DNA of 64,000 nucleotides. Source: Rhizobium sp. RM (lineage in GTDB: Bacteria; Pseudomonadota; Alphaproteobacteria; Rhizobiales; Rhizobiaceae). How positions within the stretch are numbered: the stretch's first letter is position 1; the number at the start of each line of letters is the position of its first letter. The notes beneath the pieces are model-generated. The model worked only from the letters and a program-made list of their open reading frames with translations. It searched no databases and was not told the origin of the DNA. Positions 1 to 64,000 of this stretch are shown piece after piece. The DNA lies in NCBI RefSeq assembly GCF_013390595.1, contig NZ_JACAWV010000008.1:434001-498000 (forward strand), given 5' to 3'. The position numbers and the translations under genes were made by a program.

Positions 1-952
1 CCGCCAGTCGGCCAAGTGCCTGCGAGGCGAGCACGCCGATCGTTCCGAAGATGATGGTCGCAATACCACCGACAAGGAGGGCGTCATGGCCGAACCCGGC
101 TGATTCTCCAGCCGTCTGGCCGAAGAGAAGGAAAGACAGGCGAGCAATAACGTAGATGCCGACCTTGCTCATGATCGCAAACAGTCCGCCCACGGGCGCG
201 GATGCCGCGCCATAGGCGGATGGAAGCCAGAAATTGAGTGGCCACATGCCAGCTTTGACGAGGAACGCGACACCCAGGATCGCCGCACCCGTTTCAAGCA
301 ACATTCTCTGGTCGGTATTGAGTCCTTCGATACGATGGGCGAGGTCGCCCATGTTCAGAGTTCCTGTTACACCGTAGATCAGGCTCACGCCGATCAGGAA
401 GAACAGCGCTGCAACAAGATTGATCGCGATGTAGTGCAGGCCGGCCTTCACGCGCTGCTGTCCGGAACCGTGCAGCAGAAGTCCGTAAGATGCCGCCAGC
501 ATCACTTCGAAGAAGACGAAGAGATTGAAAAGGTCGCCGGTCAGGAAAGCTCCGTTGACGCCCATCAACATCATATGAAACAGCGAATGGAAGTGCGCAC
601 CCGACTTGTGCCATTTCGCCAGCGCATAAATCAGCGATGGAATGGCCAGCAGCGATGTCAGCAGTACCATGAGACCGGATAGCCGGTCGGCAACGAGCAC
701 GATGCCGAAGGGGGCTGGCCAGTTGCCCAGAAGATAGACACCGGTCGAGATGACAGCCGCAATTTCGGTGTTCACCGTTGAGTTCACATCGATGAACAGC
801 AGCGCCGCAACAATCAACAGGATAAAGGTCGAAGCCAGGCTGATGCCCGCCTTTATGGCGCGCTGGCGCTCATCGAAGAACAGCAGAAGCGCTGCGGTAA
901 TCAATGGCACCAGAATGGGAGCGATGACGATGTGGAAGGGGAATGAGCTCAC
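1..952 (-). CDS. phaD: Mrp/Pha cation:proton antiporter subunit D (partial, C-terminus beyond window)
   Basis: Membrane subunit of a multisubunit Na+(K+)/H+ antiporter, related to complex I proton-pumping subunits. About 317 residues are present; the gene runs off the left edge. Reading starts SSFPFHIVIAPILVPLI and shows many hydrophobic helices plus complex-I-type stretches such as LLTGDLFNLFVFFEVM and VKAGMWPLNFWLPSAY. The start is GTG at 952, overlapping the phaC stop by four bases (GTGA), which indicates translational coupling. Order and strand match phaAB-phaC-phaD of rhizobia. Whether it carries Na+ or K+ cannot be told from sequence. Confidence 0.9.
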   Translation of the reverse strand, partial: MSSFPFHIVIAPILVPLITAALLLFFDERQRAIKAGISLASTFILLIVAALLFIDVNSTVNTEIAAVISTGVYLLGNWPAPFGIVLVADRLSGLMVLLTSLLAIPSLIYALAKWHKSGAHFHSLFHMMLMGVNGAFLTGDLFNLFVFFEVMLAASYGLLLHGSGQQRVKAGLHYIAINLVAALFFLIGVSLIYGVTGTLNMGDLAHRIEGLNTDQRMLLETGAAILGVAFLVKAGMWPLNFWLPSAYGAASAPVGGLFAIMSKVGIYVIARLSFLLFGQTAGESAGFGHDALLVGGIATIIFGTIGVLASQALGRLA

Positions 953-1284
953 TTGCTTTCCCTCCCGTCAACATGGTCCGTTCCGGTCAAACCACGCGCG
1001 GCAAGCAGCACGACCAGGAACAGCGCGGTCGTTGCAAAACCGATGACGATCGCCGTCAGGACAAGTGCTTGCGGAACAGGGTCTGCCAGGGTCGAGATGT
1101 CGGCACCGGTATTGAGCACTGGAGGGGCATTGGTCTTGATGCCGCCAACGCCAAAGATGAAAAGGTTGACTGCATAAGACAGCAGGGAGAGACCAACGAT
1201 GACCTGATAGGTTCTTGGGCGAAGCACCAGCCACACGCCTGAGCCGGTCATGATGCCGATGCCGATTGCAAGAATAAGCTCCAT
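949..1284 (-). CDS. phaC: Mrp/Pha cation:proton antiporter subunit C
   Basis: A 111-residue protein of the MnhC/NuoK family with three predicted membrane helices (about residues 3-20, 28-48, 70-95). It begins MELILAIGIGIMTGSGVWL, typical for the family. It sits between the large PhaAB subunit and PhaD and overlaps both: TAATG with phaAB and GTGA with phaD. It is an essential structural subunit of the hetero-oligomeric antiporter in the inner membrane. Confidence 0.95.
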   Translation of the reverse strand: MELILAIGIGIMTGSGVWLVLRPRTYQVIVGLSLLSYAVNLFIFGVGGIKTNAPPVLNTGADISTLADPVPQALVLTAIVIGFATTALFLVVLLAARGLTGTDHVDGRESK

Positions 1285-4202
1285 TACGCGTCCTCCGCTC
1301 GTGTCGCTTCAGGCGTGCGAACGCGGTAGTTGCGCAACGATTGGTGGGCGATTGCTATGAGAATAAGAACAGTCGATCCGACGACGAGAGAAAATACGCC
1401 GAGATCGAACAACAAGGCCGAGGCTGTCGGCATTTTGCCGATATAGGGTATTTCCGTATACTGGAAATAGGACGTCAGGAACGGATAACCGAAGTACCAC
1501 GATCCAATCCCCGTCGCCGCTGCCATCAAGAGTCCAAAGCCCATCCAGCGTAGCGGAAGAATGCGGATACGGTCTTCCGCCCAGCGTGCACCACCCGCCA
1601 GATATTGCAGCAGGAAGGCGATCGCCATGGTGATGCCGGCGGCAAATCCCCCACCTGGCTGATCGTGGCCACGCATGAACAGGAAGATCGAGAAGGTGAT
1701 GATGACGGGGAACATCCACTGCATGACGATCGACGGCACGTAGAGATAGTCACGGACCGTATCGCCCTTGCTGCGCTCTGGACGTTCCGAATCGAAGGCG
1801 TTCTGCAACTGCTGCTGTTCGGGCAAGCCGATACTTTCGTGTGCCGGACGGAAACGTCTCAGAAGCGCAAAGACCGTCAACGCAACGATGGCCAGAACGG
1901 CGATTTCACCGAATGTATCGAAGCCGCGGAAATCGACCAGAATGACGTTGACGACATTGGTGCCGCCACCTTCCGAATAGGCACGCTCAAGGAAATAGGT
2001 CGCGATGGCGTTGGGCACCGGAAGCGTCATCACCGCATAAGCGATGACAGACATGCCGATACCGCTTGCTGCAGCCACCAGGAAGTCTCGGGCGCGGCGA
2101 AGCTGAGCGGGAAGCTCATTGTTGTTGTCGACCTTTTCCATACGCTTCGGCAGCCAACGCAGGCCGAGCAGGATGAGAACGGTCGTGACGATTTCGACAA
2201 GCAACTGCGTAATGGCGAGATCCGGTGCGGACAGCCACACAAAGGTCAGGCAGGTGACGAGGCCGGAGACACCGAGCATGACGAGGGCAGCAAGGCGGTG
2301 ATATTTCGCCTGCCAGGCCGCTCCGAGCGCGGCGATCATGCCGATAAGCCACAGGATCGCGAAGATCGGATCGAAGGAGGTAACGCGCGGTAGCGTCAGC
2401 GAGAATTCCGAGAGGAAGAGGGGTGAGAAACCAGCCAGCAATGCCACCAGGATAAGCAGCCTGAGCTGCGGCTGAAGGCGGCGTGTGCCAAGCGTATTCT
2501 CAAGCCACCGCGCCCACTTCCAGGACACGGTGACGAGGATGCGCTCGAAAATGCGCTGTCCCCGCAAGTGCCTGAAGATCGGCGGGCCATCCTCGCATCT
2601 GGAGAAATAGCCACCGAGGGCCGCATAGATCGCCACACCGCCGGCCAAGGCCACGATGCTCATGATGAGAGGCAGGTTGAACCCGTGCCAGATGGAAAGG
2701 CTATAGGTTGGTGTCTGCGGTCCAAGAACCGACAGCACCGCCGAATGCAGGAAAGGCCCGATCGACAAACTCGGGACAATGCCGACCACAAGGCAGGCGA
2801 AGACGAGAAACTCGATGGGAAAACGCATCCAGCGCGGCGGTTCGTGGGGATGCGGATTGGGCAGGTCGACGGGCTTCGGCCCGAAGAAGACGGTGTGGAT
2901 GAAGCGCAGCGAGTAGGCGACCGCAAAAGCACCCGAAAGCGTCGCAACATAGGGCAATGCCCGATCCAGCAACGAATCCGCATGGGTTTCGACCGCTTCG
3001 GCAAAGAACATTTCTTTTGACAGGAAGCCGTTGAACAGCGGTACCCCGGCCATTGCGGCACTCGCGGCCATGGCGAGCGTGGCGGTAGCAGGCATGTAGG
3101 TATAAAGCCCGCTCAACCGGCGCATATCGCGTGTCCCGGTTTCGTGGTCGATGATGCCTGCCGCCATGAACAGCGATGCCTTGAAGGTCGCGTGGTTCAC
3201 CATATGGAAAATCGCTGCGACAGCCGCCAGCGGGCTGCCGAGACTGAGCAGGGTGGTAATCAGGCCAAGATGACTGATGGTCGAATAGGCGAGCAGACCT
3301 TTGAGATCCTGCTGGAACATCGCGAAATAGGCGCCAAGCAGAAGGGTGATGATACCGGCAGCCCCCACCAGCCAGAACCACTCCTGTGTGCCGGCGAGAA
3401 CCGGCCAGAACCGCACCAGCAGGAACACACCAGCCTTCACCATCGTCGCGGAATGGAGATAGGCTGAAACAGGTGTCGGCGCCGCCATCGCATTGGGCAG
3501 CCAGAAGTGGAACGGAAACTGTGCGCTCTTTGTCAGTGCACCGCCCAGAATGAGGATGAGCGCTGGGAGGTAAAGCGAATGCGCCCGAATATCCGGCCCG
3601 GCGGCGATGATCTGGTCAAGATCGTAACTTCCGGCCATATGGCCAAGGATCAACAGACCGGCAAGCAGGCTGAAGCCGCCAATGCCCGTCACCGTCAACG
3701 CCATGCGCGCACCGTCGCGCGCTGCGGCGTTCTGGTGCCAATAACCGATCAGCAGGAAAGAGAAAACACTCGTCATCTCCCAGAAGATCGACAGCAGAAT
3801 GACATTGCCGGAGACCACCACACCCAGCATCGATCCCATGAAGGCAAGCAGGAAGGCGAAAAAGCGCGGAATGGGGTCTTCTGCCGACATGTAATAGCGG
3901 GCGTAAAGGACGACGAGCAGCCCGATGCCGGTAATAAGGATTGCAAAAATCCAGGCGAATCCATCCATTCGCAGGGTGAAGTTCAACCCGAGTTGCGGCA
4001 ACCATTCCACATGATACCGCAATACGCCGCCGTCGCTGACCTGGCTATACAGATAGAGGCTGCTGACGAGCCCAAAGAGTGAGACGGCGCCTGCGACAGA
4101 GGCAGGAATGGCGGCCGCGCCGTCGCGCGGCATGAATGCCGTTACGATGGCGCCGATGAACGGCAAAGCGACGAGAAACGGTAAAATAGTTGCGACGGTC
4201 AT
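1284..4202 (-). CDS. phaAB: Mrp/Pha cation:proton antiporter, fused subunits A and B
   Basis: A 972-residue polytopic membrane protein. Residues about 1-500 are a NuoL/ND5-like proton channel domain (for example ILLSIFWEMTSVFSFLLIGY and LTKSAQFPFHFWLPNAM). The middle, about 600-690, is the MrpA-specific domain, and the C-terminus, about 810-955, is an MnhB domain (FLFMRGHDQPGGGFAAG). The A-B fusion is the known rhizobial form and not a sequencing artefact. It is the first gene of the operon, with ATG at 4202 and only a weak ribosome-binding site. The role is alkali cation efflux and pH homeostasis; in rhizobia pha operons are linked to K+ and symbiosis. Confidence 0.95.
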   Translation of the reverse strand: MTVATILPFLVALPFIGAIVTAFMPRDGAAAIPASVAGAVSLFGLVSSLYLYSQVSDGGVLRYHVEWLPQLGLNFTLRMDGFAWIFAILITGIGLLVVLYARYYMSAEDPIPRFFAFLLAFMGSMLGVVVSGNVILLSIFWEMTSVFSFLLIGYWHQNAAARDGARMALTVTGIGGFSLLAGLLILGHMAGSYDLDQIIAAGPDIRAHSLYLPALILILGGALTKSAQFPFHFWLPNAMAAPTPVSAYLHSATMVKAGVFLLVRFWPVLAGTQEWFWLVGAAGIITLLLGAYFAMFQQDLKGLLAYSTISHLGLITTLLSLGSPLAAVAAIFHMVNHATFKASLFMAAGIIDHETGTRDMRRLSGLYTYMPATATLAMAASAAMAGVPLFNGFLSKEMFFAEAVETHADSLLDRALPYVATLSGAFAVAYSLRFIHTVFFGPKPVDLPNPHPHEPPRWMRFPIEFLVFACLVVGIVPSLSIGPFLHSAVLSVLGPQTPTYSLSIWHGFNLPLIMSIVALAGGVAIYAALGGYFSRCEDGPPIFRHLRGQRIFERILVTVSWKWARWLENTLGTRRLQPQLRLLILVALLAGFSPLFLSEFSLTLPRVTSFDPIFAILWLIGMIAALGAAWQAKYHRLAALVMLGVSGLVTCLTFVWLSAPDLAITQLLVEIVTTVLILLGLRWLPKRMEKVDNNNELPAQLRRARDFLVAAASGIGMSVIAYAVMTLPVPNAIATYFLERAYSEGGGTNVVNVILVDFRGFDTFGEIAVLAIVALTVFALLRRFRPAHESIGLPEQQQLQNAFDSERPERSKGDTVRDYLYVPSIVMQWMFPVIITFSIFLFMRGHDQPGGGFAAGITMAIAFLLQYLAGGARWAEDRIRILPLRWMGFGLLMAAATGIGSWYFGYPFLTSYFQYTEIPYIGKMPTASALLFDLGVFSLVVGSTVLILIAIAHQSLRNYRVRTPEATRAEDA

Positions 4203-4307
4203 ATGCGGTGGCGGTTTTCTTTCAGGGTTTGAAGCGGGCGGTGATTTTCCGACGACTCCAATCCGCAGGGCTCCAACAGGAACCGGTGGTGAGGACCGCC
4301 AGATGAA

Positions 4308-4694
4308 CTACCAGATAGTGCGTGGTGGCGCTCTTGGCGCGGCACCGGAGAAATCTCGAGAGACGTGTAGCGTGACTGCAACAGCGACGATGGCAGGTCC
4401 CACCTCGTCAAACGAAAAATCGTTTGCGAAATGTGGCTCTACGCTGATCGGGCTGTTTACAGGGCTGGTCTTGCAATCATTGCCCAGGCCGTCTGTGCAG
4501 TCCTGGCGGTAGGGAGACAAAGGGTTTCGCGACAGGTCGGCTGTCTGTAACCGCTCAAGCCGGTTTGTCTTGGAAACGGCCTTGATGCTCGACGGCGTCT
4601 GAAAGCCGACCATGATAAGCAGGCTCGCAACGACAATGCCGATCAGAACTTGCGGATGGCGCGCGGAACAACGGCATTTTTCCATCCATTGCAA
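4308..4694 (-). CDS. hypothetical membrane-anchored protein upstream of the pha operon
   Basis: An unrecognised 128-residue reading frame, 105 bp upstream of phaAB on the same strand. It has a positively charged N-terminus, one hydrophobic segment (VLIGIVVASLLIMVGF, about residues 16-31) and a Cys pair (CTDGLGNDC), so it would be a single-pass or anchored periplasmic protein. A strong GGGAGG lies 7 nt before a TTG at 4694, whereas the in-frame ATG at 4685 is 16 nt away, so TTG is the better start. The second half looks low in conserved features. It could be a spurious frame; comparison with relatives would decide. Confidence 0.4.
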   Translation of the reverse strand: MQWMEKCRCSARHPQVLIGIVVASLLIMVGFQTPSSIKAVSKTNRLERLQTADLSRNPLSPYRQDCTDGLGNDCKTSPVNSPISVEPHFANDFSFDEVGPAIVAVAVTLHVSRDFSGAAPRAPPRTIW

Positions 4695-5169
4695 GTTCGC
4701 ACCTCCCTTTTTGCATAACTCTCGTTAAATCATCACCGCGCAGCGAATATCTCGTTGATTTGTTTTAGGGGAAGGCCAGCGCGCTTGTCCAGCGCATCGG
4801 GTGGAAAAACCGTGCCGATGCGGCATTTCGCGCATCGAAAGTCTATTTCGGGTGTCGAAGCGAACGCACCAGTTAAAAGATTTCGCAAATTTTACCGTTT
4901 GACGCCGCGCCTGAGTTTTCTTAACTTTCAAGCAAGGAATTAACCATAAAGATTGATGGTATTTCCACGGCGGAATGGGATTCTCATCTCCTTCCAGGCA
5001 TGACGCCGCACTGCCGTACCGGGACCGATCCGGTATGCTTCGTTTCTTGGTTCAAGAAGGTCTGGCAAGCGTCGATGCCGCATCGCAAACGATGTGCATG
5101 TTCGTTCAATAATCCCCTCTGGGTGCTGGCGTTCTGAACCGGGCCATTGACCGGTGGACGCCGGTTGTC
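4695..5169. other. intergenic region, divergent promoters of the pha side and the che operon
   Basis: 475 bp without a convincing gene. The middle (about 4865-4960) is A/T-rich and should hold the promoter(s). Short frames of 62-68 codons on both strands have no ribosome-binding site and no recognisable content. A small dyad (ACCGG, 6-nt loop, CCGGT) sits just before the receptor start. The GCAAG at 5065 has no partner half-site 11 bp upstream, so no Rem-like site is called here. Confidence 0.5.
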
Positions 5170-6795
5170 ATGTTTTTGGGGATGTCGGTGGGGCAGGATT
5201 TGCCATCGGATCAAACGCGTAGAGCCCCAGGCGGAAGCCTGGCGGGGCGATTGCGTTTTGCCGGCCTCGAACAGCCGCAGACGGATTTCCTGCGCAATTA
5301 CCGCAGCATGCTGGAGCCTTATCTGAAGGCCGGTCTTCGCGATGTGATGAACCGTTTCCAGTCCATGCCAGACTGTTCGCCATCATTCGAAAGCGAAAGC
5401 CAGCTCGACCGCCTGCACGATTTGCAGACGTCGCACTGGAGCGTCCTGACAGACGCGCGGTTCGATGCGCTTTATGCTGAACGTGTAAAAGTTCTGTCAG
5501 ACAATGCCAGCCGTATGGGACTGGACCCACGGTGGCAGATCGCAAGCCATGCGGTTGTTCTGGAGCATATGCTTGGCGGCCTGGTCACCGAGCACGCACC
5601 GCGGTCGATTTGGCCTGGCGCCAAGAAAAAGAGCCTTGAACTTGCCGACGCCGTTAAGAACGTCGTTCGCCTTGTCATGGTCGATACCGAAATTGCCGTA
5701 TCCCTACGCTTCAACGAATTGCGTGTTCGCCACGGCCGCGAACTGGCAGAACAGCGCCAGAATGACAGGTCGGAAGCAGCAGCGCTGCTGGGCAAGGCTT
5801 TGACCGCTTTTGCCGCTGGTGATCTGAAGGCACGTATCGGTCATGAAGTCCCTGAAGCATACCGGGATATTGCCATTACTTTCGACACCGCGTTGGACAG
5901 GATCGGCACATGCCTGGTTCAACTGACGCACCGGATCAGCCAGGCTGGAGGTTTGAGCGCCGCTTTTGCCGATAAGGGCAATTCGATCTCGCAACAGGCG
6001 CAGCAGCAGGTAGAGGCGTTTTCGGGTGCCACGCGTACGCTCGATGGCATGATCGACGATGTCGTGGAAAATGCGGCCCTGATATCCAAGGTCGAGACGG
6101 CTGTTTGTCGCGCCCGCGATGCGGCGATGGAAAGCGGCAAGGCGGTCGGTGAAGCGATTAACGCCATGTCGGATATCGAGCAGTCTGCCGAACAGATCGG
6201 AAAGATCATCGGCACGATCGATGAGATTGCCTTTCAGACCAACCTGCTGGCGCTGAACGCGGGAATTGAAGCTGCACGTGCGGGTGAAAGCGGACGTGGC
6301 TTTGCGGTCGTGGCGCAGGAAGTCCGTGCACTCGCGCAGCGTTCGGCCGATGCCGCACGTGAGATCAAGAGTCTTGTCGGCACAACGAAGGCTCAGGTCG
6401 AAGGCGGTGTGCGGCTGGTTGATCGCACCCAACAGGCAATCGGGGACGTCGTAAAGCAGGTCTCGGGCATTAACGAAGCCGTTGTAGAGGTCTCTCGCCG
6501 CACCTCGGCGCATGCGGCCGGCCTGCGCTCTGTTGCCGTCGACCTTGGGGATATGGAACGGCAAGCCGGACGGATTGCCGGAGAGATCGCAGACGTCTCC
6601 ACAGAGGCCGCCAGCCTTCACACAGTTATCCTCGAACTTGGCCGCACGGTCCGAGAGTTTCGTGTTGCGCGCCGGGATGAGGAAAGCGCGCGCATGGAAA
6701 CGGAACATCAGGGTTTTTCCTATACGACCCGTGAAAGCGAGCAGACGCCTCGCGGAAATGACTATCAACAATTCAGACGCCAAGGAGTGATGTGA
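5170..6795 (+). CDS. icpA: soluble methyl-accepting chemotaxis protein with protoglobin-like sensor domain (IcpA type)
   Basis: A cytoplasmic chemoreceptor of 541 residues with no membrane helix, heading the che operon as icpA (orf1) does in Sinorhizobium and Agrobacterium. Residues about 25-185 form a globin-coupled-sensor (protoglobin, HemAT-like) domain with the hallmark stretches [20 protein letters not shown] and RMGLDPRW. The C-terminal half is the MCP coiled-coil with the hairpin [20 protein letters not shown]. At the position of the HemAT proximal heme histidine, four residues before the Gly of RMGL, this protein has Ala113, so heme binding in the usual way is doubtful. No C-terminal CheR/CheB pentapeptide is present. 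The start could be ATG 5170 or ATG 5182. Its stop overlaps the cheS start. Confidence 0.93.
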
Positions 6796-7094
6796 TGGCA
6801 GCCAGAAAAGCAGCCGAGGCGACGCTGAAACTGTCACCGGTTCTGGATCTCAACGAAGCGTCGGCGCTGCATGCCAAGCTGATGACGATGAGAGGAGCAC
6901 CGTTGTCGGTGGATGCGTCCGAGGTGGAACGTGTCGGCGCTCTGTGTGCTCAGGTTCTGATGGCCGGTGCAAAGTCTTGGGAAGAGGACGGCAAGGCATT
7001 CGGTTTTGCGAAAGTATCCGATGCATTCGACAAGACCATGAAATTGATAGGCGTCAACATCGATCATTTGCTCCCCAAGGAGATGCAACAGTGA
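6795..7094 (+). CDS. cheS: chemotaxis protein CheS (STAS-domain partner of CheA)
   Basis: A 99-residue STAS-type protein ([20 protein letters not shown]..., with LSVDASEVERVGALCAQVLM forming the core). In S. meliloti CheS binds CheA and speeds phosphate drain from CheY1-P. The ATG at 6795 shares one base with the icpA stop (TGATG) and has AAGGAG 7 nt upstream. It overlaps cheY1 by four bases. It is second in the operon, exactly as in rhizobial che operons. Confidence 0.88.
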   Translation: MAARKAAEATLKLSPVLDLNEASALHAKLMTMRGAPLSVDASEVERVGALCAQVLMAGAKSWEEDGKAFGFAKVSDAFDKTMKLIGVNIDHLLPKEMQQ

Positions 7095-7456
7095 AGAAAA
7101 AAGTCCTTACAGTCGACGATTCCCGAACCATCCGGAACATGCTCCTGGTGACGTTGAACAATGCCGGTTTCGAAACGATCCAGGCGGAAGACGGCGTCGA
7201 AGGTCTTGAAGTGCTCGAACAGAGCAACCCGGACGTGATTGTCACCGACATCAACATGCCGCGTCTCGATGGCTTCGGTTTCATCGAAGGCGTGCGTCGT
7301 AACGAAAAGTATCGCGCGATACCCATCCTCGTTCTGACGACCGAAAGCGATGCTGAGAAGAAAAACCGTGCCCGTCAGGCAGGTGCTACCGGCTGGATCG
7401 TCAAGCCGTTCGATCCTGCCAAACTGATCGATGCCATTGAACGCGTAACCGCCTGA
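7091..7456 (+). CDS. cheY1: chemotaxis response regulator CheY1 (phosphate sink)
   Basis: A single receiver domain of 121 residues. It has the acidic pair (VDDSRT), the phospho-acceptor Asp in DVIVTDINMPRLDGFG, the conserved Thr (VLTTES) and Lys (VKPFD). In alphaproteobacteria with two CheY proteins, CheY1 mainly acts as a phosphate sink while CheY2 slows the motor. The start is GTG at 7091, overlapping the cheS stop (GTGA) with AAGGAG 7 nt before it. Confidence 0.95.
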   Translation: MKKKVLTVDDSRTIRNMLLVTLNNAGFETIQAEDGVEGLEVLEQSNPDVIVTDINMPRLDGFGFIEGVRRNEKYRAIPILVLTTESDAEKKNRARQAGATGWIVKPFDPAKLIDAIERVTA

Positions 7457-7472
7457 TACGGGACATTTCACG

Positions 7473-9722
7473 ATGGATATGAACGAAATCAAGGAAATCT
7501 TTTTCCAGGAATGCGAGGAGCAGCTCGCTGAATTGGAATCGGGGCTTCTTAAATTGAACGATGGTGACCGGGACCCGGAAACCGTCAATGCCGTTTTCCG
7601 AGCCGTTCATTCCATCAAGGGCGGAGCAGGCGCTTTTGGCCTAGACGATCTCGTCGCCTTCGCGCACGTCTTTGAAACGACGCTTGATTGCGTTCGCTCC
7701 AACAAGCTGGAGCCCACGCAGGATGTTCTCAAGGTCATGCTCAAGTCGGCAGACGTGCTCGCAGACCTGACAAACGCTGCCAGAGATGGCGGCAGTGTTG
7801 ATGAAAGCCGCACACGCGGACTGGTGAAAGAGCTGGAAGCGCTGGCGAACGGAGAAGCGGTTCACGCTTCCGCACCGGCTGCGGTTGCTGCAAAAGCCCC
7901 TGTGTTTGCCGCGCCTGTACCGACGGATGACAGTGGCTTTCAGCCGATCCCGTTCTCCTTTACAGAGTTTTCCGACGACGAGCCGATGATGGAGACACCG
8001 GCTTTCCAGGTCAGCTTCAAGCCGCGCTCATCACTGTATTCCAAGGGTAACGAGGCAGCGTTGCTGCTGCGTGATCTGTCGCGTATCGGCGAGATGAGCA
8101 TCAATTGCGATCAGTCGGACCTGCCGTCCCTCGACAAGCTCGACCCTGAAGCTGCCTATTTCTCCTGGACCGTTTCGATCAAGACCGACAAGGGCGAAGA
8201 AGGCATTCGCAGCGTCTTCGAATTTGCCGAGTGGGATTGCGATCTGGAAATCACACCGATTGCTTCGCAGACTGTGGAAGACGAAGAACTTCCAATGATT
8301 CCCGTTCCGTTCGACCTTTCCATTCTTGGTGGAGATGACGAACCTGCCGTGCAGCCTGTTTTCGAAGAGGCGTCTGACGCCGTTGTTGCTGTCGAAACGG
8401 CCGTTGCCGCAACACAGGTCACGAAAAGCGTCAATGCTGCAATCGAAAAGCGCGAAGCCGCAGCTCCGGCTGCCGCAGCCGCTCAGGCCAACAATGCCGC
8501 AGCCAATGCGAGCGCCGGCCAGACGATCCGCGTCGATCTCGACCGCGTCGATCGCCTGATCAACCTCGTGGGCGAGCTGGTCATCAATCAGGCCATGCTT
8601 TCGCAGAGCGTCATCGAAAACGATGCCAGCGGAACCTCTGCCGTCAACATGGGGCTGGAAGAGCTCCAGCAGTTGACGCGTGAGATTCAGGACAGCGTTA
8701 TGGCGATCCGCGCTCAGCCGGTGAAGCCGGTATTCCAACGCATGTCGCGTATCGTTCGCGAAGTGGCCGACATGATCGGTAAGCAGATCCGTCTGGTCAC
8801 GGAAGGTGAAAACACCGAAGTCGACAAGACGGTGATCGACAAGCTGGCAGAACCGCTGACGCACATGATCCGCAACGCCGTCGACCACGGCGTCGAGACG
8901 CCGGAAAAACGCGAAGCTGCGGGCAAGAACCCGGAAGGCACGATCAAGCTTTCGGCCAAACACCGTTCGGGCCGCATTCTTATCGAACTTCAGGACGATG
9001 GCGCCGGTATCAACCGCGAACGCGTGCGGCAGAAAGCCATCGACAATGATCTGATTGCGGCAGATGCCAATCTGACCGACGAAGAAATCGATAACCTGAT
9101 TTTTGCTCCGGGCTTCTCCACAGCCGACAAGATTTCCGACATTTCTGGTCGCGGCGTCGGCATGGACGTGGTCAAGCGCTCCATTCAGGCACTCGGCGGT
9201 CGTATCAGCATTTCGTCCCGTCCCGGTCAGGGATCGACCTTTACGATGAGCCTGCCACTGACACTCGCCGTCCTTGACGGCATGGTGGTGACGGTCGCCG
9301 GCCAGACACTTGTGGTCCCGTTGACGGCAATCGTCGAGACCTTGCAGCCGGAGGCGAAGAATATTCACTCCTTTGGTTCCAACCAGCGGCTGATCTCGAT
9401 CCGCAACTCCTTCTGCCCGCTGGTGGATGTCGGACGTATTCTGAATTTCCGCCCGGTTCAGGCAAACCCGGTAGAAGGCGTAGCCCTTCTGGTGGAATCC
9501 GAAGGCGGCGGTCAGCGCGCCCTGATGGTCGATGCGATCCAGGGGCAGCGTCAGGTTGTCATCAAGTCGCTGGAAGCAAACTACACCCACGTTCCGGGTA
9601 TTGCGGCTGCCACCATTCTTGGAGATGGCCGCGTAGCACTCATTCTGGATGTCGACGCGATTGTCAGCGCTTCGCGCGGGCAGCCGCTCAAGCAGGAAAT
9701 GTCGCTCGCAGCGACGGGTTGA
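7473..9722 (+). CDS. cheA: chemotaxis histidine kinase CheA
   Basis: A 749-residue CheA. It has an N-terminal HPt domain with phospho-accepting His46 (AVHSIKGGAGAFG), a long Ala-rich linker and CheY/CheB-binding region (about 130-345), a dimerisation helix pair starting LVGELVINQAML, an HATPase domain with the N box HMIRNAVDHGVE and the G-box glycines (DISGRGVGMDVV), and a CheW-like C-terminal domain. It receives receptor signals and phosphorylates CheY1, CheY2 and CheB. Unlike S. meliloti, no cheW follows it here, so the adaptor must be encoded elsewhere, as in A. tumefaciens. Confidence 0.98.
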   Translation: MDMNEIKEIFFQECEEQLAELESGLLKLNDGDRDPETVNAVFRAVHSIKGGAGAFGLDDLVAFAHVFETTLDCVRSNKLEPTQDVLKVMLKSADVLADLTNAARDGGSVDESRTRGLVKELEALANGEAVHASAPAAVAAKAPVFAAPVPTDDSGFQPIPFSFTEFSDDEPMMETPAFQVSFKPRSSLYSKGNEAALLLRDLSRIGEMSINCDQSDLPSLDKLDPEAAYFSWTVSIKTDKGEEGIRSVFEFAEWDCDLEITPIASQTVEDEELPMIPVPFDLSILGGDDEPAVQPVFEEASDAVVAVETAVAATQVTKSVNAAIEKREAAAPAAAAAQANNAAANASAGQTIRVDLDRVDRLINLVGELVINQAMLSQSVIENDASGTSAVNMGLEELQQLTREIQDSVMAIRAQPVKPVFQRMSRIVREVADMIGKQIRLVTEGENTEVDKTVIDKLAEPLTHMIRNAVDHGVETPEKREAAGKNPEGTIKLSAKHRSGRILIELQDDGAGINRERVRQKAIDNDLIAADANLTDEEIDNLIFAPGFSTADKISDISGRGVGMDVVKRSIQALGGRISISSRPGQGSTFTMSLPLTLAVLDGMVVTVAGQTLVVPLTAIVETLQPEAKNIHSFGSNQRLISIRNSFCPLVDVGRILNFRPVQANPVEGVALLVESEGGGQRALMVDAIQGQRQVVIKSLEANYTHVPGIAAATILGDGRVALILDVDAIVSASRGQPLKQEMSLAATG

Positions 9723-9735
9723 AAGCGGATAGTCA

Positions 9736-10644
9736 ATGGCAGCACTTAGTTTCAGCGATCAGCGTCAATCTCCAGACGAAGTTCTCGCCAGCGGTGAATA
9801 CCCGCTGACCCGGCGCGATCTGTCCGAAATTGCTGCGATGATCTACGCGGATGCGGGCATTTACCTGAACGACACCAAGGCGTCGCTGGTCTATTCGCGA
9901 CTGTCGAAGCACATTCGCAATCTCGGACTGTCGGGTTTCCGTGAATATTGTGCATTGGTGTCGTCACCGGAAGGTGCACCCGCACGGCGCGAGATGCTGT
10001 CGCATCTCACGACCAACTTCACGCGGTTCTTCCGGGAAAACCATCATTTCGAGCACCTGCGTGACCACGTTCTTCCTGGGTTGGTGGCACGGGCTAAGGC
10101 GGGGGGGCGCGTCAGAATATGGTCTGCCGCCTGCTCTGACGGCCAGGAGCCCTATTCGATTGCGTTGACCGTGCTCGCCATGTTTCCGAATGCGGCCGAT
10201 TACGACTTCAAGATCCTCGCAACCGATATTGATCCGAAGATATTGGCGCAGGCCCGCGCCGGTATCTACGACGAGAACGCGCTGGAAACCGTTTCACCCG
10301 TCATGCGCAAGCAGTGGTTCACGGAAGTGGATGCGGGCGGACGCCGGAAGTTCCGCATCGACGATAAGGTGAAACGCCTCATCACCTTCAACGAACTGAA
10401 CCTGATGACGCAATGGCCGTTCAAGGGCAACTTCGACGTCATCTTCTGCCGCAACGTCGTGATCTATTTCGACGAACCGACCCAGGTCCGCATCTGGTCC
10501 CGTTTTGCAGGATTGCTGCCGGAGGGCGGTCATCTTTATATCGGTCACTCCGAACGTGTCTCGGGCGATCCGAAGAACCTCTTCGATAATACCGGCATCA
10601 CCACCTATCGCCTCATCGGCCACAAGTCGGGGAGAAACGCATGA
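9736..10644 (+). CDS. cheR: chemoreceptor glutamate methyltransferase CheR
   Basis: A 302-residue CheR. It has an N-terminal helical CheR_N domain and a SAM-dependent methyltransferase domain with the SAM-binding stretch [15 protein letters not shown] and the motif [13 protein letters not shown]. It methylates receptor glutamates for adaptation, opposing CheB. There is no TPR extension. Its stop overlaps the cheB start by four bases (ATGA). Confidence 0.97.
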
Positions 10645-11696
10645 GCGTGCCAGCACGGGTACTCGTCGTTGATGACTCTCCCACGATGCGTGGACTGATT
10701 TCGGCTGTCCTCAAGGCTGACCCGGAGGTCGAGGTCGTGGGGCAGGCGGGCAACGCCATGGAAGCGCGCGCCGCGATCAAGCAACTCAATCCCGACGTTG
10801 TCACACTCGATATCGAGATGCCGGAGATGAACGGTCTCGAGTTTCTCGAAAAAATCATGCGCCTGCGTCCGATGCCGGTCATCATGGTCTCGTCATTGAC
10901 GCATCGCGGTGCCGATGCCTCGCTGGCGGCTCTTGAAATCGGCGCCTTTGATTGCGTTGGAAAGCCGGCGCCCGGCGATGCGCGTCCGTTCGGCGATCTG
11001 GCTGATAAGGTGAAGGCTGCGGCCCGGTCGCAAAGGTCGGGTTTCCGTGCGGCGAGACCTGAAACGCCCGCGACACCGCAACAGGTCGCGGCAGCCGAAT
11101 ATCGGGCAGGTCGCAAGGTTGTGGCGATCGGTTCGTCCACGGGTGGCGTCGAGGCGTTGATCACCGTGCTTCAGAAGTTCCCCGTCAACTGCCCGCCGAC
11201 CGTCATCACGCAGCACATGCCGCCGACGTTTACGAGAAGTTTTGCTGAAAGGCTCAACCGCATCTGTGCGCCCGTCGTCGAAGAGGCGACGGACGGTGCG
11301 CGTCTGCAGACAGGCAAGATCTATCTCGCACCGGGTGGCGAGCGCCATCTTCAGATCGCCAATCGTTCTGCGCCCTGCTGCAGACTTGTCGAGCGCGACC
11401 CTGTCAACGGCCACCGTCCATCTGTGGATGTTCTCTTTGATTCCGTGGCTGAGCTCGCCGGGCGCAATGCCGTCGGCGTCATTCTCACCGGCATGGGGCG
11501 CGATGGCGCGGCCGGTCTCTTGAAGATGCGCCACGCTGGCGCGCGAACGGTCGGCCAGAATGAAAAAACCTGTGTCGTTTACGGCATGCCCAGAGTGGCC
11601 CACGAACTGGGTGCCGTCGAACAACAATTGCCGTTGGGCTCCATCGGCGAAGAAATCCTGAAACTAACCACCGCCCGTAAAGAAGGTTCTGAATAA
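10641..11696 (+). CDS. cheB: chemoreceptor methylesterase/deamidase CheB
   Basis: A 351-residue two-domain CheB. The receiver domain has phospho-Asp57 ([13 protein letters not shown]). A linker of about 50 residues follows, then the methylesterase domain with the Ser of [10 protein letters not shown], His of TQHMPP and Asp of GMGRDGA as the catalytic triad. CheA activates it by phosphorylation. It is coupled to cheR (ATGA) and cheY2 (TAATG). Confidence 0.97.
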
Positions 11697-12085
11697 TGTC
11701 TCTCGCAGAAAAAATTAAAGTTCTGATCGTTGATGATCAGGTGACCAGCCGGCTGCTGCTGAGCGATGCCCTGACACAGCTCGGCTTCAAGCAGATCACC
11801 GCCGCTGGCGACGGCGAGCAGGGAATGAAGATCATGGAGCAGCAGCCCCATCACCTCGTCATTTCCGATTTCAACATGCCGAAGATGGATGGTCTGGGTT
11901 TCCTGCACGCTGTTCGTACCAACCCGAACACCAAGAAAGCCGCCTTCATCATTCTGACCGCGCAGGGCGACAGGGCTCTGGTTCAGAAGGCAGCCCAGCT
12001 TGGTGCCAACAACGTTCTGGCCAAGCCCTTTACGATTGAAAAAATGAAGGCTGCCATCGAGGCTGTTTTTGGATCGCTGAAATGA
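11696..12085 (+). CDS. cheY2: chemotaxis response regulator CheY2 (motor-binding)
   Basis: A 129-residue receiver protein with phospho-Asp58 ([15 protein letters not shown]), the acidic pair (IVDDQ), conserved Thr (ILTAQG) and Lys (AKPFT). In rhizobia CheY2-P binds the switch (FliM) and modulates flagellar rotation. The ATG shares a base with the cheB stop and its own stop overlaps cheD (ATGA). Confidence 0.96.
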
Positions 12086-12627
12086 TCGAAACTGCGGCCA
12101 AGCGCGTTCATATTATACAGGGTGAGTATAAGGTCATCAGCGATCCCGATGTGGTCCTGACGACGTTGCTCGGTTCGTGCGTGGCTGCCTGTTTGAGAGA
12201 TCCCGTTGCCGGTGTCGGAGGAATGAACCATTTCCTCCTGCCGGGAACCGGGGGCACGACGGGTGGAGATGCGACGCGCTATGGCGTGCATCTCATGGAG
12301 CTGCTCATCAACGGGCTTCTCAAAAAAGGTGCGCGCCGTGACCGGCTGGAAGCCAAGGTCTTCGGTGGGGCGAAAACGATCGCCAGCTTCTCCAATGTCG
12401 GAGAGCAGAACGCTGCCTTTGCCATGCAGTTCCTGAAAGACGAAGGCATCCGCGTCATCAGCTCCTCGACGGGCGGGGAGCATGGGCGGAAAATCGAATT
12501 CTGGCCTGTTTCCGGACGGGCAAGACAACATCCGCTGACCGGCGCGGAAGCTCAGAAGACGGTTGCCCTTGAGACACGTCCGGCTCCTGCGCCCAAGCCG
12601 GTCGCGAATGACATTGAGTTCTTTTAG
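12082..12627 (+). CDS. cheD: chemoreceptor glutamine deamidase CheD
   Basis: A 181-residue CheD. The conserved catalytic Cys is in [15 protein letters not shown] and the His in [10 protein letters not shown]. CheD deamidates receptor glutamines and takes part in adaptation. The gene starts inside the cheY2 stop (ATGA) and is followed by cheT after 13 bp. Confidence 0.96.
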
Positions 12628-12640
12628 TGCGGAGTTATTA

Positions 12641-13024
12641 ATGCAGATTGCAGACCACCTGGTTTCCACTCCGTTTGAAGAAGCGTTGCCGGACGTCCTG
12701 ATGCGTGTCGTGTCGGAACTGCACGATGTCGCCTATCTTATCGAGCGCATCGAACCGCAATTGCTTGATCTGGCGGATGGCGCGTTGTCTGCAGAGGGCG
12801 TCAAGCTGCTGCAGGGCATCGATCTTGCCGTGCAGAAGACCCGCGGGCTTGCTGAATTCATCGATACGGTGACCGGCTCCATTCCCGGAGACTGGATCGT
12901 CGACGTCAGCACCGCGCTCAGCCTCGTCAAACTTGCCGAAATGCAGAAAGCACTCGGTTCAACCATCCGTCATGGTCATTCGCAGCCGCTCGACAAAGCT
13001 GCCGGAGACTTCGACCTCTTCTGA
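12641..13024 (+). CDS. cheT: CheT, small chemotaxis protein with CheZ-like DXXXQ motif
   Basis: A 127-residue, mostly helical protein, the last gene of the che operon (orf10/cheT position). The helix LLQGIDLAVQKTRGLAEFID contains DLAVQ (Asp61, Gln65), the DXXXQ pattern used by CheZ phosphatases to attack phospho-CheY. S. meliloti CheT has been described as a distant CheZ relative involved in signal termination. The ATG at 12641 has GGAG 6 nt upstream. A longer in-frame reading would run back into cheD and is not favoured. Confidence 0.85.
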   Translation: MQIADHLVSTPFEEALPDVLMRVVSELHDVAYLIERIEPQLLDLADGALSAEGVKLLQGIDLAVQKTRGLAEFIDTVTGSIPGDWIVDVSTALSLVKLAEMQKALGSTIRHGHSQPLDKAAGDFDLF

Positions 13025-13073
13025 AGCCTTCCACAATATCCTGTTTTAAAGCTTTCTAATAACACGCGGTAAG

Positions 13074-13089
13074 GCAACGCTCGCGCAAG
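13074..13089 (+). promoter_or_regulatory. candidate Rem-type operator before fliF
   Basis: Direct repeat GCAAC...GCAAG with half-sites starting at 13074 and 13085, exactly 11 bp apart, ending 49 bp before the fliF ATG at 13139. It matches five other sites in this window in spacing and in the flanking YTSRC before GCAAG. A TAATGT hexamer lies 10 nt downstream. Assignment to Rem is inference. Confidence 0.5.
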
Positions 13090-13138
13090 CTTCGCATCCT
13101 AATGTGATGACGGGACCATAAGGTCTCGGACTCTATGA

Positions 13139-14839
13139 ATGACGGTGCGGAACAGAATGAATCTGTTAAATCAACTCCCTCAGGTCTTGAAGAATTTCGC
13201 GGCACTGGGTCAGACACGGCTGCTGATGCTGGGTGGCGTCGGCATTTTGTCCATGGCGATCATCCTTGCAGCAGCGCTTTATGTGAACCGCCCTGCCTAC
13301 GAGACCCTTTATGTGGGGCTTGAGAAAAGCGATCTGAACAAGATCAGTGTTGCTCTTGCTGAAGCCAACCTTGATTTCCAGGTGGGCGCCGACGGCGCAA
13401 GCCTGCAGGTGCCGGTGGGTGCGACGAGCAAGGCGCGTCTCCTTTTGGCTGAACGTGGCCTGCCGGACAGCGCTAATGCCGGTTACGAACTCTTCGATAA
13501 CGTAGGATCGCTTGGCCTGACGTCCTTCATGCAGGAAGTCACCCGTGTTCGCGCTCTTGAAGGTGAAATTGGACGGTCCATTCAGCAGATCGACGGAGTG
13601 GCTGCCGCACGTGTTCACATCGTCTTGCCGGATGTCGGCAACTTCCGCCGTGGCGAACAGAAGCCCACGGCCTCTGTCATGATCCGCGCCAGCTCGTCTG
13701 CCGGCCGCAAGGCTGCTGCCTCCATTCGTCACCTCGTCGCCTCGGCTGTTCCCGGCCTTGAAGCCGATGACGTGACACTGCTTGATTCGACGGGGCAACT
13801 GCTCGCCTCTGGCGACGACGTCACCAATGCTGCCATGAACCGGTCGTTGACGCTCGCGCAGAACGTTCAGCAGGAAATCGAAACCAACATCGACAAGGCA
13901 CTGGCACCTTTCCTTGGTATGGATAACTTCCGTTCCAGCGTGACGGCACAGATCAATACCGACAGCCGTCAGGTTCAGGAGACCGTCTACGACCCTGAAT
14001 CGCGCGTCGAGCGTTCTGTTCGCACCACCAAGGAAGACCAGAAGTCTCAGGAAACGCAGCCCGACACGGCCGCGACAGTAGAGCAGAACGTTCCCCAGGC
14101 CGCGCCTCAGGGCGGTGGCGGCGGACCGCAGTCTTCCGACGAGTCGGCCAAGAAGGAAGAGCAGACCAACTACGAGATCAATTCCAAGACCGTCGCGACT
14201 GTCAAAAACGGTTACACTTTGGAAAAGGTTTCGGTCGCCGTTGTCGTCAACAAGGGTCGTATTGCGAAAATGGTTGGCGAGCCTGCCGATCAGGCAAAGA
14301 TCGACGCCTATCTGGCGGAAATGCAGAAGATCGTTACCTCTGCCGCCGGTATTTCTTCAGATCGCGGTGATGTCATCACGCTGACGGCCATGGACTTCCT
14401 AGAAACACAGCTTCTCGACGAAGCTGTGGCAGGACCGGGCATCATGGAAGTTCTCAGCCGCAATTCGGCTGGCATCATCAACTCGCTTGCCTTCGTTGCC
14501 GTCGCATTCCTGGTCATCTGGCTCGGCGTCCGTCCCCTGGTCCGCACCGTGGCAGGCAATGGCTCCTCGGTCAGCGAACTCAGCCAGGATGCCGCTGGTC
14601 TGGAACTTCCGGATTTCGCACCGGCACTGGAAGCAGGATCGGGTGGTCTCATGGAAGGGTTCGGCGCCGACTTCGGGTTCGACAGCACCGACGATCTTCT
14701 GGCAGGCGACGACGGCGATGGCACCTTCAATCGCCGGGTTCGCGAAGGACCGGAACGCCGCTTGTCCCGCATGGTGGAAATCAGCGAGGAAAGAGCAGCG
14801 AAGATCCTTCGCAAGTGGGCCTTGGAAAAAGCTGCATGA
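13139..14839 (+). CDS. fliF: flagellar MS-ring protein FliF
   Basis: A 566-residue inner-membrane protein that builds the MS ring of the basal body. An N-terminal membrane helix (about residues 28-50) is followed by the periplasmic ring-building domains (YETLYVGLEKSDLNKI..., ALEGEIGRSIQQIDGVAAARVHIVLP), a low-complexity Gly/Gln region (about 310-345), a second membrane helix (about 445-465) and a cytoplasmic tail that binds FliG (RRLSRMVEISEERAAKILRKW). ATG 13157 (MNLLNQLPQ) is an alternative start; neither has a strong ribosome-binding site. It stands alone between the che operon and a terminator, with its own Rem-like site. Confidence 0.96.
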   Translation: MTVRNRMNLLNQLPQVLKNFAALGQTRLLMLGGVGILSMAIILAAALYVNRPAYETLYVGLEKSDLNKISVALAEANLDFQVGADGASLQVPVGATSKARLLLAERGLPDSANAGYELFDNVGSLGLTSFMQEVTRVRALEGEIGRSIQQIDGVAAARVHIVLPDVGNFRRGEQKPTASVMIRASSSAGRKAAASIRHLVASAVPGLEADDVTLLDSTGQLLASGDDVTNAAMNRSLTLAQNVQQEIETNIDKALAPFLGMDNFRSSVTAQINTDSRQVQETVYDPESRVERSVRTTKEDQKSQETQPDTAATVEQNVPQAAPQGGGGGPQSSDESAKKEEQTNYEINSKTVATVKNGYTLEKVSVAVVVNKGRIAKMVGEPADQAKIDAYLAEMQKIVTSAAGISSDRGDVITLTAMDFLETQLLDEAVAGPGIMEVLSRNSAGIINSLAFVAVAFLVIWLGVRPLVRTVAGNGSSVSELSQDAAGLELPDFAPALEAGSGGLMEGFGADFGFDSTDDLLAGDDGDGTFNRRVREGPERRLSRMVEISEERAAKILRKWALEKAA

Positions 14840-14847
14840 TTTTGACA

Positions 14848-14880
14848 AACGGTCGGGTAACCCCGGCCGTTTTCGTTTTT
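14848..14880 (+). terminator. rho-independent terminator of fliF
   Basis: Stem AACGGTCGGG / CCCGGCCGTT (10 bp with one G-U pair, 4-nt loop) followed by TTCGTTTTT, 8 bp after the fliF stop. It separates fliF from visN. Confidence 0.85.
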
Positions 14881-15168
14881 GGGCCGATCGGTGTTACGTT
14901 GCGTAGGGGGACACGGATTTTCGTTTTGGGACGGCGTTTACAAATTATTCAGCAACGTTGCACTTTGCTGGGAATAGTCCGAGAATGACAATTATGAATA
15001 TGCCAGCTTTTCAGTATGTTTTCTTGGAATGGACAGATTCGGAAATGCGTGGAAATGCTGGGACCAAGGAATAGCAATTCCGCGTCGGTTCCATAGAATG
15101 AAGTGATTCGGTCTCCGGGGGCGCGCTGTTATGGTGGTGTGTTTCTTGAATGGAATGATTCCATCCCG
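14881..15168 (+). promoter_or_regulatory. upstream region of visN with repeated GGAAT/ATTCC dyads
   Basis: No gene is seen here. The region repeats GGAAT-type words: GGAATAGTCC (14971), GGAAT-6-ATTC (15026-15040), a tandem GGAAATGC (15041 and 15051), GGAAT-4-ATTCC (15068-15081) and the perfect TGGAATGATTCCA (15151-15163). If visN starts at the earlier GTG 15103, the last dyad is inside the gene. It may be an operator array for the master regulator. Confidence 0.35.
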
Positions 15169-15939
15169 ATGTATAATCTCCCGCTGGGAGCAAGAGGGCG
15201 TAGGCGATTGAAAGTCGATGTTGATATCCGCAGGCTGTCGACCAGGCCTATGGAAGGCATGGGGAAGCCGTTGCCGCGTGATCAGCTTGCCAAAAATGTT
15301 GCGGCTTCGGCCGCGGCCGGAAACGTTGCAGGTGCTCTGGACCTGCTCGTAACCTATGCAGGTGCATCCCATTATCTTCTGGCACGGGACGATTTGCTCG
15401 AAGAGACCGGGTTGAAGTTTATCGTCACCTCGGATTGGCCTTTCGATCTGGTTCGCAGATTGGGCACTGAGCTTGCAAACAGCCAGAACCGATCCAGCGA
15501 GATGGAAAAATGCCTCTCACTGCTGAAGCCGCGATTGCTGCTGCTGCCGGACGACGTGTCGATCCCTTCTGGAATTGACCGGCAATATTCTGCCTTGTCG
15601 TTCTGTGTCGGCCGTATCCGCCTGTCGCTGTTGCTCCTGTTTCCGGAAGATGCGGTACCTTTGCCGGAGCGGTTGCGTGAAATCGCTCTCCTGACAGGTT
15701 ATTGTGTCAGCTTCGGCATTGCCAGCGAAGCCAAGACGGTCCGTGATATCGACCTGACGGAGCGCGAACTCGAATGCCTGTTCTGGATTGCTGAAGGCAA
15801 GACCAGCGACGAAATCGCGATGATCCTTGGAATTTCGCGAAATACGATCAATAATTACATCACTAGCGTCATGCGGAAAACCGCGACGAAAACCCGCTCG
15901 GAGGCGATTGCCTACGCCGTGCGAAACAATCTCGTATAA
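15169..15939 (+). CDS. visN: LuxR-type master regulator of motility VisN
   Basis: A LuxR-family transcription factor of 256 residues from ATG 15169, with a C-terminal helix-turn-helix (LTERELECLFWIAEGKTSDE, then IAMILGISRNTINNYI) and an N-terminal sensory/dimerisation domain of unknown ligand. In S. meliloti and A. tumefaciens VisN and VisR act together at the top of the flagellar hierarchy and activate rem. The start is uncertain: GTG 15103 (278 aa), ATG 15169 and TTG 15208 are all in frame and none has a strong ribosome-binding site. VisR follows after 10 bp. Confidence 0.92.
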   Translation: MYNLPLGARGRRRLKVDVDIRRLSTRPMEGMGKPLPRDQLAKNVAASAAAGNVAGALDLLVTYAGASHYLLARDDLLEETGLKFIVTSDWPFDLVRRLGTELANSQNRSSEMEKCLSLLKPRLLLLPDDVSIPSGIDRQYSALSFCVGRIRLSLLLLFPEDAVPLPERLREIALLTGYCVSFGIASEAKTVRDIDLTERELECLFWIAEGKTSDEIAMILGISRNTINNYITSVMRKTATKTRSEAIAYAVRNNLV

Positions 15940-15949
15940 CGGTTGGACG

Positions 15950-16693
15950 ATGGTACAGATGAAGGGCAGTGAGGGTATGGGACAGGCAGGGCCGTTTCAC
16001 CGTGGGCCAGCGGTGACGAGCAGGTCGGATCTTTTTCCGAAACTCGTGTCCATGCAGAAAGTGCTCGGTGCTCGCAACTTCGTTGTATCGAAGGCTGCGG
16101 CCTCCGGTTTCCCGAATAAGAAAAAAATGACATGTGAGCTCGAAAACTGGGGCATGAATGCCGCCGAGCAGAGCACACAGTTCATTCGCTCTGTCGGCGA
16201 TATTCTTCTCGATCATATTGAAACGTCGCTTTTGCCGGTGATCTGGCGAAACAAGAACGGTGGCGGTTTCGCGGACCTCCCCGATGTTCCTGCGTTGCTG
16301 CGCCGGATCGAAAACGACACCTTGCCCTATGCGGGTCTCGCGATGCCCGTTCGGCTTGGCACGATCGGCAATGGGTATATCGTTTTCTGCGGCAGCAATC
16401 TTGTCCTCGACAATGAGATTGTCATCGAACAGCACATCAAGTGCTGTGAGATCATGGTGGACATGCTGGCACTGGATGAGCGTAAGGCCGCTCCTTCTGA
16501 AGCGCTCAGCGAACGAGAAATCGCCTGCCTTCAACTGGCTGGCGACGGCCGTATCAGCGAAGAAATCGCTGTGAAGCTTGGCCTTTCTGTTCACACGGTC
16601 AACGCCTATCTGGGATCGGCAACGATCAAGCTTGATTCCGTCAACCGCATCCAGGCAATCGCAAAGGCCATCCGGCTCGGCTACATCCACTGA
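15950..16693 (+). CDS. visR: LuxR-type master regulator of motility VisR
   Basis: A 247-residue LuxR-family regulator, partner of VisN, with the HTH LSEREIACLQLAGDGRISEE followed by IAVKLGLSVHTVNAYL. The N-terminal half resembles VisN in organisation rather than in sequence. ATG 15950 lies 10 bp after the visN stop; ATG 15977 (MGQAGPFHRG) is a possible later start preceded by GTGAGG. The pair forms one transcription unit. Confidence 0.92.
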   Translation: MVQMKGSEGMGQAGPFHRGPAVTSRSDLFPKLVSMQKVLGARNFVVSKAAASGFPNKKKMTCELENWGMNAAEQSTQFIRSVGDILLDHIETSLLPVIWRNKNGGGFADLPDVPALLRRIENDTLPYAGLAMPVRLGTIGNGYIVFCGSNLVLDNEIVIEQHIKCCEIMVDMLALDERKAAPSEALSEREIACLQLAGDGRISEEIAVKLGLSVHTVNAYLGSATIKLDSVNRIQAIAKAIRLGYIH

Positions 16694-16834
16694 TAGACGC
16701 CGACAGGGTTTGTCGACATCCGCCATCGGCCACTACAGCCGAGGGGCCGCGCTTTTTGCGCTTCGTCAACTTCGCCAAATTTTAACAGTTGCCCATTAAA
16801 ACTATTTCAGTTTTGGCTCTGGGGAACTGTTTTC

Positions 16835-18682
16835 ATGAACAACCGGCTCTTTAAGTCCGTTGCAGGTCAGGTGGTCGCTCTCACGATAGGCTTGATAGCG
16901 GTTGCTATCGCCGCGGTCGGCGTATCGACGTACCTGCGGTTGAAAGACAACATCATGGAAACGGCACTGCTGGATACCCGCGGGTCGCTTCGCAGCATGG
17001 CCATTCTCTACGAGATGAAAGTGGGTGGCGTGACCCTCAAGATGAACGAGGGCGATCTGACCACGGTCAATCGCGCCAGCATCGGTACTCTTCTCGATCA
17101 TGATCTTGTTGACCGCACTGTGGCTGCCAATGGCGGCGTGGCGACGATCTTCGAAACCAAGAGCGGCGAATATGTTCGCATTTCCACGAACCTGAAAAAT
17201 GAAAAGGGTGAAAGAGCTGTTGGCACCAAGCTTGCCAGCGATCACCCGGCTTTCGCGAAGGTGGCCAAGGGCGAGCCCTATTTCGGTGCGGCAAATCTCT
17301 TCGGCAAGAGCTATATGACAGGCTACATGCCGGTTCTCAACAAAACCGGTACGACAGTTGGTATTCTCTTTGCTGGCGTTCCGATGGACGTCTATAACGC
17401 CCAGATGGATGGCCTGCGTGATCTCATTCTGCTCTGTGGAGCAATTGCGATGATCGTGATGGGCGCTCTGGCGTACTTCATCATCAAGCGTACGTTGCAG
17501 CCTCTCGGCAAGCTGACCGAAACCGTCAAAGCCCTGTCGGAAGGCGATCTTGAAGCGCAGATCCCTTATACCGGCAACAAGAACGAGTTCGGCAACATTG
17601 CGCGTGCACTTGGTATCTTCCGGGAAAACGCCCATGAGAAGCTCGTCATCGAAGGTCGCAGCGTCGAGGAACGCGCTGCTGCCGACGCTGAGCGCAACCG
17701 GAATGATGCTGAACGTCAGGAAACCACGCGTCAGATCGAATTTGCAGTAACCGAGATTGCATCTGGTCTCGGCCGACTTTCTCGCGGTGACCTGACCCGG
17801 ACGATCGAGACACCGTTCGAAGGCCGCCTTGACCGGCTTCGGGTCGATTTCAATGAATCCCTGCTGAATCTGCGCGATGTTCTCAGCCAGATCCATGATC
17901 GCACGTTGGTCATTCAGAACAGCGGTTATGAAATGCGCCAGTCCTCCGACGATCTGTCGCGCCGAACCGAGACGCAGGCCGCGTCGCTGGAAGAAACGGC
18001 TGCTGCTGTTGAGGAAATCACCGTGACGGTAAAATCCTCGGCGGAACGCGCCCGTGAGGCCAATGAGGCTGTCCGACTGACGAAACGCAGTGCCGATGAT
18101 TCCGGCTCGGTGGTGAGCAATGCGGTTGAGGCGATGGAGCGCATTGAAGATGCGTCGCGCAAGATCGAACAGATCATCGAAGTTATTGACGACATCGCGT
18201 TCCAGACCAATCTGCTTGCACTGAACGCCGGTATCGAGGCTGCGCGTGCCGGCGAGGCGGGTAAGGGCTTTGCGGTTGTGGCGCAGGAAGTGCGCGAGCT
18301 TGCTCAGCGCTCTGCAGACGCCGCGCGTGAAATCAAGCAGCTCATCAACCAGTCGACGCAGGAAGTCAGCTCCGGCTCGATGCTGGTTCAGGAGGCCGGC
18401 AAGGTCTTGTCCGCCATCAGCCAGCAGATCGTCACCGTCAGCAAACATGTTGAAACCATTGCCACAGCCACACAGGATCAATCGTCTGCGCTGCATGAGG
18501 TCAATGGCACCGTCAACCAGATGGATCAGATGACCCAGCAGAACGCGGCAATGGCCGAAGAGTCGAGTGCCGCCAGCCAGGTTCTGTCCAATGAGGTCGA
18601 GGCACTTCTTGAGCTCGTTCAGCGCTTCCAGATGGAAAAGCATGCCGAAAGCCATGCTGATCGTTTCGGGCGTGCAGCCTGA
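16835..18682 (+). CDS. transmembrane methyl-accepting chemotaxis protein with Cache sensor
   Basis: A 615-residue receptor: membrane helix 1 at about residues 8-33, a periplasmic Cache (Cache_3-Cache_2 type) sensor at about 34-195 ([20 protein letters not shown]), helix 2 at about 197-218, a HAMP region, a second HAMP-like linker and the MCP signalling domain with the tip [20 protein letters not shown]. The ligand is unknown. There is no C-terminal CheR-docking pentapeptide (ends DRFGRAA). It lies between visR and a convergent kinase gene, the place of an mcp gene in A. tumefaciens and of the mcpE relative in S. meliloti. Confidence 0.93.
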
Positions 18683-18750
18683 CAATCAACGGCTGACGGC
18701 GTTTCCGGACATAATGCCGAACAGCGTTGCGAGGGTTTGCGCAGCCGATA

Positions 18751-21700
18751 TCATTCGGCTGCGGCCCGAGGCGGGCCGGATGCCTGACTGAGATAAGCAC
18801 GCAACGCAGCCGGCTTGACCGGCTTGTGCTGAACGGTAACGCTGTATCGTTCAGCCTCGCTGCGCACTTCCGGACTGCGATCCGCGGTGATCAGAAGAGC
18901 AGGGATGGTTTTGCCGTAGAACGCCCGGATAATGCGGATGGCGCCAAGCCCGTCTCCATCATCGAGGTGATAGTCTGCAACGATGATGTCAGGCGCTGCC
19001 GAGTGGCTGAGGAAAGGTTCGTCGAGCATGGCGACCGAACTCGCCGGCAGCACCTCGCAGCCCCACCCATTCAACAGTAGCGTCATGCCCTCCAGTATTT
19101 TCGGTTCGTTGTCGATGCACAGGACACGAATGCCTTGCAGCCGCTCCTGACCTGTCCGCGCAAGGTCGTTGCCAGCGGGTTTGACTGGCATCACACGATC
19201 TGCTTCGCGCTGCAGGTGGATGCGGAATGTCGTGCCCTTGCCCGGTGTCGAGATCAATTGCACCGGATGATGGAGGATACGCGACAGTCGATCGACGATT
19301 GAGAGACCAAGGCCAAGACCGGAGGCTGTTTTCGCGCCTTCGTCCAGCCGGGCGAATTCCTTGAAAATCGTTCGAAATTTCGAAGATGGTATCCCGATGC
19401 CGGAATCCGTCACCTGAATGATAACCTCGTTGCCTTTGCGCCGTGCTCCGACGACGACTTTGCCAGAGAGCGTATACTTGACGGCATTCGACACCAGGTT
19501 CTGGATCAGTCGGCGCAGCAGATTGGGGTCGGAGCGCACCGTCAGTGACGTTGGCATCACTACAAGATCAAGGTTCTTCTCCTGTGCCATCGGTGCAAAG
19601 TCCGTCTCGATCCGGCGCAAGAGGTCATTGAGAGGCACCGATGTCATGCGTGCCTTCATCGAGCCTGTATCCAGCCGGGAAATGTCGAGAACCGCGCCGA
19701 GGATCGTCTCGACCGATTCAAGCGCGGAATCGATATTGTGAACGAGGTCCCGCTCCCCGGATGCGCCAAGCCGCTCCACCAATGAAGAGGAATAGAGCCG
19801 CGCCGCGTTCAGGGGCTGGAGAATGTCATGTCCAGCCGCAGCGAAGAACCGTGTCTTGCCGATATTGGCTTCGTCCGCCGATGCTCTCGCTTCAGCAAGC
19901 TCCCGGTTGACGCGGGTCAGCTCGGCGGTTCTTTCCACCACGCGCTGCTCCAGCGTCTCGTTCGCCTGCTTCAAGGCCTGATCACTTGCCACGCGTTGTG
20001 TAATGTCGGTGAACGTCGCAACGATGCCTTTGTCAGGAAGCGCGTTGGAGCGGACTTCGATAATGCGTTCGCCGCCGGAAAGAACGAGGGAGAACGGCAT
20101 GTCCATTGTTAGAAAACGGGCAATCAACTGACCTGTTTCTCCGGCAGGCACATCGCCACGCTGTTGCAGCATCACGACGATGTCGGTCAATGGCAGCCCG
20201 ACCTGGCCGAATTGTTCGGGCAGGTCCAGCAACGTCCGGAAGCGCCTGTTCCAGATGGTGAGCTGCTGCGAACTGTCGAAAACGGCGATACCTTGATCCA
20301 TCTGGGCAAGCGCTGTCTGCAACATGTCCTGATTGTATTGCAGCGCTTCGCTCGCCTGGTCGAGCAGCCATGCTGTGTCGGCGCTGGTGTCTTCGGCCTT
20401 CTGAAGAATGATCGACAACACCAGCCTGGCCGAAGACGAGCCGATGGCACTGCCAAGCAACTGTTCGGAAAAATGGATCAGGGCCATATCCGCCGGCTGT
20501 TCGTCGTTCAGCTTTCTGCCCGCAGTCTTCTCGTAGGTCGCCAGCGATCGCAGCATCCGCTCTTCGCCGAGATAACGGGCAATGGCGCTTTTCAGGTCAC
20601 CGACGCTGACTCGGGTTTTCCAGCCACGCGTTGCGAATTGCGATTTAGAGTGGCGTTTGACGAAAATGCCCGCCTGAATACGCTCTATGGGTCGCGGATT
20701 ACGCGACAGAGACCCCAGGACAAAAGCCAGACCATTGACGAGCAGGCTCAACAGTACGGCATTGACGAAAGGGTCGGCCTGCGGGCCGCTGAAGACAGTG
20801 CTGCCGGAGAACAGAAAACCAAGCACGGTCGCTGCGATGTGGGAATTGTCCGGCCCGCCAAGGCTGGGCAGAAACAGCAGATAAGCCCAGACCAGAAAGC
20901 CGGAGCTCAGCCCCGCAATCGCGCCACGTGCATTGGCGCGTCGCCAGACAAGTCCGCCGAAAAGCGCCGGTGCCATCTGGGCGATGGCGGCAAAGGCAAG
21001 CAGGCCGATGGAGGCAAGGCCGGACGTGGCATCGGCTGCTCTATAATAGCTGTAACCCAGCAGCAGCACGGCAAAGATTGCCGTTCGCCGGATATTCAGA
21101 AGGGTTTTGGCGAAGTCGTCCCGGTGTGGAGAGCGGTTCAGAAGTTTCTGCCGCAAAAAGATCGGCATCACGATGTCATTGGAGATCATGATGGAAAGGG
21201 CAACCGATGCCACGATAACCATTGCCGTGGCTGCCGAAAACCCGCCAATGAAGGTTATCAGCGAAACGACGGGCATTTCGTGGGTTAGAGGAAGCTGCAG
21301 CACGTAGAGATCCGCATCTCCGCTTCCGCCGAGTTTCAGAATTCCGGCGACGGCAATCGGCAGAACGAAGATGTTGATTGCGATGAGGTAAAGCGGCAGC
21401 AGAACGCCCGCCATTCGCAATTCCTGCGGTGTGCGGTTTTCCACTACGGTGACATGAAACTGGCGCGGCAGCAGAATGATTGCAAAACCCGATAGCAGGG
21501 TCAGCACGATCCAGCGACTGACGGGCGTCTGATAGGAAATGGCGTGCATTGCCTGCTCGTTGGCGGAAGCGAGTTCCCACAGATGCGCGGGGCCGTCGAA
21601 CAGGATGAAGACGACGTAGAACCCGACGGTACACATTGCGAGCAGTTTGACGAGCGACTCCATCGAAATCGCCAGGATCAGCCCGTCCTGATGTTCTGTC

Positions 21701-22260
21701 GCGTCCGTATGACGGGTGCCGAACATTACGGCAAAGCCCGCCATGACAAGCGTGACGACAAGCGGCAAGTCGAGGAAATACAGGTTTCCACTGCCGATAC
21801 CGTAGTCGCCAGGATCGACCATGGTCGCGACGGAGCTGGAAACGGCTTTCAGTTGCAAGGCGATATAGGGAATGGCCCCCACCAGGGCGATGATGGCTAC
21901 GATCATCGCGACGGTGGAGTTTTTGCCATAGCGGGCGGCAATGAAGTCCGCCACCGATGTCAGCTTCTCCGCTTTCGCCAATTCGACGATCCGGCGAATG
22001 ACAGGCATGCCAAGCGTGAAAGCAAGGATCGGTCCGGTGTAGATGCCGAGAAACTCGAGCCCTTTGTCAGCGGCAAGCCCGACGCCGCCGAAATACGTCC
22101 AGGAGGTGCAGTAAACCGCCAGGCTCAGCGCATAGACAAACGGGCGCCCTTTTTTCGGAGCGTTTCTTTTTCTGCTGTTTCTGTCGCCATAACTTGCCAC
22201 TGCAAACAGCAGCAGAATGTAGGCGAATGCCGAAACGAATATGATCCATCCAGGAAGCAC
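18751..22260 (-). CDS. hybrid sensor histidine kinase with sodium/solute symporter-like membrane domain
   Basis: A 1169-residue protein. Residues about 1-560 are a sodium:solute symporter (SLC5/PutP-like) domain with about 12-13 helices. A linker and a PAS-like region (about 670-790, LAQMDQGIAVFDSSQQLTIW) follow, then HisKA with probable phospho-His811 (AAGHDILQPLNAARL), HATPase (NLVSNAVKYTLSG, GLGLSIVD) and a C-terminal receiver with Asp1096 (IIVADYHLDDGDG). Relatives include the CrbS/CbrA-type symporter kinases that sense or import small nutrients such as acetate or histidine; the substrate here is unknown. The start is GTG 22260 with GGAGG 4 nt before it. No dedicated response-regulator gene adjoins it. 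Confidence 0.93.
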   Translation of the reverse strand: MLPGWIIFVSAFAYILLLFAVASYGDRNSRKRNAPKKGRPFVYALSLAVYCTSWTYFGGVGLAADKGLEFLGIYTGPILAFTLGMPVIRRIVELAKAEKLTSVADFIAARYGKNSTVAMIVAIIALVGAIPYIALQLKAVSSSVATMVDPGDYGIGSGNLYFLDLPLVVTLVMAGFAVMFGTRHTDATEHQDGLILAISMESLVKLLAMCTVGFYVVFILFDGPAHLWELASANEQAMHAISYQTPVSRWIVLTLLSGFAIILLPRQFHVTVVENRTPQELRMAGVLLPLYLIAINIFVLPIAVAGILKLGGSGDADLYVLQLPLTHEMPVVSLITFIGGFSAATAMVIVASVALSIMISNDIVMPIFLRQKLLNRSPHRDDFAKTLLNIRRTAIFAVLLLGYSYYRAADATSGLASIGLLAFAAIAQMAPALFGGLVWRRANARGAIAGLSSGFLVWAYLLFLPSLGGPDNSHIAATVLGFLFSGSTVFSGPQADPFVNAVLLSLLVNGLAFVLGSLSRNPRPIERIQAGIFVKRHSKSQFATRGWKTRVSVGDLKSAIARYLGEERMLRSLATYEKTAGRKLNDEQPADMALIHFSEQLLGSAIGSSSARLVLSIILQKAEDTSADTAWLLDQASEALQYNQDMLQTALAQMDQGIAVFDSSQQLTIWNRRFRTLLDLPEQFGQVGLPLTDIVVMLQQRGDVPAGETGQLIARFLTMDMPFSLVLSGGERIIEVRSNALPDKGIVATFTDITQRVASDQALKQANETLEQRVVERTAELTRVNRELAEARASADEANIGKTRFFAAAGHDILQPLNAARLYSSSLVERLGASGERDLVHNIDSALESVETILGAVLDISRLDTGSMKARMTSVPLNDLLRRIETDFAPMAQEKNLDLVVMPTSLTVRSDPNLLRRLIQNLVSNAVKYTLSGKVVVGARRKGNEVIIQVTDSGIGIPSSKFRTIFKEFARLDEGAKTASGLGLGLSIVDRLSRILHHPVQLISTPGKGTTFRIHLQREADRVMPVKPAGNDLARTGQERLQGIRVLCIDNEPKILEGMTLLLNGWGCEVLPASSVAMLDEPFLSHSAAPDIIVADYHLDDGDGLGAIRIIRAFYGKTIPALLITADRSPEVRSEAERYSVTVQHKPVKPAALRAYLSQASGPPRAAAE

Positions 22261-22478
22261 GCATCCTCCCCATGCAGGAACTCCTTGATCACAGCATAGG
22301 GGAATTTCAGGCGGTTGAGAATGAGCGCGGTCTGAGCATAAAGTTCAACGTCAGCCTGAAATAATCCAATAAAGACAATCTTAATGGATTCCATACAACG
22401 CGCGGACGCTGTATCGTTCACGCCGTAGGGACAGTCACATAGCTTCAGCCTCAGAAGCCGGAGAGAGGGACAATCTGG

Positions 22479-22907
22479 ATGCTTAACGAATTTAAAACGT
22501 TCATTGCCCGCGGCAATGTCATGGACCTTGCCGTCGGTGTCATTATCGGTGCCGCCTTCAGTAAGATCGTCGACTCCGTCGTCAACGATCTCATCATGCC
22601 GATCGTTGGTGCGATCTTTGGTGGTTTCGATTTTTCGAACTACTTCCTGCCGCTGAGTTCAAGCGTTACTGCTACGTCGCTGGCTGCCGCCCGCGATCAG
22701 GGCGCCGTCTTCGCCTACGGTAATTTTCTGACGGTTGTCATCAACTTCCTCATTCTGGCCTGGATCATTTTCCTGATGGTCAAGGGCGTAAACAGACTCC
22801 GTGCTTCGGTTGAACGTCAGAAACTCGCGGAGAAGGCAGAAGCTGCTCCTCCACCGGAAGATGTGAAACTGCTCACGGAAATCCGCGATCTGTTGAAGAC
22901 GCGCTAA
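22479..22907 (+). CDS. mscL: large-conductance mechanosensitive channel MscL
   Basis: A 142-residue MscL with two membrane helices (about 15-45 and 75-100). The N-terminus [20 protein letters not shown] and pore helix [21 protein letters not shown] are characteristic. It opens under membrane tension to release solutes during osmotic downshock. The C-terminal charged helix is present ([14 protein letters not shown]). It is a single-gene unit followed by a large stem-loop. Confidence 0.98.
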
Positions 22908-22920
22908 GGCTTAAACGATC

Positions 22921-22970
22921 CCTGGTCGGGCAACATGCGTCCGTTGAAACGGACCGATTGCCGACCGGGG
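22921..22970. terminator. nested stem-loop downstream of mscL (terminator or structured RNA)
   Basis: Outer stem CCTGGTCGG / CCGACCGGG (22921-22929 with 22961-22969), extended by GCAA/TTGC, and an inner perfect hairpin GTCCG-TTGAAA-CGGAC (22939-22954). There is no T-run after it, so it is not a classical intrinsic terminator. It begins 14 bp after mscL and ends 95 bp before the aminotransferase gene. Confidence 0.45.
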
Positions 22971-23064
22971 AGCAATCCATAAAGAAAATCCATCTTCGCC
23001 TCACGGAATATCATGCATATCGGCCGTTCGATGCGATAAGACGACACCAAACGGAGTGTCTTGA

Positions 23065-24231
23065 ATGTCCATTTTGAACAGCCTGAGCGCGCGTGCTCTG
23101 GCCGCTCCCGAGAGCGGTATTGTCGAAGTCATGAACTACGCCCGCGGGCGTGATAATCTTTTGCCGCTGTGGGCCGGTGAAGGCGATTTGCCAAGCCCGG
23201 CTTTTATCAATCAGGCTGCAATCGATGCGTTGAACAATGGCGAGACGTTTTATACCTGGCAGCGCGGCATCCCCGAACTGCGTCAGGCTTTGAGCCGTTA
23301 TTACACCCGCCATTTTGCCGTATCGCTTCGGGAAGAGCATTTTTATGTCACCGGTTCCGGCATGCAGGCCATCGCGCTCGCCGTTCAGGCTCTGACGTCG
23401 CCCGGCGACGAGATGGTGTACCTGACCCCGACGTGGCCAAATATCGTCGCCGCGATCGGCGTTGCTGGTGCCAAGGCGGTGGCCGTCGGCATCGATTTCC
23501 ATGACGGCGGCTGGCATCTCGATATCGGCAAGCTTGAAAGCGCCATTACGCCTAAGACCAAGGCACTGTTCATCAACACCCCGTCCAACCCGACCGGCTG
23601 GACCGCGACACATGACAATCTGCGTGACATTCTCACGCTCGCCCGCAAGCACGGCCTGTGGATCGTCGCGGACGAAATCTATGCGCTCTATCATTACGCC
23701 GGGGGGCGTGCGCCGTCGTTCCTCGATGTGATGGAGCCGGATGATCGGATCATTTTTGCGAACTCCTTCTCCAAGAACTGGTCGATGACCGGATGGCGGG
23801 TCGGCTGGCTGGTTGCACCCCCGGAAATCGGTCAGGTCATTGAAAACCTCGTTCAATACTCCACATCCGGCGTTGCCCAGTTCATGCAACGGGGCGCTGT
23901 TGCTGCGCTTGATCACGGTGACGATTTCATCAGGGAGAATTACGAGCGGGCCCTGACGTCCCGAGACATTCTCTGCGATGCCTTGATCGCGACAAACCGC
24001 GTCGAGACCCTGAAGCCCGATGGCGCCCTCTACGCCTTCCTGAAGGTGGATGGTGTCACAGATAGCCGCAACACGGCGCTCGACATTGTCGACAAGACCG
24101 GCGTCGGCCTTGCGCCAGGAACGGCCTTCGGTCAAGGCGGTGAACTGTTCCTGCGTGCATGCTTCCTGCGCAATCCGACACAGATAGAAGACGCGGCCGA
24201 TCGGCTCGCCTCCTACATTCTCGGTCGATAA
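23065..24231 (+). CDS. PLP-dependent class I/II aminotransferase
   Basis: A 388-residue fold-type I aminotransferase (AspC/AvtA-like superfamily). The catalytic Lys237 is in ANSFSKNWSMTGWRVGW; NTPSNPTGW and the Asp of IVADEIYALYHY mark the cofactor site, and the C-terminal Arg is in LFLRACF. Pyruvate-, aspartate- or branched-chain-type specificity cannot be decided from sequence alone. It is monocistronic by context, and its stop is followed by a small GCGCC/GGCGC hairpin. Confidence 0.9.
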   Translation: MSILNSLSARALAAPESGIVEVMNYARGRDNLLPLWAGEGDLPSPAFINQAAIDALNNGETFYTWQRGIPELRQALSRYYTRHFAVSLREEHFYVTGSGMQAIALAVQALTSPGDEMVYLTPTWPNIVAAIGVAGAKAVAVGIDFHDGGWHLDIGKLESAITPKTKALFINTPSNPTGWTATHDNLRDILTLARKHGLWIVADEIYALYHYAGGRAPSFLDVMEPDDRIIFANSFSKNWSMTGWRVGWLVAPPEIGQVIENLVQYSTSGVAQFMQRGAVAALDHGDDFIRENYERALTSRDILCDALIATNRVETLKPDGALYAFLKVDGVTDSRNTALDIVDKTGVGLAPGTAFGQGGELFLRACFLRNPTQIEDAADRLASYILGR

Positions 24232-24264
24232 GCGCCAAGGCGCGGTTTCCGCAGCAGACCGACC

Positions 24265-24312
24265 CAACATCACATCGACCTGAGGTTTTTTCAACTTCAG
24301 GGCGATGTGTTG
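24265..24312. repeat. long imperfect stem-loop in the aminotransferase-galE intergenic region
   Basis: Left arm CAACATCACATCG-A-CCTGAGGTT, loop TTTTTC-like, right arm AACTTCAGG-G-CGATGTGTTG. Pairing runs for about 19 bp with one 3-nt bulge, one A/G mismatch and one G-U pair. It is the main feature of the 306-bp gap 24232-24537, which otherwise shows only A/T-rich promoter-like DNA before galE. It could be a transcript end, a leader structure or a small RNA. Confidence 0.4.
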
Positions 24313-24537
24313 CGCCTATATCATCGACGGCTGGAACCTTTTGTGGTATTTGTCTCGATATTGCGGTTCTGACTGCCTTTTCAGCCAATCAATAAAATTC
24401 TCCCTATTGCCATAACCAACTGTAAGCCACGTCTGCAAACAGGCGGACGCGGGCCAGCGGTTTCGCTGTGCAAGTAATCAATGATGAAGAATTATTGGAT
24501 TTGATGACTGCAACAAAAGACAACAGGGAAGAGTGTC

Positions 24538-25569
24538 ATGAGTGTTCTGGTCACAGGCGGGGCCGGTTATATAGGCAGTCACATGGTGTGGGCTTTGCTC
24601 GACGCCGGGGAGGAAGTCGTTGTCGTGGACCGGTTGTCGACTGGGTCACGGTGGGCGGTTGCGCCACAGGCGCGCTTCTATCTCGGCGATGCGGCAGATA
24701 GCGCCCTGCTTGGCCAGATTTTCGAAGAGAACCAGATCGACGCCATATTCCATTTTGCGGGATCTTTGAGCGTTCCCGACTCGATCAGCCGGCCCCTCGA
24801 ATATTATGAAAATAACACCGGAACCACGCGAGCGCTGGTCAGCGCTGCAGTGAAATATGGCATTCGTAACTTCATCTTCTCTTCGACGGCCGCCGTTTAT
24901 GGAACGCAGCCAACGGAAGGGCCGGTCCCGGAGACGGCGATCCTCAGCCCCGAAAATCCGTATGGCATGTCCAAACTCGCCTCTGAAATCATGCTGCGCG
25001 ACGTCGTCCAGGCACATGACTTCAACTACGTTGCACTGCGTTACTTCAACGTCGCGGGTGCCGATGTCGCGGGCAGGGCAGGGCCGTCGCCGACCGGTGT
25101 GGCAAATCTGATCAAGGTTGCCTGCGAAGCCGCTGTTGGACGACGTGACCGTGTAGAGGTTTACGGAACCGATTATCCAACAATCGACGGTACTGGCGTG
25201 CGCGACTACATCCATGTGAGCGATCTCATTGATGCGCATTTGCTTGCCATGAAGCACCTGCGTGCTGGTGGAGAAACGAAAACGCTCAACTGCGGTTACG
25301 GTGTTGGTTATTCGGTGCTGGAAGTTCTGCAGGCTGTGCAGCATGAATCGGGCAAGGATTTTCCGGTCGTTCACTGTGAACGTCGTCTAGGCGATGTCGC
25401 AGCCATGACAGCGGATTCCACGCGCATTCAGTCGGAACTGGGTTGGCGGCCGCGTTACAACGATCTGCGGACGATCGTACGGACTGCTTTGCAGTGGGAA
25501 GAAAAGCGCGAAATCCGTCGTAACGAGATCATGCAGCCGGTTCGGCGCAAGCTGGCGGCTATCGGCTGA
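24538..25569 (+). CDS. galE: UDP-glucose 4-epimerase family protein (GalE/ExoB-like)
   Basis: A 343-residue extended short-chain dehydrogenase. The N-terminal NAD-binding motif is GGAGYIGSH (residues 7-15), the catalytic Tyr142-x3-Lys146 is in NPYGMSKLASE, and the Ser/Thr is in FSSTAAVYG. It likely interconverts UDP-glucose and UDP-galactose (or a related UDP-sugar) for polysaccharide synthesis. Rhizobia usually carry a separate exoB, so this may be a paralog. Its 3' end overlaps the convergent gene at 25559 by 11 bp. Confidence 0.9.
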   Translation: MSVLVTGGAGYIGSHMVWALLDAGEEVVVVDRLSTGSRWAVAPQARFYLGDAADSALLGQIFEENQIDAIFHFAGSLSVPDSISRPLEYYENNTGTTRALVSAAVKYGIRNFIFSSTAAVYGTQPTEGPVPETAILSPENPYGMSKLASEIMLRDVVQAHDFNYVALRYFNVAGADVAGRAGPSPTGVANLIKVACEAAVGRRDRVEVYGTDYPTIDGTGVRDYIHVSDLIDAHLLAMKHLRAGGETKTLNCGYGVGYSVLEVLQAVQHESGKDFPVVHCERRLGDVAAMTADSTRIQSELGWRPRYNDLRTIVRTALQWEEKREIRRNEIMQPVRRKLAAIG

Positions 25570-26428
25570 TATCTGGCCGTGTCGAGTTGCGATGATGGAT
25601 CAAGGGCGAGGAAAACCGGAATTCCGGTTTTCCGATAGCGGCGGCACTTCGTAGCCACCTGGTGTCGTCAAAAAACGCGCGTGCAAGTTCCAGTTCGCGT
25701 GGTTTCTCTACTTCGAGCAACAGCACATTGAGCCGATGCGGAGCACTTGGCTCAGGTTTGCTGGAGGCAGAGATTCCGAAACGCTGCTCCTGATAGACCT
25801 GCATCCGGCTTGCCAGATCCGGCAAGCTTGAGAAATCACTCCAGTGGGTCGCGCCCACGATCAAGGCAAGGACGTCACGCAGGCGCGATCGTATCAGATC
25901 GCCGTCTGGCGTTTGAGGCGCAACAGCCTTGATGCGAATGGAACGAATCTCGCCCGCAGCATTGCCACGGATATCCAGGAAGAGCGATGCCTGCTCGCTT
26001 TCAGCACTCGCGTCGCCCTGCTTGAAGTCGGCCATGCACTCAAAGCTGCCGCCGTTAACAGGGCTGGCGTTTCCATCCTGCAGACTTATGAACCCTTCGG
26101 TCAGGAAGCGCTCACACAATGCCGCGCCAGGCAGCACAAAGTTCCGTACAAAGAATGTCGGCGGGACAGATTGCTCGAATTTCAAGAGATATGCCGGGAC
26201 ATTGACGTCACCGGCGACCAGAGGCTTGCGTCTGATGCGCGTCATCTTCGGCGGATTGTCGATCGGCTTGACTACGGGTGCGACACCAAAGTGGTGCAGC
26301 AGGCTTTTGAGGTGTCGTTTGTCATTGGCCAGAAGCACTGTTGCGGCAATTGCCAGGCACACGCCCAACACTGCAATCAGCGGCGCTATTTTGCTTCGTC
26401 TCTCCTGTAGACTTGCGCTCATTCGCAA
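25559..26428 (-). CDS. conserved rhizobial hypothetical protein with N-terminal membrane anchor
   Basis: A 289-residue protein with one hydrophobic segment (IAPLIAVLGVCLAIAATVLLA, about 15-35) and a large exported domain with no motif I can name. It resembles the DUF6030-type proteins of Rhizobiaceae, but I could not verify this. Two Cys (in ALCERFL and FECMADF) might pair in the periplasm. The start may be the third codon (MSASLQERR). It converges on galE and overlaps it by 11 bp. Function unknown. Confidence 0.7.
   Translation of the reverse strand: MRMSASLQERRSKIAPLIAVLGVCLAIAATVLLANDKRHLKSLLHHFGVAPVVKPIDNPPKMTRIRRKPLVAGDVNVPAYLLKFEQSVPPTFFVRNFVLPGAALCERFLTEGFISLQDGNASPVNGGSFECMADFKQGDASAESEQASLFLDIRGNAAGEIRSIRIKAVAPQTPDGDLIRSRLRDVLALIVGATHWSDFSSLPDLASRMQVYQEQRFGISASSKPEPSAPHRLNVLLLEVEKPRELELARAFFDDTRWLRSAAAIGKPEFRFSSPLIHHRNSTRPDISR
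25611..25632. repeat. perfect 22-bp palindrome, probable galE terminator inside the opposing gene
   Basis: Two 11-bp arms (GAAAACCGGAA and its exact complement) without a spacer, 42 bp after the galE stop. On the galE strand it ends in GGTTTTC, so the transcript could form an A-tract/stem/U-tract terminator. It lies within the last codons of the minus-strand gene, where it encodes ordinary residues (KPEFRFS). Confidence 0.5.
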
Positions 26429-26582
26429 GACCCTATCACGGCGGGAAATACGCCCGGCGGCCTCTGTGCTTCATGATTTTTCAAGGCATGAAGCCGGAAA
26501 TCAAATAAAATGCGGGCAACTGCCCAAAAACAATAAATAATCAATTCGTATCAAAGCCACCGCTCTGGGTGGCCAGGATACT

Positions 26583-26807
26583 TCAGTCGCTTGCGTTCTT
26601 GTCGTTACTTGGACGGTCAGGGCTGCTTTCGTCGTCTGCGACCGGAATAGCGTAAGAGCCTTTCAGCCATCGTGCGAGGTCGAGAGAACGGCAACGGTCC
26701 GAGCAGAAGGGATAGTCTTCGCGCGTCGAGGCGCGGCCGCACTCCGGGCAAGGCTGTGATTTCCGAAGTGGTGTGACCTTTGACGTCTCTTTTAGTGTTT
26801 CCGCCAT
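26583..26807 (-). CDS. yacG: DNA gyrase inhibitor YacG (small zinc-binding protein)
   Basis: A 74-residue protein with the YacG zinc ribbon CPEC (Cys20, Cys23) and CSDRC (Cys35, Cys39), followed by DLARWLKGSYAIP, which is typical of the family. E. coli YacG binds GyrB and inhibits gyrase. It starts 4 bp after the maf stop and is the last gene of the run. Confidence 0.93.
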   Translation of the reverse strand: MAETLKETSKVTPLRKSQPCPECGRASTREDYPFCSDRCRSLDLARWLKGSYAIPVADDESSPDRPSNDKNASD

Positions 26808-26811
26808 GATC

Positions 26812-27435
26812 CTATCCTTCGAGCCAGCCCGCCGTCACATCGAACCCCTCGCCAGCCAGCAAGGTCGATGTTTCGTAAAGCGGCAGACCGACGACGTTGG
26901 TGTAGGAGCCGGTCAGTTTCTGCACGAAGCAGCCTGCAATGCCCTGAATGCCATAGGCACCCGCCTTGCCGCGCCACTGTCCAGAGGCAATATAACTGTC
27001 GATCTCGCGCGTGGACACCCGCTTGAAGCGAACCTTCGTCTCTGAGACCTTCTGGCGAACCTTGCCGCCCGGCGTAATCAGGCAGATGCCGGTATAGACC
27101 CAGTGGCTACGGCCTGACAGCAAATGCAACGCCGCCGAAGCGTCTTCGGTGTATTCCGCCTTGCCGACGATGCGGCGGCCAACTGCGACCACCGTATCGG
27201 AACCCAGCACGTAAGCATCTTTCCACCCAAGCTCATTCTTGGTGACGTCGCGCGCAGCCTCGGCCTTTTGCAGGGAAAGGCGGCGGCAAAGCGTGCGCGG
27301 ATGCTCCAGCTTTGCAGGCGTCTCGTCAATATCCATCGGCATCAGGCGTGCCGGCTCGATGCCGATCTGATGCAGCAATTCGAGACGCCGCGGCGAGCCG
27401 GATGCCAGAACGAGCTTTTGTTTGTGGTCAGTCAT
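26812..27435 (-). CDS. maf: Maf-like nucleoside triphosphate pyrophosphatase
   Basis: A 207-residue Maf-family protein: LVLASGSPRRLELL at the N-terminus, the SDTVVAVGRRIVGKA motif and GAYGIQGIAGCFV. The family hydrolyses non-canonical or excess NTPs (dTTP/UTP or m7GTP classes) and was first linked to septum inhibition. It follows infA after 20 bp on the same strand; infA-maf-yacG is a conserved alphaproteobacterial order. Confidence 0.95.
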   Translation of the reverse strand: MTDHKQKLVLASGSPRRLELLHQIGIEPARLMPMDIDETPAKLEHPRTLCRRLSLQKAEAARDVTKNELGWKDAYVLGSDTVVAVGRRIVGKAEYTEDASAALHLLSGRSHWVYTGICLITPGGKVRQKVSETKVRFKRVSTREIDSYIASGQWRGKAGAYGIQGIAGCFVQKLTGSYTNVVGLPLYETSTLLAGEGFDVTAGWLEG

Positions 27436-27455
27436 GCCGCTGATGCCGAAACGGA

Positions 27456-27674
27456 TTACTTGAAGCGGTAGGTGATACGGCCCTTGGTCAGGTCGTAAGG
27501 CGTCATTTCGACCAGAACCTTGTCGCCAGCGAGAACGCGAATGCGGTTCTTACGCATACGGCCAGCCGTATGAGCGATGATTTCATGCTCGTTTTCAAGC
27601 TTGACGCGGAACGTTGCGTTCGGCAGCAATTCGGTTACGATGCCCGGGAATTCGAGGACTTCTTCTTTTGTCAT
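27456..27674 (-). CDS. infA: translation initiation factor IF-1
   Basis: A 72-residue S1/OB-fold protein: [20 protein letters not shown] at the N-terminus, then [29 protein letters not shown]. Full length for the family. It binds the 30S A site during initiation. Upstream, 27675-27784, is a 110-bp gap that may hold its own promoter. Confidence 0.99.
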
Positions 27675-27784
27675 GTAAGAGTTTTCTTCCTGTTGATGGT
27701 GCCAGACGTCTCACGTCCGGGAAAATTGCGCGGAAACTACACAATCCCCGCACATTTGTGAACCTCTAGACCGCCGCTAATTCG

Positions 27785-28273
27785 TCAATCTTTTTGGAGC
27801 GTGTCGGGCGCAGGCGCTGGTCGTCTGGGCAGCCGCTCGGAAATGAGCCTGGTCAGATGATCCCGCACCTCGCGGTAGGCATCGAGAATTTGCTCTCGCG
27901 TGCCGGTAATTACGGTGGGGTCCATGGTTGGCCAATACACCACATCCAGTGAATTAGACCGGGTCAGCTCCAGTGCCGTGTGATGTGCTTCGGGTGTTAA
28001 TGTAATGATCAGATCGAAAAAATCATCCTCGATCTCATCCAATGTGCGCGGTCTGTGTTTGCCGAGTGAAAGTCCCTGTTCTTCCAGCACCGCATCCACG
28101 AAGGGGTCGCGCTCACCTGCACGCACGCCGGCGGACTGGATATAGATGCCGGGAGCGACCAGCCGTTTTGCGATGACCTCTGCCATGGGGGAGCGGATGG
28201 AATTCATGCCGCACATGAATAGGACCGATTTCGGCGTACGCGCTTCGTTCGGAACTGCGGCAGGATCGCTCAT
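27785..28273 (-). CDS. low-molecular-weight protein tyrosine phosphatase / arsenate reductase-like protein
   Basis: A 162-residue protein with the CX5R phosphate loop CGMNSIRS (Cys21-Arg27) near the N-terminus and a downstream acidic WPTMDPT that could supply the general acid. It belongs to the LMW-PTP/ArsC fold; which substrate it uses is not clear. ATG 28273 is 2 bp after the UPF0262 stop and preceded by GGGGTTGAG; a TTG at 28288 is less likely. It is part of the hisD operon. Confidence 0.88.
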   Translation of the reverse strand: MSDPAAVPNEARTPKSVLFMCGMNSIRSPMAEVIAKRLVAPGIYIQSAGVRAGERDPFVDAVLEEQGLSLGKHRPRTLDEIEDDFFDLIITLTPEAHHTALELTRSNSLDVVYWPTMDPTVITGTREQILDAYREVRDHLTRLISERLPRRPAPAPDTLQKD

Positions 28274-28275
28274 GC

Positions 28276-28749
28276 TCAACCCCGCCAATAGAGCACGCAG
28301 ACCAAGGTAAAGAGCCGGCGCGCCGTATCGAAGTCGACCTTTATCTTGCCGGAAAGACGATCCATCAACGTTTGCGAGCCGTCATTGTGAATACCACGTC
28401 TGCCCATGTCGATCGCCTCGATCTGGCTCGGCGTGGAAGAGCGTATCGCCTCGTAGTAGCTCTCACATATCAGGAAGTAGTCCTTGATGATGCGGCGGAA
28501 CGGTGTGAGCGACAGGATGTGGGTCGCCACATCCGTCTCGTCTTCCGTTCTGATGGAGAAAACCAGTTTGGAATCGACCAGCGATAGCGAAAGCCGGTAA
28601 GGTCCGCCGTCATGCCCCACGGGTTCGAAACTGTTTTCCTCGATCAGATCGAAGATCGCAACGGCGCGCTCATGCTCGACGTCGGGTGTGGAACGGCCAA
28701 TGCTCTCGTCCAGCACCACATCGCAGAGCTTGAACTCGCCTGATGCCAT
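28276..28749 (-). CDS. UPF0262 family protein
   Basis: A 157-residue conserved alphaproteobacterial protein ([40 protein letters not shown]). Function unknown. It is almost always next to hisD and a LMW-PTP gene, as here (3 bp after hisD and 2 bp before the phosphatase). Confidence 0.93.
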
Positions 28750-28752
28750 CTT

Positions 28753-30051
28753 TTATCCTTCCGGATTGAGGCGAATGGCGACCGAACGCGCATGGGCATC
28801 CAGACCTTCGGAGTGGGCGAGCGTGATGGCAGCAGGAGCAAGCTGACGAAGTTGCTCGGGACCGAGACGCAGGATCGATGTACGCTTGACGAAATCCAGC
28901 ACCGAAAGACCGGAGGAGAAGCGGGCGGAACGTGCCGTCGGCAGGACGTGGTTCGAGCCTCCGACATAGTCCCCGATGACTTCAGGCGTATGGCGACCAA
29001 CAAAAATCGCGCCGGCATTGCGGATTTTTGCCATCAGCACGTTGGGATCGTTGACGGCAAGTTCGAGATGTTCGGCGGCGATCCGGTTGGCAAGCGGGAT
29101 GGCATCGGCGAGAGCGTCAACCAGGATGATGGCACCGAAATCGGCCCAGCTCGCCGCCGCCGTTTCCGAACGTGACAGACGCTTGAGCTGCCGTTCCACG
29201 GCGGCTTCGACAGCCTTGCCGAGTTCGGCATCATTGGTAATCAGAATGGATTGCGCACCACGATCGTGCTCCGCCTGTGCCAGAAGATCGGCAGCAATCC
29301 AGTCCGGATCGTTATCCTTGTCGGCAATCACCAGAACTTCGGAGGGGCCGGCGATCATGTCAATGCCGACGGTACCGAACACCTGCCGTTTGGCCGCCGC
29401 CACATAGGCGTTGCCGGGGCCGACGATCTTGGCAACCGGTGCGATCGTTTCGGTGCCGTAGGCCAGCGCGGCAACAGCCTGCGCGCCGCCGATACGGTAG
29501 ATTTCCTCAACGCCGGCGATTTTGGCAGCCGCCAGAACGGCTGGGTTGATCGCCCCACCATTGGCCGGCACCACCATGACGATACGGTCCACACCTGCCA
29601 CCTTGGCCGGAACGGCGTTCATCAGTACCGAACTTGGATAGCTCGCAGTACCGCCCGGCACGTAAAGACCAACGGCCTCGATTGCTGTCCAGCGTGATCC
29701 AAGCCCAACGCCGATATCGTCTTCGTAGATATCGTCCTTCGGCATTTGCCGTGCATGGTGTTTTTCAATGCGTTTTGCCGCCAGCTCGAGGGCATCCAGA
29801 ACGGACTTGTCGACAGCGGCGACAGCGGCATCGATTTCCGCAGCCGTGACGCGCATCGGAACCTTGGAAAAGTCGAGGCCGTCAAACTTCAGGGAGTAAT
29901 GGGCAAGAGCTGCATCGCCACGATGGCGAACGTCGTCGATGATTTCGCGAACCGTTGCGTTGACGTCTTCGGAAACTTCCCTTTTGGTCGTCAGGAAGGC
30001 CGCAAATTTCTGTTCGAAATCCGCCGATGCCCGCTCCAGCCAGATTGCCAC
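28753..30051 (-). CDS. hisD: histidinol dehydrogenase
   Basis: A 432-residue HisD catalysing the last two oxidations from L-histidinol to L-histidine. Recognisable blocks are ASYPSSVLMNAVPAKVAGV, GPGNAYVAAAKRQVFG, DMIAGPSEVLVIAD and HLELAV, which carry the Zn- and NAD-binding residues. It is full length and located between DUF2948 and UPF0262 genes on the same strand. Confidence 0.98.
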   Translation of the reverse strand: MAIWLERASADFEQKFAAFLTTKREVSEDVNATVREIIDDVRHRGDAALAHYSLKFDGLDFSKVPMRVTAAEIDAAVAAVDKSVLDALELAAKRIEKHHARQMPKDDIYEDDIGVGLGSRWTAIEAVGLYVPGGTASYPSSVLMNAVPAKVAGVDRIVMVVPANGGAINPAVLAAAKIAGVEEIYRIGGAQAVAALAYGTETIAPVAKIVGPGNAYVAAAKRQVFGTVGIDMIAGPSEVLVIADKDNDPDWIAADLLAQAEHDRGAQSILITNDAELGKAVEAAVERQLKRLSRSETAAASWADFGAIILVDALADAIPLANRIAAEHLELAVNDPNVLMAKIRNAGAIFVGRHTPEVIGDYVGGSNHVLPTARSARFSSGLSVLDFVKRTSILRLGPEQLRQLAPAAITLAHSEGLDAHARSVAIRLNPEG

Positions 30052-30187
30052 GTCTTTACCCTTTCACTTTCCCCGCAACGGTTTGCGGGGGCACACGATG
30101 TGCCGCAAAAAACATTTGCGGCTCTGGTAAGTGGCATAAATCGAAACAGGCAGGAAAGGCAACCGTTCCGAAGCGCGGTAACGTCGG

Positions 30188-30628
30188 TTAGGCGTCCGGA
30201 TGATGTGGTTTTGCGGCAGTTTCCCACGCACCGCTGACATCGACGAGCTGCGCCTCGATGCATTCGACATCGAGGGCGATTGCGCCTCCGCCGGAAAGGG
30301 TCAGTTCCACCGTGCCGTCAGGGCCGTCCTGCTTCTGCTCGAAACGGATCGCCAGCAGGGATAGCACCTGCTCCTTATCCATGCGGTTGACGTTGTGCGA
30401 GCGGACAGAGGAAACGCGCTTGAGGACGAGAACGCTGCGGCAACGCTCTGGCGGCGTGCCCTTTTTGCCTGCTTCTTCCCAAACAAAACGGTTGGCAGAG
30501 AGGCTGAATTGTCCATGTTTCGGTTCGAAGGATGCGTCTTTCAGTTTGAAGACGCTGTCTTGCATGTGCGTCGAGATGACGGAGAGATCTTCAGTGTCCA
30601 GCGCGAGCAATTTGAGGCCGCTCATCAT
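30188..30628 (-). CDS. DUF2948 family protein
   Basis: A 146-residue conserved alphaproteobacterial protein of unknown role (GLKLLALDTEDLSVISTHMQ; RCRSVLVLKRVSSVRSHNVN). Two consecutive ATG codons (30628, 30625) could start it. The gene lies between murA (upstream) and hisD (136 bp downstream), a conserved arrangement. Confidence 0.92.
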   Translation of the reverse strand: MMSGLKLLALDTEDLSVISTHMQDSVFKLKDASFEPKHGQFSLSANRFVWEEAGKKGTPPERCRSVLVLKRVSSVRSHNVNRMDKEQVLSLLAIRFEQKQDGPDGTVELTLSGGGAIALDVECIEAQLVDVSGAWETAAKPHHPDA

Positions 30629-30737
30629 TTTCTTCCTTTTTTGCGGTGCGGGCCGCTATTCCCTTTACTTGTATAGGAAATAGGCAGTCTGAGCCCGCTC
30701 TGCAACGGCAGAGAATGGATGAGCGGCAAAGAAGCGA

Positions 30738-32030
30738 TTAATCGCTGACGCGTTCGACCAAAGCGCCGCAGCGCGTCAATTTTTCTTCGAGGCGTTCGAA
30801 ACCACGGTCGAGGTGGTAAACGCGGGAAACCATCGTTTCACCCTCGGCAGCCAGACCGGCAATCACCAGCGACACGGAGGCGCGAAGGTCGGTCGCCATG
30901 ACAGGTGCGCCCTTCAGGCGCGATACACCCTCGATCCGTGCCATCTGGCCCGAAAGGGAAATCTTGGCACCCAGACGCGCCAGTTCCTGCACGTGCATGA
31001 AGCGGTTTTCGAAAATCGTTTCGGTAATATGCGATACACCCTGAGAGCGGGTCATCAGCGCCATGAACTGCGCCTGAAGGTCCGTCGGGAAGCCCGGGAA
31101 GGGTTCGGTGACGACGTCGACCGGCTGGATGCCGTTGCCGTTGCGAACGATACGCAGACCGGTTTCCGTTTCGGTGATTTCGGCGCCGGCGAGCTTCAAC
31201 GTGTCGAGCGCGTTGTCGAGCAACGAACCATTCGTGCCTTCCAGAACGACGTCGCCGCCGGTCATGGCAACGGCCATCGCATAGGTTCCGGTTTCAATGC
31301 GGTCAGGCAGAACGCGATGGCGGGCGCCGGAAAGCGACGTTACGCCTTCGATGGTGATCGTCGATGTGCCGGCACCTTCGATTTTTGCACCCATTGCGGT
31401 GAGGCAGCGGGCAAGATCGACAACCTCAGGCTCACGCGCCGCATTATGGATAACGGTGGTTCCTCGGGCGAGCGTTGCTGCCATCAGCATGACGTGGGTC
31501 GCACCGACGGAAACCTTCGGGAAGGTGTACGTCGCGCCGATCAGGCCGCCCTTGGGCGCCGTCGCGTTGATGTAGCCGCCATCGATTTCCATGTTGGCAC
31601 CAAGTGCCTGAAGACCGTCAATGAAGAGATCGACAGGACGGGTGCCGATGGCGCAACCACCCGGCAGCGAAACGCGGGCTTTTCCTTCGCGGGCGAGCAG
31701 CGGGCCGATTACCCAGAAGCTGGCGCGCATCTTTGAGACCAGCTCATAGGGTGCGGTCGTGTCGACAATGGTGCGGCAGGTAAAGTGAATCGTGCGGGAA
31801 TAGGCTTCGCCCTGGCTTTCACGACGACCGTTGACGGAAATATCGACGCCGTGGTTGCCGAGAATGCGAACGAGCTGCTCGACGTCCGCCAGGTGCGGCA
31901 CGTTTTCCAACGTCAGCGTATCGCTGGTCAGAAGCGAAGCGATCATCAACGGCAGTGCGGCGTTTTTGGCGCCGGAGATCGGGATGATGCCGTTGAGTTT
32001 GTTGCCACCCGTAATTCTGATGCGATCCAT
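30738..32030 (-). CDS. murA: UDP-N-acetylglucosamine 1-carboxyvinyltransferase
   Basis: A 430-residue MurA, the first committed enzyme of peptidoglycan synthesis; it transfers enolpyruvate from PEP to UDP-GlcNAc. The active-site Cys126 lies in [11 protein letters not shown] and is the fosfomycin target. The N-terminus [20 protein letters not shown] and GAKNAALP are typical. It heads the run murA-DUF2948-hisD. Confidence 0.98.
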
Positions 32031-32135
32031 TCGTCCCTACGGGCGTGCGCCCGCCTTTCTCTACGTGCCTTTGCGGAAAATTGAGCCGTCCTTAGCCGAA
32101 ATTCCGCGGCGTTTCAAATTTTGCTTGTCTGTTCT

Positions 32136-32393
32136 CTATGACGATGATTCGTCCGATTTTGCGGCGGGAAGGCCATCGGTCTCATCCGCGTCGCCAGCGC
32201 GCCGCGCTCGGGCCTGCTGCTTGCGCCGCTGCAGGTTCTCGCGCAGCTTTTTCGCCGCACGGGCTTTTCTCTCCGCTTCGCGCTGTTTTGCTGTTTCGCC
32301 CGGGCCAGCCTGCCGCTTTCCGCTTTCTGCTGCTTCAGAATGCGCGGCGTCCGCATCATCGTGCGGTTCGGTCTCTATTTGATTGTCGTTCAT
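32136..32393 (-). CDS. small highly charged hypothetical protein
   Basis: An 85-residue Glu/Lys/Arg/Ala-rich protein (KQREAERKARAAKKLRENLQ), probably one long helix or disordered. The composition matches small conserved rhizobial proteins found upstream of murA. No known domain. It lies 105 bp before murA on the same strand. Confidence 0.55.
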   Translation of the reverse strand: MNDNQIETEPHDDADAAHSEAAESGKRQAGPGETAKQREAERKARAAKKLRENLQRRKQQARARRAGDADETDGLPAAKSDESSS

Positions 32394-32548
32394 GGGCTGA
32401 GCAATAGCCGAAAATTGGAGTTTTCAACAGAGGGCGACGTTTTTTGTCCCTCTGGATGATTTAATGACACTTTGCGACTTGCACTCGTCAAAAAGCTATG
32501 GCAATAGGCGCCACGCTTGATGTTGAAGCAAACGCTTCGGCACCGGAT

Positions 32549-32623
32549 GCTGCTATAGCTCAGGGGTAGAGCACTCCCTTGGTAAGGGAGAGGCCGAGAG
32601 TTCAAATCTCTCTAGCAGCACCA
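32549..32623 (+). tRNA. tRNA-Thr (anticodon GGT)
   Basis: A full cloverleaf: acceptor stem GCTGCTA / TAGCAGC, D-arm GCTCAGGGGTAGAGC, anticodon stem CTCCC/GGGAG with loop TTGGTAA (anticodon GGT), T-arm GAGAGTTCAAATCTCTC, discriminator A and an encoded CCA (32621-32623). No integrase or duplicated 3' end is seen next to it. Confidence 0.97.
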
Positions 32624-32765
32624 TTTCCCCAGAATATTCAATACCTTGTGGAGTTTGCCGCAATTGCGGATGTCGTGTGGTGTGATGCATTTTGCAGCGC
32701 CCATTACGATTATTCATCTGTCGCTTTTTCTGTTCGTTTATGGCGTTCATCCCTCCAAAACGCGA

Positions 32766-32792
32766 AAACCGCGCTTCTGGGAAGCGCGGTTT
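32766..32792 (-). terminator. terminator downstream of flaC
   Basis: A perfect 12-bp stem (AAACCGCGCTTC and its complement) with a 3-nt loop, followed on the minus strand by TTTTCGCG and TTTT. It is 65 bp after the flaC stop. It could also stop read-through from tRNA-Thr on the plus strand. Confidence 0.75.
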
Positions 32793-32857
32793 CCGTAACC
32801 GAGATAGTCTGCTGCTGCCAGAGCGGGACGAAACCGCCCGTAGCCATTGGGCGCCGC

Positions 32858-33796
32858 TTACTGGCGGAATAGCTGCAGAATGTTCTCGGAATTGGTGTTG
32901 GCGATGGAGAGCGACTGGACCGCAAGCTGCTGCTGGGTCTGCAGCGCCTTCAGGCGGGTCGATTCCTCGTTCATGTCGGCGTCAACCAGACGGCCGATAC
33001 CGCTGTCGATCGAGTCGGTCAGCTTGGAGACGAAGTTTTCCTGCAGTTCGATCCGCATGGCGATCGAACCGAGTGCCGATGCTGCACTGCTGAGGTCCTG
33101 GAAAGCTTTTTCAACGTCAGTCAGGACATCATTGATGCTGTAGGCTGGCGGCGTCGCATCATCGAAGACGTTAAGGTCCAGTTCGAACAGGGAAATGGTT
33201 GATGCGTCGCCTGGTCTGCCGATAATACCGGTTGTGGTGTCGATGAGACCGGCGGCATCCGTTCCGAACAGTGTGTTGGCGGGGCCGTCCGCGTCCTCGG
33301 CGTCCTTCAGGGTGTACTGCGTCTGCGTGACCGAGACATTGCCGTCGCCATCGCGGGTGAAGCCCGAAACGACGGTCTTTACGCCCGCGCCGATCAGCCA
33401 GTTCTCGCCGCTGAAGGATGCGCCTTCGGCAATGTTCTTGAGCTGCTCCTGAAGCTGATCGATTTCTTCCTGGATTTTCGACTTGTCGACGCCTTCTTCG
33501 GTCGCGGCTACGACCTTGGCCTTGATTTCTTCAACAACGTCGATTGTGCTTTCCATAGCGGAGTAGGCAACGTCGATCTTGGCGGCGCCGAGGCCGAGTG
33601 CGTCCTGGACGGCGGAGAGGGCCATGTTGTCTGAACGCATGGTGGTCGCGATCGACCAGTAAGCGGCGTTGTCGGCAGCAGTGCCGACGCGAAGGCCGGA
33701 CGAGACACGTCCCTGGGTTTCTTCCATGCTCGCATCGATGGTGCGAAGGGTCTGGAGCGCGGCCATGGCGGCGGTATTGGTCAGAATGCTGGTCAT
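32858..33796 (-). CDS. flaC: flagellin FlaC
   Basis: A 312-residue flagellin. Conserved N-terminal D0/D1 helices (MTSILTNTAAMAALQTLRTI, SGLRVGTAADNAAYWSI) and C-terminal helices (GRLVDADMNEESTRLKALQT, QQLAVQSLSIANTNSENILQ) flank a variable middle. ATG 33796 is chosen because flagellins begin MTSILTN; an upstream in-frame extension to 33832 crosses the leader element. By position (the flagellin furthest from fliP) this is FlaC of Agrobacterium; its middle is the most divergent of the three tandem copies. Confidence 0.95.
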   Translation of the reverse strand: MTSILTNTAAMAALQTLRTIDASMEETQGRVSSGLRVGTAADNAAYWSIATTMRSDNMALSAVQDALGLGAAKIDVAYSAMESTIDVVEEIKAKVVAATEEGVDKSKIQEEIDQLQEQLKNIAEGASFSGENWLIGAGVKTVVSGFTRDGDGNVSVTQTQYTLKDAEDADGPANTLFGTDAAGLIDTTTGIIGRPGDASTISLFELDLNVFDDATPPAYSINDVLTDVEKAFQDLSSAASALGSIAMRIELQENFVSKLTDSIDSGIGRLVDADMNEESTRLKALQTQQQLAVQSLSIANTNSENILQLFRQ

Positions 33797-33802
33797 TGAA
33801 TT

Positions 33803-33837
33803 TGCCCCTACTTGGCTGAGGAAAAGGGACATCCCGG
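33803..33837 (-). promoter_or_regulatory. flaC leader element with anti-Shine-Dalgarno pairing
   Basis: On the minus strand CCGGGATGTCCC (33837-33826) lies about 30 nt before the start codon. Its TGTCCCT is complementary to the ribosome-binding site AGGGGCA (33809-33803) over 7 bp with one G-U pair, so the mRNA can fold to hide the site. The same element precedes flaA and flaB and, more weakly, flaD. Confidence 0.5.
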
Positions 33838-33987
33838 ATGGCGGGGAAGGACGTAACGGCGTGATGCCTGTTAACCTCTTTTTCGTCTTGGTTAACCGAT
33901 CCTTTCGATGGCCTCAGTTAAGGTAGGAATGGTTAACAAAGATTAAATGGAATTTACCGAAGTTAACAAAATGTAGCGGGCTAAACG

Positions 33988-34015
33988 AAAAAAGGCCGCG
34001 CAGATGCGCGGCCTT
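33988..34015 (-). terminator. rho-independent terminator of flaB
   Basis: Stem GGCCGCGC / GCGCGGCC, extended by AA/TT, loop of four, followed on the minus strand by TTTTTT. It is 27 bp after the flaB stop. It shows flaB is transcribed separately from flaC. Confidence 0.9.
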
Positions 34016-34042
34016 CTTCGATTTTTTGTTTTGTCGGTCCGA

Positions 34043-34963
34043 TTAACGGAAGAGCGACAGAACGTTCTCGGAGTTGGAGTTGGCGATCGACAGAGCCTGA
34101 ACGCCGAGCTGCTGCTGCGTCTGCAGAGCCTTGAGGCGGGTGGACTCTTCGTTCATGTCTGCGTCGACGAGGCGGCCAACGCCGGAGTCGATAGCGTCGG
34201 AGAGCTTCGTTGCGAAGTCTTCCTGCAGGCCGATACGCATGGAGAGCGAACCGAGCTTGGCAGCGGCGCTGGTCATCTTCGTCAGAGCTGTTTCGACGGA
34301 GTAAAGCGCGTTGTCGAGATCATTGCCCGTGACGTCGAGGTCGAGAACAGAAATCTGGGTGTATGTTACGGCACCAACGGTGGTGGTTGCACCGGTAGCG
34401 TTCAGGATGCCAGAGTTTGCATCGATCGTGCCAGGTGTGCCTTCCGTGTAAAGCAGGGAGTCAACATCCAGTTCGTAGGTCGTGGATTTAACGCTGACGT
34501 TGCCGTCGCTGTCACGAACGAAGCCGGACACAACTGTCTTCGGGCCGGCTGCATCGGATACCAGCCAGTTTTCGCCGCTGAACGACGCGCCCGTGCCGAT
34601 GGACTTGAGCTGCTCGAGAAGCTGCGTGACTTCTTCTTGGATCTTGGACTTGTCGACGCCCTCTTCTTTGGCCGCGACAACCTTTGCCTTGATTTCCTTT
34701 ACGACTTCGATCGCGGATTCCATACCGGCATATGCGGTATCAACTTTCGAAGCGCCAAGGCCCAGGGCGTCCTGGACGGCGGAGAGAGCCATGTTGTCGG
34801 AACGCATGGTGGTCGCGATCGACCAGTAAGCAGCGTTGTCCGAAGCTTCGCCAACCTTCAGGCCGGAAGAAACGCGGCCCTGTGTGGTTTCCATGTCCTG
34901 ACCGATCGTGCGAAGGGTCTGGAGAGCGGACATAGCGGCGATATTGGTAATAATGCTCGTCAT
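34043..34963 (-). CDS. flaB: flagellin FlaB
   Basis: A 306-residue flagellin starting MTSIITNIAAMSALQTLRTI. The central part (DVDSLLYTEGTPGTIDANSG to LYSVETALTKMTSA) is almost the same as in FlaA, while the ends differ more. It is a filament subunit, secondary to FlaA in Agrobacterium. It has its own promoter region, leader element and terminator. Confidence 0.95.
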   Translation of the reverse strand: MTSIITNIAAMSALQTLRTIGQDMETTQGRVSSGLKVGEASDNAAYWSIATTMRSDNMALSAVQDALGLGASKVDTAYAGMESAIEVVKEIKAKVVAAKEEGVDKSKIQEEVTQLLEQLKSIGTGASFSGENWLVSDAAGPKTVVSGFVRDSDGNVSVKSTTYELDVDSLLYTEGTPGTIDANSGILNATGATTTVGAVTYTQISVLDLDVTGNDLDNALYSVETALTKMTSAAAKLGSLSMRIGLQEDFATKLSDAIDSGVGRLVDADMNEESTRLKALQTQQQLGVQALSIANSNSENVLSLFR

Positions 34964-34970
34964 AGTAGTG

Positions 34971-35008
34971 TGCCCCTTGAATGGCTGATTAAAGAAGGGA
35001 CATTCCGG
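34971..35008 (-). promoter_or_regulatory. flaB leader element with anti-Shine-Dalgarno pairing
   Basis: Minus-strand CCGGAATGTCCC (35008-34997). TGTCCCTT pairs with the ribosome-binding site AAGGGGCA (34978-34971) over 8 bp with one G-U pair. Upstream, 35009-35195 is A/T-rich non-coding DNA that should hold the flaB promoter; I see no Rem-like repeat in it. Confidence 0.55.
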
Positions 35009-35195
35009 GTTCACCGGGAACGGCGCGCAGCGTCATGCTTGCTAACTGGCTGATTTTTAATGTTAGCTCGCCGTTTCAATGAGCTTAGGTAACGCCAGGT
35101 TGGTTAATGAATTGATAAGTCAGGAAGACAAATCTGTTGTTTTGCAAAATGAAACTGCAACCTTCGCGCGTGCGCGCGCGTAGTTCGAAATGCTT

Positions 35196-35236
35196 AAAAA
35201 AAAGATAAGGCCGCATCCGTATTCGGGATGCGGCCT
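35196..35236 (-). terminator. rho-independent terminator of flaA
   Basis: Stem GGCCGCATCC / GGATGCGGCC with a 7-nt loop, followed on the minus strand by TTATCTTTTTTTT. It lies about 135 bp after the flaA stop. Confidence 0.88.
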
Positions 35237-35370
35237 CTCTTGTGCATTCAGTCCGATTCAGCCTCTCGGACTTGTATGCTTTCTGTCCGGATATGCATTT
35301 GGTCAGCCCCCGAATGCATATTGGAAGAAATGGTTCCCCCAGCCCCGAAGGACTATGAGATGCTCGGTTC

Positions 35371-36291
35371 TTAACGGAAGAGCGAGAGAATGTTCTGCGA
35401 GTCGCTGTTGGCGATCGACAGAGCCTGGATAGCGAGCTGCTGCTGCGTCTGAAGAGCCTTCAGCTTGGTGGACTCTTCGTTCATGTCAGCGTCAACCAGA
35501 CGGCCAACGCCCTGTTCGATGGTGTCGGACAGCTTGTCAGCGAAGTCGCTCTGCAGATCGATGCGCGAAGACAGCGAACCGAGCTTTGCGCCAGCGCTGG
35601 TCATCTTCGTCAGAGCTGTTTCGACGGAGTACAGAGCGTTGTCGAGATCATTGCCCGTGACGTCGAGGTCGAGAACAGAAATCTGGGTATAGGTCTTTGC
35701 GCCAACGGTGGTGGTTGCGCCTGTCGCGTTCAGGATGCCGGAGTTGGCATCGATCGTGCCAGGCGTACCTTCCGTGTAAAGCAGGGAGTCTGCATCCAGA
35801 GCGTAGTCCGTCGTCTTGACGCTGACGTTACCATCGTTGTCGCGAACGAAGCCGGAAACAACCGTCTTTGTAGCGGCTGCATCGGATACCAGCCAGTTTT
35901 CACCGTTGAACGATGCGCCCGTGCCGATGGACTTGAGCTGGTCGAGAAGCTGCGTGACTTCTTCCTGGATCTTGGCCTTGTCAACGCCTTCTTCCTTGGC
36001 GGCGACAACCTTTGCCTTGATTTCAGTGACGACGTCGATTGCAGCGTCCATACCGGCGTATGCGGTATCAACCTTGGCAGCGCCCATGCCCAGCGCGTCA
36101 GAAACAGCGCCAAGAGCCTTGTTGTCAGAACGCATGGTGGTCGCGATCGACCAGTAAGCAGCGTTGTCCGAAGCTGCGCCAACCTTCAGGCCGGAAGAAA
36201 TACGGTCCTGGGTGGTCGACATGTCGGAAGCGATGGTGCGCAGGGTCGAAAGAGCGGCCATTGCGTTGGTGTTGGTGAGAATGCTCGCCAT
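35371..36291 (-). CDS. flaA: major flagellin FlaA
   Basis: A 306-residue flagellin (MASILTNTNAMAALSTLRTI ... ALSIANSDSQNILSLFR), the length of A. tumefaciens FlaA. It is the flagellin nearest fliP, the position of flaA, the essential subunit of the complex filament in Agrobacterium. ATG 36291 gives the canonical N-terminus; an in-frame extension upstream would cross the leader element. Codon use and the low number of repeats suggest high expression. Confidence 0.96.
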   Translation of the reverse strand: MASILTNTNAMAALSTLRTIASDMSTTQDRISSGLKVGAASDNAAYWSIATTMRSDNKALGAVSDALGMGAAKVDTAYAGMDAAIDVVTEIKAKVVAAKEEGVDKAKIQEEVTQLLDQLKSIGTGASFNGENWLVSDAAATKTVVSGFVRDNDGNVSVKTTDYALDADSLLYTEGTPGTIDANSGILNATGATTTVGAKTYTQISVLDLDVTGNDLDNALYSVETALTKMTSAGAKLGSLSSRIDLQSDFADKLSDTIEQGVGRLVDADMNEESTKLKALQTQQQLAIQALSIANSDSQNILSLFR

Positions 36292-36299
36292 AATAAATG

Positions 36300-36342
36300 T
36301 GTCCCTTGTTTTTAACGAGATACTGGAGTGGGGACATTCCGG
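36300..36342 (-). promoter_or_regulatory. flaA leader element with anti-Shine-Dalgarno pairing
   Basis: Minus-strand CCGGAATGTCCC (36342-36331). TGTCCC is the exact complement of GGGACA (36305-36300), which contains the AAGGG ribosome-binding site 11 nt before ATG. The hairpin would span about 37 nt. Confidence 0.55.
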
Positions 36343-36590
36343 ACTCGTATTACCGGCCACAACGTTTCGGCTTCATGCCAATCGGTTCAGAAATACTTGT
36401 TTCCAGAAACCAAATCCGCTGCGTGTGATCGGAATTTCGCAGCGAAAAATTGCGCAATTATTAATTTGGTCGTTAAGAAATACTCGAGAATACTTATGGT
36501 TACTGTTAAGTTTACTTAAATGGTAAGTTTTTAATTTAAAACTATGGTTATCCAGCCCCTAGAGAAATTGGTAAGCAAGCCGTTAAAATG
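36343..36590 (-). promoter_or_regulatory. flaA upstream promoter region
   Basis: About 250 bp of non-coding, strongly A/T-rich DNA (about 36450-36540) between flaA and the fliP terminator. It must contain the flaA promoter. I see no confident -35/-10 pair and no GCAAG direct repeat of the kind found before the basal-body operons. Confidence 0.4.
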
Positions 36591-36622
36591 CAAAAACCCC
36601 GCAGCACTGGGGCTGCGGGGTT
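36591..36622 (-). terminator. rho-independent terminator of the flgB...fliP operon
   Basis: Stem CCCCGCAGC / GCTGCGGGG (extended by AA/TT) with a 6-nt loop, then TTTTTG on the minus strand. It is 42 bp after the fliP stop and ends the long basal-body operon. Confidence 0.9.
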
Positions 36623-36663
36623 AAGAAACAGGGTTAATGGGTGTCAGTTCGGCACAGCGGCCG

Positions 36664-37401
36664 TTAATTGAACGATCTTACCAGGCTGCCAACAAGCAGG
36701 TTCCAGCCGTCAATCAGCACGAAGAAAAGAATCTTGAACGGCAGCGAAATCGAGGTCGGCGGAAGCATCATCATACCCATGGCCATGGTGATGGTCGCGA
36801 CGATCAGGTCGATGACGAGAAACGGCAGAATGATCAGGAAGCCGATTTCAAAACCGCGACGAATTTCCGAAAGCATGAACGCCGGAACCAGCACGCGGTA
36901 ATCGATAACGTTCGCCGTCATCACTTCCTGTCCACGCTCACGGGCGATATCGACAAAAAGTTTGAGATCCTTGTCGCGGGTATTGGCGGACATGAAAGTA
37001 CGGAACGGCTCAGCGATCCGCTCTACGGCTTGCTGCTCGTTGATCTGGTTCTGCAACAATGGCTGGACACCATCCGTCCATGCTTTGTCGAAGGTAGGCG
37101 ACATGACGTAGAAGGTCATGAACATCGCCATCGACAGCAGGATCATGTTGGACGGTGTTGATGCGAGGCCCATGCCCGAGCGCAGGATCGAGAACGCGAT
37201 CACGAAACGCGGAAAGCTCGTGACCATGATGAGAATGCCAGGAGCGACCGAAAGGACCGTCAGAAGTCCGAAAGTGCGGATAATCCACGCCGCCACCGAA
37301 CCGTCGATCTGTGTGTTGAACAAATCAGACGGAAATTGCTGGGCGTTGGCAAGACCCGGCAAGGCGAGAAGGACGGCGAGGGTTACAAAAAATCGAATCA
37401 T
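36664..37401 (-). CDS. fliP: flagellar export apparatus protein FliP
   Basis: A 245-residue inner-membrane protein of the flagellar type III export gate. It has a cleavable-type signal peptide (MIRFFVTLAVLLALPGLANA) and family blocks VMTSFPRFVIAFSILRSGMG, PSNMILLSMAMFMTFYVMSP and GMMMLPPTSISLPFKILFFV. It overlaps fliL by four bases and is the last gene of the operon. Confidence 0.97.
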   Translation of the reverse strand: MIRFFVTLAVLLALPGLANAQQFPSDLFNTQIDGSVAAWIIRTFGLLTVLSVAPGILIMVTSFPRFVIAFSILRSGMGLASTPSNMILLSMAMFMTFYVMSPTFDKAWTDGVQPLLQNQINEQQAVERIAEPFRTFMSANTRDKDLKLFVDIARERGQEVMTANVIDYRVLVPAFMLSEIRRGFEIGFLIILPFLVIDLIVATITMAMGMMMLPPTSISLPFKILFFVLIDGWNLLVGSLVRSFN

Positions 37402-37904
37402 TCGATGACAAAGGTCCGGAACATGACCTTGGATACGCGCCCCTGTGAGCGCAGGTCAACTCGTTCCTGAATGTCATCCTTAAGATATTGAAAGCCGCGT
37501 GGCCCTTCGAGTTGCTGGAGAGACACAGTCCTTACATAGGCGAGGATATCCTGATGGATATCTTCCGCCAGACCGACTTCGACAGGGCCTTTGAACATGA
37601 GAGCCACTTCCAGCCGCACCCAGTTGGTCGAGGGGTAGGCGAGGTTGGTGGTGATCGGGTCGAGCTGGACGATGCCGTTGGCTTCCGCGGGAATTTTCGG
37701 GATGCCTTCTTCCTTGCTCTCGCCATGCCCGCCTGCTGCGGCCTGCTGATGGGCAGCGGCTGTAGCGCCGGAGATCTTCGGCGCCATCATTCCGCCCAGC
37801 ACCCAGCCACCACCGCCGCCGAGAACGGTCAGGATGGCAAGGCCGACGATGGTCATGACCAGAGGCGACGACTTTTTCTTTTCCTCTGCCTGTGCATTGT
37901 CCAT
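37398..37904 (-). CDS. fliL: flagellar basal body-associated protein FliL
   Basis: A 168-residue single-pass membrane protein (helix about 15-38, VMTIVGLAILTVLGGGGGWV), with a periplasmic FliL domain ending in the conserved region VDLRSQGRVSKVMFRTFVIE. It supports stator function. A His/Gly/Ala-rich linker (AAAHQQAAAGGHGESKEE) follows the helix. Confidence 0.94.
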   Translation of the reverse strand: MDNAQAEEKKKSSPLVMTIVGLAILTVLGGGGGWVLGGMMAPKISGATAAAHQQAAAGGHGESKEEGIPKIPAEANGIVQLDPITTNLAYPSTNWVRLEVALMFKGPVEVGLAEDIHQDILAYVRTVSLQQLEGPRGFQYLKDDIQERVDLRSQGRVSKVMFRTFVIE

Positions 37905-37932
37905 GGCTTAGGTCCGCTCCATCAAGACAGCA

Positions 37933-38649
37933 TCAGATCGGCGAGAACAGGTCGACGACCTGCTGGCCAACCGGAGGCTGCTGAACCTCGGTCAGGCGAC
38001 CGCGACCACCGTAAGAGATGCGAGCCTCGGCGATGCGCTCGTAGGAGATCATGTTGTCGGCGTTGACGTCCTGCGGACGTACGATACCGGCGACGTTCAG
38101 AATGCGGATCTCGTGGTTGACGCGGACTTCCTGCGAACCGCTGATGATCAGGTTGCCGTTCTCCAGGATGCCGGTGACCACGGCTGCGACGAGCAGCGTC
38201 AGCTTTTCCGAGCGCTTGGTCTTGCCCTTGCTCTGCGTATCGGTGTCCGAGCCATAGTTGATGCTGGAGTCCGCCTGCGGGTTCCAACCCAGAACCTGTG
38301 CATTGGCTTTCCAGTTCAGGCCACTGGAGTTGGTGCGGTTGCGCTCGGTCTCGTTGTCGAAATCGGCCTTGTCATTGATCTGGATGTTCACCGTCAGAAT
38401 GTCGCCGATGTTGAGCGCGCGCAGATCCTTGAAGAGCGCGCCCTGGGTATCGCTCCACAACGAGTAACCGCTTGCCATATGTTTCGGCTGTTTCGGATAC
38501 ATGCCCATCTGCGGCGTCTGGCTGAACTGCAGACCGCTGCCGATCGGGCTCATCGAAGGCGCGTTGCCGATTTCCTTCAGGGTCTGGTTGTTCTGGCAGC
38601 CGGCAAGCAGCGCGAGCGGCAAAAGGAGGGCCGGAATACGAGAGGTCAT
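37933..38649 (-). CDS. flgH: flagellar L-ring lipoprotein FlgH
   Basis: A 238-residue outer-membrane lipoprotein with lipobox LLAGC (Cys18). It builds the L ring. Family blocks include SLWSDTQGALFKDLRALNIG, DILTVNIQINDKADFDNETE and NHEIRILNVAGIVRPQDVNA. It overlaps motE by four bases. Confidence 0.97.
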   Translation of the reverse strand: MTSRIPALLLPLALLAGCQNNQTLKEIGNAPSMSPIGSGLQFSQTPQMGMYPKQPKHMASGYSLWSDTQGALFKDLRALNIGDILTVNIQINDKADFDNETERNRTNSSGLNWKANAQVLGWNPQADSSINYGSDTDTQSKGKTKRSEKLTLLVAAVVTGILENGNLIISGSQEVRVNHEIRILNVAGIVRPQDVNADNMISYERIAEARISYGGRGRLTEVQQPPVGQQVVDLFSPI

Positions 38650-39182
38650 GAAGGGTCCTTCGAGGTGTTCGGGTCGGTAGCTTGCGACATGATGCCGGCG
38701 ACAAGGGCTGCCTTGGCAGCATCCATCTCGCTGAGGATCAGGCCCGACTGACGGGGTGGTAGCTGCATGATGATCGCGGCTGCAATTTCCTCATGCATTT
38801 TCTCAAGCTGAGGCGCTGCCGCATCGGCCTTCATCGTTTTGTAGACGTCGACCAGATTGGCTTTTGCCTGATTGAGGAAGTGATTGCGGCGTGCCAGCCA
38901 GTCTTCGTATTCCGCCTTGCGGTTTTCAAGAACGGTGATGCGCTCGTTGACATCAGCCTGCAGTTTCTCAAGTTCCTGTTTCTGCAGCAGGTAACGCTGA
39001 TCGCGGGCCGCGTCGGCAATGTTGGTGCAGAAGCGCTGGATTTCATCCTGCGTACTGAGTTCGGAGACGACGTTCTGCTGGCTTTCCGCCGTTGCGGCGG
39101 GAAGCAGGAACAGCAGAGACGCGACTGCGGCAAACCGGCAGAGGTTATCGGAAAGACTGCGGGTGCGTTGAACGTTCATCAT
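38646..39182 (-). CDS. motE: MotE, periplasmic motor chaperone (MotC-specific)
   Basis: A 178-residue exported protein: N-terminal signal (FAAVASLLFLLPAATAESQQ), a coiled-coil of about residues 50-105 (QKQELEKLQADVNERITVLE) and a C-terminal MgtE-N-like helical part (LPPRQSGLILSEMDAAKAAL). In S. meliloti MotE assists folding and stability of MotC. It lies between flgI and flgH with four-base overlaps on both sides. Confidence 0.9.
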   Translation of the reverse strand: MMNVQRTRSLSDNLCRFAAVASLLFLLPAATAESQQNVVSELSTQDEIQRFCTNIADAARDQRYLLQKQELEKLQADVNERITVLENRKAEYEDWLARRNHFLNQAKANLVDVYKTMKADAAAPQLEKMHEEIAAAIIMQLPPRQSGLILSEMDAAKAALVAGIMSQATDPNTSKDPS

Positions 39183-40300
39183 TGCAGCACGAGCTCCGCT
39201 TGAAGGGCACCGGCAGATTTGATGCCTTGCAGGATGGCGATGATGCCGTCTGCCTTGAGGCCAATGCTGTTGAGGCCGGCAACCAGTGTGCGAAGGTCAG
39301 GACCTTCCACAATGGCGACATTGCTGCCTTCCTGCATGGCCATGATGTCGGTCTGCGGCTGAACGGCTGTCTCGCCGCGTGAGAACGGTGCCGGCTGGAT
39401 CACCTGCGGCGTTTCTGTAACCTGCACGGTCAAGGTGCCGTAGCTGACCGCTACGCGGGAAATACGGACATCCGCACCGATCACGATCGTTCCCGTGCGC
39501 TCATTGATGACAACCTTGGCCGGCGTGTCGGTCTCGACAGTCAGATTTTCGATTTCGGCCATCAGGCGTGTCAGATCGGCGGTACGCGGCTTCTGAACAC
39601 CGATTTCCTGCGAATCGCGCGGTTCGGCAATCGCGTCGCCATATCGGGCGCGGGCGAATGCGTTGACGACATCGGCCACCCGGACGGCGGTCGAGAAATC
39701 GGGGTTTCTCAGTTGCAGGACGAGATTGACCGAATCCTTGAACTTCGAAGGCAGCTCACGCTCGATGATTGCGCCGTTCGGCACGCGGGCGGAGGTCGTG
39801 ACACCCTGCGTCAGTGTCGCAGCATCACCCTGCGCGGAAAAACCGTTGACGATCAGGGCGCCCTGCGCAACGGCGTAGATCTGACCGTCCGCGCCCGAAA
39901 GCGACGTCATGATGAGGGTACCGCCGCGCAACGAAGAGGCGTCGCCGAGCGAACTGACGGTCACGTCAACGCGGCTGCCGGGGCTCGCAAAAGGCGGCAG
40001 GTTCGTCGTGACCATCACGGCCGCGATGTTCTTTGCGTTCGACTGGCCGCCCTGTGTTGTAATGCCGAGGTTCTGCAGCATGGCGCGCATCGACTGCTCG
40101 GTGAACGGCGATGAGCGCAGACTGTCGCCCGTGCCTTGCAGGCCGACGACGAGACCGTAACCGATGAGCTGGTTGTCGCGACCGGCCTGCAGCGAGGCAA
40201 TGTCCTTGATCCGCGACGTATCGGCCTGAACCGGGAGCGCGGAGAGAAAGGGGAGGGCTGCGGCCAGAAACGCCGTGGCCAGAATACGCAAACTTCTCAT
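39179..40300 (-). CDS. flgI: flagellar P-ring protein FlgI
   Basis: A 373-residue periplasmic P-ring subunit with signal peptide (RILATAFLAAALPFLSALPVQA). Family landmarks are RIKDIASLQAGRDNQLIGYG, LVVGLQGTGDS and GPDLRTLVAGLNSIGLKADG near the C-terminus. Overlaps flgA and motE by four bases. Confidence 0.97.
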   Translation of the reverse strand: MRSLRILATAFLAAALPFLSALPVQADTSRIKDIASLQAGRDNQLIGYGLVVGLQGTGDSLRSSPFTEQSMRAMLQNLGITTQGGQSNAKNIAAVMVTTNLPPFASPGSRVDVTVSSLGDASSLRGGTLIMTSLSGADGQIYAVAQGALIVNGFSAQGDAATLTQGVTTSARVPNGAIIERELPSKFKDSVNLVLQLRNPDFSTAVRVADVVNAFARARYGDAIAEPRDSQEIGVQKPRTADLTRLMAEIENLTVETDTPAKVVINERTGTIVIGADVRISRVAVSYGTLTVQVTETPQVIQPAPFSRGETAVQPQTDIMAMQEGSNVAIVEGPDLRTLVAGLNSIGLKADGIIAILQGIKSAGALQAELVLQ

Positions 40301-40782
40301 TTCGCCATCACCTGGATAGTGCCGTCCTGCATCACGGTGCCATTCACAATGACGCCGGAATCGATATTGCGCACGCGCACCACATCGCCCATCGAGCCAT
40401 CAGTCATTGGGGTGCCGGATGCCATGAGTGTCATATTGCCGATCGTGAAGACGAGCTTGACGTTGGTTCCTCGTGTCACCAGCGATGGAACACGCAGTGC
40501 CGCGATCGGGATGGTGCGCCCGGGAAGCAGGGTTTGTTTCGAAACCATGCCATCCACTTCGCTGACATGGCTGGCGTAACCCGACGAGAGATTGGGGTTG
40601 GTCACTTCCACCGGCTTGACCTGGTCGGGCGTAATGGTTTCGCCCGGATAGATCGTGCGCGTCGGAACCAGCGCCATCGGAGACTGCGCCGCAGCGGCGA
40701 AGGCCGTCAATGAAATGGCGGACGTCAGGAACAAACGGACGAGTGCCGTTCTGTAGCTGCTATTTCTCTGGCTAAACGTCAT
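40297..40782 (-). CDS. flgA: flagellar P-ring chaperone FlgA
   Basis: A 161-residue exported SAF-domain protein, shorter than the gamma-proteobacterial FlgA, as usual in rhizobia. Signal segment about 12-32; landmarks RTIYPGETITPDQVKPVEV and LVTRGTNVKLVFTIGNMTLM. It helps P-ring assembly in the periplasm. Confidence 0.93.
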   Translation of the reverse strand: MTFSQRNSSYRTALVRLFLTSAISLTAFAAAAQSPMALVPTRTIYPGETITPDQVKPVEVTNPNLSSGYASHVSEVDGMVSKQTLLPGRTIPIAALRVPSLVTRGTNVKLVFTIGNMTLMASGTPMTDGSMGDVVRVRNIDSGVIVNGTVMQDGTIQVMAK

Positions 40783-40802
40783 GTTCGCCCGCCTTTCCGT
40801 TG

Positions 40803-41591
40803 TTACTTCAGGTTCTTGCTGACAATCGATGCCATTTCGTCAGCCGTGGTAATGACCTTGGAGTTCATTTCGTACGCACGCTGCGCCGTGATGAGATCCG
40901 TGATTTCCTTGACGGCATCGACGTTGGAGCCTTCGAGATAGGATTGCTTGATGTATCCGTAGCTCGGATCATCCGGCACGCCGATCACGGCATCGCCCGA
41001 CGCCGGTGTCTGTGCGAAGAGGTTATCGCCGAGCGGCTTCAGGCCAGCCTCGTTGGCAAAGTTCGCAATCGTCAACTGACCGAGTTCGGTGAACTCCGTT
41101 GCGTTACCAATACGTGCCGTCACCTGCCCGGTGCGGGTGATGGTGATGTCGGTGGCGTCAGTCGGAATGTTGACGTTCGGGATGACGTTATAGCCATCAA
41201 TCGTCACCAGATCGCCGTCGGCATTCTTGTTGAATGCGCCGGCACGGCTGTAAAGCGTCGAGCCGTCGGCGGCTTCGATCTGGAACCAGCCCTGGCCGAT
41301 GATTGCAACGTCGAGATTGTTGCCGGTCTCGATCAGGTTGCCCTGGGTGTGAATATTGCGGACAGCCGATGTCTGCACACCAAGACCGATATTGGCGCCT
41401 TCCGGAACGATCGCCTGGTTGGCGCGGTTCGGCACGCCCTGCATACGCTCAGTCTGATAAAGAAGGTCGGTAAACTCCGCACGTGCGCGCTTGTAGCCGG
41501 TGGTGTTGATGTTCGCGATGTTGTTGGCGATGACTTCCAGGTTGGTCTGCTGGGCGTCCATACCGGTCGCAGCGATGGCAAGAGCTCTCAT
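40803..41591 (-). CDS. flgG: flagellar distal rod protein FlgG
   Basis: A 262-residue rod protein. N-terminal [20 protein letters not shown] and [21 protein letters not shown]-terminal [20 protein letters not shown] and [20 protein letters not shown], both classic axial-protein motifs. No signal peptide; it is exported by the flagellar type III system. Confidence 0.98.
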
Positions 41592-41612
41592 GTCTTTACT
41601 TTCCTGCTGGTG

Positions 41613-41948
41613 CTAGATCTGCATCTTTGTGATGTCGAGGTAAGCCGTGACGATCTTGTCGCGGAGCGCGATTGCCGTCTGCAGCGACTGCTCGGCGGAC
41701 AACATTGCGTCGACCACTTCGCGGGTGTTTGCTTTGCCCTGAATGCCTTCGAACGACGCCACTTCCGCTTTTTTCAGATTGTTCATCGCGTCGACGGACA
41801 TGTTGCCGAGAACGTTGGCGAAGCTCATGCCGGTCTGCTGGCCGGGTGTCGTCTGCTGGCTGCCGAGCACGTTTTCCGTCAGGGACGAAACGCTGTTTGC
41901 ACCACGCGTCAGGGAGAGGGAGCTGAGCTGTTTGATACCGTCAATCAT
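41613..41948 (-). CDS. fliE: flagellar hook-basal body complex protein FliE
   Basis: A 111-residue FliE, the adaptor between the MS ring and the rod. The C-terminal half ([24 protein letters not shown] region) is the conserved part; the N-terminus is variable. It overlaps flgC by four bases. Confidence 0.93.
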
Positions 41949-42364
41949 TGTGATGCTTTCAGAAGGTCGATGGTGGAGGCAACGAGGTCACGCGTCTGGC
42001 GGATGACCTGAAGATTGGCGTCATAGCTGCGGTTTGCTTCGCGCATGTCTGCCATTTCGATCAGGATGTTGACGTTCGGCATCTTCACCATGCCGTTGCC
42101 ATCGGCTGCCGGGTTGCCGGGATCGTATTCGTGGGTGAAGTCACCCTTGTCTTCGCCGAGCTTCTTGACCGTGACGCGTTCGACGCCGCTGGCGCGATCC
42201 AGCTCGGAACCGAAGGTGACGGTCTTGCGGCGATAGGGATCAGCGCCAGGTGTGTCGCCGGTCGACCGGGCGTTGGCGATGTTTTCCGAAACGATACGCA
42301 GACGCGTGGACTGCACTTCCAGTCCGCTGCCGGCGATCTTGCTTGCCGCGCTCAAGGGGTCCAT
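41945..42364 (-). CDS. flgC: flagellar proximal rod protein FlgC
   Basis: A 139-residue rod protein: [40 protein letters not shown] and the C-terminal [20 protein letters not shown]. Follows flgB after 4 bp. Confidence 0.97.
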
Positions 42365-42368
42365 CAGT

Positions 42369-42761
42369 TTACCTCTTTACCGTCATCAACATCATGCGAT
42401 GGAAGGATTTGACGAGATTGGCGTTCAGGTCGTACTGACGCTTGATCTCACCGGTCTTGGTCATTTCAGATGCCAGAGCGACCGTGTTGCCGGATTCCTG
42501 AATGCCAATTTCGTTGTTGGCCTCCGTATCGCGGACCTCGACGTTTTCGCTGAGATTGCTGGCACCGAAATGGGCAGGATGAGTCTTTGCCATGCCAACC
42601 TGCTGATCGGTTGACTGCATGACAGCCTCAAACGGGCTGATATCCTTCGCGCGGAATTTGGGGGTGTTGGCGTTGGCAATGTTGGTCGCCACGACTTCCT
42701 GCCGCACGCTCAGCCATTCCGCTTGGCGGGATGCCAGTTCGAACAGTTGAATCGGTTGCAT
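42369..42761 (-). CDS. flgB: flagellar proximal rod protein FlgB
   Basis: A 130-residue rod protein starting [20 protein letters not shown], with [20 protein letters not shown] as the rod motif. ATG 42761 has GGAGAAG 3 nt before it; the frame stays open upstream to 42878 but that part covers the promoter. It heads the ten-gene operon flgB-flgC-fliE-flgG-flgA-flgI-motE-flgH-fliL-fliP. Confidence 0.96.
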
Positions 42762-42802
42762 AGACTTCTCCATTTCGTATGGCCGGAACCTACGGGACCA
42801 AT

Positions 42803-42818
42803 CTTGCGTCAGACTTAC
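42803..42818 (-). promoter_or_regulatory. candidate Rem-type operator before flgB
   Basis: On the minus strand GTAAG (42818-42814) and GCAAG (42807-42803), 11 bp apart, read GTAAGTCTGACGCAAG. It ends 41 bp before the flgB ATG. TAGGTT follows 10 nt downstream as a possible -10. Confidence 0.55.
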
Positions 42819-42874
42819 GGAAGAGGTCGAAGATGGAAAAGACGCAGTTCCCTGCCGATTGGCGAGCGTGACAA

Positions 42875-42908
42875 ACAAAAAAGCGCGCCGTTTCAGGGCG
42901 CGCTTTTG
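42875..42908 (-). terminator. rho-independent terminator after the fliI-linked hypothetical gene
   Basis: Stem AAAAGCGCGCC / GGCGCGCTTTT with a 7-nt loop, followed on the minus strand by further T (TTTTTTG). It closes the DUF1217-flgF-fliI-hypothetical operon before the flgB promoter. Confidence 0.9.
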
Positions 42909-42925
42909 TTTGAAAATTTAAGGGC

Positions 42926-43486
42926 TTAGCGTTCGGGGTAATATGTCTTTCCGGCCGATGTCTCGATCAGCCATTCGCCGTCGCGCTGCTCGATCTTGGT
43001 CAGCAAAGCGTTGTCTGGAAGTGTTGAACCGATCCGCACCATGTAGAGGCCCGAACCATCCTCGATCAGTGCACGACCGTTTGCGACATGCAGCAGCCGG
43101 AACGAGGTCTTGCCCGGGAACGGCTGATCAGCTCGTCCTGCAGCAAGATCGTTCTGTTTCTCCTTGCCGTCTTCACTGACGGTCGCGGTGGTCAGCATAT
43201 CAGGCAGCTCTACCGGTGGCATATCTGCCTTGTTACGGTTGGTCATTGCCATCGGAGAAACGCTGAACACTTCACGTGGTCCCGTATGCGGCAGGTCTCG
43301 TGTGCGGTCACCACTTGCGACCTTCATGCCGAACTTGTCTTCATTGAAAAAGACGTACCAGGGAAAGAAGGCAGCCGCTGCTGCAAGCCCGATACCGGTC
43401 CAGGCGAGGATGCGATCGGGGGTGAAAAAGACCTTCTTTGGTAGGTCCGTGCCGTTGTCGATAGTGTTTTTCTGTTGGCGTTTCAC
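42926..43486 (-). CDS. conserved rhizobial flagellar-cluster membrane protein of unknown function
   Basis: A 186-residue protein with a cytoplasmic basic N-terminus, one membrane helix (about 27-47, RILAWTGIGLAAAAAFFPWY) and a periplasmic part. The C-terminal stretch NGRALIEDGSGLYMVRIGST then LPDN reads like a small beta-rich domain, distantly recalling the homology region of secretion proteins such as GspC; that likeness is impression only. It starts 3 bp after fliI, so it is co-transcribed, and rhizobial motility clusters carry a gene at this spot. Confidence 0.8.
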   Translation of the reverse strand: MKRQQKNTIDNGTDLPKKVFFTPDRILAWTGIGLAAAAAFFPWYVFFNEDKFGMKVASGDRTRDLPHTGPREVFSVSPMAMTNRNKADMPPVELPDMLTTATVSEDGKEKQNDLAAGRADQPFPGKTSFRLLHVANGRALIEDGSGLYMVRIGSTLPDNALLTKIEQRDGEWLIETSAGKTYYPER

Positions 43487-43489
43487 GGG

Positions 43490-44884
43490 TCAGACCCTTC
43501 TCTGGTTGGCCTGCGCCTGCATGCCGCCACGCAAGGCGGTTGCCAGATCGGCATAGGCGTCCTCGGCTGCCGGATCGCTCGGAAGCTGTTTCAGCGTTTC
43601 GTAGATAATGGGAACCTGTTTGACCGCCATATCGAGATCAGGATCGGTTCCCTGCCGATAGCCGCCGATGAGACGAAGATCGCGTGTCTCTTCGAAGCGG
43701 TGCACCAGCGCCTTCAGGCGGGATACCAGCTTTTCCTGATCCGGTGTCCATGCCTTCTTGGCGAGACGCGAGATGGATGACAACGGGTTGATGGGCGGAT
43801 AACGCCCTTCTTCGGCGAGGCTTCTATCCAGTACGATGTGGCCATCGAGAATACCGCGGGTGGAGTCGGCGATCGGGTCATTGTGATTATCGCCGTCGAC
43901 CAGAATGGAAACGATTGCGGTGATGGTGCCGGTGCCTTCGGCGCCAGGACCCGCACGCTCCAGCAGGCGCGGCAACTCGGTAAAGACCGACGCCGGGTAA
44001 CCACGTGCCACGGGCGGTTCACCAGAGGCAACTGCCACTTCACGGATCGCGTGTGCAAAGCGTGTGACGCTGTCGATGATGAGAAGAACGTTGTCACCCT
44101 TATCGCGGAAATGCTCTGCGATGGTGACAGCGGACAACGGTGCCATCTTGCGCAACATCGGGCTCTCGTCACTCGTTGCGACGACGGCGATCGACTTCAC
44201 CATATTGTCGCCCATCGTGTCTTCGATGAACTCGCGCACTTCACGTCCGCGTTCGCCGACAAGGGCAATCACTACCTTGTCGAAGGCATCGGCCTTGGCC
44301 AGCATCGAAAGCAGGGTCGATTTGCCGACGCCCGAACCGGCGAAGATGCCGAGGCGCTGACCCAGGCAAAGTGGCGAAAAGATATCGATTGCCCGAACAC
44401 CTGTCTTGAATGGTGTTTCGACCCGCTTTCGCGTCATGGACGGAGGGGCATTGTTGGAAATCGAGCGTCGATCCGTCCCGGAGGACAGGGGGCCGCCGCC
44501 ATCGATCGGTTCGCCAAGCGCATTGATCGTGCGTCCGCACCAGCTATCGTCGGGGGCAACGCGAAAAGCCCCCTTGCGGATCACCGTGTCGTGGATACCG
44601 ATAGGCTCGCCCGGCTCGATAGGGCAGACATAGCAGATATCCGGTTCGACACGGACCACTTCGCCGAGATGGATTCCGGTCGCACTGCGATGCGCGACGA
44701 ACTCGCCAAGCCTGACATGACGCGAAAGACCGGACACCGTGTAGTGTCCGGCTGCAATGGTCCTCACATGACCGCCCGGAGCAATCGAAAAATCCGGGTT
44801 GGCATAGTGTTCCGCCAGGCTGGCGAGCTGGGCGAGTTTGGGTGAAATCGCCTTGGCCGAAAGCAGGGAGTCCTGCGCTTTCAT
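43490..44884 (-). CDS. fliI: flagellum-specific ATPase FliI
   Basis: A 464-residue F1-beta-like ATPase of flagellar type III export. Walker A is GIFAGSGVGKSTLL, Walker B VLLIIDSVTRFAHA, and the region GYPASVFTELPRLLERAG is typical. It works with a FliH partner, which is encoded in a different operon here (53626). Confidence 0.97.
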   Translation of the reverse strand: MKAQDSLLSAKAISPKLAQLASLAEHYANPDFSIAPGGHVRTIAAGHYTVSGLSRHVRLGEFVAHRSATGIHLGEVVRVEPDICYVCPIEPGEPIGIHDTVIRKGAFRVAPDDSWCGRTINALGEPIDGGGPLSSGTDRRSISNNAPPSMTRKRVETPFKTGVRAIDIFSPLCLGQRLGIFAGSGVGKSTLLSMLAKADAFDKVVIALVGERGREVREFIEDTMGDNMVKSIAVVATSDESPMLRKMAPLSAVTIAEHFRDKGDNVLLIIDSVTRFAHAIREVAVASGEPPVARGYPASVFTELPRLLERAGPGAEGTGTITAIVSILVDGDNHNDPIADSTRGILDGHIVLDRSLAEEGRYPPINPLSSISRLAKKAWTPDQEKLVSRLKALVHRFEETRDLRLIGGYRQGTDPDLDMAVKQVPIIYETLKQLPSDPAAEDAYADLATALRGGMQAQANQRRV

Positions 44885-44895
44885 CCGTCAAATCC

Positions 44896-45630
44896 TCAGC
44901 GGGCGCCGCCCAGTGTCTTGATGCCTTCAGCGAAGGTGGATTCCGTGTCGCGCATCAACGAAGAGATGCTTTCGAACGCACGGTTGACCTGGATGAGCTG
45001 CGTCATCTGCGAAATGCCGTTGACGTTGGACTCTTCGACATAGCCCTGAACGACACCGATCTCGTGATTGTTGGCAACGGGAACGGGCTGTGCGACAGGC
45101 TTTACGCCGCTGTTTGGATGGCGCAGGAAACCTTGCGAAAGATCTGCCTGAAAGATGCCGAGCGTTGCGGCGATATTGTCATTCTGGCGGATTGCGCCAT
45201 CGAGACCGACAGTGATAGGGCCGCCATTCGGGTTCAACTGGATAGGGCCACCGCCCGCATCGAGAACCGGATACCCGTTTGAAGAAATCAGCGCGCCATC
45301 CGGACGCATGCTGAAGCGGCCGTCACGGGTCAGCACTTGGCCATCCGGCGTGTCCAGCGAAAACCATGCGTCGCCCTTGATGGCGAAATCGAAAGAGTTG
45401 CCGGTCTGCTCGAAAGCGCCCTGTTGCGTGGAAAGATAGTCGTTACCCTGCGAAACGAACGCGATCTTCGCGTTCATGTCATTGCGGGTCTTGGCAATCA
45501 TCTCGTCGAATTTGACCTCGGAGCCGCGAAAGCCGACCGTGTTCACGTTCGCCATGTTGTCGGAGATGGTGGTGAGACGACGCTCAAGCGCGATCTGCGA
45601 GGAAAGGGCGACGTAAAGTCCGGATTGCAT
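44896..45630 (-). CDS. flgF: flagellar proximal rod protein FlgF
   Basis: A 244-residue rod protein: MQSGLYVALSSQIALERRLT, ISDNMANVNTVGFRGSEVKF and the C-terminal VEESNVNGISQMTQLIQVNR. It lies 11 bp before fliI and directly follows the DUF1217 gene (1 bp). Confidence 0.96.
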   Translation of the reverse strand: MQSGLYVALSSQIALERRLTTISDNMANVNTVGFRGSEVKFDEMIAKTRNDMNAKIAFVSQGNDYLSTQQGAFEQTGNSFDFAIKGDAWFSLDTPDGQVLTRDGRFSMRPDGALISSNGYPVLDAGGGPIQLNPNGGPITVGLDGAIRQNDNIAATLGIFQADLSQGFLRHPNSGVKPVAQPVPVANNHEIGVVQGYVEESNVNGISQMTQLIQVNRAFESISSLMRDTESTFAEGIKTLGGAR

Positions 45631-45631
45631 A

Positions 45632-46411
45632 TCATTTGCCTCCGAGTTTCAGGGAATTGATGGAAAGCAGCAGGTCCGGCGAGATGCCGTAGCCGCTGGA
45701 AGAGCCGAAAACGGCGAGCGGGTCGTATGTTGTCGAAGGATTTTCCATTTCCCACATGATGGTGAAGCGCTCGAGGAGCTTTCCTACCTTCTCGGGGTCT
45801 TGCAGATCCTTGATATTGATCGTTTTTTCGATGAGTGCCGCCTGTTTGTCGACATCGGTCGCGGCGAACTCGTCGGGCAGGTTGAAAGCCGTGCGGAAAA
45901 CCTGCGCCAGCGCGTCATCCGCCAGAAAATCCATGCCGGAGGTGATCGTCGGCGCCATCCGCTCGAAATAAAGCGCGAGCCGCACGCCGGTGTTGTCGTC
46001 GCCGGCTGATTGCTCCAGCGTCGTGCGGTTATATTTGCTGATGACGCCGGATTTCGCCGCGTCCGTGGAGGTTGCCGCTGCACCGTCGGCGGCAAAATTC
46101 AGGGATTTCGCCAGGTCGGCGTAACGGCTGTCTGACAGCTTGTTGGCAAAGGCGTCCTTGTTGTCCACGCCCTCCGTCAGAACCTTGCGGATGAAGGCCT
46201 TGGCATAGGCCATGTCTTCCAGGCCGTGTGCCTTGAGAGCGTAATTATAAAGCCGCGTGTCGGCCATGAAATCGTCGATGGATTTCACGTCCGATATCTT
46301 TGACAAATAGTATTCGGTTTCCCGCGCCACATCCGGTTGCTTGGACACGCGGTCGAGCGATTTGCCGATGTCTTGGCTGATCAACTGGTAGCTGGTGTAG
46401 GTCGACGTCAC
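45632..46411 (-). CDS. DUF1217 family flagellar-cluster protein
   Basis: 259 residues from GTG 46411, with repeated DUF1217 units (TSYQLISQDIGKSLDRVSKQ; VARETEYYLSKI; LYNYALKAHGLEDMAYAKAF; IRKVLTEG). The family is found in alphaproteobacterial flagellar clusters; its job is unknown. An ATG at 46465 is in frame (277 aa) but has no ribosome-binding site and lies just 15 bp after the candidate operator, where the promoter should be, so the later start is preferred. It heads the operon with flgF and fliI, divergent from motA. Confidence 0.85.
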   Translation of the reverse strand: MTSTYTSYQLISQDIGKSLDRVSKQPDVARETEYYLSKISDVKSIDDFMADTRLYNYALKAHGLEDMAYAKAFIRKVLTEGVDNKDAFANKLSDSRYADLAKSLNFAADGAAATSTDAAKSGVISKYNRTTLEQSAGDDNTGVRLALYFERMAPTITSGMDFLADDALAQVFRTAFNLPDEFAATDVDKQAALIEKTINIKDLQDPEKVGKLLERFTIMWEMENPSTTYDPLAVFGSSSGYGISPDLLLSINSLKLGGK

Positions 46412-46479
46412 GGGGAATACCGTTCTCTTGTTGATGGCAAGGCACAAATCTGCCTTTGCACCCATTGTGACGCCGGTTG

Positions 46480-46495
46480 CTTGCGCGAAACTGTT
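46480..46495 (-). promoter_or_regulatory. candidate Rem-type operator for the DUF1217-flgF-fliI operon
   Basis: On the minus strand AACAG (46495-46491) and GCAAG (46484-46480), 11 bp apart, with TTTCGC between. It ends 68 bp before GTG 46411. A second, oppositely oriented copy serves motA 30 bp away. Confidence 0.5.
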
Positions 46496-46524
46496 TGCTG
46501 GAACGGTGATGAACGCGGGCCGCG

Positions 46525-46540
46525 GACAGGTTCACGCAAG
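46525..46540 (+). promoter_or_regulatory. candidate Rem-type operator before motA
   Basis: GACAG (46525) and GCAAG (46536), 11 bp apart, reading GACAGGTTCACGCAAG. The segment ACAG then TTCACGCAAGCC is repeated almost exactly before flgE. It ends 52 bp before the motA ATG, with TAGAGA 10 nt downstream. Confidence 0.6.
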
Positions 46541-46592
46541 CCACATTTTCTAGAGATGGTCGCATGGAACACTGTTCGGGCGTGGGCGATCA

Positions 46593-47465
46593 ATGAATAT
46601 TGTAATTGGACTTGTAATCACCTTCGGCTGCATCATCGGCGGCTATATGGCGATGGGCGGTCATCTGGACGTCCTCGTTCAGCCGTTTGAATTGGTGATC
46701 ATCGGAGGCGCGGGCCTCGGCGGCTTCATCATGGCAAACCCGATGAAGGTCGTGAAAGATTCGGGTAAGGCGCTGGGAGAGGCTTTCAAGCACTCGGTTC
46801 CCAAGGAGCGCAATTATCTCGACGTTCTCGGCGTGCTCTATTCGCTGATGCGCGATCTGCGCACGAAGTCGCGAAACGAGATCGAAGCGCATATCGACAA
46901 CCCGGACGAATCCTCGATCTTCCAGGCGGCACCCTCGGTTCTGAAGAACAAGGAACTGACCTCTTTCATCTGTGACTATGTGCGCCTGATCATCATCGGC
47001 AACGCGCGCAGCCACGAGATCGAGGCGCTGATGGACGAGGAAATCGAAACCATCCTGCACGACAAGCTGAAGCCCTACCATGCGATTACGACCATGGGCG
47101 ATTCCTTCCCGGCCATCGGTATCGTCGCGGCGGTTCTGGGTGTTATCAAGGCCATGGGCAAGATCAACGAATCGCCGGAAGTGCTTGGCGGCCTGATCGG
47201 CGCGGCGCTTGTCGGCACCATGCTCGGCATCATTCTGTCCTACTCGATCTGCAACCCGCTCGCATCGCAGGTCAAGATCGTCCGCACCAAACAGCACCGT
47301 CTCTACATCATCGTCAAGCAGACGTTGATTGCCTACATGAACGGCTCCGTGCCGCAGGTGGCGCTGGAATACGGCCGCAAGACGATCTCCAACTACGAGC
47401 GTCCTTCGATCGATGCCGTTGAGCAGGAAATGATGAATCCTGGCGGCGAAAACAAGGCGGCATGA
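46593..47465 (+). CDS. motA: flagellar motor stator protein MotA
   Basis: A 290-residue stator subunit with four membrane helices (1-20, 28-50, about 165-190, 200-225). [20 protein letters not shown] and the Pro-containing [20 protein letters not shown] are typical; the cytoplasmic loop carries the charged residues that contact FliG. It forms the proton channel with MotB. It overlaps fliM by four bases. Confidence 0.97.
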
Positions 47466-48421
47466 CGATGGCACAAGCGGCACAGCAACACGCACCGACA
47501 ATCGATTCCGCACTGCTGGCGAAACTCACGGGCGGTCTGTCCGACCGCAAGACGGTCGCCAAGATCGGCACGGACATCGGTCGCCTCTATAGCGAATTTC
47601 TTCCGGATATCTTCCATAGCGAAACCGGAATCGCCATCGAGGTCGAATATGTCGGCTCCGAATCGGGCCTGATGACCGATCTGATCGCAAACGTCGGCGA
47701 GAATTTCTCGGTTGCCGATTGCTCGCTGCGCAACTGGTGCCCCAACTTCATGATGGCGCTCGGCAACGGTTTTGTCATTGCCTTGATGGAACGCATGCTC
47801 GGTGCCGCTCCCGACACCATCGGCGAGCCTGATGAGCGCAGCCTGTCGCACATCGAAATCGATCTTGCCGCAATGGTCATGGGTCGCATCGCAGGCGTTC
47901 TGCGTTCCGGCGTGAATGCACCTGGTGGTTTTGAGGCGACGATCGATCCGCCTTTCAATTCCAACGGCAAAAGTGCCTTCGATGAGCAGCTCGCCGGCCT
48001 TTATGGCATGACGATCCGCATGAAGATCGTCATCGGCAAGGTCGCTTCCGAATTCGTTCTTATCGTTCCGCAGCGTCCGTTGCTCAAGACGTCCATTGTG
48101 GCTCCCAAGCCTTCCGCCCAGGCGTTGAAGAAGCAGGAAGAGTGGATGGACATGATTTCGGAGCAGGTAAAGCGATCGCAGGTCACGCTCGAAGCGCGAA
48201 TCACGCTCGAGACGCTGACGCTGAAGACGATCTCGAGACTGATGGTGGGCGACGTCATTCCATTCCAGGCCGCAAAACAGGACGATATCGGTGTTGAGGT
48301 GAGCGCCAATGGCTCGAAGCTCTACAATTGCGAGTTCGGCAAGTCCGGTGAGCGCTACATGGTTCGTGTCAAAAACAATGTCAGTACGGATGACGAGATC
48401 CTACGACATTTGATGAGTTAA
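47462..48421 (+). CDS. fliM: flagellar switch protein FliM
   Basis: A 319-residue C-ring protein, rather divergent as usual in rhizobia. The middle domain resembles CheC-type folds ([20 protein letters not shown]) and the C-terminus is the SpoA-like FliN-related domain ([20 protein letters not shown]). It is the CheY2-P target. It is 65 bp from fliN. Confidence 0.94.
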
Positions 48422-48448
48422 AACTTGGCCTACCCTTCGCGGGTTTTG

Positions 48449-48464
48449 GGCAGGCTGACGCAAG
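48449..48464 (+). promoter_or_regulatory. candidate Rem-type operator before fliN
   Basis: GGCAG (48449) and GCAAG (48460), 11 bp apart, reading GGCAGGCTGACGCAAG. It ends 22 bp before the fliN ATG, closer than at the other five genes. If it drives transcription the message would have almost no leader, so its use is less certain. Confidence 0.4.
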
Positions 48465-48486
48465 TTTCAAAGGGAATAATCAGCGC

Positions 48487-49041
48487 ATGGCTACGAAGAA
48501 AACACCTGTGACCGACGATACGACGCTGCCGTCACTTGATGACGGCAACGATATCGATCAGGCTATCGGCGATCTGCGCGGCGTTCTAAAAACGGACGCG
48601 GAAGGCTCTCTTTCCGGTTTTGGCGACTTCGGTGATTTCGGAGACGTGGGCGATGCAGCGCAGGATACAGATCTTTCAGCTTTCGGCGGTGGCGCCGGGA
48701 GCTTTGCAAGCGACAGCTTCGCAATGGACGACTTTTCGGCAACGTCCGATGTTGCTGGCGTCAAGGCGCCACTCGGCAGCGGTCTGTCGGACAATCTCGA
48801 TCTCATCATGGACATTCCGATTGATGTCCAGATTGTTCTCGGCACAAGCCGTATGCTGGTGTCGGGTCTGATGAGCCTCGAGGAAGGCGCAACCATCGCG
48901 CTCGACCGTAGGATTGGCGAACCCGTCGAGATCATGGTCAATGGTCGCCGCATTGCGCGCGGCGAGATTACTGTTCTTGAAGATGACGATACGCGCTTCG
49001 GCGTAAAATTGATTGAAGTACTGAGTACAAGAAAAGCCTGA
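48487..49041 (+). CDS. fliN: flagellar switch protein FliN
   Basis: A 184-residue FliN with a long acidic, Gly/Asp/Phe-rich N-terminal extension ([12 protein letters not shown]) and a C-terminal SpoA domain ([40 protein letters not shown]). It forms the lower C ring and docks FliH. It is followed by fliG after 27 bp. Confidence 0.96.
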
Positions 49042-49068
49042 TCCCTGTGGGGACGGAGAGGAAAGACC

Positions 49069-50112
49069 ATGATGGACTTTGAGGATTTCGGTAACCCTGT
49101 GGCGGGGAAGCCGTTGTCTCAGGCCGACAAGGCGGCCGCTGTGCTTCTGGCCATGGGAAAAGGCGTCGCAGGCAAGCTGCTGAAATTTTTCACGCAGCAT
49201 GAACTGCAGATGATCATTTCCTCGGCCCAGACGCTGCGCGTCATTCCTCCCGACGAGCTGGCTCAGATCGTTGCCGAGTTCGAGGACCTGTTCACGGAAG
49301 GAACAGGTCTCATGGACAACGCCAAAGCCATCGAAAGCATTCTCGAAGAAGGGCTTACGCCGGAAGAGGTCGACAGTCTTCTCGGCCGTCGCACGGCCTT
49401 CCAGGCTTACGAAGCGTCGATCTGGGATCGGCTTCAGGATGCAGAGCCTGGTTTTGTCGGCAAGTTCCTGTTGCGCGAACATCCGCAGACCATCGCTTAT
49501 ATCCTCTCCATGCTGCCATCGTCCTTCGCGGCGAAGGTTCTTCTGACCATTCCCGAAGAGCAGCGTGCCGACATCATGAACCGAACGGTCAACATGAAGG
49601 AAGTCAGCCCGACGGCCGCTCAGATCATCGAAAAGCGTGTGGTGAACCTCATCAACGAAATCGAGGCAGAGCGGAATGCGGGTGGCTCCACGAAGGTCGC
49701 AGACCTCATGAACGAACTCGACAAGCCGCAGGTCGATACCCTGCTCAGCTCTCTCGAAACGCTCAGCAAGGAAGCTGCCAACAAGGTCAAGCCGAAGATC
49801 TTCCTCTTCGACGACCTCATGTTCATGCCGCAGCGCAGCCGTGTCATGCTTCTCAACGACGTTTCCGGCGATGTACTCACCATGGCGCTGCGTGGCGCCA
49901 CGGCCGAGATCAAGGAATGTGTCCTGTCCAGCATCAGCCCGCGTCAGCGCCGCATGATCGAATCGGACCTCGCCGTTCCGCAGGCATCGATCAACACCCG
50001 CGAAGTGGCCATCGCCCGCCGCGCCGTCGCACAGGAAGCCATCCGTCTGGCGAATTCCGGACAGATCCAGCTCAAGGACGTTGCCGAAGCCACCCAATCG
50101 GCAGCCGCCTGA
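49069..50112 (+). CDS. fliG: flagellar switch protein FliG
   Basis: A 347-residue FliG with N-terminal, middle (EHPQTIAYILSMLPSSFAAK; EHPQ motif) and C-terminal domains; the torque helix lies in FDDLMFMPQRSRVMLLNDVS followed by LTMALRGA. It connects FliF to FliM and contacts MotA. Confidence 0.97.
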   Translation: MMDFEDFGNPVAGKPLSQADKAAAVLLAMGKGVAGKLLKFFTQHELQMIISSAQTLRVIPPDELAQIVAEFEDLFTEGTGLMDNAKAIESILEEGLTPEEVDSLLGRRTAFQAYEASIWDRLQDAEPGFVGKFLLREHPQTIAYILSMLPSSFAAKVLLTIPEEQRADIMNRTVNMKEVSPTAAQIIEKRVVNLINEIEAERNAGGSTKVADLMNELDKPQVDTLLSSLETLSKEAANKVKPKIFLFDDLMFMPQRSRVMLLNDVSGDVLTMALRGATAEIKECVLSSISPRQRRMIESDLAVPQASINTREVAIARRAVAQEAIRLANSGQIQLKDVAEATQSAAA

Positions 50113-50192
50113 GCGGAAGCCGGTTGATAACCCGGCCGCGTACCGGGAAGGGCGTTGCGATCCGCAACCCTGATCGTTAGTTTCCTGACAAC

Positions 50193-50222
50193 GGGCCTGC
50201 CGGTATCGGTGGGCCCTTTTTT
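50193..50222 (+). terminator. terminator-like hairpin between fliG and flhB
   Basis: GGGCC-tg-CCG-gtat-CGG-tg-GGCCC followed by TTTTTT, ending 17 bp before the flhB start. A second dyad without T-run (GTTGCG-3-CGCAAC) lies at 50154-50168. It should stop or reduce fliG read-through into flhB. Confidence 0.8.
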
Positions 50223-50239
50223 ATCGCGGGGAACGGGCC

Positions 50240-51319
50240 GTGTCGGACGAGGACAAGGACAGTAAAACAGAAGCCCCCACGGAGAAAAAAATCCGTGATG
50301 CGGCCGAAAAAGGCAATCTTCCGTTTTCCAGGGAAGTGCCGATCTTTGCATCCTCGCTCGCCTTTTACTGCTATCTCGTCTTTTTCCTGCCTGAAGGTGC
50401 CGGGCGCATCGGCGAAACTTTGAAAGACCTTTTCGGTCAGCCGGAGCAATGGAACCTGAGTGCCAGCCCGGATGTCACGTCTCTGCTGTTCTTTCTCGGC
50501 ATGGCAATCGCCAATCTGCTCTTGCCGGCCATGTTGCTGTTCATGGTTTTCGGTCTGGCTTCATCCATTTTCCAAAACCTGCCGTCACCGGTGCTGGAAC
50601 GGGTACGACCGCAATGGTCTCGCGTGTCCCCGGCGGGAGGGTTCAAACGCATCTACAGTGTCCAGGGTTTTGTCGAATTCGGGAAGTCTCTTTTCAAGAT
50701 CCTGATTGTCTCGATCATCATGTTCTTCGCGCTGCGCGGAGAATACTACAACATCATCGATCTGATGTTTTCCGACCCTCAGGTCATTTTCGTCAAGCTG
50801 ATCGATGTCGTTAAAAAAATGATGATCGTCATTCTGCTGTCGACGGCACTTCTGGCGGCGGTTGACCTGTTATGGACGCGCCATCACTGGTTCAGCCAGT
50901 TGAAGATGAGCAAGCAGGAAGTGAAGGACGAATTCAAACAGTCGCAGGGCGACCCGGTCGTCAAATCCCGCCAGCGCTCGATTGCCCGCGATCGTGCTCG
51001 CCGCCGCATGATCAACAATGTCCCACGCGCCACGCTGGTGATCGCCAACCCGACGCACTTTGCGGTGGCACTCCGTTATGTCCGCGAAGAAAGCGACGCG
51101 CCGATCGTCGTCGCCAAGGGGCAGGACCTTATCGCATTGAAAATCCGTGAGATTGCGGAGAAGAACGATATCCCCGTTTTTGTCGATCCTCCGCTTGCGC
51201 GCTCCATGTTTGCGCAAGTCTCGACCGATAATGTGATTCCACCAGTCTTTTACAAGGCTGTGGCTGAACTCGTGCATCGGGTTTACGCCAGGAAATCACC
51301 GAAATTACGGGTTCAATAA
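50240..51319 (+). CDS. flhB: flagellar export apparatus protein FlhB
   Basis: A 359-residue protein with four membrane helices (about 30-55, 85-115, 145-170, 180-210) and a cytoplasmic domain with the self-cleaving NPTH ([14 protein letters not shown]). It switches export from rod/hook to filament substrates. The start is GTG 50240 ([20 protein letters not shown]). It follows a terminator directly; no obvious separate promoter was found. Confidence 0.97.
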
Positions 51320-51323
51320 TTAG

Positions 51324-51761
51324 ATGAAAAAATGCCCTTATTCTGAACAGCGAGAAATGATCGTAGCAGAGGCTATCAACCCTGTAGCGACGGAATTGCG
51401 CCTGCTCGATCCGGCTGATTTGATTTCATTGCTCCGTTTCGAGTGCTACGGCAGTATCGCCGACCTCGTGTCTTCGGCTGCGGAGCTTTATTACCATCCC
51501 GGTACCATCAATTTCGGTGCGGGTGGGGAATATAAATTAGAATGGGAAGGCGTTCCCGAAGTTGTTATCGATCTGGAATTGAAACCACGTGGCGCCACTG
51601 TCTATGCGCAATTGACGCTCGCCGCAGAACATGCGGCAATCGAAATCAATCATATTTCCTTCCAGAACCCATCGGATAATCCGGACGAAAATACGGAGTT
51701 TCTGCGTCGCAGCTTCCGCGAGGCACGTTTTGTCTCCAGTCGTCAGGACGAGGCGGCCTGA
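51324..51761 (+). CDS. conserved hypothetical protein after flhB
   Basis: A 145-residue acidic, soluble protein, no signal peptide or membrane helix, starting 4 bp after flhB. Composition is ordinary (LRLLDPADLISLLRFECYGS; NFGAGGEYKLEWEGVPEVVI), C-terminus ends NTEFLRRSFREARFVSSRQD. I do not recognise it. Tight spacing with flhB suggests an export-related role. ATG 51357 (MIVAEAINP) is a possible later start. Confidence 0.75.
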   Translation: MKKCPYSEQREMIVAEAINPVATELRLLDPADLISLLRFECYGSIADLVSSAAELYYHPGTINFGAGGEYKLEWEGVPEVVIDLELKPRGATVYAQLTLAAEHAAIEINHISFQNPSDNPDENTEFLRRSFREARFVSSRQDEAA

Positions 51762-52077
51762 TTCTCTTCAGGTTGTATGGTGAAAAAATGCTGCGCCTGC
51801 CGCGTGTGTTAGGCGCAGTCTTCGTTTGTGGAGCTATTTCTGCCTCACCACAGGCTCTAGCTTGCCTGAAACCTTCGGCATTGATTGAATCTACTAACGA
51901 AAATTAAGGAATGGCTTGCAAATCGGCTGAGTTGTTTGTTACGTATCGAATTAACGATTTGTTAACGAACGACAGGTCGCGATGGCGGTTTCAAGCCATC
52001 GCTGATGCGCATGATGCTTCTGGTCGTTTCCGGCAAGGCGCCGGATTTTCCCTGACAGTACGAACTGAGCGGAACTC
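51762..52077 (+). promoter_or_regulatory. flhB-flaD intergenic region: hairpin and flaD promoter
   Basis: A 316-bp non-coding gap. A hairpin CTGCGCCT / AGGCGCAG (51791-51798 with 51811-51818, weak T-run) may end the flhB unit. The part 51900-51975 is A/T-rich with two TTAACGA words and probably holds the flaD promoter. No GCAAG direct repeat is present. Confidence 0.45.
52041..52052 (+). promoter_or_regulatory. flaD leader element (weaker copy)
   Basis: CCGGATTTTCCC matches the flaA/flaB leader element CCGGAATGTCCC at 10 of 12 positions and lies 25 nt before the flaD ATG. Pairing with the ribosome-binding site (GCGGAAC) is only TTCC/GGAA, so the switch may be weaker here. Confidence 0.4.
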
Positions 52078-53364
52078 ATGACCAGCATTTTGACCAATGC
52101 GGCAGCTATGGCTGCGCTGCAGACCCTTCGCATGATCGACAAGAGCCTTGAAACGACGCAGGCGCGCGTTTCCTCGGGCTATCGCGTCGAAACGGCGGCC
52201 GACAATGCAGCCTACTGGTCGATTTCCACGACGATGCGGTCCGACAACACAGCGCTTTCTGCAGTGCAGGACGCGCTCGGCCTCGGCGCGGCGAAGGTCG
52301 ATACCGCCTACGACGCGCTTGAAAGCACCATCGAAGTCGTCAAGGAGATCAAGGCAAAGCTGGTTGCCGCCTATGGCGTCGGCGCTGACCGCGGCAAGAT
52401 TCAGGACGAAATCGAGCAGCTCCAGGAGCAGCTGAAAAGCATTTCCGAATCGGCATCGTTCTCCGGCGAGAACTGGCTGCAGGCAAGCATCAGCGATGGC
52501 GGTACGCCGCCTTCCGAAACGCCGATCACCAAGAAGGTTGTCGCGTCCTTCACGCGAACCGGTTCTGGCAGCGTTGGCGTTACGACCGTCAACTATGTGC
52601 TTGATAGCAGCGCCGTCCTGTTCGACCTCAGCGGTGGAAAGTTCGGCATTCTGGACAAGGACGCGGTTTTCGTCGCCAACGACGAATATCAGGTTCACCA
52701 GACGTCCACCGATACCGGTGTCACGTCCTCGACTGGATACGTCGTTCCAAAGCTGACGGATGCGCAAATCGGCGCTTTGGGCACGACGGACACCAATACC
52801 GATCCATCGGTTTATAGTGATGGCTCGAACAATTATCTGCGTCTGGCTGAAAATGTCTGGGTTCCGGTGACCACCACCGATCCTTCGAGCGGCACGGCAA
52901 CCGTGTCGCCGGCCTATACGGATACGGGTAACACCGCGTGGTTTTACGATACGTCTGCGGCCTCGCTCTCCTCCGATCGGACGCTGAGCTTCTCCGTCTC
53001 GACGATGTCTCTCGACAAGCTCGATGTCGTTGCCGCAGCAATGAGCGCATTTACCGGCGGCGCTGTCACCTACACCGATGCAGACGCGATCGATGTGATG
53101 ATGTCCTTCGTTGACAAGCAGCTTGAGGCGATGACCAGCACGGCCTCCAGCCTTGGTTCGCTGCAGAGCCGTATCGACATGCAGGAAAACTTCGTTTCCA
53201 GCCTGATGGACGTTATCGACAAGGGTATCGGTCGCCTCGTTGATGCTGACATGAACGAAGAATCGACCCGCTTGAAGGCGCTTCAGACGCAGCAGCAGCT
53301 CGGTATCCAGGCTCTGTCGATCGCAAACGCGAACGCCGAAAACATTCTTCAGCTCTTCAAATAA
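52078..53364 (+). CDS. flaD: flagellin FlaD (longer, displaced flagellin)
   Basis: A 428-residue flagellin, about 115 residues longer than FlaA/B/C because of an extended Thr/Ser/Asp-rich central domain (about 150-310). Terminal helices are canonical (MTSILTNAAAMAALQTLRMI; GRLVDADMNEESTRLKALQT). It is a minor filament subunit in Agrobacterium. Its place, on the plus strand between flhB and the motB operon, is typical of Agrobacterium and differs from the tandem array of Sinorhizobium. Confidence 0.95.
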   Translation: MTSILTNAAAMAALQTLRMIDKSLETTQARVSSGYRVETAADNAAYWSISTTMRSDNTALSAVQDALGLGAAKVDTAYDALESTIEVVKEIKAKLVAAYGVGADRGKIQDEIEQLQEQLKSISESASFSGENWLQASISDGGTPPSETPITKKVVASFTRTGSGSVGVTTVNYVLDSSAVLFDLSGGKFGILDKDAVFVANDEYQVHQTSTDTGVTSSTGYVVPKLTDAQIGALGTTDTNTDPSVYSDGSNNYLRLAENVWVPVTTTDPSSGTATVSPAYTDTGNTAWFYDTSAASLSSDRTLSFSVSTMSLDKLDVVAAAMSAFTGGAVTYTDADAIDVMMSFVDKQLEAMTSTASSLGSLQSRIDMQENFVSSLMDVIDKGIGRLVDADMNEESTRLKALQTQQQLGIQALSIANANAENILQLFK

Positions 53365-53625
53365 GCGGCTCGCGCGCCGGCAAAGGCGCCAGCGCGTGGC
53401 TGAACTGAGAGCCAGAGGAAGGAAACGGCCTCATCTTCATCCTCGCACAAGTTTGGACACCTAACGTCATTGCAATGTCGAATAGGCCGCTATGTGCGAA
53501 CTGGCGGGAAGTGTCGTTGAAGAGACGGGCAAGGTAGCAAGAATGACGGTGATGCCGCTGAACGGCTTTGATCGCAAACAACAAGATGAATGCCCGTCCG
53601 CCGGCCTGATATCCGGAGGTCGGGC

Positions 53626-54276
53626 ATGAGTGCTTCGATTTCGCGATATCTGAAGGACTTTGGCGATACCCAGCCAAGCAGCCTGCCTTTCGCCGATCAC
53701 GCCGCAGATACGGACGGTTTCCCGGATTTTCCGGAAATCTCGTCGGATTTCGGGAGCCCTGAAACGGTTGATCCCGAAAGCGAAAAGCGTGACGCCTACG
53801 CCAAAGGTCACGAGGACGCGACCCGTGAACTGACAGAGAAGATGCAGGCTGAGCGCGATGAACTTATCGCTGCTCACGCAGCCGAGCTTGAGACGCTTCG
53901 TTCGGCCTATCTCGAGGAATTGGCCGCCCGTATCGATTCGCGACTGCGTGAAGGCATCAATGCTATCGCTGCAAATCTGAGCGAACAGACAGCCGGTATC
54001 CTGGCACCGGTCCTTTCCGACAAGCTGTCTTCGAAGGCCGTTTCGGCATTGGCGGACGTCGTTCGGACCTCGATGCCGGATGGTGAGGCCGTCACGCTTG
54101 TCGTCAAGGGACCGAAGGTTCTGTTCGAGACGCTGAAAGCGCAACCGGGTTTTGAAGAAGTCGGGATGAAGTTTACCGAAACCACAGATGTCGATCTTTC
54201 TGTCGAGGTGGATGAAAGCGTCTTCGTGACGCGCATGTCCGCCTGGGCCTCCAGCCTTCGCAAGGTGATGAAATGA
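53626..54276 (+). CDS. fliH: FliH-like flagellar export/stator operon protein
   Basis: A 216-residue soluble protein: variable acidic N-terminus, a coiled coil at about 55-105 ([20 protein letters not shown] then [20 protein letters not shown]) and a C-terminal domain ([20 protein letters not shown]). This order is that of FliH/YscL regulators of the FliI ATPase, but similarity is low and annotation pipelines often call it hypothetical. ATG 53626 has GGAGG 6 nt upstream. It overlaps motB by four bases. Confidence 0.72.
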
Positions 54277-55601
54277 GTGAAGGCGAAAATCACCACCACG
54301 GCAAGAACGAGATCATCATCGTCAAACGCCACAAGGGTGACCATGACGGCGCGCATGGCGGCGCCTGGAAGATCGCTTATGCCGACTTCATGACGGCGAT
54401 GATGGCCTTCTTCCTTGTTATGTGGCTGGTCAATGCCGCAAACGAGGAAACCAAGGCTTCTGTTGCGAGCTATTTCAACCCGATCAAGCTTTCGGATGAA
54501 AAACCAACCTCGAAGGGGCTGGAAAAGCCGGTGGACAAGGCGGAAGGCGTTGAGAAAAACGAACGCTCCGACACCAAGGCCGAGAAAGTCACGAATGGAT
54601 CGTCTGCAGCGACCGGTGAGGATTTGACCTCGCAAACCGGCGAGCAGGCCAACTACTCGGAAGCGGACTTCTTCGAAAATCCATATTCGGTTCTTGCTGA
54701 AATCGCTCAGGAAGTTGGCCAGCAGGCAAATGTCAGCGCCAAGGGCGAGGGCGGCGCTGCCGATTCCGGCCCTGCGACCGGCGCCAGTGGCGGCGAGGCT
54801 TATCGCGATCCTTTCGATCCGGACTTCTGGACGCAGCAGGTCAAGATCACCCGGGCCGACCAGCAGCCGCCTCAGCAGCAACAACAACAACAGCAGCAAC
54901 AGCAGTCTGAGCAGCAAACTGAGCAGGCCGAAGTGTCTGTTGCCGAGAAGCCTGCAGAGAATGTTGCTACGAGCATGGATGTGGCCGCGGCGCATGACGA
55001 GCAGCAACAGAAGGTAGAGGGTGAAAAACCTGTCGAAATGGCGGTCGCCGTGCCCCAGCAAAGGCCTGACAAGGCCGAGCAGGCCGAACTTGCCAAGGAA
55101 GACGCGGCCGCTCAGCCTCCGGCAACAGCCGAACAGCAGGAGCAGGCGGATGATCTGCGCGAAGAAATCGAGAAGCAGATCTCCGGTGTCACCGGCAGGC
55201 TTGCTGAAGGACTGGTGGTCACTCCTGCCGAAGGTGGTTTGTTGCTGACAATCTCCGATCAGGCGGAAACGCCCATGTTCAATGTCGGATCTGCCGTGCC
55301 GAAGCGCGAAATGGTGCTTGCCATGGAAAAGATTGGCAAGCTTCTTCAGGAACGTGGTGGCAGCGTGGTCATTCGTGGTCATACCGACGGACGTCAGTTC
55401 AAGACCGAAGCCAATGACAACTGGCGACTTTCAATGGACCGTGCCCACAGCGCCTATTTCATGCTGGTTCGCGGTGGCTTGACGGAAGAGCGCGTGAAGC
55501 AGGTCTCCGGCTTTGCTGATCGTCGCCTGCAGGTGCCGGGCGATCCTTTGGCGGATGCCAACCGGCGCATCGAGATCCTGCTTGAGGCTGACCGGGGGTG
55601 A
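54273..55601 (+). CDS. motB: flagellar motor stator protein MotB
   Basis: A 442-residue stator subunit. The single membrane helix (about 33-55) carries the proton-binding Asp38 ([20 protein letters not shown]). A very long acidic/Gln-rich periplasmic linker (about 60-300) follows, with an 11-Gln run, and then an OmpA-like peptidoglycan-binding domain ([32 protein letters not shown]). Longer than enteric MotB because of the linker, where MotC is thought to act in rhizobia. Confidence 0.96.
54873..54905 (+). repeat. CAG/CAA codon run in motB
   Basis: Eleven consecutive Gln codons, mixed CAG and CAA, in the MotB linker. The alternation of codons limits slippage, but length may still vary between strains. 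Confidence 0.9.
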
Positions 55602-56893
55602 GTGTGACCAGATCCTCGAAACACTGGCTTCTTCTGGCGACCGTGCTCTGCGGTCTTGGTGCTGCGCCTGCAAGGGCGCAGGCACCGTCGCAGGATAATC
55701 TCGCGCCATATTCGATGATGCGATCCCTGCAATTCGTGCAGGATTCCGTCGCAATGGGCGACCATTCGGCTACCGAAATGCAGCGTTTTCTGCTCCAGAC
55801 AATCGATGAGCGTCTGAAAAGCGCGCCTGCGGCCATATTCAAAGATTCGCGCAACGTTGACGCAGCTCTCGTCTACGCCATGAGCGGTGGCAACCCCGCG
55901 ACACTGGAATTGCTTGTCGCCCGCGATGTGGATGGCAATTTTGACAGCCGCGTTGCCGATGTGCTGCGCAAATACCTGTCCGGCAAGGGTACGCTCGTGG
56001 CGCATAGCATTGCGGCGATGATACCCGAATATCGTGGTACCTCTCTGGGGGCCTACCTCGCTCTGATCGGCGGTAACGTCACGATCCCGAGAGATCCTGT
56101 TGCCGCTCTCGGCTTCTACGATATCGCCCGGCTGGAAGCGCCTGGGACGATTGTCGAGGAGGCGGCGTTGCGCCGTTCGCTTGCCATTGCCGTCGAAGAT
56201 GGCGATGCGAGGAGAGGTTTTCTCTATGCGCAGCGTTACGCGCGTCGGTTCCTTCATTCGCCCTATGCGAGCCAGTTTGCGGACCTGCTGGTCTCCTTGG
56301 TGGTAAAGCGATCGGATTCGATTACGGAGACGGAAATAAAGGAAACCTTCGCGCTGATGGATGCCGAGCGTCAGAAGGAAGCGTATCTGCGTCTTTCGCG
56401 GCTTGCGGCCATCAGCGGTAAGGATTCGCTCGCGCGTATGGGCGCGCTGGCAGCGAAGTCCTTGTCTCCGGTCATGCCTGATTCACCGGAAGCGCAGGCC
56501 AATCTTTACGAAAGCCTGTCGAATATCGGCACACCCGACGTGGTGAGTGCGATTGAGACAATCGGGCAGATCCCCGAAGCGCAGCTTTCCGAGCGTGACA
56601 GGGCGTTGCGAGACGCCGCGAAGGCGATTGCCGAGCAGGTGGTGCGCCCGCCATCGATAAACGATGGGCGGCCGCAGGCAAAAGCGGCGGACGAAGAGGT
56701 GGTTGCCAAACAGGCGGGCGAGCAGGGAGTTCCGGAAGCCGGTTCGGCGGACGCTGCAGCCAAGGGCATATGGCGCAGTGGAGAACACAAGGCGGATGAT
56801 CAGAGCGAAGGCGTCCGGCAACTCGTGACGAGTGGCCGAAGCAAGCTCGATGAAATCGATAGCCTGTTGAAAAAAGGCGAGGGAGCCCCATGA
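55598..56893 (+). CDS. motC: MotC, periplasmic motor protein
   Basis: A 431-residue exported protein specific to rhizobial motors. Signal peptide [20 protein letters not shown], then a helical repeat-like body (about 60-320) and a Lys/Glu/Ala-rich tail. In S. meliloti MotC binds MotB and regulates rotation, with MotE as chaperone. The start is GTG 55598 overlapping motB by four bases; it overlaps motD by four bases. Confidence 0.93.
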
Positions 56894-58263
56894 TCGAGGC
56901 AAATATCAACGCGATAATGAACGCACCGTATTCCGATCCGCGGGCCGCCAATTCATCGGCGAAAGAGGACGGAAAAGGCGGTAGCTTCGGTGACGCCCTG
57001 TCGACGGTGAAGGATGACCGTCCCACACATAGCTCACACGCGAAGCCCGAGACGGATGCCAAGGCGTCGGAGCGCCCGCAAGGCGAGACGGATGATGCTG
57101 CGGAAAAGTCGAATTCTTCAAGCCGACGTCCCGCCAGCTTTCTGGACGTGATTGCAAACGAGCAGGCAACCGAGGGCAAGGATACGCGCCTGGCCGTTGA
57201 GCTGCAGAAAGCCGCGAAGCCTGACCGCGTGTCGCAGGAAAACGGCAAGACGGGCAAGAAGGACAAGGAAAAGTCCGAGGCCGAAACGACCAAAGCTGAC
57301 GCAAAGAGCGCCGACGCGGATGTTGCTGTTCCCGAGATCCTCGTGATGCCGAACGCCAATACAGCCGCAACAAGAAGCCCTCTCGACGATATTGCCCAGG
57401 CGCTGGCTGGCAAGGTGGATACTGCCAGGTCCCAGAAGACGGGCAAAGGTGAAGACGCCAGGGAAAAGGTCGATCCTTCCCTGAAGGATCTTTCGGCTGC
57501 GCTCAAGGTTGCCGGCAATGATGAGCAGGCCGATACAGATAACAGTGGTGAGACTGGCGACTTCCGCTTTGCCTCCTCCAAGTCTGGGGCGGCCCGATCT
57601 CTGGACATGAGCACGGTTCAGCGTGATGCGCGGGTTGATTTCGACGTCAAGGAAAGCAGCGGCAAGTCAGCGGAGACGGTGACCGTGCTTGATTCACGGC
57701 GTTTCATTGGCCTCGCACCCTCTACCAACGCGTCTGCTTTGACAGGTCTTATCGCCAATGATCCGGAATGGGTCAGCGCGATGCAGCCTGGATCGTCGCT
57801 TTCCAACGCGGCGGCACAGTCCAGCACCGGTCAGGTCGTGCACACGTTGAAGCTTCATATGACGCCGATTGACCTCGGTTCTGTCACGATGTCGCTGCGT
57901 CTGTCCGGCGATGAGCTCGCTGTTCACATGACCGTCGACAGCATGGCGGCCTATAAAAAGCTTCAGGACGACAGCAAAAGCATTCTGGATGGTCTGAAAG
58001 CACAGGGACTGACGGTCGATAGCATCTCGATCAGCATCGCTTCTTCCGACAAGAGTGACCAAACTGGCACACAATCCAACAATCAGCAAAATCAGCAGAC
58101 GCAGCATCAGGGCCAGCAGGCCGCAGACGGTCGCAACCGTGGCGAGTCTGGCGCCAGGGGCGGACAGCAGGGCGACAGAGATTTTTCGGGGGTGCGCAAT
58201 GAAGGTATGGATGGCTCTGCGGGTTCTGCCCGTGCTGCTGGCGACACTGGCGTTTATCTCTGA
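56890..58263 (+). CDS. fliK: hook-length control protein FliK (MotD)
   Basis: A 457-residue protein, Lys/Asp/Ser-rich and disordered for about 310 residues, then the Flg_hook/FliK C-terminal domain (VHTLKLHMTPIDLGSVTMSL, LRLSGDELAVHMTVDS) and a Gln/Gly-rich tail. Originally called MotD in S. meliloti and later identified as FliK. The last 65 bp overlap the next gene. Confidence 0.92.
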   Translation: MIEANINAIMNAPYSDPRAANSSAKEDGKGGSFGDALSTVKDDRPTHSSHAKPETDAKASERPQGETDDAAEKSNSSSRRPASFLDVIANEQATEGKDTRLAVELQKAAKPDRVSQENGKTGKKDKEKSEAETTKADAKSADADVAVPEILVMPNANTAATRSPLDDIAQALAGKVDTARSQKTGKGEDAREKVDPSLKDLSAALKVAGNDEQADTDNSGETGDFRFASSKSGAARSLDMSTVQRDARVDFDVKESSGKSAETVTVLDSRRFIGLAPSTNASALTGLIANDPEWVSAMQPGSSLSNAAAQSSTGQVVHTLKLHMTPIDLGSVTMSLRLSGDELAVHMTVDSMAAYKKLQDDSKSILDGLKAQGLTVDSISISIASSDKSDQTGTQSNNQQNQQTQHQGQQAADGRNRGESGARGGQQGDRDFSGVRNEGMDGSAGSARAAGDTGVYL

Positions 58264-58777
58264 CGACGCCCACGCTTCGGCGACATCAGGTGTATGCGAA
58301 AGAGAAATTCAATCCGCTGCCCACAAGTACGGGGTGCCGGAAGGTATTCTCTATTCCGTTGGCTTGACGGAAACGGGTCGAAAGGGCCGCCTCGACCCTA
58401 ACGCTATGAATATAGAGGGGAAAACGGTCTTTGCCGGCTCAACGGAAGAGGCCCTCACAACGTTCGAGGCGGCAAAACGGTCCGGTGCGAAGCTGATTGA
58501 TCTCGGCTGCATGCAGATCAATCACTATTTCCACGGCGAAAATTTTACCTCGCCGCGCGACATGTTCGATCCGAAACGCAATGTGGAATACGCGGCGATG
58601 TTCCTGCGCAATCTCCACAACAGGCATGAAACCTGGACCATGGCAGTGGCCCGTTATCACGCCGGGCCGAACAACGACCCTGCTCAGAAGAAATATGTCT
58701 GCCGGGTGATCGCCAATCTCGTGGCGACGGGTTACGGAAAATGGACTCGCAATGCGAAAGATTTCTGCGACGGATAA
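58199..58777 (+). CDS. lytic transglycosylase (flagellar operon, SLT domain)
   Basis: A 192-residue exported SLT-domain enzyme that cleaves the peptidoglycan backbone, probably to let the rod pass. Signal peptide WMALRVLPVLLATLAFISDD, catalytic Glu58 in VGLTETGRKG, and later motifs LIDLGCMQINHYFH and VARYHAGPNN. ATG 58199 lies inside the fliK reading frame (65-bp overlap, other frame); the signal peptide is thus encoded in the overlap. Confidence 0.88.
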   Translation: MKVWMALRVLPVLLATLAFISDDAHASATSGVCEREIQSAAHKYGVPEGILYSVGLTETGRKGRLDPNAMNIEGKTVFAGSTEEALTTFEAAKRSGAKLIDLGCMQINHYFHGENFTSPRDMFDPKRNVEYAAMFLRNLHNRHETWTMAVARYHAGPNNDPAQKKYVCRVIANLVATGYGKWTRNAKDFCDG

Positions 58778-59060
58778 CAACCATTGATTGTCTTTTTGGG
58801 GTCCTGGTCCGGTAACCCTCAATGTGGCGACAGAAAGACAAAAAAATGGCGATGCAAGTCGCATTTTAATGAATTTTGAATTTTTTACACAAAAATTTTG
58901 TACCGATATTGGTTAACGGCTACTATATGTAGATCAAATCGGGACGAAATGGTTAATCAATTATTAATTTCTGCAGATGATTTCCTACAGTTGTCGCTGA
59001 ATCCCTCGATTCGTACGAATGCCGCATCGGAAAACACCACACTGATTCGGAGGCGGACGA
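58778..59060 (+). promoter_or_regulatory. rem promoter region with two palindromes
   Basis: 283 bp of A/T-rich non-coding DNA. ACAAAA-A-TTTTGT lies at 58889-58901 and the perfect ATTCGTACGAAT at 59009-59020, 40 bp before rem. VisN/VisR are known activators of rem in relatives; either dyad could be their site, but this is inference. The ribosome-binding site is GGAGG at 59049. Confidence 0.45.
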
Positions 59061-59732
59061 ATGATCGTAGTGGTTGATGAGCGCGAGCTCGTTAAAGACG
59101 GCTATACTTCTCTATTTGGGCGCGAGGGCATTCCCTCGACGGGGTTTGACCCTGTCGAATTCGGGGAATGGGTCTCGACAGCGGCAGAAAGCGACCTCGC
59201 AGCAGTCGAGGCGTTTCTCATTGGTCAGGGCGACAGGGACTTTTGTTTGCCTAAGGCGATCAGAGATCGCTCGACGGCGCCGGTGATTGCAGTCAGCGAT
59301 CAACCGTCGCTCGAGGCAACGCTGGCACTTTTTGACAGCGGCGTTGACGACGTCGTTCGCAAGCCTGTGCACCCACGTGAAATCCTTGCCCGAGCGGCGG
59401 CGATCCGTCGGCGGCTTCAGGTTATTTCGAACTTCACGGATGCAGGTCCGATCCGGGTGTTCTCGGACGGTCGCGATCCGGAGGTGGGCGGCGAGGTCTT
59501 CCCGTTGCCGCGCCGCGAGCGTCGCATTCTGGAATATTTGATTGCCAATCGCGGTCGTCGCGTTTCCAAGGCGCAGATCTTCAATGCGATCTACGGCATC
59601 TTTGATGATGACGTCGAAGAGAACGTCGTCGAAAGCCACATCAGCAAGCTTCGCAAGAAGCTGCGCAAGAAGCTCGGCTACGATCCGGTCGATTCCAAGC
59701 GGTTCCTTGGCTACAGCATTGATTGGCAATAA
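59061..59732 (+). CDS. rem: Rem, OmpR-type motility regulator without phospho-acceptor Asp
   Basis: A 223-residue OmpR-family transcription factor. The receiver-like domain (1-120) has Glu50 ([11 protein letters not shown]) where Asp is expected, while the Ser (VIAVSDQ) and Lys (VRKPVH) remain. The winged-helix domain (125-223) has [20 protein letters not shown]. In S. meliloti and A. tumefaciens Rem is activated by VisNR at the expression level and turns on basal-body and motor operons. It sits between the motBCD operon and the flgE operon. Confidence 0.95.
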
Positions 59733-59756
59733 TTTTCGTTAATCGCCGTGGTCTTC

Positions 59757-59790
59757 CTGAAACGCGGCGTTTCAGACAGCTTCACGCAAG
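59757..59790 (+). promoter_or_regulatory. hairpin plus candidate Rem-type operator before flgE
   Basis: A perfect dyad CTGAAACG-CGG-CGTTTCAG (59757-59775) abuts the direct repeat GACAG (59775) and GCAAG (59786), 11 bp apart, reading GACAGCTTCACGCAAG. It ends 47 bp before the flgE ATG. The dyad may end rem transcription, although it has no T-run, or be a second operator. Confidence 0.55.
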
Positions 59791-59837
59791 CCCCAAGCTA
59801 TACCTTCTCCCTGAAAGATGACCACGAGGGTTTTTGA

Positions 59838-61061
59838 ATGAGTATTTTCGGCACTATGCGGACTGGCGTGTCCGGTATGAATGCGCAGGCAAACCGTTTG
59901 GGGACGGTTGGTGACAACATCGCCAACTCCAGCACGGTTGGCTACAAACGCGCTTCTACGGCGTTCTCGTCGATGGTACTCCCATCCTCGGCAGGGAACT
60001 ACAACTCCGGCGGTGTTAGCTCCAACGTTCGCTACAGCATTTCGGAACAGGGCGGTTTCTCCTACACGTCCTCCCCGACTGACCTGGCGATCGATGGTGA
60101 TGGCTTCTTCATCGTCACCGCGTCGAGAGACCCTGACGCGCCGCAGTACCTGACGCGCGCTGGCTCGTTTACGAGAGAGACTGTGGAAGAGCCTGCAGGC
60201 TCGGGTATCTACAAGACGTTCCTCAAGAACTCTGCTGGTTATTACCTGTTCACGCCGTCGCAGGCGACAGCTTCGAACAACCGTTTCCCGGGCAGCGTGG
60301 TCGAAATTCCCGGAGACGACATCCAGGCAACGCCGTCGACATCGGGTGCGCTGTCGCTCAACCTGAACAACGAGACGGCCGTTGGCGGCACCTTCAAGAC
60401 CTCGCTGACCGGCTACGGTTATCAGGGCAAGGAAATTGTCTACGACGTCACCTACACAAAAACCGGTGACAATGCCTGGACCGTGTCCGTTACGGACACG
60501 GGCACCGGAACTGAGGTGGTTCCTGCGACGCCAATCACCTTTGATCCTTCGACGGGTGCAAAGGTAACCGGAACGAATGACATCCTGACCATTCCTGCGG
60601 TTGCTGGCCGAAACGCTGCCATCTCGCTCGATATCAGCGGTGCCAAGCAGCTCGCTTCCAAGAGCGACATCATCTCCGGCGGCTTGAACGGTAGCGGCGC
60701 TGCATCGGTCACGGAAGTCGTCTTCAATGAAGACGGCAGCATCGACCTGAAGTATGACAACGACGCCATCGTTTCGACCGGCAGCAGAATCATGCTCGCA
60801 ACGGTTACGAGCCCTGACAACCTCGTGCCGATCAACGGTAACGCCTATAGCGCAAGCAACACGTCGGGTGTTCTGATTGCCAATGATCCGGGCTCCAAGG
60901 GCACCGGCAACCTGCTGATCAGCACGCTCGAGACCTCCAACGTCGACATCGCGAATGAACTCACTGAAATGATTGAGGCGCAGCGAATCTACTCCGCCAA
61001 CTCCAAGGTTTTCCAGACCGGTTCCGAGTTGCTGGACGTGCTGGTCAATCTGAAGAGATAG
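59838..61061 (+). CDS. flgE: flagellar hook protein FlgE
   Basis: A 407-residue hook subunit: MSIFGTMRTGVSGMNAQANR, VGDNIANSSTVGYKRASTAF; C-terminal LETSNVDIANELTEMIEAQR and YSANSKVFQTGSELLDVLVN. It starts the flgE-flgK-flgL-flaF operon. Confidence 0.98.
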   Translation: MSIFGTMRTGVSGMNAQANRLGTVGDNIANSSTVGYKRASTAFSSMVLPSSAGNYNSGGVSSNVRYSISEQGGFSYTSSPTDLAIDGDGFFIVTASRDPDAPQYLTRAGSFTRETVEEPAGSGIYKTFLKNSAGYYLFTPSQATASNNRFPGSVVEIPGDDIQATPSTSGALSLNLNNETAVGGTFKTSLTGYGYQGKEIVYDVTYTKTGDNAWTVSVTDTGTGTEVVPATPITFDPSTGAKVTGTNDILTIPAVAGRNAAISLDISGAKQLASKSDIISGGLNGSGAASVTEVVFNEDGSIDLKYDNDAIVSTGSRIMLATVTSPDNLVPINGNAYSASNTSGVLIANDPGSKGTGNLLISTLETSNVDIANELTEMIEAQRIYSANSKVFQTGSELLDVLVNLKR

Positions 61062-61083
61062 TAATTCCCAAGAGGACAGATGA

Positions 61084-62562
61084 ATGTCGCTCATGTCAGC
61101 AATGAATACTGCGCAGTCGATTTTCAATAATACGGGTAAGCAGACGGAAGTAACTTCGAAAAACATTGCCAATGTCGGCAATGCGAACTACGTCAAGCGA
61201 ACCGCCATTCTTGGCACGACTATGTATGGTGCGAATATTGTCACCAATGGCCGTGCCCAGAATGAGAGCCTTCTCAGGCAGACAATCGCCAGCTCATCGC
61301 TCGCTTCAGGGCAGTCGACCGTTCTCGGTGGGCTCGAGGAGATGAAGAGCATTTTCGGTGGCAACGACTACGAAAGCTCGCCAGCAACCTACATGAGTGC
61401 GTTGCTGGAAAGCCTCGAAGGATACGCCGCCAAGCCAAGCGACTCCGCGCTGGCCGCGACGGCGGTAACGTCGGCCATTGATGTTGCCAACTCCCTGAAC
61501 AAGGCTTCCCAGGAGCTGCAGTCAATTCGCCTGCGCGCCGACAAGGAAATCGTCCTTCAGGTCGACAAGCTCAACAGCCTTCTCTCCGACTTCGAGACTG
61601 CCAACAATGCGGTCAAGGGTGCAACGGCGTCTGGCCGTGATCCAAGCGATGCGCTGGATCAGCGTGATGCGCTTCTGAAGGAAATCTCCACGATCGTGGG
61701 TGTTTCCGTCGTGACGCGCGACAACAACGACATTGCTCTTTACACCTCGCAGGGTACCACTCTGTTCGAGACGATCCCGCGCAAGGTCACGTTTACGCCG
61801 CAGACGGCGTACGACGCGAACACGACAGGCAATTCGATCTTCATCGATGGCGTTGCGGTCAAGGCCGGTGACGGCAGCAACACCACCGCGGCGGGTTCGC
61901 TGGCCGGGCTTTTGCAGATCCGCGACGATTACGCGCCGACCATGCAGAGCCAGCTTGATGAAACAGCGCGTGGTCTTATCACCATGTTCGCTGAGAAGCC
62001 CGCCGACTCCACGAGCGGTCTTCCCGACATGCCGGGCCTCTTCACCTATGGTTCTCCACTGGCAACGACCATTCCGGCTGATGGAACTGTATCGCCTGGC
62101 CTCGCAGCCAGCATTACCGTCAACCCCGCGTTAATTATTTCGCAAGGTGGCAACCCGGAATTGTTGCGTGATGGCGGTATTAACGGTACCGATTATGTCA
62201 TCAATACTTCGGGCACGGGTGGAACCGGGCTTTCCAAGCTGATCGACAGCTATGTGACGGCCTTCGATGCACCGATGAACTTTGACGCGTCGACGCGTAT
62301 CGATACCAATACCAGCATTCTGAAATACGGCACCAATTCAATGGGTTGGCTGGAACAGGAGCGGTCTGGGGCGACTTCGGCATACGAAGCAAAAAGTGCG
62401 CTTTATGAGCGTTCTTCCACGTCCTACTCGAACAACACCGCAGTCAGCCTGGATGAAGAACTCTCGCTGCTGCTGGATATCGAGCAATCCTACAAAGCCG
62501 CGACGAAACTGGTGAGCACCATCGACGAGATGCTTCAGTCGTTGATGGATATGGCGAGGTAA
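61084..62562 (+). CDS. flgK: flagellar hook-filament junction protein FlgK (HAP1)
   Basis: A 492-residue HAP1: SAMNTAQSIFNNTGKQTEVT and KNIANVGNANYVKRTAILGT at the N-terminus, DPSDALDQRDALLKEISTIV in the middle, and SLDEELSLLLDIEQSYKAAT at the C-terminus. Follows flgE after 22 bp. Confidence 0.97.
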   Translation: MSLMSAMNTAQSIFNNTGKQTEVTSKNIANVGNANYVKRTAILGTTMYGANIVTNGRAQNESLLRQTIASSSLASGQSTVLGGLEEMKSIFGGNDYESSPATYMSALLESLEGYAAKPSDSALAATAVTSAIDVANSLNKASQELQSIRLRADKEIVLQVDKLNSLLSDFETANNAVKGATASGRDPSDALDQRDALLKEISTIVGVSVVTRDNNDIALYTSQGTTLFETIPRKVTFTPQTAYDANTTGNSIFIDGVAVKAGDGSNTTAAGSLAGLLQIRDDYAPTMQSQLDETARGLITMFAEKPADSTSGLPDMPGLFTYGSPLATTIPADGTVSPGLAASITVNPALIISQGGNPELLRDGGINGTDYVINTSGTGGTGLSKLIDSYVTAFDAPMNFDASTRIDTNTSILKYGTNSMGWLEQERSGATSAYEAKSALYERSSTSYSNNTAVSLDEELSLLLDIEQSYKAATKLVSTIDEMLQSLMDMAR

Positions 62563-62565
62563 ACG

Positions 62566-63669
62566 ATGAAAACGTCCTTCATTTCATCGCTGGCGATGCA
62601 GAACAGCATGCGCAGCACCATTCTCAAGGCTCAGCTTGAGATGACCAACCTCAACACCGAGCTGACAACGGGCAAGCATGCGGATATCGGTTTGGCGCTT
62701 GGCGCCAACACGGCGCGCAGCCTTGATCTCAACCGCGATGTCGCACGTCTGACGTCAATTGCAAGCGTGAACTCCATCGCAACCCAGCGTCTCGAAGCGT
62801 CGCAGGCGGCACTCGACAGCATGGCCAAGGCCGCTCAGGAAATCCAGAGCGTTCTGGTGCCGAACACTAGCGCCGAACCTCCGACACTTTCGACGGTTGT
62901 GCAGACCATTTCGAACGCGTTCAATAACTTCACCAGCTTTGCCAACACGGCTGTGAATGGCGAATTCCTGTTCTCTGGCATCAACACCGACGTGAAACCG
63001 GTCGACGATTATTTTGCCGACGATTCGAAACTGAAGGCTGCCTATAACGTCGAACTGAATGCGTTCATGGCGTCGCAGACGCCGGCAGTTGGTAACATTG
63101 CAGACCTGTCCAAGGAACAGGTCAGCGAGTTCATGACCCACATCGAAGGTGTATTCGCAGGCACCACGACGGTTACCAACCCGCCGCATACCGACCTGAC
63201 GGCCGGCCAGGACTATGATTTCTGGACGACGTACGGTTCGCAGGCGAGCGACACGAACATGACCAGCCGTATCACTCAGAATGAGGTCGTGGAGACATCG
63301 ACCAACAGCAATTCCGAGGGAATGCGTTATTTCGCGATGACGGCAATCACGTCCATGACCTTCCTGGACGAGAACGTTGACAGTGAAATTCGCGAAATGG
63401 TCGCTACGCAATCTGTCACGAACATCAACAAGGCCATCAGCGGCATCAACCAGCAGCAGAGCAAGCTCGGCCTCTCCGAAAGCCGTGTTTCCAAGGCAAA
63501 TGATGCTCTGGCCGCCCAGAAAAAAATCATCGAGACCCATTTGCTGGATCTCGAGGGGATCGACACCTACGAGGCGAAAACCCGTCTCGATCTCCTCCAG
63601 CAGCAAATCGAAATCGCATACAGCCTCACGTCGCGTCTGCAGCAAATGAGTCTGGTAAACTACCTCTGA
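62566..63669 (+). CDS. flgL: flagellar hook-filament junction protein FlgL (HAP3)
   Basis: A 367-residue HAP3: MQNSMRSTILKAQLEMTNLN, TELTTGKHADIGLALGANTA; the C-terminal helix EAKTRLDLLQQQIEIAYSLT is flagellin-like. Starts 3 bp after flgK. Confidence 0.95.
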   Translation: MKTSFISSLAMQNSMRSTILKAQLEMTNLNTELTTGKHADIGLALGANTARSLDLNRDVARLTSIASVNSIATQRLEASQAALDSMAKAAQEIQSVLVPNTSAEPPTLSTVVQTISNAFNNFTSFANTAVNGEFLFSGINTDVKPVDDYFADDSKLKAAYNVELNAFMASQTPAVGNIADLSKEQVSEFMTHIEGVFAGTTTVTNPPHTDLTAGQDYDFWTTYGSQASDTNMTSRITQNEVVETSTNSNSEGMRYFAMTAITSMTFLDENVDSEIREMVATQSVTNINKAISGINQQQSKLGLSESRVSKANDALAAQKKIIETHLLDLEGIDTYEAKTRLDLLQQQIEIAYSLTSRLQQMSLVNYL

Positions 63670-63680
63670 TGATCAGAGGT
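63662..63680. repeat. 19-nt palindrome across the flgL stop codon
   Basis: ACCTCTGAT-G-ATCAGAGGT, perfectly symmetric around one G, covering the flgL stop codon (63667-63669) and lying 10 nt before the flaF ribosome-binding site. There is no T-run after it. Confidence 0.6.
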
Positions 63681-63703
63681 GGCGGCAGATAAAGGATACA
63701 TGA

Positions 63704-64000
63704 ATGTACCAGTTTTCCTACGCCGAAATCATGGAGGATGGTGTCGCCGACGCGAAGGATCGCGAGCGGCAGGCGTTGACCAAATCGATCGATCTGCTGG
63801 CAGAGGCAAGGGACTCGACCTCGCAGCGGCATACGATCGAGGCGCTGTTTTACACGCGCCGGGTCTGGATTCGCTTCATTGAAGATCTCAAGCAACCGGA
63901 CAACCAGTTGGCAACCGAACTCAGAGCCAATCTGATTTCAATCGCAATCTGGATTTTGAAAGAGTGCGAACTGATCCGGAAGCGCCAGTCTAAGAACTTC
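63704..64000 (+). CDS. flaF: flagellar biosynthesis regulator FlaF (partial, cut by window end)
   Basis: The first 99 codons of FlaF (MYQFSYAEIMEDGVADAKDR; EARDSTSQRHTIEALFYTRR; NLISIAIWILKECELIRKRQ). The family length is about 113-120 residues, so only the tail is missing. FlaF and FlbT control flagellin synthesis and secretion in alphaproteobacteria. AAAGGA lies 7 nt before the ATG. flbT would be expected next, outside the window. Confidence 0.92.
   Translation, partial: MYQFSYAEIMEDGVADAKDRERQALTKSIDLLAEARDSTSQRHTIEALFYTRRVWIRFIEDLKQPDNQLATELRANLISIAIWILKECELIRKRQSKNF

Follow-up and report, generated by a model that had tools for sequence, protein, structure and literature searches.

Does a short element common to the flagellin leaders of Rhizobium sp. 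RM hide each gene's Shine-Dalgarno (SD) sequence in a hairpin, and is that hairpin the whole of the structure? The initial annotation of the window (the whole 64,000-nt stretch of DNA that was analysed) had proposed such a hairpin for flaA, flaB and flaC, with a related element in flaD.

A folded leader before the flagellin genes

The element, CCGGAATGTCCC/CCGGGATGTCCC, does lie 29-39 nt 5' of flaA, flaB and flaC (gaps to the ATG of 39, 33 and 29 nt), and UGUCCC(UU) is, as had been claimed, complementary to the gene's own SD: GGGACA in flaA, and, with one G-U pair each, AAGGGGCA in flaB and AGGGGCA in flaC. Used as a 12-mer, the element has exact matches in the window only at the flaA and flaB copies. 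Because the number of sites with up to three mismatches equals chance (66 in the window versus a chance mean of 68.1), the flaD 12-mer, 25 nt before its ATG, carries no weight by itself. A weak version of the element is indeed present at flaD, but only as a UUCC/GGAA helix; CCC is absent from most of the flaD leaders listed for the genus, with L072 carrying it.

The proposed anti-SD:SD pairing is supported, but it is the final helix of a larger RNA whose upstream helices, P1-P4, had been overlooked. Judged by comparative sequence analysis, the short element is one helix (P5), the last part of a predicted folded leader RNA of about 120 nt, the existence of which is well supported. An outer helix, P1, surrounds a variable hairpin, P2, and a hairpin, P3 (GGC-AUGAN-GCC); there follow P4 (CCGG..CCGG) and then AUGUCCC, the anti-SD strand, which forms P5 with the SD of the same gene. 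The CCGG inside the annotated element thus belongs to P4 and lies outside the SD pairing.

We located the leaders (Table 1) using two covariance models, R1, with no sequence from the genus in its seed, and R2, whose seed holds the genus leaders and the window's chemotaxis-operon copy. All five helices appear in the unconstrained minimum-energy fold of flaB, the only window leader with the full layout. For flaC, P3, P4 and P5 are present in both folds computed, and P1 and P2 in one of the two, while in the minimum-energy fold of the flaA leader P4 is displaced by other pairs. For the divergent flaD leader, P2, P4 and the P5-like helix come from the fold, and P1 and P3 from reading the sequence; its fold energy is clearly better than that of shuffled sequences (z -3.2), the other window leaders ranging from +1.1 to -1.3. 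In leader folds without coding sequence the mean pair probability of P5 is 0.92 in flaA, 0.88 in flaB and 0.80 in flaC; when the first codons are added to the fold, P5 is gone from the flaA minimum-energy structure and retained in flaB and flaC.

Table 1. Positions of leader RNAs, helices and genes (window coordinates unless marked)
Feature	Position	Strand	Basis
flaA flagellin	35371..36291 (ATG 36291)	-	Flagellin_N + Flagellin_C; label from the initial annotation
flaA 12-mer	36331-36342	-	exact
flaA leader RNA	36292..36435	-	R2 match 36293-36435, 70.0 bits
flaA helices	P1 36423-36417/36364-36358; P2 about 36413-36382; P3 (GGC-AUGAA-GCC) 36379-36369; P4 (CCGG) 36356-36353/36342-36339; P5 36336-36331 (UGUCCC)/36305-36300 (GGGACA)	-	folds + sequence
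flaB flagellin	34043..34963 (ATG 34963)	-	Flagellin_N + Flagellin_C
flaB 12-mer	34997-35008	-	exact
flaB leader RNA	34964..35087	-	R2 91.6 bits; R1 48.0 bits
flaB helices	P1 35075-35069/35025-35019; P2 35067-35062/35046-35041; P3 35039-35029; P4 35017-35014/35008-35005; P5 35002-34995/34978-34971	-	
flaC flagellin	32858..33796 (ATG 33796)	-	Flagellin_N + Flagellin_C
flaC 12-mer	33826-33837	-	one mismatch
flaC leader RNA	33796..33916	-	R2 59.4 bits; R1 21.3 bits
flaC helices	P1 about 33906-33900/33851-33846; P2 33896-33890/33876-33870; P3 33868-33858; P4 33845-33842/33836-33833; P5 33831-33825/33809-33803	-	
flaD flagellin	52078..53364 (ATG 52078)	+	Flagellin_N + Flagellin_C
flaD 12-mer	52041-52052	+	two mismatches
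flaD leader RNA, divergent	51956..52081	+	R2 27.8 bits; R1 14.1 bits, E about 1
flaD helices	P1 51968-51973/52023-52028; P2 51979-51986/51995-52002; weak P3 near 52009-52017; P4 52029-52034/52040-52045; P5-like 52048-52051/52071-52074	+	
Fifth copy, before chemotaxis operon	4954..5068	+	R1 52.4 bits, E 2e-11; R2 53.5 bits; folds
Fifth-copy helices	P1 4967-4973/5011-5017; P2 about 4977-4990; P3 4997-5007; P4 5018-5022/5030-5034	+	
Protoglobin-MCP gene, heads chemotaxis operon 3' of fifth copy	5170..6795	+	Pfam Protoglobin + MCPsignal; start codon uncertain
STAS ORF, next after Protoglobin-MCP	6792-7094		STAS_2
CheY-like + CheA-like ORFs	further downstream		named by eye
flaF	63704..64000, continues past window end	+	PF07309
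FlbT domain match	contig 498057-498428 (window ends 498000)		PF07378

Comparative evidence for the helices

The P5 pairing is maintained among relatives, as the hairpin proposal demanded, with each leader's own partners beating swapped ones. When partners were exchanged between genera, only 1 of 2000 permutations paired as well as the true combinations (10 of 2000 in a second run), and GGGRC occurs within 24 nt 5' of the start codon in 135 of 137 leaders with AUGUCCC versus 16 of 43 without it. In most leaders the SD is GGGGCA or GGGACA. The leaders thus show what is expected of an anti-SD sequestering hairpin, an SD paired with an upstream strand and a pairing held in relatives. Since UGUCCC is common to the leaders, it could also pair with the SD of another flagellin, and a leader clipped off its message might serve as a small RNA that targets the SD of the paralogues in trans. 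We regard this as highly unlikely; that own partners outperform swapped ones is the prediction of cis pairing, though the comparison was across genera only.

The same approach, applied to P1 in 178 leaders from 50 genera, gave -11.36 kcal/mol for own arms versus -8.31 kcal/mol for arms exchanged across genera (none of 2000 permutations did as well), with a flat signal in the region further 5'. In a sequence-only alignment of 29 leaders selected by the analyst because their helices were clear, both sides have changed in 17 of 25 pairs versus 9.7 in shuffled alignments (0 of 500 as high), and slid structures score far lower; P5 is paired there in only 63% of cells and P2 in 68%. Among the best 150 of 195 model matches (146 distinct), aligned to the structure, 91.2% of cells are paired versus 76.0%, and both-side changes occur in all seven P1 pairs and all five P2 pairs. 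RNAalifold on a broad MAFFT alignment of 90 leaders recovered P3 and P4 only, with a covariation term of -0.15; P1 became visible through the narrower leader set and the swap tests. In the set of 180 leaders, which was selected by a P3 pattern, unconstrained folds contain P1 in 124, P3 in 87, P4 in 110 and P5 in 133, and P1, P3, P4 and P5 together in 25 (13 of 50 genera) versus none of 180 in each of five shuffles. Of these predicted helices, P1 and P2 are shown to have undergone compensating changes; P3 and P4 are backed by their conservation, and P5 by kept pairing.

The P3 loop is AUGAN in 165 of the 180 leaders and AUCAN in 15. This variation bears on whether the near-palindromic GGCATGATGCC might instead be a DNA operator, with Rem or another transcription factor binding the GGCATNATGCC palindrome. 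The ATGAT loop that a palindrome requires is found in just 84 of 180 leaders, the others breaking the DNA palindrome while keeping the RNA hairpin, and P1 and P2 covary as RNA; we therefore rejected the palindrome reading, and an operator seems scarcely credible. An AUG follows P4 in 158 of the 180 leaders. A common upstream ORF starting there was discarded: relative to the gene, 40 of these AUGs are in frame and 67 and 51 fall in the other two frames, and 73 of the 158 reach a stop codon before the gene.

Terminator-like hairpins, recognised by eye, separate flaA, flaB and flaC, so each leader probably stands at the start of a separate transcript. That arrangement would suit a 5' stability element, whose helices shield the abundant flagellin mRNA from decay while P5 just tunes initiation, as would the link between FlbT and mRNA decay in Caulobacter that passages of a review describe. 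Shielding needs only helices, however, leaving the conserved AUGAN loop and invariant CCGG stem superfluous, and P5 covers the SD specifically, which makes this account quite improbable.

A chemotaxis-operon copy and the spread of the leader

A fifth copy, the top R1 match in the organism's own genome, precedes the chemotaxis operon; it has AUGCUU after P4 and is without the anti-SD. Each of 17 genus genomes examined has one such extra R2 match (37-54 bits). All 15 of the non-flagellin matches fetched (L197-L211) precede an MCP gene that matches the MCP at 5170 better than anything else in the window (38-62% identity); six further ones precede che genes or other MCPs. Across these 21 leaders 66% of P1 cells are paired and the percentage paired exceeds 500 of 500 shuffles; both-side changes and covariation score are unremarkable (reached by 33 to 239 of 500 shuffles), and the partner-swap test gave 0.31. 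Three matches of 20-22 bits (L233-L235), for which no homologous motility gene turned up, were put down to chance.

From model matches, the leader occurs across rhizobia and their relatives, 5' of flagellin genes and often of the chemotaxis operon too: a match was obtained for 57 of 71 genomes sampled from the GTDB family, and for 20 of 121 taken from the order. R1 gave weak matches in 8 of 239 other genomes of the class, which contains Caulobacter (best E 4e-4). Within the final 100 nt, CCGG..CCGG is present in 192 of 250 flagellin leaders, the window's counted, versus 3-12 of 250 in 20 mononucleotide shuffles; recognisable P3 and P4 are missing from 69 of 249 distinct leaders. Because some genera and the chemotaxis-operon copies have P3 and P4 without the anti-SD, the P1-P4 portion is conserved more widely than P5.

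In a riboswitch, or a sensor of small molecules of some other kind, a ligand such as a cyclic nucleotide would bind at the P1-P2-P3 junction and P4, and P5 would be switched. This alternative is suggested by the aptamer-like look of a junction with a conserved P3 loop and nearly invariant P4, and by two model matches before PAS-GGDEF-EAL genes in relatives. Those matches are weak (28.3 and 27.2 bits) and confined to two genomes, P2 varies freely, and the recurring targets share an assembly stage rather than a metabolite. We consider such a sensor unlikely.

Among known RNAs, flg-Rhizobiales RNA (RF01736) is also a structured flagellar-gene leader of this order. It precedes flgF-like ORFs (identified by eye; L255, L258, L260, L262, L263), whereas the present RNA precedes flagellin or MCP/che genes. 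RF01736 was found at E 0.001 in 23 of 199 genomes of the order (above the cut-off in five, all of one genus); there was no match at E 0.001 in the organism's own genome and none at the gathering score in the window or 20 relatives' loci, and R1 matched none of the RF01736 loci L255-L260. Other cis-regulatory leader RNAs in Rfam are of the same general kind, but neither in the window nor in the 20 relatives' loci do these leaders reach the gathering score of any Rfam 15 family. At E up to 5, positions 33600-36700 gave sub-gathering matches only, none falling on a flagellin leader proper; the strongest sits on an intergenic hairpin near 34000. In Campylobacter, CsrA and FliW provide flagellin-linked feedback on flaA mRNA through an RNA-binding protein. 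A tie to flagellin would be common to both systems, but the GGA of CsrA is unconserved here: no conserved GGA lies over or near the SD, and the base after the P4 CCGG is A, T, C or G.

FlbT and class III control

The initial annotation had placed FlaF and FlbT in this cluster; flaF does lie in the window, whereas the FlbT domain match starts 57 nt past its end. The genome carries both. The element is present in 56 of 61 genomes with FlbT versus one (weakly) of 10 without, a co-occurrence that is confounded with the mere possession of flagella. The FlbT-controlled leaders of Caulobacter fljK and Brucella fliC, compared by literature description rather than RNA structure, are likewise flagellin 5' leaders under post-transcriptional control in genomes with flaF and flbT, and the passages seen place FlbT action at flagellin leaders. 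Its sign differs between those accounts, repressor in Caulobacter and activator in Brucella and for lateral flagellins. The same passages describe no chemotaxis-operon leader, though one introduction lists Che transcripts as targets.

According to excerpts of PMC8429497, rhizobial class III comprises the late motility genes, flagellin and chemotaxis, which are presumed to sense basal-body completion via 'some signal'. We favour the reading that the structure is a leader RNA of class III motility genes that gates flagellin translation through P5, and that FlbT or an FlbT-flagellin complex probably reads it; that FlbT is the reader we infer. P5, when formed, would be the shut state, and P3, P4 and the AUG beside P4 would offer a recognition surface to a regulator of late assembly that decides whether P5 forms; FlbT, alone or in complex with unsecreted flagellin, is the most likely candidate. 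In this way the leader may keep flagellin mRNAs closed until the base of the flagellum has been built. At the anti-SD-less chemotaxis-operon copy the same regulator could have another output, stability or termination, the RNA acting as a cis tag of class III motility genes. A more specific scheme is possible but tentative: a single fold would assign both the flagellin mRNAs and the chemotaxis operon to class III, FlbT with unsecreted flagellin would read it, and basal-body completion would open the anti-SD helix and free flagellin translation, with no FliA-type sigma factor. In the excerpts of PMC8429497 the activators named for class III genes are FliM and Orf38, which counts against an RNA-based reading because that route needs no such RNA.

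If the scheme is true, the RNA would be the checkpoint element so far missing from rhizobial motility. A conserved RNA that flagellin leaders and, in part, chemotaxis-operon leaders have in common is a concrete target for mutation, and the covariance model is a means to look for class III genes across the order. The P3 loop and P4 are defined candidate binding sites at which the disputed role of FlbT, as repressor or activator, may be tested.

Pairing between the leader element and the ribosome-binding site

The initial annotation had proposed that the leaders of four flagellin genes share an element that in three of them is complementary to the ribosome-binding site. We found its 12-mers where it had placed them, 25-39 nt before the start codons, and the UGUCCC of flaA, flaB and flaC is predicted to pair with its own Shine-Dalgarno (SD) region (mean pair probability 0.92, 0.88 and 0.80, leaders folded without coding sequence). 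This helix, P5, formed by AUGUCCC (anti-SD) and the SD, is gone from the flaA minimum-energy fold once the first codons are included. The flaD 12-mer is present but makes a weak case, with two mismatches, a level that chance also gives, and a P5 counterpart consisting of only a four-pair UUCC/GGAA helix. GC-rich hairpins between or just before the flagellin genes suggest that each of these genes is transcribed separately.

Features of the leader element and associated observations (window positions unless a locus is named)
Feature	Location	Remark
12-mer, flaA leader	36331-36342	39 nt before start codon
12-mer, flaB leader	34997-35008	33 nt before start codon
12-mer, flaC leader	33826-33837	29 nt before start codon
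12-mer, flaD leader	52041-52052	25 nt before start codon
Fifth leader copy	4954-5068 (+)	
GC-rich hairpins	33990-34015, 35205-35235, 36597-36620	T or A runs nearby; by eye
R2 match	20037-20129 (+)	13.9 bits; AUGUCC strand, GGGCA downstream, no P2 or P3; may be chance
Leaders lacking AUGUCCC	L125:3273-3382 (+), L137:3003-3112 (-)	GGUAC..GUACC over SD region; by eye
Weak copy	L218:201-306 (+)	28.3 bits
Weak copy	L223:201-319 (+)	27.2 bits
Further flagellin-like gene	L083, G000:C19:861223-861621	open frame of 632 aa

A search with the FlaA N-terminus matched 30 of 41 genomes and, in the GTDB family sample, 60 of 71, the places used being among the matches listed. The resulting leader set comprised 250 flagellin-like starts, from 100 fetched stretches and the window. 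A CCGG..CCGG hairpin (P4) lies within 100 nt upstream of 192 of these starts, compared with 3-12 in 20 rounds of shuffling. We took 178 distinct leaders from 50 genera, all with the CCGG..CCGG hairpin, and paired the 11 nt 3' of it with the SD region, obtaining a mean of -9.80 kcal/mol, against -8.95 with SD regions of other genera and -5.28 with a shuffled strand. When each genus was represented by a single leader, 1 of 2000 permutations equalled the real pairing; among 180 leaders picked by P4 and the hairpin P3, 10 of 2000 were as good, with the control strand at 83%. Own partners outperform cross-genus swaps, as expected of pairing in cis.

The gain is small because UGUCCC is common to most leaders. 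A clearer signal is the correlated loss of the two strands: GGGRC occurs within 24 nt of the start in 135 of 137 leaders with AUGUCCC vs 16 of 43 without, related genes in these counts not being independent. One genome (G105) carries a matched change, UGUUCC with GGAACA, and UGCAAA replaces UGUCCC in five leaders of four genera. The GGUAC..GUACC of two leaders lacking AUGUCCC is possibly an alternative means of covering the SD region.

Architecture of the leader RNA

Side-by-side comparison of the leaders revealed an outer helix, P1, enclosing hairpins P2 and P3 and followed by P4. The P1 arms gave -11.36 kcal/mol with their own and -8.31 kcal/mol with swapped partners (178 leaders; 0 of 2000 permutations as good), and the region 45 nt further upstream gave no pairing signal in the same test. 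Twenty-nine leaders chosen for clear helices, none of them from the genus, were aligned by MAFFT on sequence alone; both sides changed in 17 of 25 pairs vs 9.7 in shuffles, and 83.7% of cells were paired vs 34-48% for slid structures (P1 94%, P2 68%, P3 99%, P4 97%, P5 63%). P3 and P4 are nearly invariant and are therefore supported by conservation rather than covariation. An alignment fitted to the structure (the best 150 of 195 model matches, 146 distinct) showed both-side changes at 7 of 7 P1 and 5 of 5 P2 pairs. Two results weigh against this architecture: RNAalifold on a broad MAFFT alignment of 90 leaders recovered P3 and P4 and no other helix, and P3 and P4 were not recognisable in 69 of the 249 distinct leaders.

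Minimum-energy folds of 180 leaders contained P1 in 124, P3 in 87, P4 in 110 and P5 in 133; all four occurred together in 25 (13 of 50 genera) and in 0 of 180 in each of five shuffled sets. Within the window, the flaB fold has the complete P1-P5 layout and those of flaA and flaC a partial one, and fold energies are ordinary relative to shuffles, flaD excepted. Upstream of P1 in three loci (L113, L122, L138) stands a common TTTGGTAGG or TTTAGTAGG, then CCATA, about 10-35 nt before P1. If this is the promoter, as is possible, transcription would begin near P1.

No Rfam 15 family reached threshold on the leaders in the window, where the only hit was a tRNA elsewhere, or on those in 20 relatives' loci. 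The flg-Rhizobiales RNA (RF01736) is distinct from the flagellin leader RNA: the RM genome has no match to it at E 0.001, 5 of 199 genomes of the order exceed its cut-off, it precedes flgF-like ORFs, and its loci L255-L260 gave no match to our leader model R1. Titles and abstract openings of the papers found in literature searches describe no structured flagellin leader in rhizobia, nor do the main texts of Agrobacterium and Sinorhizobium RNA surveys mention flagellin.

Copies at chemotaxis genes

The covariance model R1, built without any sequence of the genus, found its best match in the RM genome at a non-flagellin site, window 4954-5068 (52.4 bits, E 2e-11), followed by flaB (48.0 bits), flaA (30.3) and flaC (21.3). 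The flaD leader scores no better than chance with R1 (14.1 bits) and is clear (27.8 bits) with R2, whose seed includes leaders of the genus and the copy at 4954. This fifth copy lacks the anti-SD and lies upstream of a Protoglobin-MCP gene heading a chemotaxis operon, in which STAS and then CheY-like and CheA-like ORFs follow (the latter two named by eye). Apart from flagellin leaders, R2 found one match of 37-54 bits in each of 17 genomes of the genus (downstream gene read in two, RM and G021, locus L197) and six more of 19-23 bits in total. A further flagellin-like gene, away from the cluster, had no leader element at E 0.1.

R1 matched in 57 of 71 family genomes. We fetched 40 matches, mostly not at flagellin starts listed for the FlaA N-terminus search, and judged their gene context from BLAST comparisons with the proteins of the window, from Pfam in some cases, and by reading. 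Downstream of fifteen lies an MCP gene that, among window proteins, matches the MCP at 5170 best (38-62% identity; no Protoglobin domain was seen in L201); others precede other MCPs (4), che genes (2), flagellins (11) and PAS-GGDEF-EAL genes (2), and 6 were without a clear gene or chance-like. The two PAS-GGDEF-EAL copies, both weak and from two relatives, possibly link the element to cyclic-di-GMP turnover. With a limit of E 0.001, matches occurred in 20 of 121 genomes in the order sample, of which 16 do not belong to the window's family; in the class sample, 8 of 239 other genomes gave weak matches (best E 4e-4).

The 21 chemotaxis-type leaders retain P3 and P4, and none has UGUCC after P4. 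P1 pairs in 66% of their cells, with covariation not above controls, so P1 is not established in them.

A candidate regulator

Comparison of leader sequences shows a conserved RNA whose final helix covers the SD of flagellin genes. In both Caulobacter and Brucella, according to reviews, FlbT acts on the leaders of flagellin mRNAs. A motility screen in Agrobacterium fabrum found flbT and flaF, and the A. fabrum paper, in its account of Caulobacter, lists transcripts of flagellin and Che genes as FlbT's class III (late motility) targets. The element is present in 56 of 61 genomes with FlbT vs 1 (weak) of 10 without, a correlation that would also follow from mere possession of flagella. FliM and Orf38, activators of class III genes according to a review (PMC8429497), would be a route separate from the leader RNA. 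On the reviews, the A. fabrum paper and this co-occurrence, FlbT is the leading candidate regulator of the leader RNA. P5 would represent the closed state, and a late-assembly regulator would read P3 and P4.
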